From Liolophura sinensis (lineage: Eukaryota > Mollusca > Polyplacophora > Chitonida > Chitonidae): a stretch of 64,000 nt of DNA. Made by a program: the position numbers and the translations under genes. Position 1 is the first letter of the stretch; the number at the start of each line of letters is the position of its first letter. Below, piece after piece: positions 1-64,000 of this stretch. The notes beneath the pieces were generated by a model. It did no database searches. It was not told the DNA's origin and was given only the letters and a program-made list of their open reading frames with translations. The stretch covers positions 13,695,608 through 13,759,607 of the forward strand of contig NC_088299.1 of the NCBI RefSeq assembly GCF_032854445.1. The letters run 5' to 3'.

Positions 1-744
1 AACCCCGAATAACGCGATCGCTCGTAGCGCTATATAATACATACCAATATCTACAACGTTAACTTTGTACATAGTATTGTTAAAAGGCCATTGACAAATA
101 TTTACATGTAAGCGGAAGGCTAGGTGCTTTAAGAATCCTTGCTTCATATGCTTGCAAATAACATTTACTTAAGCTTTTGCTTGATGTAAAACAATTGTTT
201 TATTTGACTGAAAGTTTAATACCTTTTTGTGTTGTGTTCATAGAAACATTTTACAGAATATTTCATTTGTTTGTTTACTCATGTCACAGTGACTTTCTAT
301 TTTCATTCTTGTTTCACCTATACATTTGCCTTAATCTTAAATTTAACACGACACATTCCACTAAATCTTGTTTAACGCTTGCTTTCGTGCCGCGTTGCAT
401 GGAGAGTCGATCTTCATGTCACTTTTCAGCCAATTGAAGATATTGGTGTGACCTTACATGACCACTGTACTGAGCCGTTGACAGACAATTAGTATGCAAG
501 AGGGTTGATTTTTGATTGGATGAGCTTGGACTTAGTTAGAGATAAAAGCACTTGCCTGGCGGTCGAAAGGTGCAGTTCATACCAAACTTATCTGCCATTA
601 GTTTTCATAACTTTAGTGTTTTTCCCTCGTCCGGTCCTTCTGTCCTGTAGGCTACAACTGAATAAAGAATTAGTGCCTGTCAATTATGTACAACTTGTCC
701 TGTTTCGTTGCTATCCCAGTCCGGAAAGGCCCACGCGACATTTA
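1..744. other. AT-rich stretch, nothing recognised
   Basis: I see no exon-like reading frame with splice sites, no terminal repeats and no tandem repeat here. The short open frames have no recognisable protein content. It lies beyond the 3' end of TK2 and could be intergenic or intron of a gene outside the window. Confidence 0.4.
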
Positions 745-842
745 TTTAATTGGTGTTTTACGCCGCACTCAAGAATATTTCACTTATACCACGGCGGCCA
801 CGGTGGGAAAAATCCAAGCAGATCCCGGGGGAAACTCACTGA
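745..842 (-). mobile_element. SINE family A, truncated copy
   Basis: This is the tail side of family A in reverse orientation: TTATTTAATTGGTGTTTTAC followed by the conserved block CTCAAGAATATTTCACTTAT. It breaks off after about 100 bases, so the tRNA-like head is missing. Confidence 0.75.
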
Positions 843-1104
843 AAGCCGCTCTTTGAAAGTATTGTGCTACAACGTTACTGCCACCCTGTCCTGTTACACT
901 GTCTAAAGTTTCTTGATATGAACAGTTCGTGTAATATCTTCCTTGATATGTACCAGATCGCAATGAAACTTGGCTCACACCATCCCAGTGATCCGACGGA
1001 CGTGGTATATCAAGGATTAGCGTGCAGGTGCAGTAGTGCGCCAATGGGCATGCGCAAACTGAAAATCGGTCGATTTTGAAAATTTACCGACTAAAGTTTC
1101 TTGA

Positions 1105-1373
1105 TATACAGGGTGGAGAAAAAGTCTGGACCCATAAGCAATTGTGGTTGATGGTAACAAACTAAGAACATTGCAAGTACTAAAAGATAACGTCACACCA
1201 GAAATTAAAACCTTAAGAGCGAATAACTCTATGCTTCGAAATGTGCAAAGATCATGTGTCTCCCGTGTAAGAAAGTGTTTGGAGGAAGGTGGAAGTCAGT
1301 TCGAACATTTATTGTAAACTTTAAATTGTTATATGGTAAATTGCTTATGGGTCCAGACTTTCGATCCAGTATA
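1105..1373 (+). mobile_element. Truncated Tc1/mariner-type DNA transposon with TIRs
   Basis: A 265-bp element (1107-1371) has inverted ends sharing AAGTCTGGACCCATAAGCAA and sits between TA dinucleotides, the target site of the IS630/Tc1/mariner superfamily. The open frame ending at 1317 contains LRNVQRSCVSRVRKCLEEGG followed by SQFEHLL and a stop, which looks like a mariner transposase C-terminus (typical ending with a Cys/Gly/His-rich xFEHLL). The catalytic DDE/D part is absent, so this is a non-autonomous internal-deletion copy. Confidence 0.75.
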
Positions 1374-1484
1374 TTTGATGTATGACATTATAATACGAAA
1401 AAGTAGACCTAATGTTTTTACGTTGCCTAAAACAAAGATTACGTATTCTCTTTATTCATGTATGTACCTTCTCGAAATAAAATT

Positions 1485-2216
1485 TGTTATGTGCACGACT
1501 ACCGTCAGTTTCTAAATTTAGCTTGCCACTGTTTACATACGCTGAGTTCGGCGCCTGCTTTGTGCCTCTGCGTTAGAGTGTTCCAGAATGCGCGCAGTTC
1601 GGTGCCTGTTTGTTTACATCAAGTGTTCAGGAATTTTCTTATTCTAGACAATTCCGCCAGGCTATATAAGACCTATGAAAGCAGGTCAAAAGGGGAGAAT
1701 GGAGAGAATGGAGAATTATTGAGAGTTTTGGATGCTTTCGCTGTGTATCACTGTAGGAGGCCCTTTGTGCTGAATTTTGGTGTCTTTATAGCCTCTGGCC
1801 TTGTTATATCTCCACCGAGCACTTGTTCAGTCCGAGCTTGTATATTTGATTCGTGCTCTTGTGTACATAGTGCTTATTAGTACACGGACCCTGTCTGTGG
1901 AATTTTGTGTATATTTCGTCATACACTCAGTTATACTGTGGATTTTCCCTCTTGTGAATTTGCCTCTATTGTGGAATATATGCGTCCGTTTGGACTTGAC
2001 ACCGTAAGTACTTTAGTATTTGTACACATACTGCTATCCTTTCTTGTTAAACTTAAGTACTTTAGTATATGTGTAAGTCTTATTATCTGTTCTTGATAGC
2101 TAATAAATTGTTGTAAAATAAAATCTGCTGGTTTTGGTTACTTTTTTGTGCGGCTAAACTGTCGTGTATTTCGAACAAGCCATCTCTTTATAATACAGAC
2201 AGTTTGGGTCGTAACA
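1485..2216 (+). mobile_element. Probable solo LTR (Gypsy-like)
   Basis: The block runs from TGTTATGTGCACGAC to GGTCGTAACA, so it starts TG, ends CA and has roughly complementary short termini. AATT lies directly outside both ends, fitting a 4-bp target duplication. Inside are a TATA-like GCTATATAAG at 1661-1670 and AATAAA at 2102-2107, in the order expected of U3-R-U5. No internal retroelement genes adjoin it, so it reads as a solo LTR left by recombination. Family placement is inference; it is a fossil with no coding capacity. Confidence 0.5.
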
Positions 2217-3769
2217 AATTACACTGAAATTTGTATCAAGTGAATTTTCCCCCTGAGGTTGGATTGCAAAGTACACCATCATGACTCTTAAAATGTTACT
2301 GAAGTGGCTAGTGTGTACTGTTTGGTTCCGTTCTGCAATTCGCCATTTGTTTGAATGTGCTCCTGAAACAAACAGCTGACAAGCACTGCAGCGTGTAATG
2401 TGTCACTGTCAAGTTTTCAGTAATGATGGAAAGACGCAAGGTATGTTCTAGGCGAATGAAATCAATATCCAAATCGTTTACCATTCTAGAATATAACTTG
2501 TCGATAATCAAAATGTGTACCTGTATGCGCTTTAATGGCAACTGTTCACATGTCCAATGTGCCGATCAAATCCATCATGACGAATGTGCGGCGTCTTGCC
2601 CAAGGTTACTGGAAATTATGACATTATGAAGCAGAGTGCCAGAGGTTTTGGACACATATTTATGTTCATATTTATAAAGAGAACTGTACTCATTCTAAAC
2701 CCTAAAAAAACTTGGACTGAAGGCGTTTGATGAAATGACCGTGACACACCAGTTCTTGCAGCAGGTCTAACAACTTGTGACGTTGATTAAAATCGTCACA
2801 TAACACATCTATAGAATATATCAAACGTTATAAGATACATGTACGTACACACCATATGCGGGGCCTGTCGGAATATTGCATTTCAAGTAGGGTGTATTTA
2901 ACATGTCAACTTTGAAAATATGCCTATTGTAAAGCCGGTGGTCTTTAAGGCCAGGAGATCATCAACATACCGATTAGTTGATGAGAAAGACCGTCATTTT
3001 CCGGGAAAAAAGATAATTTCGTGGAACGTTTGGATTTAAACCAAGAATATGTACCGAATAAAAGGGCAACTGACAACTTGTATGGGAGTTTTAACCTTCA
3101 CTTGTGTTTTGATAGTGAACAAAAGGAAAGACGACCTTGATTTTCGAAGAGCAGTAGATTCCGGTTTTAGTCAGGGAGTCAGGGGATTCGAAAAGCCCTG
3201 CTGCTGTCCCAGTGGATGCGTCGATTACATTTGTGTTATTTACGACGTAACGTTCTCCTTGTCCCAGTTGTTCAAAAGTGTATTGGAACTTAAGCCCGGT
3301 ATTAACTTTAGTCCCGACTACAGTCATTTAAGCTTATTTTGTATTAGAATGAGAAGATTTAAGCCGGCCTTAACTGTATATTACACTTTAGAACAACAGG
3401 TCCCTTGTTCCCAAATATTTAAGGGCATTGAATTCAGAATTAGCCTAAATAAGATGACGAAGAAATCTCTTTTCGTCGCACACAGCTTCGGCGCTGCATG
3501 TAAAGACAGCTCAGGCGACACGTCCGAATTCTAATTTAGTGAATGTAAGGATTCAGAGCGGTTAATGTGGCAGCAAAGCGTGGAATATGGCCAACAGATC
3601 TTTAAGCTATAGTGAGAACGTTGGCGTCGACACACGAATAACCCGTTACTTGTACAGATGCTTCGTTTAAACAAACACAAATAACACGACATTATAAGAG
3701 GTTTCCAGCATATCGAATCCATATCACTGACAATGTAACGTAATATATTTGTTCTTTGACACTGTACTA
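2217..3769. other. No recognisable feature
   Basis: An open frame of 161 codons at 3049-3534 has no recognisable domain and no supporting splice context; I treat it as chance. No SINE, TIR element or tandem array is visible in this stretch. Confidence 0.4.
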
Positions 3770-4031
3770 GGGGGCCTCCGTGGCTTGGTGGTTAGCGCGC
3801 TAGCTTAACGCAGAGACCTTGGAGTCCGTCGCCAATGCGATCGATGCGAGTTCAAGTCCAGCTCATGCTAGCTTCCTCTCCTGTCGAACGTGGGAAGGTC
3901 TGCCAACAACCTGCAGATGGTCGTGGATTCCCCCTGGCTCTGCGCGGTTTTCTCCCACAATAATACTAGCTGCCGTCGTATCAGTGAAATATTCCTGAGT
4001 ACGGCGTAAAATACGAAGCAAATAAATAAAT
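3770..4031 (+). mobile_element. SINE family A, near full length
   Basis: It begins GGGGGCCTCCGTGGCTTGGT with a tRNA-like head: an A-box-like TGGCTTGGTGGTTAGCGCGC and a B-box-like GCGAGTTCAAGTCC. The body ends in the conserved GTGAAATATTCCTGAGTACG block and the tail AAATAAATAAAT. This copy defines the orientation used for the family (head to tail on plus). Confidence 0.85.
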
Positions 4032-4737
4032 TTTACGATGTGCTAAAAAGATCTCATTTACACGACGGCACCAGTTTCCCTGGTGATCGAGAAAGACACT
4101 GGCAGAGTCGTTTGAACGTACCGCACGGACCTCGCCACATGCAGCATGCAAATCACTCGGCCACATTTCAATAAAAAAGTTCAAAACACAGAGAGATTGA
4201 ATAGAATTGTCGGTTTTACCAATAGAAGTTATTTAAAGACAACATACCATGATCGTATAGATAAAAGCGCTGCTTACATATATTAAAGATTTTATTCTGC
4301 AGTTGCAAGTGAAGTGGGACTATCCCTTCACGTAGACGTAAACCATGTAATAATGACACTCTGTGACAATCTGTTCTATTAACACAGCATAATAAAACAA
4401 CAAAAATTTTACACCGATGATAAAATGATAATATACATGTAATGTTTTGCGGATTCAATTGTGCCCCGGCTAAAACTTAAACATCTACAAAACGAAGTAC
4501 CGCGTGATACCAGGACACAACACTTCGTCTTGCGCCGGCTTCAATATGGCACAAATAATGACGTAGCCTTCACATGCAACATTATTCAAAGAGTTGAAAT
4601 TTAAAAATAAAATTTAAAATATCATACACATATTAAATAGCGCTGGAATAGTGTTCTTACATGTACCTCGACAAAATACACAATACTCCAAACGTTAGCA
4701 TTATACCATCATACCAGAAAAGGTACTACCAAACTAA

Positions 4738-4988
4738 GACTATGGTTTTATTTACTTATTTATTTATTTGATTGGTGTTTTACGCCGTACCCAAGAATAT
4801 TTCACTTACACGACGGCGGCCAGCATTATAGTGGAAGGAAACCGGGTAGTGCCCGGGGGAAACCCACGACCATCCGTAGGTTGCCGACAGACCTTCCCAC
4901 TTACGGCCGGAGAGGAAGCCAACAAGAGCTGGACTTGAACTCACAGCGACCGCATTAGTGAGAGGCTCCTGGGTCATGACTATGGTTT
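4738..4988 (-). mobile_element. SINE family A, head-truncated, with 11-bp target duplication
   Basis: GACTATGGTTT occurs at 4738-4748 and again at 4978-4988, exactly flanking a family A copy on minus. The insert ends inside the tRNA-like head near TCCTGGGTCAT. The perfect flanking repeat shows target-primed insertion of an already truncated copy and suggests it is relatively young. Confidence 0.85.
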
Positions 4989-5079
4989 AAAGGAAGATTA
5001 TAAAAGATATGCTAAAAACGAGACAGAAAAAATCCTCCTGAGGCATATTTTACCTTTCCTATTTATCCCTATTCTAGTC

Positions 5080-5253
5080 TATGTATATTTTCCGGCAATG
5101 GTCAGAAATGACTTCATTGATGAACATACTGGGATAATTACCGCCCCAATTCGCGCGCTCTACTCCAACAAAGTTGACAGCTATCACCTCTATGTCATCA
5201 CAACAGGCTACTTCATTTCCACACTGACCGCTGGGGACTTAGGAAAACTGTAG
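5080..5253 (+). pseudogene. Possible orphan cadherin-repeat exon fragment
   Basis: An open frame ending with TAG at 5251-5253 reads DFIDEHTGIITAPIRALYSN followed by KVDSYHLYVI. This resembles the middle of a cadherin repeat (F-x-ID-x-x-TG-x-I, then Y-x-L-x-V). It is preceded by a frame with no clear acceptor and no further cadherin repeats are visible nearby. It may be a lone exon fragment or a chance match; I cannot assign a gene. Confidence 0.3.
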
Positions 5254-5834
5254 TTTAATGCCATTTTTAAGCGTCAAGAAGATAACTGAGCCCATCTGTA
5301 TCTTTATATGTTAGACCACATCCTAAACATAATATGTGAAGAAGAAAAAAATCGATCCCTATTGTCTGTTTAGCTGGGACATTCAGCTAAATTTTTCTGT
5401 TTTGTCACTCAGGCACGCTGTAGCTTCTAATGATCGTATAGTTTTGTAACCAAATGCAAATATGACCCAACATAAATGATCAGCTAAGTTAAAGGGCTAG
5501 GCTTTCTGAGTTCTGGGCGTAAATCTATTATATTTGAGTAATCTTCAGATTGTACAAAAAAATGGCATACTGTTGTTTTAAGACAAGTTTAAATTCAACT
5601 ATCAAAATGGGAAGGTATTTTAAATAATTTAATTTGGTAGGTACTTCACCTTACCTTATATCATCATGTAAACCAATCAATGTTGTAGAATTCACAAATC
5701 CAAGTTTTATCGCTCACAAAGTACAACCAAATTTACCACTTAAATATTTCACAGCTGTATTATCTATAGATGATAACGAAAATATTGGGCGATACAATTT
5801 TAAAATGTTAAAAAAAATATATTTTGATTCCGTA

Positions 5835-5836
<2 letters not shown>

Positions 5837-5878
<42 letters not shown>
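5837..5878. repeat. (TA)n microsatellite
   Basis: An almost perfect run of TA dinucleotides of about 40 bp, in the region downstream of the TK2 stop codon. Confidence 0.95.
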
Positions 5879-5881
<3 letters not shown>

Positions 5882-6342
5882 CAGTTTAACATACAAATGT
5901 TAGTGCCCTGCCTAACAATTTGCCCCTAACCCAACACTCATCCTTGTTTATGGGTAGAGGAGTCTGGATTGTAAATGTGACAAATCTCCTAACTCATGTG
6001 TAAAGCCAGAGAGGGGGCGAGGAGTGCTGAATTCAAGTCCGCAGCCTCATTGCTCATTGACGGATATACAGCGATACAGTAATACCTGCGCATATAGTGT
6101 ACTTCATACATATTATGAAACCTGGATTTGTTAGCAAATGTTAAAGTACTAAAACTTTTCCCTTAAGACGGATTCTAATGCAAACAATATTAAAACTAGT
6201 CCTGTTTCACTGCTCTAACCTCTCAGCGTCGAGTGCCAAGTGGGGCAGCAAGACGTATCATGAGCATGAGCTTAGTAATGGCAGTTCCCAAAGTTTGCAC
6301 CCTCTTCAAGCTGATGACCTAGTAACTGATACTTGAAGTAGT

Positions 6343-9300
6343 TCAAGCATAGCCAAATAAAATGTCTCTTTTCCTCTGCTCGTAGACCTCCTTTAACTCA
6401 GTGAAATCCAGATTTGCATTCAAAACCTGAAAAACAAAAGATTACAGCTGCTAATAAAATTTACTCTTATGGTTTATACACCTGAGAAGTTACGACACTT
6501 CTTCTGATTGTGGGAATGACAACACTTCTATGGACTGTGGAAGTTAAGACACTTCTTCTGACTGTGGAAGTTACGATACTTCTAAGGACTGTCGAAGCTA
6601 TGGCACTTCTATGGACAGTGGAAGTCACAACACGTCTACTGACTAATGAAGTTACGACACTTCTACATGCTGTGAAAGCTACGACACATCCAATGACTGT
6701 GGAAGTTAGGAAACTTCTACTGACTGGAAGTTACGACACTTCCACTGACTGAAAGTTACGACTCTCCTGTGACTGTGGATGTAACGTCACTTCTTCTGCC
6801 TGTGGAAGTTATGAGATTCTACTGACTGTGGAAGTTACGACACTCCTACTGACTACAGAAGTTACAACACTTTCACTGACTACTGAAGTTACCACACTTC
6901 TACTGAATGTGGAAATTACCACACTTCTTCTGACTTTGGAAGTTACAACACTTCTGCTGAATGTGGAAATTATGTCACTTCTACTGACTTGTGGCTAAGG
7001 AAAACAGGGTAACGGCAATCAACATCCTCTTTCTATGATTGTAAACTATGATTACATGTAATTATTTACAATCAAAAGCTATAATCTTTAAAAGCAAAAC
7101 ATTAATTAACATAATTGTCTTAAGCAGTCATTTTTGTGTAGTTTCATGTAGAAGCTGTATCATTTTGATGTAAGACTCTTTTTGAAAATGAAGGTAAAAA
7201 ACTTTTTAGTTTAAACAGACTGGTACATTGTCCATTTATACACACCAGGAGTAAAATTTGGCATACCATCACGATCTTAACTATGAAAAGTTAAAGTAGT
7301 GTAACTTATTTTTAGTGTCAATTGTAAACTCAGTTTTAGGGTTTACAATCAACTGCAGCCACGATTTCTTTGTGCAAGTGGGCACGTCAAAGACGGCTCC
7401 AGGACCACCTCCCTTGATCCAGCAAGAGCTGGACTAGAACTCACAACTTCACTTGTGAAAGATCAAAGCCGGAATTACAACAAAAATGATACCAGCATCA
7501 GACACACCAATACGAAAAGTATCCAGTACATCATCAATTATCATAATATAATTATAAATATTTATTTTATTACATTCATATTGTTTAAATCCGTCTTTAT
7601 AACAGAATTAAATGCATTTAAATATTTGAATTCTAAAGTTAGCGTTACTGGACATATATTGTATATATACATATACAGTCATGGCTGTTGGCCACTGATG
7701 GTGTCTTACTGACTCACAACAACAGATTTTGAACTAGAAGATCAGCTTTCGTTTAATTTCTTGAGAAATGCATTATGCAATATGCTCAACTGCATACAAA
7801 ATACATTTTGAGCACAAATCATTAAATACTTGATCTGCACAAAAAAGCCCTCAATGTCACTGGCATCACTGTCAATAATCAATAAACTGACATGTACAAA
7901 ATGACAAATGTACAGTAATAAACGAAGAGTCCACCTTAGAATTTAGAAATATGAATGTACTTGATTCTGTTTTCAAAAGTGAATGTTTTCTTGAAATTAG
8001 ATTCAGTGGCGGTAGGCCTACATCAAAAGGATTATGGCTTCACAATATGATCAGCATCAGCATAATTGTAAATGGATCGTCAGAACTCTTGTACTGAAAT
8101 GTTTGCTGTGAATCTCACCATAACAGGAGCAGGAACGTGGAATTTGGGGGACTTTGTGATGAGCCAGTCTTCATGAAGCTCGTGGAGTGCTTGAAGGTAT
8201 TCCTATATACAGTACATCAGAGTAAATCAATTTGTCAACAGATTATATCATAAGAAGTACAGTGAACGATCTAAGATTTCGCTCACAAACTTGCATTTTT
8301 AAAGGCAAATAAATGTCCCAAAATATAGCTTTTGATGTTGAAACCTACATTTCCCCACTAACACATCATCCTATCCTGTACACAAACCTTTAAGGTCTTT
8401 AAGGGTTTTAAGGTCTGTACACCAACCTTAAAACCCTTTTAAGACCAATACGACCGTCAGAATAAGGCAAAGGTGAACTTGTCTCAGTGAAGCGGCAGTT
8501 AAAGCCTACCAGCCCGGATAGCACAGTTGGTAGAGCGTCCGCTTTGGGAGCGGTAGATCCTGGGTCGGATCACACCTAAGACCTTAAAAGAGGAAGTTGT
8601 AGCTTCCTCGCTTGGCGTTCTGGTACATCCAGGATCAAACCTGGGTTGAGTCACACCTAAGGCTTTAAAAGAGGAAGTTGTAACTTCCTCGCTTGGCAAA
8701 CCAGCATGAAGGGGATACTGCAACGACTGGTTGACCTGTATCAGTATAATGGCTCGGGCGGGGCGGTCCCCCCTATTCATGCCCTCATCCAAAATTGTAT
8801 TTATTTATTTATTCATTTACTCATTTGATTGGTGTTTTACGCTGTACTCAAGAATATTTCACTTGTACGACAGTGACCAGCATTATGGTGGAAGAAAACT
8901 GGGCAGAGGAGGTTGCTGGGAAACCTTCCCACAAATGGCCAGAGAGGAAGCCAGCATGAGCTGGACTTGAAATCACCGGAATGCCGCCGAGGAAACCAAA
9001 ATGCCCCACAGGAAACCATGGTCCATTGCCAGGCAACTGGTCCTCACAAAGCTCCTGACAAAGATACAGCGGAAACAGCCGGCGTTGAGATATTTTAATA
9101 AACAAAAAAAAGTGTAGAAAAACTGTGATGAAAACAGATTCTCCTGATTTACCAGTGGAATGGCCGTCTCTTCACTTCTACATCGCGTCTTGATCCTTTG
9201 ATGAACAACCTCTGGGTCTGTCTTCAGATAAACTGGGCGAAAATACAACAAAATACAATTTAGGTACATTTACTGAAGTTTTACAGAAAAAAGATCATAC

Positions 9301-12300
9301 TAGATGTTAAACTGCCTCCAGGGAACCAGTCCTCAGTAAAAAAACAATCCTTTCTGCCCCACAGGGCCTTGATCGAGGAGTGGCAGACTCAAATCCATCA
9401 CCAACCTGTCAAAGTGTGCTTATTATCTCATCAGGCTACACAGGTATGTATTCCTCCACATACAGTACCCTCTCCAAAATTTATGACACTAGCTAACTGA
9501 GGAATTTTTCAGTATGGACTTTTTTTTGAAAAAATTAAACTATATTTTATCTGACTGTTCTTTTACGCTGTACTGAAGAATATTTCACTTATACGACGGC
9601 GGCCAGCATTAAGGTGAGTGAAAACCGGGCAGAGCCTGGGGGAAGCCCACGACCATCCGCAGGTTGCTGTCAGACCTTCCCACGTACAGCCGGAAAGGAA
9701 GCCAGCATGAGCTGGACTTGAACTCACAGCGACCGCATTGGTAAGAGACTCCTGGGTCATTACGCTGCGCTAGTGCGCTAACCAACTGAGCCATGGAGGC
9801 CCCCTAAACAAGAATAAATTGCTGGGAACACACACATACACACACATTTGTATGTGGAAGGCTTTCACAAACATCTACCCTGTGACAAAATCAGGTTAAC
9901 TCACCTATTAGATCAATGTTTATGTTGTGATGTTTCAAGATCCAATCAAACCACTCTGAGAGAACAGCGTACTCCACGTCTGGCATCTTCCCACTGATGG
10001 GAGGAATGATAAACTTTAATCATCTGACTTGCTCAACATCATACTCAAGAATTTTCACTTATACGATGGCATACTATGGATGGAGGAAACAGGACTGCCC
10101 AAAGAAAACCACCAACATTTGGCAACTTACTCACCAACTTTCCCACTTATGAAGTATGGCTGTACATGCCAAAATCAGAGGTCTTCAATACATCTTAGAT
10201 TGACTGATTGATTTATTGATCATTTTCAAATTAGACTGATGTCAAAAGATATGATGGGAAGGACATTAGACATAATCTGACTGAAGTAGATTGTACTTGT
10301 AATGAAATAGCATGTGTATCGGCAATCTGGGTAGATTTCTTGGCTGCCCTAGAAGTATACATACCATATTTCCTCTACCTTCCCATATATACCCAAGAGC
10401 AATTTTCACTGCGATTTATGCACATTTTTGAGTTGATTTTCGAGACAAGACTACATTGCTCGAATTGGCCAAATTCAGGGCTTCACAAAAAGTATAATTT
10501 TATCAGTCAACACAGCATAATACCTTCAGAATATGCTTGAATAAACACCTTGCAAACATGAAGAAATATTGAAGAATTACAACCAGTCTATAATCAGCCA
10601 ACAGTCAAAGTATATTATCACGATGGCTAAATGAATGTATCAAAAGTATGAATCACTTGACTAGCACAATATTACAAAATATACACTTACCTTTCATGGA
10701 GATTCTCAACAAAGCAGTACTTGGCACTAAGTATTGAGCGTTCCATCAGCTTTACTGGCTTGGTCTAAAATACACGAACAAATGGCAGGACGGAATGGTT
10801 TTCTTTGAGATTTGATTGACAGCATCTTTAGGTAAACATCATGGCAAATTTCAGAAAAATGTCTACCAAGAGTTAAACTGAATTTCTTTACAACTTAAAA
10901 AGGAACTACAGCAAACTTAAAATATTTGTATAAAATTCTGGTCATTTCTAAAAGACAAAAAAAAAAAAAACCTGCCTCTTGAACCCAGATTGCAGGTGTG
11001 GTCCTAATATTCTGTATGTTCTCAGAGATATAAATACCTGTGGTATGATTCGTCGATCATGGTTGGTTGTACATACCTTTGGTGTGCCTCGTCAATTATG
11101 GTTGGCTGTACATACCTGTGGTGTGCCTTGTCAATCACGGTTGAATGTACATACCTGTGGTGTGCCTCGTCAATCATGGTTGGCTGTACATACCTGTGGT
11201 GTGCCTCGTCAATTATGGTTGGCTGTACATACCTGTGGTGTGCCTTGTCAATCACGGTTGAATGTACATACCTGTGGTGTGCCTCGTCAATCATGGTTGG
11301 CTGTACATACCTTTGGTATGCCTCGTCAATCATGGTTGGCTGTGCATACCTGTGGTGTGCCTCTTCGATCATGGTTAGCTGTAAACACCTGTGGTGTGCC
11401 TCGGCAATCATGGTTGGCTGTACATACCTGTGGTGTGCCTCGTCAATCATGGTTAACTGTACATATCTATGGCTTACCTTGTCAATCGTGGTTGGCTGTA
11501 TATACCTGTGGTGTGTCTCGTCAATCATGGTTGGCTGTACATACCTTTGGTGAACCTCATCAGTCATGGTTACCTGAAAAACACCTGTGGTGTGCCTCCT
11601 CAATCATGGTTGGCTGTACATACCTGTGGTGTGCCTCGTCAATCATGGTTGGCTGTACATACCTGTGGTGTGCCTTGTCAATCATGGTTAGTTGTAAATA
11701 CCTATGGTGTGCCTTGTCAATCATGGTTAGCTGTAAATATCTTTAGTGTGCCTCGTCAATCATGGTTAGCTGTAAACACCTGTGATGTTCCTCGTCAATC
11801 ATGGTTAGCTGTAAATACCTTTGGTGTGCCTCGTCAATCATGGTTAGCTGTAAATACCTTTGGTGAGCCTCATCAATCATGGTTAGCTGTAAACACCTAT
11901 GGTGTGGCTCATCAATCATGGTTGGCTGTAAATACCTTTGGTGTGCCTCGTCAATTATGGTTAGCAGTACACACCTGTGGTGCGATATGCCTGTCAATCC
12001 TGGTTAGCTGTACATATCTGAGGTGCAATATGCCTGTCAATCATGGTTAGCTGTACATACCTGTGGTGTGACATGCTTGTTAAGCATGGTTAACTGTACG
12101 TACCTGAGGTGCAACATGCCTGTCCAGCATGCTTAGTTGTACATACTTGAGGTGTGACATGCCTGTCCAACATGCTTAGCTGTCCAAACTTGAGGTGTGA
12201 CATGCCTGTCCAGCATGATTAGCTATACATACCTGAGGTGCGACGTGCCTATCCAACATGGTTAGCTGCACATATGTCTGGAGGGTAAGTGCCCACCGAG

Positions 12301-15300
12301 AGGGATCTTCATACATCAGGCCCTAAAGTAGGTAGAAACAGCAGTGTTAAACATAAAGTCAAATACTGTACAGTGTTTATCGTTTTATAACTCATTTTAC
12401 AGGTAGGTTCACATAACAACTTTATCCTATTAAAAACATTGGTAAACACTTTACCAAAAAATATGTCTGTGGGGCCTTTCAACATGACCCATATTCTCTA
12501 TGTGTGAATTTCTTTAAAATCCACATCTATTTCATTATTCCGACCAAGAAAAATTAATATTCCCCAGCAACTGACCGACCCTATTTTTTCTGAAAGGATC
12601 AGGTTACCCCTTCTTTTAAGCATGACCTTGTAGATGTAAAACTTAATCATGTTAAAAGTGTTCTGCACAGAAAAAAATGTTGCTACCAAATATACTTTTT
12701 TATTTATTTGATTGTGTTGCAACATCATACCCAATACAACTCCCTTCTACAGGCCACCTTCACAAAACTTTTATTTTTCATAGCACCTCTCCTTAACAAC
12801 GTTGATTTATGGCACTATAACCTAAACAACGACTTTTATGAAAAAAGAAAACATAACTTTCAAAGTTTTGTGAAAGTGGCCCCTGGCCATTTCTGTGGGA
12901 GGAGGAAGCTATCAAAACTACAACAAAAGCGTTTACACAAGTAACTTAAAGATACACTGGGGCCTCTCACCCATGTGATTTTTCAGGTATTTGGAAACCA
13001 TGCAGTGCTCTACACAAACAACCACAACTTAATAAATCTAAAGAAATTTTGGTCACAGCCGCCACAGTCCTGGGATCAAGACAAACTGCAGAGAGTTAAC
13101 TCACCAAGGTATTGTGACCACGGACATTTCTCCATTTCTGGACAGGTTCCATATTTATCTGTGCAAACAGAAAACCAAGCCATTTGAGTGGACTGAAAGT
13201 CAAGCAACATGTACATGCACATATGTACTTAACAAGACTGAAAAAGAAAGTGATCAAATACATGTAGAGTACAATATAATATTACTGGTGAAGAATGAAA
13301 GAGAAAGTGAAAGCTAAATGTTAAAAAAAAAATATGAAGTCACTTAAACCAGATTTTACAACAATACATCAAGGTGAAATAAAAACGTTTTCAATTTACA
13401 ACTGAAATAAAACATAGGTAAGCACTTCATGAATTGATGATTGTGACTATTCTATTATTTCATGTAAAAGGTTATATTAAAATCATAGCTTATAAGCATC
13501 CAGAAGAAGCATCCGCACAAGTCTGGACAAGTTTACGGTTCGTTCATAATGGCAGTTCTGGTCTACCTGCCACAAATAAACAAAACAAAAACAAAACTAA
13601 CTGTTGAAAATACTCTACTGTACCTCTGTATCTGTATAGTCTTTAAAATATTCCAGGAATGTTGTCTTTCCACTTGCAATGTTCCCTTCCACGCAAACCT
13701 AATGGAGGATGACACAATTTGTTAACACATCTCCAAAAGAATACACGACATTATTACTGTTAAATTGGTAATAATAACAGCTTCTGGATATGGTTTCTGG
13801 AAGCAGGGATGCTTCCTCACCTTCTACCCACACCCATCCCAGCGCTGTGGCTAAAATGGTCATTTTTTTCCCTAAAACAATGCAGATATCAGCTCATCTA
13901 CATGAAGAGAATGCGTTAATTGTAACAGGTTGACCCAATGATCAACAAGTGTGCAGGATTGATTCCTGCTCTCACCAGGTCAACTGGAGCTTTAAGTCAG
14001 GAAATTTAACTGGCACCCCGGAGAGGGTTCTTTTTCTTTCTGCTATATTGTTCGCTTATATTATAAGATATCAGTGAAAAAATTCTTTGACATGCTGTTG
14101 ACCACCATTCAAATATAGAAAGAAAAAAATTGTAGAAAGAAAAAAAGGTTTCATGTACAGATGAGTGATAACATTATTTGTGTTATATCACTCATTTATT
14201 CAAGGTTGTACATATTTACAGAAAGATGTGTGGCTCACCGTGAATTTTTTCTTTGGCTCCGATGTACAGACATGATTATTATGGGACGACATCCAGGATT
14301 CTGAAAATCACATGAAAATTAATGGTAAGAAACCAAATAATACCAGACATAATGTTATTTTGATTTATTAGATTGCTGTTTTTATGCCATAATGAAGAAT
14401 ATTTCACTTAAAACAATGGCAGCCAGCATTATGGTGGGGAAAATAATGAGCAGAGCCCAAGGTAAAACCATTACAATTCAAGGGCTGCTGCCACATCTTC
14501 ACATTGCATTGGTGAGAGGCTCCTAGGTCATTCTACTGCAAAAGCACACTATTTAACCACCAGGCCAAAGAGCCCCAAAAATTGTTAGATATCTGACACA
14601 TGTGTCTACTTTAGACTGAAAATTACACGTGTATTCTTAGTGCACCACATGTAAATAATAAACAGGTCTAAGTTTATTATATGTCATTTAAGTGTTCCTT
14701 TTTCCGTTTTGAGGGAATTTTTGTTGGGAAACTGGGAAATATATCTTCCTACAAATTTAAGAATAGGCGTAGTAAGAGGTGTCTATGGATACATGTAGTA
14801 TGATAAATGACTTAGCATTTTGCACACAAAAATTTCATTCTAAGAGGCAATAAAGTGACATAAAATATTACACCTCGAGCTGAAAATTAAAAATTTTACT
14901 TATGTTATTATCCTTTTGGTCCAAACAAGCCTCAAACAACTTTCTAAGATAAACAGAACTCTCAGAATAATGCAAAAATGCGCAACACAGTCATGGGGGA
15001 AATTTTAAGTTCTTTACTGTATACAGGCCCAGAAACATACGTTCCAGAAGCTTGGGACAACCAAATTTTGGCATCGGACAACCTAACTTCCTGGTGCACG
15101 CTGTTCGGTCAGGCAACCTAATATTTGTCGTATGAAAACCAAATTATATCTTTGGCAAAGGATTGTTTGGAGTTATTTGCTGGATTAACATCATTTTAGC
15201 AACACGATGGTAAGAATTAATTTATCAGAAAAATCACAGATGGCATTCCACTAATGACTTTGATTTATAAAGTATTAAATGATGTAGTTACATTATGACA

Positions 15301-17528
15301 CAGAGAAAAGTTGGAGGCAACCTCCCCCAGGGCAACCAAAAGAAAATCCACATTTTTCAGGCACTTTTCACGCATGTTTGCCAGGTGTCTCTTTAACCAT
15401 ATTCTGAGGTCATTATTAAGTGCAGATCTGTAGATAAAATTATACTTTTTGTGAATCCCTGAAACTGGCCAATCCAACCCATGTAGTTTTGTCTCCAAAA
15501 TCAAGTTAAAATGTGCATATATTGCACTGGAAGTCGCTCTTTAATACGAGAAAAGGTTGAAGAATTAGGGTATATTTATTAGCTCCTTAGAGACCCATTC
15601 AACAGTTAATAAGGTACAGTCAAGTAAGTGCATGAATTGAATATTCTTACGTTACTGGTCCCCATGGCTTTACTCGACAACACAGACAACAACGACGTAT
15701 AAAAACCCTAAATGACACCATACAGCGTATACATTATTAAATGCTGTATTGATTATTGGATGTTTTTTTTTTTTTAACTTGATCCTTTCTAACACCACTA
15801 TTAAGATTAGGAAAGAAAGCTAGAAGCAAACATGTCCTTAAACGAAGAACACTAAAATTTTCAACTTTTGAAACACTATGAAAGCATGGATTTAGGCCTG
15901 GATAACAAAGATGAAACAAAAAGTACAAAATGACTTCCTAACAGGTAATAAGAGCACGCAATGGTACTGCTTCAAAACACATTAGACCGCACAAACTGCT
16001 GTGCTGACTCTTTGCGAAAACTATTTTAGTGAGGGTGAAATACACTGGGCAGAAGGTACATGTAGGTAGTTTTCATCATGTGAACAGAGTAATGATACCA
16101 TGACTTCGTGTGTAGTCGCAACCATAAAAAAACGAAGTCAACATGTTTAGGACTAGTAGACCTGTAAATCTACCTACATGTAAAAAAAAAATTTTTGATC
16201 TGAAACTGAAAGTTACCTTCATAACTCCATGACTGTGTTACCGTTTAATGTTATTTTGTACGTGTGTGCAATTTGTAGCTTATAGTTGACCAGGAATAAA
16301 CTAAACAATTCTGAACAATGTGTAACTTGCTCAGGACACTACATTAACATGTATATTGTTTTTTATTTGTACTTTGGAATGTTGTGATTAGCTTCAAAGT
16401 GACCCTCGTTCATCTGTGTAATATTCAACGATATACTTCACAAAAACTGTGACCTCTTTTCATCACAAAAAGTGTCACATCTTTTCATCACAAAAACTGG
16501 GAAATATTTTTGCCACAAAAATTGTGAAAAAAACTGGGACAATTTTTTTTTTACTTCACAAAAACTGTGTCTTTTTCAAACATGAATGACAGGGGCCACA
16601 TACCAATGACCACATCGGTCTAAAAACAAAGAGATATTTCAGCGATGGGCATTTTACACACCATGTTACACTGGGTAATTTTTACTAATTATATATATAC
16701 AGTACTTCACAAACTATTCCACAAAGAAGACCTTCTAAAGTCTCACAGCATAATGGGAATCATAAAGTTTAGTGATGTACCAACAGCTAGGCCTGTTGTT
16801 GACAAAGGAAGAAAAAGTTGAAGAAATGAATTAAGATCATCCTGATGTGAAACATTCTTCTCACTGACTCTAAAACTGTGTACAATATTACATGTTACTG
16901 TGTAACAAACATACATTCTCTCTTTATAGTGGACTAATATCATATTTTGGTTTGAATTTTTTTGACTAGAACTAGAACAGCAGATATTGTGAAAAGCTAG
17001 TCTAACAACATGCTGCAGTTCTAGTCAGACCATTTAGAATAACAGGTACCAGTCCATTTAGATGGGTTCATCACTGTATTATGTTAAACTTTTGACATTC
17101 GATCATTGTAACACTAATGTTAAAATAACACACGAGTCCATCTAAATGGACAACTCAGGTCCCACTTACCTGCGATAGTCAACTGTTCTGCTCAAAAGCC
17201 CACTACTCAGGTCCCACTAACCTGTGATAGTCAAAGGTTCTGCTCAAAAGCCCACATGTATCGTAAAGAGCATATAGTGCCTCTTGCACAAGCACAGTCG
17301 TGTTTATTTATAGACGTGCTGCAACATTTTGCATTATCGATGAATTGTTGTTGCTGATCACTTACTGGTTAGATGCGACTTCCACTTCCAAGCTCTTGAG
17401 CCCAGTATGACTCCTCCTGACTGAGAATGTCGGCGCGCCTGGGTCAGACCAGACCGACGTGCTAGTTGTAACCACCCCTTACAGTTCCCCCACAATCGAG
17501 TCTTTACAAATTTATCAAAAGCGAACAT
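6343..17528 (-). CDS. TK2: Thymidine kinase 2, mitochondrial (deoxynucleoside kinase), complete, 10 exons
   Basis: It phosphorylates deoxythymidine and related deoxynucleosides for mitochondrial dNTP supply. Coding exons on minus: 17528-17366, 14300-14239, 13698-13624, 13158-13105, 12322-12233, 10764-10691, 9993-9905, 9232-9153, 8202-8119, 6426-6343. They join in phase to 284 aa (human about 265). The first 54 residues ([15 protein letters not shown] start) are rich in Arg/Lys with almost no acidic residues, like a mitochondrial presequence; this ATG is in frame through exon 1 and fixes the start. The P-loop GNIASGKTT is at residues 80-88, [14 protein letters not shown] at 103-116, the substrate-site block [18 protein letters not shown] at 127-144, the ERS motif at 156-158 and an Arg-rich lid ([10 protein letters not shown]) at 215-224. 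These match dNK/TK2 kinases closely. Start codons of TK2 and DHRS4 are 181 bases apart head to head. Intron 5 holds an array built from exon 5's own tail and donor. Confidence 0.95.
6490..6992. repeat. 27-bp minisatellite in TK2 intron 9
   Basis: About 18 diverged copies of a unit near GAAGTTACGACACTTC plus TACTGACTGTG. It begins some 60 bp from the acceptor of the last TK2 exon. I find no match between the unit and the neighbouring exons. Confidence 0.85.
8283..8400. repeat. Fragment of dispersed repeat R1
   Basis: The block CAAACTTGCATTTTTAAAGG followed by CAAATAAATGTCCC resembles parts of 14820-14960 and 21000-21120. The family is diverged and unclassified, so its boundaries here are approximate. 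Confidence 0.35.
8508..8795 (+). mobile_element. SINE family C, tRNA-like head with internal duplication
   Basis: The head GCCCGGATAGCACAGTTGGT, AGAGCGTCCGCTTTGGGAGC is tRNA-like, with a predicted anticodon stem CCGC/GCGG around loop TTTGGGA (Pro-type TGG). A block containing CTTTAAAAGAGGAAGTTGTA and CTTCCTCGCTTGGC occurs twice in tandem. The related sequence at 55935-56105 on minus shares the head and the GGCTCGGGCGGGGC segment. The distal part lacks tRNA pairing, so this is a SINE, not a tRNA gene. Confidence 0.65.
8800..8976 (-). mobile_element. SINE family A, head-truncated
   Basis: It starts with TTATTTATTTATTCATTTAC and GATTGGTGTTTTACGCTGTA, then continues to GAGCTGGACTTGAAATCACC. The tRNA-like head is missing. 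It lies in TK2 intron 8. Confidence 0.8.
9545..9806 (-). mobile_element. SINE family A, full length with tRNA-like head
   Basis: The copy runs from CTGTTCTTTTACGCTGTACT to the complete head complement, CTAACCAACTGAGCCATGGA followed by GGCCCCC. The head shows the A-box and B-box (GAGTTCAAGTCC on minus). It lies in TK2 intron 7. Confidence 0.85.
10026..10215 (-). mobile_element. Diverged SINE (family B type)
   Basis: It shares ATACTCAAGAATTTTCACTT, ATACGATGGC and the AACATTTGGCAACTTACT block with the other B-type copies at 29.0, 44.2, 45.7 and 54.2 kb. Those copies share the family A tail block but have a different body with TTTGGCAA-ATT-AC motifs. Confidence 0.55.
10400..10570. repeat. Dispersed repeat R2 copy
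   Basis: The block with AAAAAGTATAATTTTATC and the CACCTTGCAAACATG stretch also occurs, in either orientation, at about 15260-15540, 32640-32830 and 40665-41105. It carries neither obvious TIRs nor tRNA-like boxes; it is an unclassified interspersed repeat. Confidence 0.5.
11040..12232 (-). repeat. 39/43-bp array made of TK2 exon 5 tail plus splice donor
   Basis: The array abuts the exon 5 donor. About six proximal units (roughly 11990-12232) are 43 bp and about 24 distal units are 39 bp. Read on minus, each distal unit encodes [13 protein letters not shown], plainly related to exon 5's [14 protein letters not shown], followed by a donor-like CACAG|GTATGT. The exonic part and the first bases of the intron were therefore amplified together. 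Because 39 is divisible by 3, long open frames cross the array on both strands (193 codons minus, 255 plus); these are by-products. Confidence 0.93.
13494..14238. other. TK2 introns 2 and 3 material, no further exon
   Basis: Apart from exon 3 at 13624-13698 I see no feature. The region 13920-14020 contains a GTTGACCCAATGATCAACAA stretch of tRNA-like flavour that I cannot classify. A 76-bp open block ending at 13569 is discussed under rejected items. Confidence 0.35.
14360..14577 (-). mobile_element. SINE family A, diverged
   Basis: It shows TTTATTAGATTGCTGTTTTT, AATGAAGAATATTTCACTTA and the head complement CCACCAGGCCAAAGAGCCCC. Divergence is high, implying an old copy. It lies in TK2 intron 1. 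Confidence 0.75.
14820..15545. repeat. Dispersed repeats R1/R2, long diverged copy
   Basis: The left part resembles 8283-8400 and 21000-21120. The right part (15260-15540) resembles the R2 copies, with AAATTATACTTTTTGTGAAT and TGCATATATTGCACTGGAAG. The remainder of TK2 intron 1 up to 17365 holds short degenerate TCACAAAAACTGTGA-type repeats near 16435-16590 and otherwise nothing I recognise. Confidence 0.45.
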
Positions 17529-17709
17529 TTCACCCTACAACTGAACAGAGCGCTTTGTTTCGATATTCTCCGCAATTCGGGAATTTTCGGGTCGATATTC
17601 AATGTTTGGGAGTAGACGAATGTAGATCGCAATGTGGAGAGTCCTATCTGTTTAGCTTCCGGTTGTCACCGCGTGGACTTTGATCGTTGTGAAGGATCAA
17701 CAGTCCAAG
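17529..17709. promoter_or_regulatory. Bidirectional promoter between TK2 and DHRS4
   Basis: Only 181 bases separate the two divergent start codons, so both core promoters and 5' leaders must lie here or overlap the coding exons. CTTCCGG at 17656-17662 matches the ETS/GABP consensus. No TATA box is apparent. ETS-family sites are a known feature of bidirectional promoters in vertebrates; use here is inference. Confidence 0.7.
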
Positions 17710-25334
<7,625 letters not shown>

Positions 25335-25769
25335 GCCAATCAGATCCTGCTGAAATGTGTGGGGGTATGGTTGAGGGGTGTGGATGGACACACCATTCCT
25401 ATTTTAACCTGAAATAGACAAAATGTAAAGAATTAATCAGCTGTATCGTGCCATTGGTTGTAATAATATGCAGGCTAGTGTAATTTACATACCTATACTT
25501 GTATATATATATGTAATTTTCAGATTTCATTGCGTTGTAATGTTATAAAGGTAGGTAATTGATTTTTGAGTAAATTTCCAGAGTGTAAACTTGATGTCAT
25601 ATGCAATGACAACATCTGCATCATATTCTGTCATGATAGCCTTTTGCATAATGACATCATCCAACGGTGTTTGCCAGGCCACCAGACCTTTACTGTAAAG
25701 GTCTAGGACATTTCTTACTCTTATCCCATAGATGGTATGGAAAGTTTGGGGCCTACCATGTAAAGTAAT
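25335..25769. other. DHRS4 3' untranslated region, end not resolved
   Basis: The transcript's 3' UTR must start here, but I find no clear AATAAA close behind the stop codon. Apart from a TATATATATG stretch near 25505 there is nothing recognisable. Confidence 0.4.
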
Positions 25770-26573
25770 TACTGTGAAGTACTTAATTTTCGCGTGAAAC
25801 TAATTTTTGCGGATTTCACGGTCAATAATTTACCGCAAAAAATGATTCCAGCCAAAAAAATATCCAATATTAATTCATATACTACAGGTAGTAGTAATAA
25901 TGAAGGGAAATCTTTGCCAGGCTGACGCGAGTTCCAATGTGAAATCCTGATGGGCCAGCTAAATTAGTTGCGTGTCTCCTGTGGTCCAATGAGTGAGCAT
26001 CTAACAAACTGTAAAGTGTGTACAACAACACAATGGCAGTTTGACAGCTACAGCAATGTTTGTGGTTTCTTACCTGATACAGAGGATTATAAAAACTGAA
26101 AAAATGCAAAACTTACCCTGATGCTTGATAAAGAATGAGTGACTGGCGCCGATAATGGTGAATTCATATGTTTTGCGTTGAAATGCTCAAGAGGTGACAG
26201 GTCACTTTGCCAGGTGTTTAAAAATGCTCATCAGTGATTCGAGAAGAAGTGATACCTGTTTGCGTACTGCTCACGCTAGGTGCGAAAGTAATCTTACGTT
26301 GTGATAATCCAGCCCCCCATTGTTTTTAATCTCTGACCCAGATCATGAGGATTAGCGACACCGCAGAAAACAAAGGAGGATTAAAGCCATCCATGATGAT
26401 ACCCGTTTTACATGCTTGAATAATTTCGGCTATATTATATCTTGGAAAATTTAAAGATTTTAAGATGTGTTTTTCAGTATTCTCTTAAATATGCGAAAAT
26501 TAATTCCCGCGAACATATTTTTGGAGAAAATTAGCGAAAATAAAATGGAGCGAATAATAAGTACTTTACCGTA
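25770..26573. mobile_element. Non-autonomous DNA element with TIRs (about 800 bp)
   Basis: The left end TACTGTGAAGTACTTAATTT and the reverse complement of the right end, TACGGTAAAGTACTTATTAT, align over about 24 bases, both continuing into TTCGC. The sequence just inside each end is full of TTTTCGCG-like motifs. There is no transposase-like frame inside, so it is a MITE-type element between DHRS4 and NUDCD1; superfamily unresolved. Confidence 0.65.
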
Positions 26574-26907
26574 TACAGTGATCTAAGCTGGTAAGCTGGT
26601 TCCTGCTCAGTTTGTGAAAATAACAGTGTAGTTAATTCTTCACATTGGAAGAAATTTACAGATAATGATAACCCTTTAGCTGCAGCACTTGCAATGAACG
26701 ATATAGTTCATGAGTGAGCGGTTGTAGAATCTGCCTTATAAAGTGTGATACCTACTATGGTTCCAGCTGTGGTGTCCTGTGGAATTTTACAATTTTAACT
26801 GTTCGCTTTAATAACATATGCACTTGGCTTTCAGAACTTGACAATTGAAAATGTTTACGTACATTAAATGCATAATGGAGTATAGCGAGTACGACTTTCT
26901 TTACACA
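26574..26907. other. Intergenic, nothing recognised
   Basis: No repeat, exon or terminal structure seen between the TIR element and the following SINE. Confidence 0.4.
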
Positions 26908-27150
26908 GTGCCTCCGTGGCCAAGTGATTAGTATGCTAGCGCAGAACATTTACTCGGGAGCCTGACACTAGTGCAGTTGCTATGGGTTCAAGTCCAGCTT
27001 CCTCTCCAGTCATATGTGAGATTGTCTGCCAGCAAGTTGCGGATAGTCAAGGCTTTCTCTTGGGCTCTCCCCAGTTTCATTTCACCATAATGCTGGCTGC
27101 CATGGTATAGTAGTAAGTGAAATATTCTTGAGAAAGGCTTAAAACACTCA
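26908..27150 (+). mobile_element. SINE family A, full length, diverged
   Basis: Head GTGCCTCCGTGGCCAAGTGA, TTAGTATGCTAGCGCAG with a B-box-like GGGTTCAAGTCC, and tail-side GTGAAATATTCTTGAG. It is intergenic between the convergent DHRS4 and NUDCD1. Confidence 0.8.
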
Positions 27151-27865
27151 TCAGATTTCCCACTGATCCTTAAACTTCTTGAAGGTGCTGAATTTGTTAC
27201 GTTTCTTGAAAAGCTTTGAAGCTTTGCACTTCGACTGAATGGTCATAAAAAGTGATGGAAGATATGGATCCTTGAAATCCTTGGATTTTGTTGATGTTTT
27301 CGGGTTTTGAAAAAATTTATTAAAAGTGCTTATTTTTTTTCCTTTTGTTCACATTTTAGGTGTCATATAACATTATGTTTGAAATAAAAAAAAATATCAA
27401 ATAATCCATGCATGAAGTTTGCACTTTAACTAAATGGCCTTCAAAAGTACTTTAATGTTGTTCTTTGAACTGTTTGAATTTTGTTAAAATGTTTCTTGAA
27501 AGAGCATGAAGAAAGTGTTTATTTTGAGATGTCCTTGAAATTGTTTTTATAGTTGTTCAATGTTGGTCCATGAAAGTTGGTGAAAAACACTTTCTTTCAC
27601 TGATGGGAACTCGTGTGACTTGTTCTGGAAAATACAGGTAACACATAGCCTAGCCAGGTTTACAAACCTGAACCACCTCAGGAATGATCCACTCGACCAG
27701 TGTCACTATACCATACCATGCATTTGATAATAGTTTATCTGAGATTGGATTCAAACCAGATTGAAATAATAAAGATTGAAATAAACATCTGAGTATGTTA
27801 TATGAACAGATTTTGTATTTAGATACTTGTATTCAGTTTTTGCTTACAATAACTAGCGTGGATTA
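27151..27865. other. Intergenic, AT-rich, nothing recognised
   Basis: It contains several short similar phrases around TTTTGTTGATG and CTTGAAA but no array or coding potential that I can support. Confidence 0.35.
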
Positions 27866-28085
27866 CAAACGTGTGTTGAAGAGGTTTTTGATTACACATT
27901 TGTTGTATAATATTGTTAGTTAGAAGAGGTTTTTGATTACACATTTGTAGTATAATATTGTTACTTAAGAGGTTTTTGATTACACATTTGTAGTATAATA
28001 TTGTTAGTTAGAAGAGGTTTTTGATTACACATTTGTAGTATAATACTGTTACTTACACACATTTATAGTATAATGTTTTTAGTTA
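27866..28085. repeat. About 45-bp tandem repeat
   Basis: Four to five copies of AAGAGGTTTTTGATTACACA followed by TTTGTAGTATAATATTGTTA. Intergenic. Confidence 0.9.
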
Positions 28086-29025
28086 TGGCATTATGCATCA
28101 TGTATTGTATTTCACCTAAAGTTTTGCCTGAAAAATTTGATGTCAGAAGCACAGAGGTTTTAAAATGATACCTTTGATGCCAACACTTAAGTTTGTCAGG
28201 TGCAGCATTCATCAAACTTAAAGTGTCCATATAACATGGATGAAATTAGTCAAAATCATGCAAAGCATGTGACTTGCAAAAAGTTAAATTTTAGGTGGCG
28301 TGCAGTATTTATTACAGTCTGCATTTGGAATCTAAACTACAATTATGATTACATATACTGCACTGAGAGAAGAATTTCTAGGAAAATAGTTCAGATATGG
28401 CACAGATCCTGGATGTATTTTACATGGGCTTGTGTCAAGAACATCTTGATTACTTGTATTACGTGTAGCACTAAGTTTACAAATTTACCATCATATTTAC
28501 CACCAGAGCTGTATTAAGATGAGATTAATATGATGATGAATATTAAAAACACAATTTCTTAAAATAAGAATCTGAAAGACTCAATTTGTTTGACATGTAC
28601 TACTCCATTTATCACAAAGTATTGACCATCACTGCCCAAGGAACCAATGGTTCCTGCTCAAATTTCTTCAGCATTTTACAAATCAAGCTTGCAGATTCAA
28701 GTGCGATTTTAAGTCAGGAAATCTCAAAAACTTTGCTACGGGAAGTGTTTCTCCATGACTTGGCTCCATTTCCTCCACCCACAATGTGGACATCAAAAAA
28801 GTGAAATTTTTAAAAATCTTGTCATTTACTTTAATCGAAAACACGAATATTTTACGTGAGAAAACTATTTTGAGTTGCTGAATACTTATGGTACCTCTGC
28901 AGCCTTGTTTATGACACCGTAGTAAATGCAGGATTTGTTTTTTGTTAAATGCTGCTTTCTAGAATTCATAACTCAGTATGACTACATTCATTTTACATCC
29001 AAGACAATTATAAAATAATGCTGAT
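28086..29025. other. Intergenic, nothing recognised
   Basis: Two frames of 105 and 72 codons occur, but neither has domain content or splice context. No repeats were recognised. Confidence 0.35.
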
Positions 29026-29285
29026 AAAATTTATTTCTTTTATTCGATTGTTGCTTAATGCCACACTTTGTTTCCACTTAGTGATCAGTTTATGCATTGA
29101 GGAAGCTGGAATGCTGAAGTAAACCACCAAACTTTGGCAAATTAAAGACAAACTTTCCCCCAAGTGACGTACAGCTATGCATACCTTACTGGTGGAAGAC
29201 CAGTTGTATCCACTGAATGTTATACTGAGTGAACAGCCACGTGTGTCGGTGATCACTTATTGTCACCAAGGCCCTTTGAGCACTG
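29026..29285 (-). mobile_element. Diverged SINE (family B type)
   Basis: TTTATTCGATTGTTGCTTAA tail side, then AAACCACCAAACTTTGGCAA and a head-side end in GTCACCAAGGCCC. It matches the B copies at 44.15, 45.66 and 54.23 kb. Confidence 0.6.
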
Positions 29286-29534
29286 AGAGTGCTGATATAA
29301 GGTAAAAATTCTTACTAAATGAATTGTGGGCTTCCTCATGAACTACTTCATGTATCCCTACATGAATTACTTTGTTGTTGGGTGAATTTTTGGCACAAAA
29401 AGGCAAATATCCTACAATGATCTGCCTACAACTAAATCCTAGAACGTGGTCAGTTGTTCATGGCGGTAACTTACAATTTTTCAGTCATAGATTGACACAT
29501 TAGGTGTGTGGGTGTATTACTTGGTCCATGCCGC

Positions 29535-29775
29535 CACTGAAGTATCATGCTGAAGACACGACACCAGACACGACACCTCACCCAGTCACATTACACTGAC
29601 ACCAGGCCAACCAGTTCCATTTCCTTGCTCTAACTTTTCAGTACTGAACACCAAGCTGGGCAGTGAAGTACCAGTTTCTAAGCCTTTTGTATGACCCCCC
29701 CCCCCCCCCCCCCCTACGTTTGATCCTAGGTGTCCCGGCTTATAGACGGACGCTCCAATGATGGAAGTTCTTGTC
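29535..29775 (-). mobile_element. SINE family C, truncated
   Basis: It shares AGTATCATGCTGAAGACAC and the GGCCAACCAGTTCC / CTCTAACTTTTCAGT phrases with the fuller copy at 31265-31622. The head side ends in GACGGACGCTCCAATGATGG. A poly-C run of about 20 bases (29694-29714) interrupts it. Confidence 0.6.
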
Positions 29776-29904
29776 AAAAAGATACCAAAAACATAGAGTG
29801 ATGTCAGACCGAAAGCTACCAAAGAAAACAATTAGTGTGGTGTTCCCTGAATCAACTATTGTGAGGAACTTATATCAGCGGCTTTATGATTTACATATAC
29901 ATGA

Positions 29905-30222
29905 TTACATACGCTTTTTACATACACAACAAGATACATTAAGTACCACAACTTTTTACATACACAACAAGATACATTAAGTACCACAACTTTTTACATA
30001 CACAACAAGATACATTAAGTACCACAACTTTTTACATACACAACAAGATACATTAAGTACAACTTTTTACATACACAAGATACATTAAGTACCACAACTT
30101 TTTACATACACAACAAGATACACAACAAGATACATTAAGTACCACAACTTTTTACATACACAACAAGATACATTAAGTACCACAACTTTTTACATACACA
30201 ACAAGATACATTAAGTACCAGC
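29905..30222. repeat. 38-bp tandem repeat
   Basis: Eight nearly identical copies of ACAACTTTTTACATACACAA followed by CAAGATACATTAAGTACC, with one copy shortened. It lies about 380 bp beyond the NUDCD1 stop codon. Confidence 0.92.
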
Positions 30223-30537
30223 CCATAGCTAACTTCTTCAATCGCCATTGTTCCAAGAAGGAGGTCAGTCACTGACATCAACCACTCAATTAGCAGGTTA
30301 AGCAGTCTGCTATCATATGACTTGACATTTTTTTATCGTAGACATTCAACCTAAAACTGTGCCGGGAGGAACAAGGATAGAGATATTATACAGAGGCACC
30401 TGCAACTAACTACCAGCCAGCTAAAATATCACATATTCTTCAAGAGGAAATCATTGATGGGATTCGTTCAGAAAAATAGATTTAATATAAGACATTTATT
30501 CTGTGGTAAATTTGTATATTTATATACATGATTTAAA

Positions 30538-30543
30538 TTTATT
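30538..30543 (-). terminator. Polyadenylation signal of NUDCD1
   Basis: AATAAA on minus, 55 bases beyond the stop codon; a second AATAAA lies at 30495-30500. Either could direct 3' end formation. Confidence 0.5.
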
Positions 30544-30597
30544 TAAGTGTATGTATATGCTTGGCATATACAGTTTTTAAGCAGTTTTTGTGGATAA

Positions 30598-33500
30598 TCA
30601 GTTCACCTTGATGACATGGAATGTTTTTCCAGCAAGAACATACAGCCTGTCATTTGTTGCATGTACGCCCAAGATGTCCTTGGTGGTCTCCAATGCCACC
30701 AGCTGTTGCTTAGCAACAGCTTTGACCTGCTGTCCAGTTTTCCTGTTTCTAATTGGTGAAGATATTGCCTCTGGCTGCCTGTAAATGTACACATGTCGGA
30801 CACAGTCAAGGATTGCTGCGTATGAGGCATTAGGCGGTGCTGTACAGAACCGTTTCTGCTGCTTGGACGCCTGCACATAACCGAAGGCGTTGAAGGTGGC
30901 TTGATGCTTGACAATGTTTCCAGAGTTGCCTCCCTTGGAGAGAGGTTGCCAGAGAATCCCATCCACATCATGTCGTAGACAGAATGCTGGGAGCATGTCA
31001 GTCTGGAGCTGGGCTGTGAATAACCACTGATGACTGCTGATATTTGCCTGACAACAAACACACATTATATATTATTACACCTCACAGATGGATTCTATGT
31101 ATTCACTGGTCAAAACAGTGTCACATGATATTCGACAAAACATGAAGTACAATGCTAACGCACGCTAGCAAAGTAACGCCAAACTCACAAAGTAATATCT
31201 CACTTTCATGAGGTGAGTGGGTATGGTCTTCCGTCTGCTTGTTTGTAAAGTAAACAACAGAAATGAATGAATGAATGCTTGGGGTATTGCGTTGTACTTA
31301 AACAATTTTTCAGCCATGTGACAAGGGGTCATCATTAGATGTGTGTACATACACTGTCTTCTTGTAGCAGAGCAAATCCATGTTGGCAAAGTGCTGACGT
31401 CACTGAAGTATCATACTGAAGACACCAGACATGACACCCCACCAAGCCACACCGGGCCAACCAGTCCTGTTTACTTGCTCTAACCTCTCAGTGTTACGCT
31501 CCAAGCGACTCAGCAGCAAGTAGAATTCTTAAAGTCTTTGGTATGATCCAATCCTGGGTGTGATCCTGAGTCTCCCAAGTTCGAGATGGACGCACTAACC
31601 ATTAGTCCAGTTAAACAACCGGACGATGGCTAGTTCCAATGTCTATGTATAAATTCAGCAGGTTAAGTACCAACTGAGCAATGAAATATTTGGTGCATGT
31701 CATGGGATAGGATATCAGGAATTGTAAGCACCAGAGAAGTGATGTTCAACTCGCCCCGCACTGGTTTACGGGTTTAACACTGCTATAGTGGTGTGTATTG
31801 TGTAACCCAATACCGCTGAACCTTGGTTCGTACCAGTCCTGAGAATGCGCAGCATTCAAGGGATTTGAGGAGGTATTGAAACAAGCTTCAGTGGTATCGG
31901 GTTACACCACAAACACAAAGATGAAGTTATTAAAGTCTATTCTACCCCAAAACATGAAGAAAATGTGGCAAAAACTGCATATTTCATGCTGCCATTCTGT
32001 TTTACTCCCTCCACAGAGGTCATGCATTTTAAATCAATCAACAGCAAGCTTGGGAAAAGGAGCTGACCTATACATGTCAAAGCTACGTATATATGGCATT
32101 GTGTCTTATTGTTGCGTGATGTAGAAAGTTTACTGTATATGCGTTATGACATCATACCACTGAGCTCAGACTGGAACGTCTTGAAACAAATGTTTCCTTT
32201 TTAATGTCATGGTGTAAAACATAAAAAATGTAAAAACAATAGCGATGTCGATAAATTGTGTGAAATAACACTTTTATCACTGAAGGAAATTCCGACAGTT
32301 TACAAAGCACGAAGTAAATTAACAAGTAAACAAACTCAAATTCTTTTATTTGTAGACATAAACAGCACGAAATGATATTACTCGGGGAGGTAAACGTATT
32401 GGCCAGTGTGCTGTGTGACAGACTCGATGTTGTTCGAAAGGTATTTAATATGTATGTTTGCACACGGCCTGCAACTAACAGCTGGGTAGAATAAATATCA
32501 CATCTCTCAAGTCAACAACTGGTGACATCCCACAACATACGCTATCTGTATGGTGTATTTGCTCTAACAAAAATTTAGTTAGAAACGAATTTTCAGAAAT
32601 AAAAGGTCAACAGAACTCCCACAATCAGTTAAACTGAGGTACTGTAATTCTGCAGCCTTTGCACATGTTTGCAAGGTGTTCATTCAAACATGTTTTGAAG
32701 GCATTATTCTGTGTAGGCCTATAAAATTATACTTTTTATGAAGTCCTGAACTCAGCCAATCCAACCAATGAAGTCTCCAAAATCAAATCAAAAATGTGCA
32801 CACAATGCACTGAAAGTTGCTCTTTCATGTTCAAATAGGTTGATGAATTAGATTACCTAGTCATGGACCAAATTTTAGGTAACACACACAGTGATCTACC
32901 CAGGAGACTATGGAGTAATAATGGACAGCAACTACGAGTGGTTCTAATCCCGATGGAAAATTGTGGGAATAATGCACATTGTGTTTGCACTGGAAATGAC
33001 AATGTGTCTGCAGCCATTTCAAAGAGATTATACGCCTGAGCTTACTGCTTGTATAAATTAAACTTTTACTCAGGCAACCTGCTGTGTGACGGTGTGCGGG
33101 TCTCCCACCTACCTGATGAGTGATAGGGTGTACGTCTGCTACCTACTTGATGTGTGATGGTGTGTGTGTCTCCCACCTACCTGATGTGTGATGGTGTGTG
33201 TGAGTCTCCCACCTACCTTAAGTGTGACGGTGTGTGTGTCTCTCACCTACCTGATGTGTGACGGTGTGCGGGTCTCCCACCTAACTGCTGTGTGACAGTG
33301 TGTATGTCTCCCACCTACCTGATGTGTGATGGTGTGCATGTCTTTCACCTACCTGATGTGTGACGGTGTGTGTGTCTCCCACCTACCTGATGTGTGACGG
33401 TGTGTGTGTCTCCCACCTACCTTATGTGTGACAGTGTGTATGTCTCCCACCTACCTGATGTGTGATGGTGTGCATGTTTCTCACCTACCTGATGTGTGAT

Positions 33501-36500
33501 GGTGTGCGTGTCTCCCACCTACCTGATGGGTGATGGTGTGCGTGTCTCCCACCTACCTGATATGTGATGGTGTGTGTGTCTCTCACCTACCTGATGTGTG
33601 ATGGTGTGCGGGTCTCCCACCTACCTGCTGTGTGACGGTGTGTATGTCTCCCACCTACCTGATGTGTGATGGTGTGCGTGTCTCTCACCTACCTGATGGG
33701 TGATGGTGTGTGTGTCTCCCACCTACCTGATGTGTGATGGTGTGTGTGTGTGTGTCTCCCACCTACCTTATGTGTGACGGTGTGTGTGTCTCCCGCCTAC
33801 CTGATGTGTGATGGTGTGTGTCTCCCACCTACCTTATGTGTGACAGTGTGTATGTCTCCCACCTACCTGATGTGTGATGGTGTGCGTGTCTCTCACCTAC
33901 CTGATGTGTGACGGTGTGCGGGTCTCCCACCTACCTGATGTGTGACGGTGTGCGAGTCTCCCACCTACCTGATGTGTGATGGTGTGTGTGTCTCCCACCT
34001 ACCTGATGTGTGATGGTGTGTGTGTCTCCTACCTACCTAATGTGTGACGGTGTGCGTGTCTCCCACCTACCTGATGTGTGACGGTGTGCGTGTCTCCCAC
34101 CTACCTGATGTGTGACGGTGTGCGTGTCTCCCACCTACCTGATGGGTGATGGTGTGCGTGTCTCCCACCTACCTGATGTGTGATGGTGTGTGTGTCTCCT
34201 ACCTACCTGATGTGTGACGGTGTGCGTGTCTCCCACCTACCTAATGTGTGATGGTGTGTCTCTCCTACCTACCTGATGTGTGATGGTGTGTGTGTCTCCC
34301 ACCTACCTGATGTGTGATGGTGTGCGTGTCTCCCACTTACCTAATGTGTGATGGTGTGTGTCTCTCCTACCTACCTGATGTGTGATGGTGTGTGTGTGTC
34401 TCCCACCTACCTGATGTGTGATGGTGTGCGTGTCTCCCACCTACCTGATGTGTGATGGTGTGCACGTCTCCCACCTACCTGATGTGTGATGGTGTGCGTG
34501 TCTCCCACCTACCTGATGTGTGATGGTGTGCGTGTCTCCCACCTACCTGATGTGTGATGGTGTGCACGTCTCCCACCTACCTGATGTGTGACGGTGTGTG
34601 TGTCTCCCACCTACCTGATGTGTGATGGTGTGCGTGTCTCCCACAGACCTGATGTGTGATGGTGTGCACGTCTCCCACCTACCTGATGTGTGATGGTGTG
34701 TGTGTCTCCCACCTACCTGATGTGTGATGGTGTGTGTGTCTCCCACCTACCTGATGTGTGATGGTGTGTGTGTCTCCCACCTACCTGATGTGTGACGGTG
34801 TGTGTGTCTCCCACCTACCTGATGTGTGACGGTGTGCGAGTCTCCCACCTACCTGATGTGTGACGGTGTGTGTGTCTCCCACCTACCTGATGTGTGATGG
34901 TGTGCGTGTCTCCCACCTACTTGATGTGTGATGGTGTGCGTGTCTCCCATAGACCTGATGTGTGATGGTGTGTGTGTCTCCCACCTACCTGATGTGTGAT
35001 GGTGTGCACGTCTCCCACCTATCTGATGTGTGACGGTGTGTGTGTCTCCCACCAACCTGATGTGTGATGGTGTGTGAGTCTCCCACCTACCTGATGTGTG
35101 ATGGTGTGTGTGTCTCCCACCTACCTGATGTGTGACGGTGTGCGTATCTCCCACCTACCTGATGTGTGATGGTGTGTGTGTCTCCCACCTACCTGATGTG
35201 TGATGGTGTGCGTGTCTCCCACCTACTTGATGTGTGATGGTGTGCGTGTCTCCCATAGACCTGATGTGTGATGGTGTGTGTGTCTCCCACCTACCTGATG
35301 TGTGATGGTGTGCACGTCTCCCACCTATCTGATGTGTGACGGTGTGTGTGTCTCCCACCTACCTGATGTGTGACGGTGTGTGTGTCTCCCACCTACCTGA
35401 TGTGTGATGGTGTGCACGTCTCCCACCTACCTGATGTGTGACGGCGTGTGTGTCTCCCACCTACCTGATGTGTGATGGTGTGTGTGTCTCCCACCTACCT
35501 GATGTGTGACGGTGTGTGTGTCTCCCACCTACCTGATGTGTGACGGTGTGTGTGTCTCCCACAGACCTGATGTGTGACGGTGTGTGTGTCTCCCACCAAC
35601 CTGATGTGTGATGGTGTGTGAGTCTCCCACCTACCTGATGTGTGATGGTGTGTGTGTCTCCCACCTACCTGATGTGTGATGGTGTGTGTGTCTCCCACCT
35701 ACCTGATGTGTGACGGTGTGTGTGTCTCCCACCTACCTGATGTGTGACGGTGTGTGTGTCTCCCACCTACCTGATGTGTGATGGTGTGTGTGTCTCCTAC
35801 CTACCTAATGTGTGACGGTGTGCGTGTCTCCCACCTACCTGATGTGTGACGGTGTGTGTGTCTCCCACCTACCTGATGTGTGACGGTGTGCGTGTCTCCC
35901 ACCTACCTGATGGGTGATGGTGTGCGTGTCTCCCACCTACCTGATGTGTGATGGTGTGTGTGTCTCCCACCTACCTGATGTGTGACGGTGTGCGTGTCTC
36001 CCACCTACCTAATGAGTGATGGTGTGTGTCTCTCCTACCTACCTGATGTGTGATGGTGTGTGTGTGTCTCCCACCTACCTGATGTGTGACGGTGTGTGTG
36101 TCTCCCACCTACCTGATGTGTGATGGTGTGTGTGTGTCTCCCACCTACCTGATGTGTGATGGTGTGTGTGTCTCCCACCTACCTGATGTGTGATGGTGTG
36201 CACGTCTCCCACCTACCTGATGTGTGATGGTGTGTGTGTGTCTCCCACCTACCTGATGTGTGATGGTGTGTGTGTCTCTCACCTACCTGATGTGTGACGG
36301 TGTGTGTGTCTCCCACCTACTTGATGTGTGATGGTGTGCGTGTCTCCCACTTACCTAATGTGTGATGGTGTGTGTGTCTCCCACCTACCTGATATGTGAC
36401 GGTGTGCGTGTCTCCCACCTACCTGATGTGTGACGGTGTGCGTATCTCCCACCTACCTGATGTGTGATGGTGTGTGTGTCTCCCACCTACCTGATGTGTG

Positions 36501-39500
36501 ATGGTGTGCACGTCTCCCACCTACCTGATGTGTGACGGTGCGCGTATCTCCCACCTACCTGATGTGTGACGGTGTGCGTGTCTCCATCTATCCGCTGTAG
36601 TATGGCTGTGTCATCTGTGTACTGATCACACTCCTCTAGCTCCTGACTGTTGTACGGCCTGTTCTCCCTCAGGCTCGGGTCTGGGTTCTGAAACATGAAA
36701 CGCTCATGGCATGATTTTTTTGTTTAGTCAATTGATTGGTATTTCAGTCAAAAAGAATTGTTCTTTTTTGCAATTTATTTTTCCAAAACTTATAATATGC
36801 AATGGAAAAAAGATTTCTTTCTGAGACCTTTCAAGTTGAATTCTCATTGTTAAATCATCATATTTTTGTTAAATTTACTTATTACATGTAGTTTTAATAC
36901 AACTTGATTAGTTTGGGAGCCAAAATGTTTTCTGAAACTGAATTAGATCCAGACATGGTCCTGGTACAGTAAATGTCCAAGTGTTAGGGGAGGTAAGTCA
37001 TACCCATTCCTCAGATGTGAGATGAGCCAGCTGGCTGTGGATGGCCTCGACCTGCTCTGGACTGACCACCATCTCCCCGTGCGAGTCACCGAGTACAACC
37101 ACCTGCCATGTCTTTTCCTCTGCCTTACTGAGGCTCAGTGTTATTCTGAAAAGAAACAATAAATGTACATGAGGCATGTAACTGCTTTGATCAGCACAGG
37201 TGCCTGTCTGACTATTTGATTTCCCTTCTTTACCCTAAGATTGCAATCAAATTAAACTCTTAAAGATATACATTAAATCGATAAAGTTTTGACTGCTTAT
37301 TCTATTTAGTGGTAGTACAATTTCAGCCTAGTGCAATTTATTTTGTTTATTTGATTGGTGTTTCATGTCATACTCAAGTTTGAGCATCCAACTTCAAATA
37401 TTTTGTTTTGATAAGAGGAGAAAGGTTTTGAACTTCAGCCCAAAATCACCTAATGAAACAGGTCCCTGTAGCCTGTACCTCCAATGGCAATGACATGCTC
37501 CTAATGTTAAAATGGCTTCACCATCATGCTGGCCACCGTCGTATGAGTGAAATATTCTTGAGTATGGCATAAAACATCAATCAAATAAATAAATAAACTA
37601 AAATTTAAGGAGGTTTGCAGTACTCCATGGAGAGCCATCCAAGTCTACTGGCCATGTCAGGGAGAATAACAACAGAAGAAGTACCTCAATACAAACCCTA
37701 ACTGCTCAAAAAGGATGGACTCATCAGCAGTTCTCCAAGACAAGGCATTATCTACGGCTCTCTGTGATAGTTTTTACAGCCTCTCCCTAACTCACCGGCC
37801 ATTGTCTATTGTCCAGGTGGAGCTGTCTAGGTCCACACACTCCTGAAGGGCTCCCTGTAACAACACCCGAGTATTCTTCACCCCAAACTCTATCTGCTGA
37901 GGGTGTAGTGACAGGTATATGTCAGCCTTGGACACCTCAATGGGGACTGTGAACAGCACTGTGACTTCATCATCTGTCTGACTCCAGGTGTATTGTGGGC
38001 TGGAGTCTTACAAACAAACAGAAACATTTTTACATCATCATTAACAAACATAACATTTTTACATCATCATTAACAAACATAGCGTTTTTCCATCATCATT
38101 AACAAACATAACATTTTTCCATCATCATTAACAAACAACATTTTTCCATCATCATTAACAAACATAACATTTTTACATCATCATTAACAAACATAGCGTT
38201 TTTCCATCATCATTAACAAACATAACATTTTTCCATCATCATTAACAAACAACATTTTTTCATCATCATTAACAAACATAACATTTTTACATCATCATTA
38301 ACAAACATAACATTTTTCCATAATCATTAACAAACATAACATTCGTGATTATAAAGTGTACGGATATTTGACAACAATATCTGATTTAAATACACTTTAA
38401 TTTTTTGACCCTAATGACCTCTTTAATGACTGTAAATGTGGACTCCAACAAAATGATGAAATATCAGATTTGATGGCGAAAGAATAAGACACCCATTTTT
38501 AAGACATACGACCATCTGAGGTGTATGATTATCCGTCACCTCTGCAGAAATGTTATTTGGCATGGGTATTAATGAAGGAAAAACTATTTTCTGTTTTTGA
38601 CAGCTGCTGAAAAATTCTGATTTCAAAGTGTGTGTTCGATGGGTTTATGCTTCCAGTATCATCAGAAAAGTACCACCATATTTCAATAATTCTTTCATTT
38701 TACTTGCATTTTATTCGTACCGTTGCTGTACGACAGAGTGTCTGATGGATCAGCCATTGCTGGCTCAGATTCTGACCTTAATTCTGTTTTTGGCCATTAC
38801 TGAGGTATATCTAGGCTTCTGTTGTTGACCATTACTGATGTATCTCTAGGCTTCTGTTTATGGCCATTACTGACGTCTCTCTAGGCTTCTGTTTTTGGTC
38901 ATTACTCAGGTATCTCTAGGCTTCTGTTTTTGGTCATTACTCAGGTATCTCTAGGCTTCTGTTTTTGGTCATTACTCAGGTATCTCTAGGCTTCTGTTTT
39001 TGGTCATTACTCAGGTATCTCTAGGCTTCTGTTTTTGGTCATTACTCAGGTATCTATAGGCTTCTGTTTTTGGCCATTACTGACGTCTCTCTAGGCTTCT
39101 GTTTTTGGTCATTACTCAGGTATCTCTAGGCTTCTGTTTTTGGTCATTACTCAGGTATCTCTAGGCTTCTGTTTTTGGTCATTACTCAGGTATCTCTAGG
39201 CTTCTGTTTTTGGTCATTACTCAGGTATCTCTAGGCTTCTGTTTTTGGTCATTACTCAGGTATCTCTAGGCTTCTGTTTTTGGCCATTACTGAGATATCT
39301 ATAGGCTTCTGTTTTTGGTCATTACTCAGGTATCTCTAGGCTTCTGTTTTTGGTCATTACTCAGGTATCTCTAGGCTTCTGTTTTTGGTCATTACTCAGG
39401 TATCTATAGGCTTCTGTTTTTGGCCATTACTGAGATATCTATAGGCTTCTGTTTTTGGTCATTACTCAGGTATCTATAGGCTTCTGTTTTTGGCCATTAC

Positions 39501-42500
39501 TGACGTCTCTCTAGGCTTCTGTTTTTGGTCATTACTCAGGTATCTCTAGGCTTCTGTTTATGGCCATTACTCAGGTATCTCTAGGCTTCTGTTTTTGGCC
39601 ATTACTCAGGTATCTCTTGGCTTCTGTTTTTGGCCATTACTCAGATATCTATAGGCTTCTGTTTTTGGTCATTACTCAGGTATCTCTAGGCTTCTGTTTT
39701 TGGTCATTACTCAGGTATCTCTAGGCTTCTGTTTTTGGTCATTACTCAGGTATCTATAGGCTTCTGTTTTTGGCCATTACTGACGTCTCTCTAGGCTTCT
39801 GTTTTTGGTCATTACTCAGGTATCTCTAGGCTTCTGTTTTTGGTCATTACTCAGGTATCTCTAGGCTTCTGTTTATGGCCATTACTCAGGTATCTCTAGG
39901 CTTCTGTTTTTGGTCATTACTCAGGTATCTATAGGCTTCTGTTTTTGGCCATTACTGAGATATCTATAGGCTTCTGTTTTTGGTCATTACTCAGGTATCT
40001 CTAGGCTTCTGTTTTTGGTCATTACTCAGGTATCTCTAGGCTTCTGTTTTTGGTCATTACTCAGGTATCTATAGGCTTCTGTTTTTGGCCATTACTCAGA
40101 TATCTATAGGCTTATGTTTTTGGCCATTACTCAGATATCTATAGGCTTCTGTTTTTGGCCATTACTCAGATATCTCTACGCTTCTGTTTTAGGCTGACAG
40201 TGACGTATCTCCAGGCTTCTGTTTTTGGCCATCTTGATCAGACTTTCTACATCTTACCTGAGGTAAAACTTTAAGTTGCTAACACCTACATAATCAGAGA
40301 ATTTTGCATAGCTTGCAGGCCAAATTTCTAGAGAAAAACTAAATTTATTTTAGCATGCAGCAGCAAGAGACATATCTATGATATATCTATGATAGCCTAG
40401 AAAAGATAATTACCATCAGTGGCTGTCTCCTCCTCTGCCTCAGGTTGGTTAACGGGTATCACAGAGTCGTAGATCATGCGGAAGGGCTTCTGGTTACAGA
40501 TGAGCAGAGCATTGCTGCTCGTGTCTACAGCTGCATATTCTGGGCAACGAGAGCTAACAAGGCTTCGGGTGCGAGACAACATCCACTCTCCACAAGCATC
40601 TGGTGTAAAGAGAAAGTAAAACTAATGCATGCCGTCTACAGTGCCAAAATGAAAAAAACTATAGTCTTCTACCTTTTTGCATGTTTGCAAGGGGTTTATT
40701 CTGAGGGCATTATTCTGTGTGTACTGATAAAACTAACCTTTCTCTGAAGACCTGACCCAACCCAAGCAATGTAGATTTGTCTCTTAGATAAACCACTGAA
40801 AGTTGTGAATTCATAGTTTAAACCAGGGTTACAAATTTAAGTTTGCATGGGCGTACATTTGTACCTGTCGTTAAGCCAGTAAACCACTGAAAGTTGTGAA
40901 TTCATAGTTTAAACCAGGGTTACAAATTTAAGTTTGCATGGGCGTACATTTATAGTTTAAACCAGGGTTACAAATTCTACCTTAAGTCTTCTACCTTTTT
41001 GCATGTTTGCAAGGGGTTTATTCTGAGGGCATTATTCTGTGTAGACTGATAAAACTAACCTTTCTCTGAAGACCTGACCCAACCCAAGCAATGTAGATTT
41101 GTCTAAAATCTAAACCGACGTCTCATAAATCTGAAATCCATCAGTTCATTTGTACTTAAATCCGTCTACAAGGAATTTTAATATGTCTCCCAAAACTTTG
41201 AAAACTCTCCTCTGAACACTTTGTTTTTTGGCAATTTATCAAAATACATGTAGACAGACAAACTACCTGTAATGAAAGTCACCCATTCCAGGAGAGTTTC
41301 AAATGGTGCAGAGTTATCCCCCTTCCTCATCTCAGCTGTTGGTTCGACATGAAGTAACAGACAATCTATCTTTCTGTTCTCCTCGTCTGAGCGGAACGTT
41401 GAATGAAGCAGGATGAATTTTTGCTTATCCTCCAACGGTTCGCACACATGGGATACCTAAAAAACCCGGAGAATATCCTAGCTGTAGCATGAATACAAGA
41501 GGACGAATGTCATCTAGATATTATGTAAACTTGCAACACAGAATTCAGCTGGAGTAACAAAATTACATTGAAATGGATGTCAATTTTTTCTCTCTTCTTA
41601 CAAATGACGGATGTTGCCAAGGTTTCCGTACTGTATAAGCAGGTAGTTTCACAATCAATAAGTTTTCTGAGGCATTGTGAAAGTAATACGTGTCCACGAC
41701 CCATTTAACACAAAAGACAACACTAGACCAACTATGTATGTGTATTGACAATGAGTCACACTTAAAGTTCAAGAAATGTCACTTTTTATTTTTGTGATAT
41801 AGTATAACCAAGATATCTCAGTCCAAAGTAAGCAAAAATGCCCACATAGGGGAAATTGAAAAGCCTGCCATGCTTTCAGTTTAAACAATCAAGGGCGAGA
41901 TATTTCTACCACTCTAGATCTGTTAAACAATGAGGTCATGTGTGTCTAGTTTACCATTTTGCCATACAGAGGTAGTGTTAAATCGGCTGTTTTCCTTCTG
42001 ATTACGACACGATTCTGATATACTTTAAAGGAGTAAGTGGTTGTGGAATATATCTGGGGTTATTCCTAAAGGTCTCAACCTGGAGGCCACAATGCGTGGC
42101 ATTCGGTTGTAATAATAAGCAGGGGTAGAAATGTTTTTTAAAAACCACCTGGGACACAGAAAGGTAGATTTTTTTTACCTGTCACTTACAGGTATCTACC
42201 TGTCCCTTCAGTGTGACTTAGAAAGTCTAGCGCTACCGATCACCATTATCAAATTTTGCAAACATACAATTTCATTTTGGCGAAATTATTTTCCATCAAC
42301 ATCGCCACCTTAGCAAAGCAATATCAGTCTACAATATTACAAGAATATTTGGTGTCTGAAGGATTTTACTATTTATTCAATATTCTGTCGGGACTGGAAC
42401 TTCTATGATTGTCGATCATCAAAACGAAACTCACGCGAGTTCAGTCTTTATCTCCGTACGCATGCGCTTCCTATTCAAGGGGAACAATCCAAGAAAAGCA

Positions 42501-45500
42501 TTTGGTCTGTGTGCGTTCAGACTTACATGTGTGTGTCTTTGAGATGCTCAACTTTACACCTGTAGTCCGAACCTCGAGGAGGAAAACTTAGTAATGCTGT
42601 CCTAAAGTTGTATACTTTTGGGCGATAGGAAGAGGCTTGGACTATAAACATTAACTTGACATTTCACTATATATTTATTTGATGGGTTTTCACACTGTTT
42701 CCTAATGAAAATGGTTTCTTCAACATTGTAGATACGTTTGGTCTCCCAACAGAAAGCGCAAATATGGTAGGTTCGTTGACGACGGCCTCATCCACTAAAT
42801 GAGGCACTAGCACTGTTGATTTGTTCGGGCCAAAAATGACGAAGTCTTTCGACAACATTTTGATGATGGAAATGCCAAGTAATATACAGACTTCACAAAC
42901 ATCGACATGCATGGATATTCACATAAACATCATTGTAAACTTATTGAGCCTACCTGTTGGTTCAACAGGTGCATTATTTTGTGACCTGTCGCCAAGAAAA
43001 ACTGCCTGTCACCGACAGGTAGACAGGCGTTATTTCGACCCCTGATAAGGGGGACCGTACTTCGCACCACACAGGAGTATCTAGCCTCTAATACTGAAGA
43101 GTGCAGAGCACAGATGACACTGATACTATGTTTCCAGTTTCTCTAAAATGGCATATCCCGTGGCCTTGTAAGAATTCCAGATTGAAAGGTGATTTACAGA
43201 GTTACCAAGCACGCAATCAAAAAAATGGCTTTGTTTATGTCTGTATGAACCCATCTTCTCAAAAAAAAGTTGGTTATATTTTTTTCTTGTCTTTTCTTTT
43301 AAGCTGTCACAATGATAGCTAAGATACCACAAAAAGATCATAATTTTGTTGAAAATAAACAAAACAGCATGAAACTCCAACTTAATCGGTTACTCGTCAT
43401 GGTAAAGATATCTACCAAGTTTCAATTCAATATGATGAAAGATTCTGAACAAAAAAATGAAAGACTGTCCAAGTTCAAAACAGCACAAAAAGGGAAAAAT
43501 AATTGTGAAAGATGAACAAAACAGTCCAAAACAGCTCAAATTTGATTTGTAACTTGCCTGGGTGAAACCAGATACCAAGCTTTATATATGACGAACCATT
43601 GTGAAAAACAGATCCATCGTGTTACATTTAGGAACTATTTCATTTGCCTGTTTGATTGGTGTTTTATGTATTTGATTTATGTATTTTACTGGTGTTTTAC
43701 TCTGTACTCACTAACATTTAAACAGCATTCAATATTTGATTTCATTGAATCTAGACACAAAATTTGTTTTAGTGAGCAAAAGGTGAATTTGGATGAAATA
43801 ATTAGCTCCAAGTTAGGAAGCTACCTGTAGGAATTGAACTAATCTAAAACAATGATAGGAAGATCTAATATAAATACACTTATACATAACTCACAGTCCA
43901 GGCTTTACAGTTATCCATTGTTCTAGGCCCAGTCTCCATGATGTAGAGTTTCCCTCCACCATCCGCCAGCACGGCCTGGTCTTGGGCAGGGAAATGCAGT
44001 GATACGTTATGTCTGCCAGCAATCTGCTGGACATCACCACCCTGAGGAATCTCAAACACTGACTTGCCCTGGTCAGGGGACGTCTGCAAAAAAATAAACA
44101 GCAACTACAGTTTCAGGATGTCATGCCTGAGCTGTATGATTAGTTTTCTTTATTTGACTGTTTTTCATGCAACACTCTCATATATAAAAATGCACATACA
44201 TGTACTATTTTTCACTCCGTTTTATGGGTGGAGAAAACCAGCACTGGGGTAAAAGGCCAACCTTTAGTTAAAGGTATGACATAGTGTAACACTGCACAAA
44301 TGGATCCACAAGTGCCTTGACTGATAACTGTCACCAAGTCCCAGGAACAATGAATAGAAGGAGAATCTAGAAAATTTTGTTTCAGTTTCTAAGCCTGGGA
44401 TTGAACCTAAATCTTACAAGCCAGATAATTGGATTCCGACATCCTGCCAACGAACCAAAACCTGCTTCCAGAAGTTCTCCAGGAATATTTCAATTCAATG
44501 AATCATTTTTATGAGCGGCAGAAATTAAGCTCAAAACCGACGTCTAAAAAAAAAAGAAGCCCATGACAAAGCCATGGCACACCCAGTGACTGCTGGATAG
44601 TAATAATATTCTAAACATTGGAAGTATCTCAGTTATCTGATTGCCTGATGTCAGGGTAGTGCATAGTGGGCACTTTACACATACATGTGCAATACTTGTT
44701 CCTGTAATTATGATCACTTGGTCTATGTTACTTTCAGTATTTTTATGTTTCTAACCATGTGTCTTTTTTATGCAGCTGTTTGTTAGAAATTGTAATCCAT
44801 CAGTGATTGGGTCAGAGAGAAGGTCCAGTACTCTAGTGTTTGACGTCAAGGCCTAGTGATCCAGTGTATGACGTCAAGGCCTAGTGATCCAGTGTTCAAC
44901 ATCAAGGCCTAGTGATCCAGTGTATGACGTCAAGGCCTAGTGATCCAGTGTATGACGTCAAGGCCTAGTGATCCAGAGAAAATTTAGGCGACACCAACTT
45001 TATTTTGTGTTTTATGGGTGAGACAACAATATAAAATCCAAACTAAAATAAACATGAATATGGCTAAAAATCCACCTTTTAGCCTTGGTCACTTTGAATG
45101 TTTTCACGATTTTCCCCTTTTTCAAAGCTATCCTATCACATAAATGTCTTCAACAGAAGAAACTGCTTGGATTAGATATTCCACAATTCCAACAAATCGG
45201 ATGATTTTCAACTGTTTTTTATTCCTATACCCTCCTCCAACTTAGAAAAGTGATTTTTTCTGCACGGTAAACAATAATTTAAATTGGTGTGCCATTACAA
45301 TAGAGAAATTACTTTTTTTCACACATCTACATTCTAACTGATCAACCTAACACTCTTGACTTTAAAAGCCTGACCTCTCTGCTATATACATGATATAGGT
45401 AGACCTCATTCATCATGGGCATCACAAATGTACACATACAGGCCGAACAGTAAAACAAAGAAACAGATGCTCACCAGAGTAACCATAATTTTAAGGACAT

Positions 45501-47365
45501 TCCACGTCTTGTCAACAATATAAACACTATCTGTGTTCCATGGGTCAGGGATGATGTGATTGGTCAATCCAAACGCTCGAATGTGCTGATAAGAATGCTG
45601 GTCTTCTGAAAGCTTGGCGACATCAGGTTCTGGAAAAAATGATTCACTACTAGCACATTTTTATACATTTATTTTACATCTGACGCCTTGCTTAAAATTT
45701 TTTCACTTATTCAATGGCGGTCAATTTAATGGCCGTCCACAGCAAACACCACTAAACTTTGGTAAGCTACTGACAAGCTTTCTCTCATGTGACATACTGA
45801 CAGATGTACACCATAATGGTGAAAGACAAGTGGTTTTCAATGTACATAAGAGTGCACAAACCATAGGTGGCAGAATCATCTGAACGCTATTTATACCAAT
45901 ATATATAACAAGTTACATAACTCCAATGCCTGGGACAGAGACCCGACTTTACCTAACTGGAGATAAAAGACGGAAAAATAGTCCAATCTCAACCAAACTA
46001 CGTTCATTCGAAAGCTGATACATTAAGCTTTACTTTGGTGTAAGAATTGGCCAACAAACATGCTTTCAATTGGCCACAGGAAGCCGGAATTCCATAAGTT
46101 TGTAGATTTTTTTTGTTTAGTCGGTCATATCCGGTAACAGGGAAGAGACAGTCAGACAACAGTTCTGGCTTGATTTCTCAACAATGAAAGATGCTGAAGC
46201 CAAGATATTTCTATCATTGATCAAGCGAAATGTTCTTTAAATAGAGCACTTTGCAAAACCTTGACTTTTTACAGTCTACAAAAGTTGTGCGGCTTTCTCT
46301 GTTTTTTATTCCATAAAGTAAAACACACAGCTGTCAGTTCAACAGGCAGTCTTCGCCATAATGTGTCAGGGTGAAAAATGCTTTGCTCTGACTGGTCGCA
46401 AGCAAATCAGCCACCAATCAGAGCGAAGCTTTTTCAGCAGCAGGGAAGAAGGTATCAATGGATAAAATAAGCATGGAATTCAGGAAAGTAGGCTACTGCA
46501 TTTTCCCTGAAAATCCGCCCAGTATGGAAAAGCACTCTTACAGAGGCAAATACAGGTCTTAAAATGTTTTTTTGGGTGCTTAAACTTACCCTTCTTCAGA
46601 ATGATATCATTTGATCTTCTTTCCCAACAAACCTCAAATTATCGTTCTCAGTAAATACAGATCTCAACACTTTGCAATCAAAATAATGAAGAATCTAGGC
46701 ATTTCCACATCAATATCAATGTTACACAAGCTTTCGATTCTCATGCTGGGATCTCCACCGAGTAAAAATTAATTTTATTGTCACAACTATGAGTGGATAA
46801 TTATTTCACAATCTGCTCAAACAGTGAAGTTTTCTTCTCTACTTTTTATCCTTTTTTCTTACACAAATTAAGCGCAGAATCTGTTGAACGCCAGACATAA
46901 TGAAGACAAATATCAGTTCTATAAATAGTATCAACACGTGGTCAGCTGAGTTGAAGGTTCCAGCGTGGAACTTTCGACGTATTCCCTTCAAGTTACATAT
47001 TTATGCCATGTTATCAATCTGGCGCGATCGAGCAAATCATCGAATAAGTCTAAGCACAAAACTACACGAAAAAGAAAACAGTTACAGAAAATTATAAAAA
47101 TGTATCTAGTCTGACGAAAGCAGCGAACATTATCGTTGGCTCGCACAATAATGTTATGTTGTTGTTGCTGTCATGCGTGCATGACACGTTGAATGTTAGA
47201 TGCATAATTTTAACAAGAGCCGGTACCAAACATTGTGAAAAACCGCATACCTTCGAGAAGTGTCGACTTATAGATGGGTAGTGGATCCAGTGACAGCTTA
47301 TAACCATTAAAACATGAATCAATCAAGCTTCGATCAAGCTGCAGATCGACAAGTTGTTCGGCCAT
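30598..47365 (-). CDS. NUDCD1: NudC domain-containing protein 1, complete, 9 exons
   Basis: NUDCD1 (CML66) carries a CS/p23-like domain inside a beta-propeller-like protein and acts as an HSP90 co-chaperone-type adaptor. Coding exons on minus: 47365-47251, 45629-45475, 44083-43895, 41456-41267, 40599-40414, 38006-37796, 37145-37004, 36687-36559, 31047-30598. Phases agree and give 588 aa (human 583). The N-terminus contains GYKLSLDPLPIY, as in the human protein. Exons 6-7 encode the CS domain from about residue 284 (YTWSQTDDEVTVLFTVP) to GDSHGE. Exon 8 has NSQELEECD, and the last exon has FCLRHDVDGILWQP, TFNAFGYVQASK and VYIYRQPEAIS, all near-identical to vertebrate NUDCD1. Intron 8 (5.5 kb) starts with a 3.5-kb array of the exon 8 tail and donor. 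The gene is tandem with OTUD6B upstream and convergent with DHRS4. Confidence 0.95.
31265..31622 (-). mobile_element. SINE family C, near full length
   Basis: Tail side AATGAATGAATGCTTGGGGT, then ACAATTTTTCAGCCATGTGA, and head-side complement CCCAAGTTCGAGATGGACGC, ACTAACCATTAGTCC, which is tRNA-like on minus. The layout matches 55765-56105. It lies in NUDCD1 intron 8. Confidence 0.7.
32575..32870. repeat. Dispersed repeat R2 copy
   Basis: Shares TTTGCACATGTTTGCAAGG, GGCATTATTCTGTGTAGGCC and AAAATTATACTTTTTATGA with the 40665-41105 and 15260-15540 copies. NUDCD1 intron 8. The surrounding 31650-32570 and 32870-33080 hold nothing else recognised. Confidence 0.55.
33085..36592 (-). repeat. 34-bp array of NUDCD1 exon 8 tail plus splice donor, about 100 copies
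   Basis: On minus each unit is GACACGCACACCATCACACA, TCAG|GTAGGTGGGA: 24 bases from the end of exon 8 (encoding DTHTVTHQ) plus the first 10 bases of the intron. The first unit is the exon end itself. A 306-bp higher-order period (9 x 34) is visible: the variant CCCATAGACC recurs exactly 306 bases apart near 34948 and 35254. Since 34 is not divisible by 3, use of the next donors would shift frame. Confidence 0.95.
37340..37610 (+). mobile_element. SINE family A pieces in NUDCD1 intron 6
   Basis: A minus-strand tail fragment (TTTGTTTATTTGATTGGTGT, near 37343) and a plus-strand tail-side copy ending CATGCTGGCCACCGTCGTAT, GAGTGAAATATTCTTGAGTA, with AATCAAATAAATAAATAAAC at 37608. Both are fragments. 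Confidence 0.65.
38016..38345. repeat. 29-bp array next to the NUDCD1 exon 6 acceptor
   Basis: About eleven copies of CATCATCATTAACAAACATA followed by ACATTTTTC. It begins within 10-15 bp of the exon 6 acceptor, so on minus the last unit supplies part of the pyrimidine-rich stretch before the AG. Confidence 0.9.
38770..40245. repeat. 35-bp array in NUDCD1 intron 5, about 42 copies
   Basis: Unit GGTATCTCTAGGCTTCTGTT followed by TTTGGTCATTACTCA. Variant units with GACGTCTCTCTAGG recur at spacings close to multiples of 35 (about 210, 420 and 280 bp), showing block-wise duplication. No convincing match to flanking exons was found. Confidence 0.93.
40665..41110. repeat. Recent tandem duplications of dispersed repeat R2
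   Basis: A block of about 115 bp (TTCTACCTTTTTGCATGTTT to AAGCAATGTAGATTTGTCT) occurs at about 40669-40785 and 40987-41103, nearly identical. Between them another block (AAACCACTGAAAGTTGTGAA to GGGCGTACATTT) is itself doubled. The near identity implies recent duplication in NUDCD1 intron 4. Confidence 0.85.
41457..43894. other. NUDCD1 intron 3, no defined element
   Basis: I see no array, TIR pair or exon. Short phrases around 42170-42200 and 42955-43020 (CTGTCACTTACAGGTATCTA, CTGTCGCCAAGAAAAACTGC) are similar to each other in inverted orientation and may mark an unrecognised element of about 900 bp. A tail-like SINE fragment (TGATTGGTGTTTTATGTATT) lies at about 43652-43715. Confidence 0.3.
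44145..44425 (-). mobile_element. Diverged SINE (family B type)
   Basis: TTTATTTGACTGTTTTTCAT, then CCAACCTTTAGTTAAAGG and the head-side GTCACCAAGTCCCAGG. NUDCD1 intron 2. Confidence 0.5.
44836..44990. repeat. 28-bp array with four perfect CRE palindromes
   Basis: Unit TGACGTCAAGGCCTAGTGAT followed by CCAGTGTA. The CREB/ATF palindrome TGACGTCA is intact at 44841, 44869, 44925 and 44953, with a mutated copy at 44897, all exactly 28 bp apart. It is in NUDCD1 intron 2. Confidence 0.92.
45655..45885 (-). mobile_element. Diverged SINE (family B type)
   Basis: TTTTTATACATTTATTTTAC, then TTTTTTCACTTATTCAATGG and ACCACTAAACTTTGGTAAGC, a layout shared with 29026-29285. It lies immediately beyond the exon 2 acceptor of NUDCD1 (intron 1). 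Confidence 0.55.
45886..47250. other. NUDCD1 intron 1, nothing else recognised
   Basis: No array or TIR element seen. A stretch at 46530-46720 has phrases reminiscent of dispersed repeat R1 (GAGGCAAATACAGGTCTTAA, CCAACAAACCTCAAA) but is too diverged to call. Confidence 0.3.
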
Positions 47366-48184
47366 GCTGCCAAATGTAGGTCATCTGAAGTTAACACCGC
47401 CAATCGTCTAAAATTCAAACTAACCTAACGTGCCTGACCCACTCCTTGCACACATGCCTCACTTACGCTACTTTACACGAAGGCCGAGCTTACAGCTACC
47501 CATATTTACTATGTCGTTCTGTTCGGTAGATTAATTCACGACATGCATTGTTATCATAAAAAATATTATCAGAGATTCTGAGAGAAATGTCTAAGTGTAT
47601 TCAGATCGTGTATTTTGTATCTAACTGACCCAGCCTGGGATTAAAAACGTGCCTTGCAACATCAGGACGCATCTTTTGCAAAAACAATGGGTTGAAAATA
47701 ATTTTCATTTTTTTTTTATCTACGTGCTGAGGGAACTTTCAAGACATGGATTCGCATTACACTTCGGGCTTAGCGAATCAGAGGCAGATTCCATAAAGCA
47801 ATTTTTTTCATTAATTTTGAACCAGACTTAACTGTGTTTCTGAAATTCAGTACATAAAACTTTTGCACTGACATGAATGTGTCAAAAAATATTTCTAACA
47901 TGCACATAAAAAATCCCACTTGTACAGAAATTAAGATTTGTAATTAAAAAATGACTGCGTAAGCTCTTTGTTCAACATGCCATGTCACAAAAAACCACTT
48001 TAACTTTCAACTGAACATTAACTGTATTCATGAAGCAAATCTTACATAGCTTTATGTTGATGCATGGATAGGTAGTGGAAATTAAGGTTTTGATTTTGTG
48101 TATATTCATTATAATGAATTATGCTTGGGTGATCTGGTGAAACTTTAAACCTACAACCCTTACGACCCCTTATAAGACTAAAGC
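47366..48184. other. NUDCD1 upstream region, nothing defined
   Basis: The promoter of NUDCD1 must lie at the left edge (47366 to about 47500). No TATA box or ETS site stands out there. The rest is AT-rich with no recognised element. Confidence 0.35.
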
Positions 48185-48565
48185 CGGCACTATTGTGGGA
48201 GGAAACTGAGCAGAGCACTGGGATAACCCACGACCATCTGCAGGTTGCTGACAGACCTTTTCACGTACCACCTAAGAGGGTCCACATGAGTTGAACTCAC
48301 AGTGAATGCATTGATGAGAGGCTCATGGTCATTGCACTGTGCTGACACACTAATTACCTCAGCCACGGATGCCCCATGGTTTGTCTTTTACCATGGTATA
48401 AAGTAAACACAGACATACATATATTATATGAACAATGCAACAATAACACAATAGCTGTGCTGACACACTAATCACCTCAGCCACTGATGCCCCACGGGTT
48501 GTCTTTTATCATGGTATAAAGTAACCACATAGACAGACATATATGTACAATACAACAATAACATG
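48185..48565 (-). mobile_element. SINE family A remnant with a 100-bp tandem duplication of its head end
   Basis: A head-containing copy (GGCACTATTGTGGGAGGAAA to CAGCCACGGATGCCCCATGG) is followed by a second copy of only its end and flank: GCTGTGCTGACACACTAATC to GCCCCACGGGTTGTCTTTTA and TATAAAGTAACCACA. The two blocks (about 48336-48435 and 48453-48550) are nearly identical. Confidence 0.75.
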
Positions 48566-48830
48566 GTTTTCAAGAGTGATATACTTTTTATTGGCCTGCC
48601 ACCAATGATTATCAGCCGGCTAAAGCCATCTGTGCCCCAAGGGTAGGTCCTGCACACACACACTGGTTAAGGTCATCGTCATCTGATACCACGGCACAAT
48701 CCTAAGATAGACACCTGCAATATATTCCACCTGTTCCATGACAAGCACGACCCAGAGTCACAAATGTCTTGTGTCTCTCCAAACTGAAATGTCACCAAGC
48801 TACCCTGCGACTGACAATGTTTTCCTTCAA

Positions 48831-48836
48831 TTTATT
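48831..48836 (-). terminator. Candidate polyadenylation signal of OTUD6B
   Basis: AATAAA on minus about 413 bases beyond the stop codon. Other AATAAA-like sites occur further down, so the true end is uncertain. Confidence 0.3.
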
Positions 48837-49009
48837 ACACAGATATAGGATACATAAGATACATGTACATGAGCATACATCTATCTCATCTTCTTCATCA
48901 GATAAACTCATCTTCTTCAGCAACAGACTTTTAATTTCATTCATCAGCTTTCAGGCCTCGTCATTGCAGCCGACAATGCCCTGTGCTTCACCTGCCCTCA
49001 TCTTGTATT

Positions 49010-49262
49010 TCAGCAGACCTCAACCTGTTTGTCAGCTGAGATTCTGTTTTTCACCTAAATCTGTTTCTGTTTTTCAGTTGATATTCTCCTGTTTTCAGCT
49101 GACCTCGCCCTGTTTTATCAGCTGACCTCATCCTATTTTTCAGCTGACCTCATCCTGTTTTTCAGTTGATCTCATTCTCTTTTTTAGCAGATCACATTCT
49201 GTTTTCAGCTGGCCTCATCCTGTATTTCAGCTGATCTCTTTCTATTTTTCAGCTGACCTCCT
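49010..49262 (-). repeat. 22-bp array overlapping the OTUD6B stop codon
   Basis: About eleven diverged copies of GAGGTCAGCTGAAAAACAGG-AT on minus. The first copy is the end of the OTUD6B reading frame (GAG GTC AGC TGA), so each unit carries a version of the last codons and the stop. The array fills the start of the 3' UTR. Confidence 0.8.
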
Positions 49263-52200
49263 CTTCTTCGTCTTCAGGTTGTCTTGGGCGAACTGAGTTG
49301 TAATGCTCACCCAAACCAAATGCATGACGATAATATCTGAGGATGAAACAAAAGAAGAGGTGTCCTCATCAGCCGGGGTTCTGCTCGATGTTACAAATGC
49401 AGTCTGAAGAAAGGGCAAGACTATTTGAGCAAGAAGATTCAGTACATAACATGCTCAAATAGAGCTTTAAAGGAAACAAAACATAAAAATGATACAAATA
49501 TCAAATGAAAAAGTGTGAGAAGTTATTTGTAAATGTGGTTTTTAAAATATTTTTGTATGGTGGGTATTTGGGATCACCTCTTGATATTTATCATCTTTGC
49601 AACATAATGTTCTAAGAAAGGATGTGATGTATGTCTAATAAATTCATTTAAATGTAAATTTGTTGTTTATATCTAAACACTTGCATTTGATCGAAACTAT
49701 GATAATATTTTTCAACATATTAGAAAACAAAATTCTAGCACAAATATATTTATTAAACATGCTTTACATCTTACTTTAGAACATTATTATACCAAGAAAT
49801 GATCCCAAATACCCACCATACAAAAAATATTTTCATATGGCTTTCTCTCATCAACAGAAAATTCGAAAAAAAAACATAGGAAACAATACTGACAACCAAT
49901 TATTCGCACTCTTTCATCTGAACTTTATGTATTTTTTCATATTTTCTCCACTTTCAAGACAGAGGTACAAGAATTTTTTTTGTTCACAGAATGAGATGAC
50001 ACAGCCGTCGTTGCCTATCACTTGAAAGGAAATCTCAATATGACAGATAAGACAGTCTCAAGGAAGACATCCAAGGGAAGTAACTCACAGTAAAACAAGT
50101 GGTTCTGTTTTGTGCTGCTCGCCTAGTATCAGGTCTGGACCCGTCGCCTGCAGGACCTTTATTGGTACCCTCAGGACATCCGACAACGCCCGCAACTACA
50201 ACAACAACGAAATGGCATCATGTTATGTTAATCATTGTATGTGACCGAACAAGTAAAAAATCAGTCTGTCAAGGATTAGATCCCTATTCTCAAAGCATTT
50301 ATTAAAAAATGTAAGGTTATTAGTTGACCTTTAATTACATTTAAGCCTGATAAAATTTATCACGGTCAAAACAATACAACATCTGGTGGGATGGAAAAAT
50401 AGGTTCTTGATGGTTTTTTTTGGCAAAACTGCATAGTTATGCTCGGAGAACTCCGGTTTCTTCCACCCATAAACCTGACTGCCATCATATAAGTGAAAAT
50501 GATACCATGTAGTTCTGACTACACTGTTCACAACATGCCAAGTAATAGTAACTTTGATCCACTGACCTCCAGTTGACCTCCCCATGCTGATGTGGTTGCA
50601 ACATTTTTACAATATTCATCAAATTCATCTGAAAATAAAAAAATTAAAACTCATAAATATTGTTCTTTTGTTATGGCATGGCTTTATGTAGTTGTTAATA
50701 ATTTGGTATCTAATTTAAAATAAAAGACAACAAAAAATATAATCTTTGTTACTTCGGAAGCGGGGTGGGGACAGACCAAAACGGCCATTTTGATACAATG
50801 TGCTTGGTAACTCTATAAATCAACTTTTAATCTGGAATTCTTGCCATATGATCTCACATGACTCTTATCTCATACTCACATGGCAAAACGGCAAAACATT
50901 GTCCATGTGACGTCAGTAAAAACGTGCAATCTCAGGTTACTGAAATAACACGCACCTGTAAGGCTACAAGTTATAAGATGTCGGTGCTTCCATTTACTTA
51001 CTTTCATAATTGCGATATCTTGGTTATACTTGGTTATCAAAAAAAAAAAAAAAGAAGGTATTCTTTTTAAACTTAATGTAGGATCCTTGATGCGTATATA
51101 CATTTGGTCTGGGTTTATCTTTTCTTGTAAGTAATCATTAGAATGGGTCTTCCTGAACTCAGTAACTTACCTGTTGTAAAAATATCCCCTGTATCCTCAT
51201 TAAACAGGAAAAGGAAGTAATCATCAGGGTGGGTCTTCATGAACTCAGTAACTTACCTGTTGTAAACATGTCCCCTGTATCCTCATTAAACATGAAAAGG
51301 AAGTAATCATCAGACTGGGTCTTCCTGAACTCAGTAACTTACCTGTTGTAAAAAATATCCCCTGTGTTCTCATTGGACACGAAAGGTATGTAATCATCAG
51401 GCTAGGTTTCACAAACTCAGTAACTTACCTGTTGTAAACATGTTCCCTGTATTCTCATTAGACAGGAAAGGTTAGTAATCATCAGACTGGGTCTTCATGA
51501 ACTCAGTAACTTACCTGTTGTAAGCATATCCCCTGTGTTCTCATTAGACAGGAAAGGTTAGTAATCATCAGGGTGGGTCTTCATGAACTCAGTAACTTAC
51601 CTGTTGTCAAAAATATCCCCTGTGTTCTCATTGGACAGGAAAGGTATGTAATCATCAGGCTGGGTTTCACGAACTCAGTAACTTACCTGTTGTAAACATG
51701 TTCCCTGTGTTCTCATTAGACAGGAAAGGTTAGTAATCATCAGACTGGGTCTTCATGAACTCAGTAACTTACCTGTTGTAAAAAATATCCCCTGTGTTCT
51801 CATTGGACAGAAAAGGCATGTAATCATCAGACTGGGTCTTCATGAACTCAGTAACTTACCTGTTGTAAACATATCCGCTGTGTTCTCATTAGACAGAAAA
51901 GGTTAGTAATCATCAAGGTGGGTCTTCATGAACTTAGTAACTTACCTGTTGTAAACATATCCCCTGTGTTCTCATTAGACAGGAAAGGTTAGTAATCATC
52001 ACAGTGGGTCTTCATGAACTCAGTAACTTTCCTGCTGTAAACATATCCGCTGTGTTCTCATTAGACAGAAAAGGTTAGTAATCATCAGGATGGGTCTTCA
52101 TGAACTCAGTAACTTACCTGTTGTAAAAATATCCGCTGTGTTCTCATTAGACAGGAAATTTTAGTAATCACCAAGGTGAGTCTTCATGAACTCAGTAACT

Positions 52201-55200
52201 TACCTGTTATAAACATATCCCCTGTGTTCTCATTAGACAGAAAAGGTTAGTAATCATCAGGGTGCGTCTGCATGAACTCAGTAACTTACCTGTTATAAAC
52301 ATATCCCCTGTGTTCTCATTAGACAGAGTTTAGTAATCGTCTGACTGGGTCTTCATGAACTCAGTAACTTACCTGTTGTAAACATGTCCGCTGTGTTTTC
52401 ATTAGACAGGAAAGGTTAGTAATCATCAGGGTGGGTCTTCATGAACTCAGTAACTTACCTGTTATAAACATATCCGCTGTGTTCTCATTAGACAGAAAAG
52501 GTTAGTAATCATCAGGGTGGGTCTTCACGAACTCAGTAACTTACCTGTTATAAACATATCCGCTGTGTTCTCATTAGACAGAAAAGGTTAGTAATCATCA
52601 GGGTGGGTCTTCATGAACTCAGTAACTTACCTGTTATAAACATATCCGCTGTGTTCTCATTAGACAGAAAAGGTTAGTAATCATCAGGGTGGGTCTTCAC
52701 GAACTCAGTAACTTACCTGTTATAAACATATCCGCTGTGTTCTCATTAGACAGGAAAGGTTAGTAATCATCAGACTGGGTCTTCATGAACTCAGTAACTT
52801 ACCTGTTGTAAACATGTCCCCTGTGTTCTCATTAGACAGGAAAGGTTAGTAATCATTAGGGTGGGTCTTCCTGAACTCAGTAACTTACCTGTTGTAAACA
52901 TGTCCCCTGTGTTCTCATTAGACAGAAAAGGTTAGTAATCATCAGGGTGGGTCTTCATGAACTCAGTAACTTACGTGTTGTAAATATATCCGCTGTGTTC
53001 TCATTGGACAGAAAAGGTTAGTAATCATCAGACTGGGTCTTCATGAACTCAGTAACTTACCTGATGTAAACATGTCCCCTGTGTTCTCATTAGACAGGAA
53101 AGGTAAGTAATCATCAGGGTGAGTCTTCATGTATTCAGCAGTTTTCTGTCTCAAACTTGCATTATCCTCCTGAAACAAATTCACAGGTTCTATCACAAAG
53201 CTGATGTTACATCTAAACTTTAATAGTTTTCAGCAAAATCTCTGATCATAATTTAGCAAATTTAGTCAGATTTGTACAGTAGTTTTGATAAAACATGAAG
53301 ATCATACCTGAATTCCTCTTAACTCCAATTGATGACCCAAGGCATTGTATAAACTGAAAGCAAAGAAAATCATGCACATCCCTGAGTTTATTATTTACTT
53401 ATTTGATTGGTGTTTTACCCTGTACTCAAGAATATTTCACTTATAGGATGGTGGCCAGCATTATGGTGGAATGAAACCGGGGGGAAACCCACATCCATCC
53501 GCAGATTGCTGGCGGACCTTTCAACTTACCATCCCTGAGTTGCTATACACACAAAATATGTTTTCAATTTAAGGATAGCATCTACTTTCCCATACTTCAT
53601 GCTGTTAGGGAAGATTTCACGAAAAGTAGCATAGGCTTCTTAAAAACAATCGAAAGACTTTGTGTCCAAAGTTATCCATGCTCAGCGTTAATTTAGAGAA
53701 GTGCTGTAGTTGCAGTATTAAAGACTAAGGCTCTTCAAGAATGTGGCTAATTATTATGATGTTAGGTTGGTATAAAGAGAAAAGATGACTAACCAGTTTC
53801 CATCTGAGTGAATCTGAAAGAAAGAAAATAAAACAGAATACAGTTTAATAATCACTGACAATATGAATTAAATTAGACAAATCTTACCTACTGAGGATGA
53901 CTCATCTTCCTCAAGCACACAATACAAGATAGTCACCTAAAATACCATGCTCTCTATGACAGTAGGGTCAATTAGTACCATAGGATGGTTTACCTGATGT
54001 GCAGCTAATCCAAGGGCAGATAACTTCTGTTTGAGAGCCTGTGCCTCAAGATGTCTGTCTCCCTGTAGATTTATCACTTCCTGTTCACGGATTCTCTCTT
54101 CTCTGTTCCTGTCCTTCTCAGCCCTCTTTTCCTAAAGAAGAAATATCATCCAGACATGCTGTCAGCAATAAAAACAGTTATAAGAAAAAGTACATTCGAT
54201 TTTTTTGACATATGTGACATTACACTTCAAGATGATTTATTCATTTATTTGATTATTGTTTAAAGCCGTACTCAAGAACTTTTCACTCAATATACAATAG
54301 TGGTCAGTTGACCCGGTTTTTAGAATTCTAGTTGACTGGGGTAAACCGTCAACCTTTGGCAAGTTACTAGCAAGTTACATACATTCTGATGTACATGTCA
54401 TATTGGTAGAAGACAAGAGGTCTTCAATAAGCAGTTAGCCTGCTGAGTGAGCAGGCATTAGGCTTAATGTGGTTCTGTCCACAGATGGACAATATTTTAG
54501 AGCTGTTTTAGACTCACACTTTACTTATTATTCATTTGTCTAGCTGGTGTTTACTCATAGCTACATTTCAATGATATCTGTAGCCGCTAAGTATACAGAT
54601 CTATGGATTCGTTGTTCTCTTAGCCAGTTACCTGACTATGCATACTAAAGTTTATTAGTCAAGGGAACGAGAGATCAAGCCATAAATCAGGTGCCTGATA
54701 TGATTGAAAATGCCCTTTTGGAGAAAGCGGTAAGACCCACACTGTCAATGTTATATAATATGAGACCATTTAAAACCTTCTCATCTCATTTAATGTAACC
54801 TTAGCCCAATATCTTTTTTTTTTTTCTTCATATTTGTATATTTACATAACAATGATGAAATGCATCACATTCTCCACAGGTGTGTTTTCAATAATGTCAG
54901 GTACCTGCTTTCTGGCTTGGGATATGTAAGTTCCTGTGATCAGTAAAACATGGTGGACACAGGAAGATGATGACAAACAGACTTACTCTTCTCTTCTTAG
55001 CCTTGCTGGTTTTTTTAGGAATAGGTTCTGCAGGATTTTCTTCACCTGTGACATCTTCAGTCCCTGTCTGTAGAGATTGTAGCTGGTCTGCTACCCCTGA
55101 GACGCCATCCTGCAAGCAAATTTTACCTTAACTCAAAACACATAATCTGCAACAACATGCATGTGTTAATCTGATATACCAATACTGTAAGCCTTGTAAA

Positions 55201-58200
55201 CAGTGTTACAACGCTCAGAAGCAACCAGCAGGGCATGTTGTAGCTACATTTTTGTTTATTGAACGTTATCTTGCTTATCGTTTCTCTGATTTGTAATTTT
55301 CAGGCACGACTCAAGAAGCACATGTAACGTTACTCATCTTCAATGCTAAACTATTCAGTGGGATGCACAGTTCTTGTGAAGATTATATAATAAACAATGA
55401 TCGCTGGAATTTCTTGGATATTCATCAAAGTCATGAGCATTACTTAGCACTGTGAAAGCAGAAAACAGATCCTTCTTCATAACTTTTGAAATTTTCCTTC
55501 ATGGTTACTAATTCTAGCCCAGTTTAATTGTGATCATAACAATTAAATACATTAGTTAATGCATTGCTTAGGATACTACCCCATACTATCTGATAACAAT
55601 AATCTGTACCTTTACAATAATCTGTACCTTTACAATAATCTGTACCTTTACATCCTTTAATCTGTACCTTTAATGATAGCAGTTATTTCCATTTTAACCA
55701 ATTAATGACAACATTTAAATGCCATTTCATGATATTCCTAACTTTGTTCTTTAATGTCCATAGCTGATAGAGAGAGTGAGTGAGTGCTTGGGGTTTAACG
55801 TCGTTCTTAACAATTTTTCAGTCATATGACGACGAAGGAATCCATAGAGTGCATGTCAGGCTCCTTGTTGCAGGACAGGATTCCACCGCTCTTTCACCTA
55901 GTGCTGCTTCACTGAGACACCTTACCAAAGGGAAGTAAGCTACCCCGCCCGAGCCGAAGGTAAGTAAGCTGCCCCGCCCGAGCCATTATATGGATACAAG
56001 TCAACCTTGTTGACTTTGGTGTAACTGGACCCAGGATTGACCCTGGATCTACCGCTCCCAAAGCGGATGCTCTACTAACTGTGCTATCAGTTCCAGCACA
56101 CAGCTGATGGAAGTTAGTCATGTGTTATTCCATGCTTCATCAGAGTACATTTATTCAATTGCAGTTTTACACCGTGCCCAAAAATATTTCATTTATACGA
56201 TGGCGGCCAGCATTATGGTGGAAGGAAACCAGACAGAGCTTCAGGGTAACTCAAAACCATCCGCAGGTTGCTGACAGACCTTTCCACATACACCTGGAGG
56301 GGAAGAAAACATGAGTAGGAACTGACCTCATAATGATCACAATGGTGAGAAGCTCCTGGGTTGTTGTGCTGTTCCAGCATGCTAACCACTAGGCCACGAA
56401 GGCCCCATGTCAGAATACAATTTATTTGATTGGTCTTTTATGCCGTACTCAAGAATATTTCACTTATTTGACGGCGATCAGCATTATGGTGGGAGGAAAC
56501 TGGGAAGAGCCCGGGGGAAACCCACAACCATCTGCAAGTTGCTGGCAGACCTTCCCATGTACAGCCGGAGAGGTCAGAATACAAGAACACATATTACGGT
56601 GGTCAATGACAACAGAAGCAGGGGAGGACAAATTTATAAATACAATGCACAGAACCAAGAGTGCCATGAAAACATTGGTTGCTACAAATTAAGTATGTAC
56701 ATGCATACCTCTTCCTTGCATTCTGACGAGACCTTGAACTCTGTCACTTCCTGCTTTTGTTTCTGATCCAGTTCAATCTCTAATTTAGCTATCTGCTCCG
56801 TCACCTCTTTTTTCTTCTTCTTATCACCTTTGGACACCCCATGTTTTAACTTCTGTATCTGGGCTAAAGGCAGAAACGATGTACATTCTTAATAATGTAT
56901 AAACGCAAGACAAGCCTTAAAAACATGTCACTGTGAGGTGGGGTGGGGCGGAAAATGACGACAATAACTTTGTGGAAAGCAACATTTAAGCACGAACCTG
57001 GTCTTTACAAATGCCCAGGTTGCTAAATGATCTCCCTCATTCAACATCTGTCTGACGTTTACTGACTGATGAATGCAAGGCATATAAAGTTAGGAGGTAG
57101 ACTTCAACTTGTTGAATTGACATAAGGCCTGGCTGCCTTACAAACCAAACAAAAGGATTAATGGCCCCTTTTACAATTTTTTACAGTCTTTGATAACATC
57201 TGTTGCAGTAAATCTTATAAAATTCAGGCAAAATACCACACATGATAAATATAATAAAGCTGCATAAAGCCAGCCGACAGACATTACACAGAGAAACAGT
57301 CAGCTTTCCTGATAAAAAATCTAAACTACTACTCTTGACCATTGACATGTAGCATTTACTTCTTTTTCAGGTCTGTTTGTTGGACCAGAATACATGTAAC
57401 AGCAAGTGATTGCTTTGGGACACTCCTTTGGATACATGACACCAAAATGTCTCAAGCTGTCTTTCATTCTGAGTACATGAAGTTTGAAATGTGCTTTATC
57501 GGAACAAGCTTCACCCTCATTGTGTGTATCTAGTAGTTTTTACCATATAGTCACTTAAATGTATTGTCTCAACCAGCTTAAATTTCATCAGTTTATAATT
57601 ACCTGTCCATTGTTTTGGTGCCCAGGCCTTATATTAATTCAACAAGTTGAGGTCTACCTCCTAATTTGATATTCTTGCATTCATTGGTCAGTAAATGTCA
57701 GACAGATTATTTAGCAACCAGAGGATTTGTAAAGACCAGGTTCGTGATTACATGTTGAGTTCCACGTAGGAATTGTCGTCATTTCCCCCCCTCCCCACGG
57801 TAACATGCTTTTACTAATCGTATACTGGATAACTTAAAAAATGAACAGGGAGATGCTTGATTTATAATAAAAAAACAAGGTAAATACAGTGTTTTTCACA
57901 CTATTCTCTGTCATGTGGTACTGTCATCCATGAGTGTTCAGCTATCACCTGGTTGCAGTACATATAACCTTTTTGTTTACTGTGAAAAACTCTGAATTCG
58001 AACGTCCATCAGACGATGTGTTGGGTCCGAAGTCCAACGCTTAGACCACTAGACTATTTGAATTATTGTGATGGAATGTGTTGTTTTTTAGACATATTTA
58101 AGACTGATGAACATGGCAAGGCTTGAATGTGCATTAGAATTTTAACCAGGTAGGCTAACAACCAAACAATACGTGGGATTACTAAGAAAACATGTAGGAG

Positions 58201-60379
58201 CATAGAGAGCTTTAAGTTTGACCCACCCAATCTTGCCTTTCACCAGGTCAAAGCAAAGCATTACGATAGGGCCATACTGTTATACAGCTAGCCCTAGAAT
58301 TGTGCTAAAAGTGCATGTGTAACATGCTTTTGTCAAATGCCCACATTCAGGGAAGCTCTGACGCAGGAGTAAAGTAGAAAGTTACACAAACACAAACCTT
58401 GTCTTTACCACAACTGCAAGCTGCATTATTCTGCCCTTTTTCAGTCTTTTATTTATTTATCTGATTGGTGTTCAATGCCATACTCAAGAATATGTTTTTT
58501 GAATGTTCTCTTGCTCTGCTCCACGATGAAGCAGGACATGCACATAGCTGATCAAGATGGAGACAGTGACCAAGGAGTGTGTTAAAGCCTTCATGGCTAC
58601 AATAAATCTATTTTAAAGTGAGTAGGGACATATGATGGTTGTGCGGTGGGTGCGGAAAACAGGTCTTTAGGTTGGTGTCTATTATTTGCATGAGATTTGT
58701 TCGATAACAAAGACAATCGGCCTACAGCCTCATTGAGTTCGACTTTCACACTGTTAGCATTGACAAGCAAAAGACACTAGACCAGTTCTAGCCAAATCGC
58801 TTTATCCAGTATCTACAAAGTATCACGTTCACTATGTTCTTCAAAATTAACAGAGATATTCACCAAGGGGTTCCCACTTGTTGGGTTACCTGAATATGAG
58901 CTACCGTACAATGTAAACCACCTACTTATTTATAGCCCAACAGCTCATGGCGTATCTCAAGGGAATCTCCAAGTCATGTGACCACGAGAACAGGCTACTT
59001 AATCCCATTTGATTTCTGCCAGATTTTAGTGTGGCTTTGTTCTGCTTGGTATGTTAGACTACATCTTCAGATGAGCTGAGCCACACACGTGAGGCTAGGG
59101 GCCAGGTAGTGTTTACCCCAGGTGGCTACTTCAGATCCTCTCTTTATACTGGTCTGGCGGAGTATTGTAGCCACAGGGGCAACCAATGGTAAACCATGAT
59201 TCACGCCATGTCCATTATGTCCTTTGTAAACAATGGCTGCAGTCCGAAGAGGTGTCAACTTTGGCTCTTACCTCTTAACTCGCCCGCACACACAACATCT
59301 CGCGTATATATTCCACTTCTTACATCCGAAAAGACCAGCCTAATGGTCGCCTTGTTTAGAAATGGTTTGCCTTGTCGTGAATACGGGGCTGGTGTGCCAT
59401 TACCGAATGGAATATACCTGGGATGTTTGGGGGCAGGCGAGCTGAGAGGTTAGAGCCAAACTTGACATCAGCATTGCGCCACAGCCATTAGCCTATTTAG
59501 AAAGGCCTTAACGGACATGGCGTGGGAGTTGTACAGACTAGGGTAATATTTACGTATTGATTTCCACATACATTCTGACATACATTTTTTCCCCCTGTCA
59601 CAAGCTTTAACTTACTTTTCAGTGGTTAAAATTAAATGAGGAGATGTTTAATTTGCATACAAAGAAAAACACTGTCAATAAGCTGTTTATCATTCTAGAT
59701 TCTGTCACGTGACACAGTTACATATGAGATTTCTGTGTTTCTTTTACATTTTTTCTTTTGTACATTTTTTAAAGGATTTCTGTAGTTGTGAAACATTCTG
59801 GATTTGAACTTCCATCAGGCAACCTGTTGGGTTCACCGGTTGCTCATACCACTTCACTCATACCACTCGAGTTGTTGCACTGAAATGCCCTTAATGCATC
59901 TTTAAGACAGAGGAAGATGGTAAAGGTTGAATACATATGTGTGAGTCACATGTTTTTGTCATGTGGACTACATCAGAAAAAGTTCGCCTCCATGCTTGGC
60001 CAGCCAAATTCAGGAAAACATTAATGAACTGACGCAATCAGTAACGTAGAAAGTTACACGTAAATATCCCCCTAGCCTTTACAATTTCCCATGGCGTGAA
60101 TCGGTGTATGGTTTGCCACTGAATACTCCGCCAGTCCAGTGTAAACAGAGGAGTTGAAGCATCCGCCTGGGGCTAGATAGTATTATGTTGTTGTTGTTAG
60201 ATGTGCAATTCTGTGCTGTTAACTGGTGTCACAAAGTACATCTCTCGCTAACCACCTCTTCAGTCGCACCTGAATTGGAAAAAATTACCCTGTAAGGCCT
60301 TTTTCTCTTTCTTGTGCCTTTGTAGCAGGTCATCCAGGCATTCGATCACTCCACTATCGGCGTCAACGTGCTCCGCCAT
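49249..60379 (-). CDS. OTUD6B: OTU domain-containing deubiquitinase 6B, complete, 10 exons
   Basis: A cysteine protease of the OTU family that removes ubiquitin and is linked to translation and proteasome regulation. Coding exons on minus: 60379-60289, 56863-56709, 55109-54987, 54131-53994, 53813-53794, 53353-53308, 53169-53061, 50628-50567, 50195-50089, 49336-49249. All phases agree: 312 aa (human about 293-323). Residues 1-165 are a charged coiled-coil-like region (LLQRHKKEKKALQ, AEKDRNREERIREQEV). The catalytic motif SDGNC is at 172-176, with Cys176 split between a 20-nt exon and the next. TSAWGGQLELRALSDVL follows at about 239-255, and GLGEHYNSV supplies the catalytic His295. The tail is acidic (EDEEEEVS). 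Intron 7 carries an 86-bp array derived from exon 7; the stop codon lies in another array. It is head to head with RABGGTA. Confidence 0.96.
49548..49832. mobile_element. MITE-like element with about 45-bp TIRs
   Basis: TTTTGTATGGTGGGTATTTG (near 49550) is mirrored by the complement CAAATACCCACCATACAAAA (near 49805), and the similarity continues inward through GGGATCA and ATAATGTTCTAA. The centre is AT-rich and non-coding. The element is about 285 bp, in OTUD6B intron 9. Confidence 0.75.
50330..50520. mobile_element. SINE fragment, plus orientation, diverged
   Basis: CCGGTTTCTTCCACCCATAA, then CTGACTGCCATCATATAAGT and GAAAATG, resemble the tail side of a B-type SINE. Ends are not clear. Confidence 0.4.
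50629..51114. other. OTUD6B intron 7, unique part
   Basis: AT-rich intron with a poly-A run near 51040. No coding or repeat structure seen before the array begins. Confidence 0.4.
51115..53061 (-). repeat. 86-bp array of OTUD6B exon 7 tail plus splice donor, about 22 copies
   Basis: On minus each unit comprises 70 bases of exon 7 (ATGAAGACTCACCCTGATGA to GGGGACATGTTTACATCAG in the real exon) plus 16 bases of intron, GTAAGTTACTGAGTTC. The first unit is the functional exon end. Copies keep a near-perfect donor CAG|GTAAGT. In the copies the exon's GATTACTTACC is generally GATTACTAACC, which places a stop (TAA) in the exon frame. Confidence 0.95.
53390..53535 (-). mobile_element. SINE family A, head-truncated
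   Basis: TTATTTACTTATTTGATTGG, then AAGAATATTTCACTTATAGG and CATCCATCCGCAGATTGCTG. It inserted only about 40 bp from exon 6 of OTUD6B. Confidence 0.8.
54232..54445 (-). mobile_element. Diverged SINE (family B type)
   Basis: TTTATTCATTTATTTGATTA, then AGCCGTACTCAAGAACTTTT and AACCTTTGGCAAGTTACTAG. OTUD6B intron 3. Confidence 0.6.
54446..54986. other. OTUD6B intron 3, nothing else recognised
   Basis: No further element was seen apart from a short poly-T run near 54812. Confidence 0.35.
55110..55764. other. OTUD6B intron 2, short TACAATAATCTGTACCTT repeat only
   Basis: Three to four copies of an 18- to 20-bp unit (ATAATCTGTACCTTTACA) occur at 55600-55670. The rest is unremarkable. Confidence 0.5.
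55765..56105 (-). mobile_element. SINE family C, full length
   Basis: Tail side GAGTGAGTGAGTGCTTGGGG, TTTAACGTCGTTCTTAACAA, TTTTTCAGTCATATGACGAC. Head side carries the complement of a tRNA-like sequence: CTACCGCTCCCAAAGCGGAT, GCTCTACTAACTGTGCTATC, with the same CCGC/TTTGGGA/GCGG arm as at 8508. OTUD6B intron 2. Confidence 0.75.
56145..56406 (-). mobile_element. SINE family A, full length
   Basis: From TTCAATTGCAGTTTTACACC through CAGCATTATGGTGGAAGGAA to the head complement CTAACCACTAGGCCACGAAG, GCCCC. It adjoins another copy to the right. Confidence 0.8.
56417..56577 (-). mobile_element. SINE family A, head-truncated
   Basis: TTTATTTGATTGGTCTTTTA, then AAGAATATTTCACTTATTTG and CTTCCCATGTACAGCCGGAG, stopping about 130 bp before OTUD6B exon 2's donor. 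It is in the same orientation as the adjacent copy. Confidence 0.8.
56920..57815. mobile_element. Hairpin-type DNA element with TIRs of about 200 bp
   Basis: The left arm (about 56920-57145) and the right arm (about 57620-57812) are inverted copies: ACGAACCTGGTCTTTACAAA on the left matches the complement of the right arm, as do GGAGGTAGACTTCAACTTGT and the GACGACAA near the outer end. The middle (57150-57615) has no transposase. It is a foldback or long-TIR non-autonomous element in OTUD6B intron 1. Confidence 0.75.
57835..58425 (-). mobile_element. tRNA-Arg-like SINE or repeat, copy 1
   Basis: On minus, TAGTCTAGTGGTCTAAGCGT, TGGACTTCGGACCCAAC resembles the D arm and anticodon arm of tRNA-Arg(TCG), followed by a B-box-like GACGTTCGAATTC. 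The long body ends in GTAGAAAGTTACAC-type sequence shared with copy 2 (59625-60075). Confidence 0.5.
58426..59085. other. OTUD6B intron 1, SINE scrap and unclassified sequence
   Basis: A family A tail scrap (TTTATTTATTTATCTGATTG, then CATACTCAAGAATATG) lies at 58447-58495. The remainder is not recognised. Confidence 0.4.
59090..60190. repeat. Nested inverted repeats in OTUD6B intron 1
   Basis: Outer pair: 59090-59215 and 60085-60185 share, in inverted orientation, CTGGCGGAGTATT and GATTCACGCCATG. Inner pair: 59205-59287 and 59430-59527 share CACGCCATGTCC, AATGGCTG, and GTCAACTTTGGCTCTTACCT against GTCAAGTTTGGCTCTAACCT. The inner 320-bp palindrome looks like a MITE; the outer pair may be two separate copies or a larger foldback. 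Confidence 0.65.
59625..60075 (-). mobile_element. tRNA-Arg-like SINE or repeat, copy 2
   Basis: Parallels 57835-58425: GGAGATGTTTAATTTGCATA against GGAGATGCTTGATTTATAAT, then GAACTTCCATCAGGCAACCT, GTTGGGTTCACCGG and GTAACGTAGAAAGTTACACG. It lies between the outer inverted arms, in the same orientation as copy 1. Confidence 0.5.
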
Positions 60380-60476
60380 AATACAGTCTTCACGGAACTC
60401 TTCTGTGATGGGAGTTAGTAAAAGTGGCCTATTATACAGCTTCCGGCGTTATTGGGAACAGCGTGACTACTGACAA
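60380..60476. promoter_or_regulatory. Bidirectional promoter between OTUD6B and RABGGTA
   Basis: The two start codons are only 97 bases apart. CTTCCGG at 60441-60447 is an ETS/GABP-type site and ATTGG at 60452-60456 is an inverted CCAAT box. No TATA box is clear. Transcripts on both strands probably overlap or have very short leaders. Confidence 0.7.
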
Positions 60477-63400
60477 TGGTGAGGTGTCAGAGAAAATCTC
60501 TCTGATTATGCCTTCAGTTTTGACTGACTTACTGTGGTTAGCCTGATAAATCACTGATGAAGTTGATTTAACATTAAAGTTTTCTTCAGCTCGATGAGTG
60601 AATCGTGTAAATGGGGTTGATTGATGATGTCAAGAATGACAACAATGTCATCAACACACTCAACCATTCACATCTTCACCTGTTATTTGTGAACTTGTCA
60701 ATGTGCAAACGAGCATTTTGAGAAATTTACTTGTCAGTGGCAACATGTTTCTTTATGGTGTTCTCACATAATGTGAACTGAACAGATCAACAAGCCGAAA
60801 GAAAAAACTAAATGGCTCCATGATTTTCAGGGGACCTCCATGGGCAAGTGGTTAGAGTGCCAGCATGGCGCAATGACCCAGGAGCCACTCACCAATACGA
60901 GCACTGTGAATTCAAGTCTTCCCTCCCCGCTTGTATATGGGAAGGCCTGCTAACAACTGCAGATAATCCTGGGTGTCATGCGGGTTTCCTCCCACCATCA
61001 TTCTGGCCAACATCGGATAAGTGAATTAAATATTCTTGCATAGAGCGTAAAAAGCACCGATGAAATTAAACACCATGATTTTCAAGTTCTTTAAAGGAGA
61101 TCCCCCAACAAATTTATTTCACTTTAAATGTTCCCTGGACCTAATGTCTATGCTATGTTAGTATGTCAACTGCATTTAAAAAATATTATGTTGACATTTG
61201 AAAACAAACACATTTGAGTTGGATTGTCTGCTTATCTTGTCAGCCACAGAGCCCTGGCCAGACAACGTCAAGACATGAAGTGATTATGTATGGAAAAGCC
61301 CTGCAAAGCATTGAAAAATCCTTTAGGCCTACCCACTGTGCTTTTCTAGAAGTCATCGCAAGAACTAATCTATTATTGCCCCTGCCTGTACACCTAATTA
61401 GCACCCTGAAATCATATAAGTAAAACAGTTTTACAACAAATGATTTGAAAGATACCAGAGTTACATTAGATCCTTGAAAAGAGTGTACAGCATAGTGACA
61501 CAGCGATACGATGACCACTTTTCGCTCACATATTGGCCACGTAGATGACACGGACGTCTGATTCGTGTGACATGAATAGGTCATCCAATGAAGTGATGGT
61601 AGTACTCCGAGAGAATTTGGCATGGTTTCGCAGTGCACAGAATATGAATTTTTATAGTGCAATACCGGCTGCGACAGGAAGAACCATGTATTCAGGATCA
61701 TGAGTGGCATTGACGAAAACAGAAGGTCATTACTTTGACCTTTATGTGGACTGCACTGTGAAGTGGTTATTTCCTGGTACAAATTGAAGTGGATGCCTTG
61801 TTTAGGTTGAGATTAAGTTTGTGTTATGTAGATTTGACTTCAAATAGTGCATCTGATCGAACTTCACTCGCTCCACACCCCCACCCAACCCCCTCCCCCC
61901 CCACCCCCTACCCACAAGATGCCTGCCAAACTTCGATTTTACTGTACTACACTTTTGGTTCTACGTTAGTGGCTTGCTCTGCAGTAAGACAAAAGTTAAT
62001 TAAGACCAAACTAAATTCATGTAGATGTGTTCTGGTTTGATTTCAGCATGGAAGATTAAAAGTCAAGACAACGGCTGAACAGGCTGAAGCCAAACGACTG
62101 GAAAGGGAGAAGAAATTGAAAATTTACAATGCTGCTATGCAAAAAGTGATGGAAAAGGTAAGAGCACAGCAGAACATACAAGATCAAGAGTCATAGCTAC
62201 AGAACATACAAGATCAAGAGTCACAGCTACAGAACATACAAGATCAAGAGTCACAGCTACAGAACATACAAGATCAAGAGTCACAGCTACAGAACATACA
62301 AGATCAAGAGTCATAGCTACAGAACATACAAGATCAAGAGTCACAGCTACAGAACATACAAGATCAAGAGTCACAGCTACATGTGCACACTATAGGCGTA
62401 CGTCCTGACTATTCTATCTACCACACAGCCTCATGACTTTGGGTATATTTATATTTAACAACTGCTTTTTAATACATCAAGAACTTGTAAAATGATGATA
62501 GCACATACAATGGTGGAAGAGCAAAATGTATATTTATCTTATCAGTTTTGGTGGAAAAAAAAGCCGAGACATAAGATTAAACTGTTGGGGTGGCTTGTAA
62601 TTCTGACTACCCTGTTCTAAAATTTGGGACAGATATTAGTAGTCTTGAAAATAGAATATAACATTTCTGTACCAGCCTTTTGGAAAAGTAAAGATGTGAG
62701 TATGTTGTTCATCAGATGGTCTAACCATATGAGAAAAAAGAACCTGTTAGAATTACATATATATTGGCTAAAATGAGCAGACCAGGTGTCCCAAATTTTT
62801 GAAGAAATAGGGTAGGCTTTGATATATTCTATTTAACATAAAATTTTGGAACTTTTTCAATTAACTGGAGAGATCTTTTTTTTATTTTGTGATGCACTAG
62901 CCTACATTCAGCAGTTTGGAAACTACTTATAAGTCACCCAGAAAACTGACTGCTATCATAAAATAAGTGCAAAATTCTTGAGTTAGTATTACAGGAAAAG
63001 ACCTCGAAGTCAAAGAATCGAAGTAGGCATCACTTAAAACTGTGCATAAATATACTTTCATTTATTTTTTTTAGATTTTTGTGAAGAGAGTTAAAGATGC
63101 TCAAATATTTGAATGCTAAGGTGGACTTCATGGACCATACATTCAGGGTTTAGGAACTCTGACATCACAGAAAGTATTTCAAACTCTAATCATGACACTG
63201 AATGCTACAATAACTCTCTAACCCATGAGTAAAAGATTACCATTAAAAGATTCCCAAAAATTCGTTCCTTCTGATGGACATCAGAAAAAAGGTGATGTGA
63301 CATTCCTAGATACTGTCAGTATGGCTCATAAAATCCACCTTACTATTAAAAAATTTGAATGCCTTACAACACAAGTATTTTTACCTTTAGTTTTCAGTTG

Positions 63401-63687
63401 TCTGTATAATGAATCTTACTTCACATTTTAGCTTTCTTTTACTTCAAGCAACAATCAAAGAAATATATAATTAATAAATTGTGTTTTTCAAATGAATGGG
63501 ACCTTTATTTCACATTCTTTTCTGACACTGTATGATTATGGAAAGCTGTTATGATGTTTCAGAGGAAGAATGGGGAATATGATTCAGAAGCTCTTCATAT
63601 CACCGGAGAAATATTATCAGCAAATCCTGACGTCTATTCTCTGTGGAATTTCAGGAAAGAAATTTTTGAAGCCTGGAAGGAACAAAA
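60477..63687 (+). CDS. RABGGTA: Rab geranylgeranyltransferase subunit alpha, 5' part (residues 1-79)
   Basis: The alpha subunit, with the beta subunit and REP, attaches geranylgeranyl to Rab C-termini. Coding exons seen: 60477-60479 (the ATG only, followed by GTGAGG), 62047-62157 and 63563-63687; the last ends in phase 2 and the gene continues past the window. The product begins M-HGRLKVKTTAEQAEAKRL, near-identical to mammalian RABGGTA (MHGRLKVKTSEEQAEAKRLE). Exon 3 contains LSANPDVYSLWNFRKEI, the first prenyltransferase-alpha helical repeat (consensus NPxxxxxWxxRRxxL). Human protein is 567 aa, so about 14 percent is present. The ATG-only coding exon is inferred from the conserved second residue, the phase-0 acceptor and the donor immediately after an ATG in the divergent promoter. 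A 30-bp array starts just inside the exon 2 donor. Confidence 0.9.
60828..61075 (+). mobile_element. SINE family A, full length
   Basis: Head GGGGACCTCCATGGGCAAGT, GGTTAGAGTGCCAGCATGGC with a GTGAATTCAAGTC B-box and body to GAATTAAATATTCTTGCATA. RABGGTA intron 1. Confidence 0.8.
61100..62046. other. RABGGTA intron 1, nothing else recognised
   Basis: A C-rich stretch (CCCACCCAACCCCCTCCCCC) occurs near 61880-61910. A 180-codon minus frame at 61240-61782 lacks domain content and is treated as chance. Confidence 0.4.
62166..62385 (+). repeat. 30-bp array at the RABGGTA exon 2 donor
   Basis: Seven to eight almost identical copies of AGAACATACAAGATCAAGAG followed by TCACAGCTAC. The first copy begins about 10 bases after the GT of the exon 2 donor. 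Unlike the other arrays, the unit lies fully inside the intron. Confidence 0.92.
62386..63562. other. RABGGTA intron 2, nothing else recognised
   Basis: AT-rich. It includes GAAGTCAAAGAATCGAAG-like phrases but no array, TIRs or coding content I can support. Confidence 0.35.
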
Positions 63688-63814
63688 GTAATACTAAGTT
63701 GTTTTGTTTGTGTTTTGATGTAAAAAAAAAATGGAGTTTGTTTCGTTTCATTTAACCTCTCACAAAGTAAAATAGGAATATATATTTACTACTTACTCAT
63801 GTGTCTTAAATACT

Positions 63815-63965
63815 TACGTGTTTATCCAGTCTGTCAGCAACCTGCGTATGGTCGTGGGTTTCCCTTGGGCTTTGCCCAGTTTCCTCCCACCACAATACTG
63901 CCTGTTGTTGTATAAGTGAAATACTCTTGAGTACCAGGTAAAACACTTATCAAATAAACTATATA
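63815..63965 (+). mobile_element. SINE family A, tail-side copy
   Basis: GTCTGTCAGCAACCTGCGTA, GGGCTTTGCCCAGTTTCCTC, and GTGAAATACTCTTGAGTACC with a TCAAATAAACTATAT end. The head is missing. It lies downstream of RABGGTA exon 3. Confidence 0.8.
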
Positions 63966-64000
63966 TTTATCCAGTCTTTTGTCTGTAAATCTAAGTTGTA

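Follow-up and report, generated by a model that had tools for sequence, protein, structure and literature searches.

The window analysed here, a stretch of 64,000 nucleotides (64 kb) from Liolophura sinensis, contains three genes in which an intact coding exon runs without a gap into a tandem array. This raises the question of how repeats come to be founded at exon-intron boundaries, and how the genes concerned can carry them.

Anatomy and source of the junction arrays

All three genes are encoded on the minus strand; one is TK2/dNK-like, one NUDCD1-like and one OTUD6B-like. Alignment to the genuine junctions showed that in each case the unit consists of the tail of the array's own exon joined to its own 5' splice site. 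The array of the TK2-like gene (11034-12275; TRF and junction alignment, as for the other two) repeats a unit of 39-43 bp with ~34 nt of exon tail and ~9 nt of intron head, and its source is coding exon 4 (12233..12322, defined by an open frame with AG/GT flanks; donor CAG|GTATGT). In the NUDCD1-like gene, the 34-bp unit of the array at 33077-36585 combines ~25 nt of exon tail with 9 nt of intron head and derives from exon 8 of the gene model (36559..36687, peptide ...LQRIDGDTHTVTHQ, donor CAG|GTAGGT), while in the OTUD6B-like gene the 86-bp unit of the array at 51130-53138 joins 70 nt of exon 7 (53061..53169, gene model, peptide EDNASLRQKTAEYMKTHPDDYLPFLSNENTGDMFTS, donor CAG|GTAAGT) to 16 nt of intron. 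The gene models place the genuine donors at 12233, 36559 and 53061, respectively. These results confirm the first-pass annotation in its description of three genes with arrays of exon tail plus 5' splice site, although it had distributed the unit sizes among the genes in mixed order; its "TK2 exon 5" is coding exon 4, and becomes the fifth exon only when an inferred 5'-untranslated exon is included in the numbering.

Minisatellite-like tandem repetition was evident from TRF scores of 1345, 5516 and 3002, and the similarity of junction to intron exceeded that of dinucleotide shuffles by far (z = 17.9 for TK2, 13.9 for NUDCD1 and 29.3 for OTUD6B). Including the genuine junction, 31 copies were counted in TK2, 103 in NUDCD1 and 24, with a partial last one, in OTUD6B, and AG|GT was present in 26, 96 and 21 of them, that is, in 143 of 158 copies with the three genuine junctions counted. 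The 140 non-genuine copies with AG|GT (25 + 95 + 20) are putative donors by sequence, so that the earlier figure of over a hundred additional donors is correct in the sense of donor-like sites. Since the three units are unrelated and each stems from its own junction, they do not form one repeat family, as had also been proposed. Identity of non-genuine copies to the genuine unit was 0.65-0.86 in TK2, 0.79-1.00 in NUDCD1 and 0.85-0.95 in OTUD6B (0.63 for the partial last copy). In TK2, where the period is 43 bp in the six intron copies adjoining the exon and mostly 39 bp in the remainder, identity to the exon was 0.77-0.86 in copies 1-6 vs 0.65-0.74 farther out, gaps being scored as differences. 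Identity among OTUD6B copies dropped with separation from 0.92 between neighbours to 0.87 at 20 copies apart, as local turnover predicts; it was nearly flat in NUDCD1 (0.916 to 0.903 at 80 copies) and showed no clear trend in TK2.

The modelled exons gave joined open frames in all five genes of the window, also across the genuine donors, and the models require one intron per array and no more. The TK2-like protein matches Pfam dNK (E 1.4e-59) and the OTUD6B-like protein Pfam OTU (E 1.5e-31); the exon tail of the former aligns with the solved deoxynucleoside kinase 1j90, which we take to be from fly, and that of the latter with the solved OTU domain-containing protein 2, presumably from yeast. 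Because these tails align with solved homologues, in TK2 and OTUD6B the array arose from the exon rather than the exon from the array. The NUDCD1-like protein has a Pfam CS domain outside the exon 8 part, and the gene is presumably NUDCD1, a name taken from the first-pass annotation. Reading through the genuine donor leads to a stop after 54 nt (TK2), 69 nt (NUDCD1) or 17 nt (OTUD6B), so that use of a later donor would truncate the protein. None of the unit lengths (34, 86 and 43 bp) is divisible by three, so that a duplication confined to the exon would have disrupted the reading frame; the donor was probably present in the duplicated unit from the outset.

Other arrays and duplications in the window

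A candidate fourth case was found by TRF at 17153..17255 (minus strand), the place where a 5'-untranslated exon of the TK2-like gene would be expected. It comprises two copies of a 52-bp unit, each with a putative donor (CAG|GTTAGT at 17222 and CAG|GTAAGT at 17170), and these two rank third (17222) and first (17170) among 247 minus-strand GT sites in 14310-17699. On the plus strand, a diverged acceptor duplicate of exon 7 of a DHRS4-like gene (24657..24791 in the gene model) is located at 23950..24041 and contains intron tail, TTTTCAG| and ~42 exon nt, with an exact match of 15 nt. It scored 54 against a maximum of 45 in 100 dinucleotide shuffles (z 4.6), and its array-free part scored 44 against a maximum of 41, a score reached by 0 of 2000 mononucleotide shuffles. 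The duplicate adjoins and slightly enters an array at 24020-24543; no origin in the exon head was found for the unit of that array (P 0.82), only the flanking duplicate being exon-derived. Acceptor 6 of TK2 gave z 4.2, its score equalling the best of 100 shuffles.

Further arrays have their ends 7, 13 or 25 nt away from a splice site, and junction copying was sought at those 7 and 13 nt away and not found. An array in a RABGGTA-like gene (62170-62381), starting 13 nt past a donor, was rejected as a boundary copy despite z 9.5, since with the array excluded the junction showed no excess over shuffles (P 0.46), and equally good values came from 6 of 56 further segments of that intron. Likewise, the NUDCD1 array at 38013-38343, 7 nt from an acceptor, reached z 8.8 without exon sequence, and P was 0.72 when the array was excluded. 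Arrays away from any junction include a large one with a 35-bp unit (38782-40232). One Rfam match to a tRNA and one ARAGORN tRNA prediction, at another place, were also obtained in the window. The interspersed repeats of the window may be of a molluscan type; scans of the literature for the sequence of one repeat element, and exact scans of genome and viral contig collections, yielded no match.

Origin of the junction arrays

One reading is coincidence, in which the arrays would be common minisatellites of introns with edges that happen to fall at exons. The window holds 20 tandem arrays with a period of at least 10, and the near-junction arrays without junction copying described above fit such a coincidence, which is nevertheless highly improbable: the three units hold 25-70 nt of coding sequence plus a donor, and z values of 13.9-29.3 refute it. 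An assembler could have collapsed or over-expanded the repeats, as such sizes are difficult to assemble and, according to a passage of PMC3087553, the draft assembly of amphioxus got one mirage wrong. Divergence of the non-genuine copies from the genuine unit and the change of period along the TK2 array argue against this, as does re-sequencing of amphioxus PGBD5, which in the relevant part of PMC3902484 supported real repeats, and we regard an artefact as very unlikely. Only slightly less doubtful is a selected function, in which the copies would regulate splicing or the removal of the intron by serving as decoys or as donors in reserve. In its favour are the retention of AG|GT in most copies, its loss in the exon-nearest array copies of TK2 (copies 1 and 2) and OTUD6B (copy 1), with NUDCD1, which kept it, as the exception, and the shared-variant columns of OTUD6B, which numbered 0/16 in the intron head vs 20/70 among exon positions (P 0.018 by Fisher's test, which overstates because copies share ancestry). 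However, the donor window does not stand out in conservation, ranking 16/43 (TK2), 11/34 (NUDCD1) and 11/86 (OTUD6B) among unit windows, shared variants were not depleted in the donor part of TK2 (P 0.15) or NUDCD1 (P 0.44, the head being more variable), and stops follow the later donors. Selection read from donor conservation across copies was rejected, as the arrays disagree with one another.

Donor-directed birth, in which a strong 5' splice site would start tandem duplications through tight U1 pairing, pausing or R-loop formation, breakage and repair, is a more serious possibility, though still an unlikely one. The array donors rank 1, 6 and 10 in strength among the 33 donors (exact permutation P 0.015, noticed post hoc), they alone of the 33 match CAG|GTRNGT, a motif chosen after looking, and the candidate at 17170 tops its 247 sites. 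Arrays are also nearer to splice sites than random, with median distances of 123 vs 488 nt in the whole window (P 0.004) and 78 vs 286 nt within genes (P 0.040). On the other hand, exchange with the array might itself have preserved or created donor strength, and the counts of arrays at most 30 nt away from splice sites gave P 0.051 (6/20 vs 2.73 expected) and P 0.070 (genic, 6/14 vs 3.12). Under random placement, the probability of at least three donor-crossing arrays was 0.047, 0.020 (rotation) or 0.068 (genic only), values not corrected for the choice of the window on account of this very feature. In addition, some arrays, the 35-bp one included, are not at a junction, and an acceptor duplication exists. 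DNA hairpins were rejected as a cause of slippage, as single-stranded segments from the three junction arrays and from three further arrays showed no stronger folding than shuffled sequences (z 0.22 to 1.48). A search for a homeology seed, a donor-like stretch one unit upstream in the exon (31 exons; 2 too short), yielded an 11/13 nt match at -42 in TK2 (P 0.03), a weak match at -32 in NUDCD1 (P 0.20) and, in OTUD6B, a top match not one unit upstream, at -105 (P 0.30); the top score overall belonged to an exon with no array, exon 4 of NUDCD1, and the idea was not retained. A wider claim appears slightly less likely still: 5' splice sites of the strong CAG|GTRNGT type would be fragile or slip-prone points of this genome where tandem duplications start, donor strength would predict minisatellite birth, and many more genes beyond the window would bear rows of donors of their own.

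Among the 33 donors and 33 acceptors of the window, strong junction copies were present at 3/33 donors vs 0/33 acceptors. With one diverged acceptor duplication besides, the counts are too small to establish a donor preference. Array enrichment at donors in this one window is no more than suggestive, with placement values of 0.02-0.07, and a single mechanism striking exon-intron boundaries would be one possible reading.

We consider it likely that the three arrays are "mirage"-type boundary-spanning minisatellites that were founded by chance duplication across a donor and then tolerated. The founding event in each gene would have been a short tandem duplication that started by chance within the last 25-70 nt of the exon and ended 9-16 nt into the intron, and replication slippage or unequal exchange may then have multiplied it. 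The spliceosome would use the first donor, all later copies would leave as intron, and the array copies would have no function. With the first junction intact the reading frame is kept, provided the first donor is used, and removal of the later copies as intron leaves growth on the intron side free; it is on these grounds that we propose the arrays are tolerated. Several observations sit uneasily with this reading. Chance duplication does not readily yield as many as three long arrays across donors within 64 kb, the three arrays make up 6760 of the 11079 bases of the 14 genic arrays, their donors are rather strong, and copy identity is flat in NUDCD1 and trendless in TK2. Moreover, when equal donors compete, classic experiments often show a preference for the one closer to the acceptor, so that use of the first donor is not self-evident.

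Relation to known boundary-spanning repeats

The three arrays belong to a rare, previously named kind of repeat, in contradiction to the earlier view that no name for the class exists. Tandem repeats spanning exon-intron boundaries in amphioxus genes were described as "mirages" (PMC3087553) and, in the passages concerned, occur at 5' as well as 3' boundaries, the genes concerned being Adh3, the globins BflGb6 and BflGb9, TnC and PGBD5 (PMC3087553, PMC3902484). The junction arrays share with them tandem repetition, a boundary-spanning unit with exon sequence and splice signals in many copies. For amphioxus globin and Adh3, intact mRNA despite the repeats was suggested (passage in PMC3087553). 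The mirages in these passages are all cephalochordate, and two BflGb6 haplotypes have 6 and 3 units there, compared to up to 103 copies and 3.5 kb here; three array genes within 42 kb are likewise unlike the amphioxus mirages. A human minisatellite with multiple splice donors, known from a title cited in PMC2572611, resembles the arrays in its many donors, but concerns a single gene and, by its title, donors borne on transcripts, whereas the donors here are predicted ones. In potato RdRp, a tandem duplication over an intron-exon boundary supplied splice signals and, according to the abstract of PMC4974935, created a new intron, in contrast to the many copies inside an apparent single intron here. 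Ordinary intronic minisatellites such as 38782-40232 are alike in size range and copy divergence; there, a junction copy was not found and the adjoining donor and acceptor are unremarkable, whereas the three arrays contain junction copies. A literature search combining minisatellite, donor splice site and intron retrieved no paper on molluscs, and the passages on clam globin (PMC4732748) and on an earthworm metallothionein with intron minisatellites (PMC12783039) describe no boundary-spanning repeat.

Should such arrays prove common, every gene with one would offer a natural experiment, with dozens of near-identical donors of which one is obligatory. Donor choice, by exon definition or by use of the nearest donor, would then become testable in vivo, as would the idea that intron gain is fed by duplications across boundaries, and a role of transcription or U1 binding in the seeding of minisatellites.

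Gene models and anatomy of the donor arrays

Exons were read off the sequence, and splice dinucleotides and frames were checked. On the minus strand this gave a TK2/dNK-like gene (9 coding exons), a NUDCD1-like gene (9 exons) and an OTUD6B-like gene (10 exons); on the plus strand lie a DHRS4-like gene (8 exons) and the beginning of a RABGGTA-like gene, with 2 exons modelled and the end of the second not placed. Joining the modelled exons left open frames in all five genes, and the modelled proteins matched the Pfam families dNK, CS, OTU and short-chain dehydrogenase, with the RABGGTA fragment under the cut-off (24.7 vs 29.5 bits). TK2, NUDCD1 and OTUD6B are names from the first-pass annotation, DHRS4 and RABGGTA are those that we presume, and the tested support for all of them consists of protein domains. 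Solved structures align over the relevant exons: a deoxynucleoside kinase, presumably that of the fly, over the TK2-like ones and an OTU domain-containing protein 2, which we take to be that of yeast, over the OTUD6B-like ones.

Tandem Repeats Finder returned 38 rows in the window, from which 20 arrays were obtained by merging overlapping rows and dropping periods <10. Three of the 20 start within an exon and then cross that exon's donor. Copies were defined by wrap-around alignment, with the genuine junction of the same gene (the first, intact one at the exon end) as the reference for each array. The TK2-like array (11034-12275, genuine donor 12233) comprises 31 copies, with a unit of 43 bp (34 exon + 9 intron) in the six exon-adjoining intron copies and mostly 39 bp farther out. 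The NUDCD1-like array (33077-36585, donor 36559) comprises 103 copies of 34 bp each (25 exon + 9 intron), and the OTUD6B-like array (51130-53138, donor 53061) 24 copies of 86 bp (70 exon + 16 intron), the last one partial. The unit sizes of the first-pass annotation were thus about right as a set but assigned to the wrong genes. AG|GT is present in 26, 96 and 21 copies, respectively (143/158, including the three genuine donors). Scored with a matrix built from the window's own 33 donors, 24/27, 96/101 and 22/22 scorable non-genuine copies were at or above the tenth percentile of genuine donors.

In the TK2-like and OTUD6B-like genes, the two that were checked, the exon tails align to the solved homologues, so the exon is the source of the array copies. 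The exon-adjoining copies of the TK2-like array are the most similar to the exon. TAC TAA, a stop in the exon's frame, is found in 17/23 non-genuine OTUD6B-like copies vs TAC TTA in the exon.

Junction scans, acceptors and other repeats

In a comparison of all 33 donors and 33 acceptors with their adjoining introns, to a depth of at most 4000 nt, the three array donors alone were far above shuffles, and the DHRS4-like exon 7 acceptor was weakly above them (30 vs largest 24 in 60). A wider scan (31 donors and 31 acceptors, 1500 nt searched, two introns <220 nt dropped) was topped by the OTUD6B-like, TK2-like and NUDCD1-like array donors (z 29.3, 17.9 and 13.9). RABGGTA donor 1 (z 9.5) and NUDCD1 acceptor 6 (z 8.8, without a contribution of exon sequence) were rejected as boundary copies, as their signals were gone once the array was left out (P 0.46 and 0.72). 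DHRS4 acceptor 7 and TK2 acceptor 6 followed with z 4.6 and 4.2. Acceptors are probably not exempt from boundary duplication, because, with the array left out, a diverged duplicate of the DHRS4 acceptor is still seen upstream of it (~23950-24041); the score of 44 of this array-free part, a region picked post hoc, was matched by 0/2000 mononucleotide shuffles (best 41). This duplicate agrees with the amphioxus globins, in which both boundaries are affected according to the available passages of PMC3087553. At 23950-24543, the duplicate is followed by an array of 34- and 42-bp units, which are not derived from the exon head.

Further repeats were observed in the window. A 22-bp array in a DHRS4-like intron (21671-22579, 41.5 copies by TRF, form TTCCTCTGCAG|ACCTTCAGCTG, sense strand) makes a row of acceptor-like pyrimidine-AG motifs and ends 96 nt before the real acceptor. 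Another 22-bp array (48980-49260) overlaps the OTUD6B-like coding sequence over its final 12 nt, the stop among them, and continues downstream. Mid intron, a 35-bp array (38782-40232, 41.5 copies) carries CAG|GTATCT on the strand opposite the NUDCD1-like gene. Interspersed repeat copies at 4795-4834, 9578-9617, 53430-53469 and 56182-56221 have a common 40-nt core with 2-3 mismatches, the exact pattern of which was not found in the scanned collections of genome and viral contigs.

Possible donor preference and a candidate fourth case

Junction copying exceeds chance beyond doubt; for a preference of arrays for donors, the evidence is no more than suggestive. When the 20 arrays were placed at random in 3000 rounds, a mean of 0.81 crossed a donor, with P(>=3) = 0.047, and joint rotation gave P = 0.020, every P reported here being weakened by the selection of the window for the array feature. 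Placement of the 14 genic arrays within gene spans, which leaves out six arrays outside coding spans, gave a mean of 1.00 (P 0.068), and a donor-minus-acceptor excess of at least three had P 0.023. For the strong cases, three donors vs no acceptor, a difference cannot be shown. Median array distance to splice sites was below random (P 0.004 window-wide, 0.040 within genes); the count of arrays <=30 nt from splice sites was not significant (P 0.051 and 0.070). When the 33 donors are ordered by strength, those of the arrays take ranks 1, 6 and 10 (P 0.015 by exact permutation), and these three, but no other donor of the 33, match CAG|GTRNGT, a motif picked post hoc. Array-junction exchange could be the origin of this motif in them.

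The TK2-like frame has a possible start ATG within the exon 14239-14300, and since this exon has an acceptor, an upstream untranslated exon would be expected. Among 247 GT sites on the minus strand from 17699 to 14310, 17170 (CAG|GTAAGT) is the best and 17222 (CAG|GTTAGT) the third best; each of these two sites belongs to one copy of a two-copy, 52-bp tandem duplication (17153-17255). This duplication lies in the divergent TK2-like/DHRS4-like promoter region, with a strong donor in each copy. It is likely a fourth donor case, in which a predicted 5'-untranslated exon may have been duplicated along with its splice site; the placement tests entered it as an array, not among the donor-crossing ones.

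Proposed mechanism and relation to mirages

A tandem duplication over a donor would keep the first junction intact, and the gene would survive when that donor is used and the remainder becomes intron. Stops lie 54 nt (TK2-like), 69 nt (NUDCD1-like) and 17 nt (OTUD6B-like) past the genuine donors, so splicing at later donors would do harm, and most transcripts would have to use the first. Exon definition would favour the first donor, given the lengths of the three array exons (90-129 nt) and of their introns (1.5-5.5 kb). Arrays may have grown by slippage or unequal exchange; among the three, identity declines with copy separation in the OTUD6B-like array only, and single-strand folding of the arrays gave nothing unusual. 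Selection on donors of the copies was not evident, the OTUD6B-like array perhaps excepted because its intron head is nearly invariant (shared-variant columns: 0 in the 16-nt intron head vs 20/70 in the exon part).

The first-pass annotation knew of no name for this class, yet one exists: amphioxus minisatellites spanning exon-intron boundaries are called 'mirages' in the accessible text of PMC3087553. PGBD5 has been added as a further case, with TnC cited (PMC3902484, in part). A human minisatellite with multiple splice donors is cited in PMC2572611, and the portion available of a potato study describes intron gain through tandem duplication across a boundary (PMC4974935). A few search wordings in the openly licensed literature found no reports outside cephalochordates and human. 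Relative to the cases described in the accessible portions of these sources, what seems new is the size (103 copies, 3.5 kb), the density (three such genes within 42 kb) and a possible association of arrays with strong donors.
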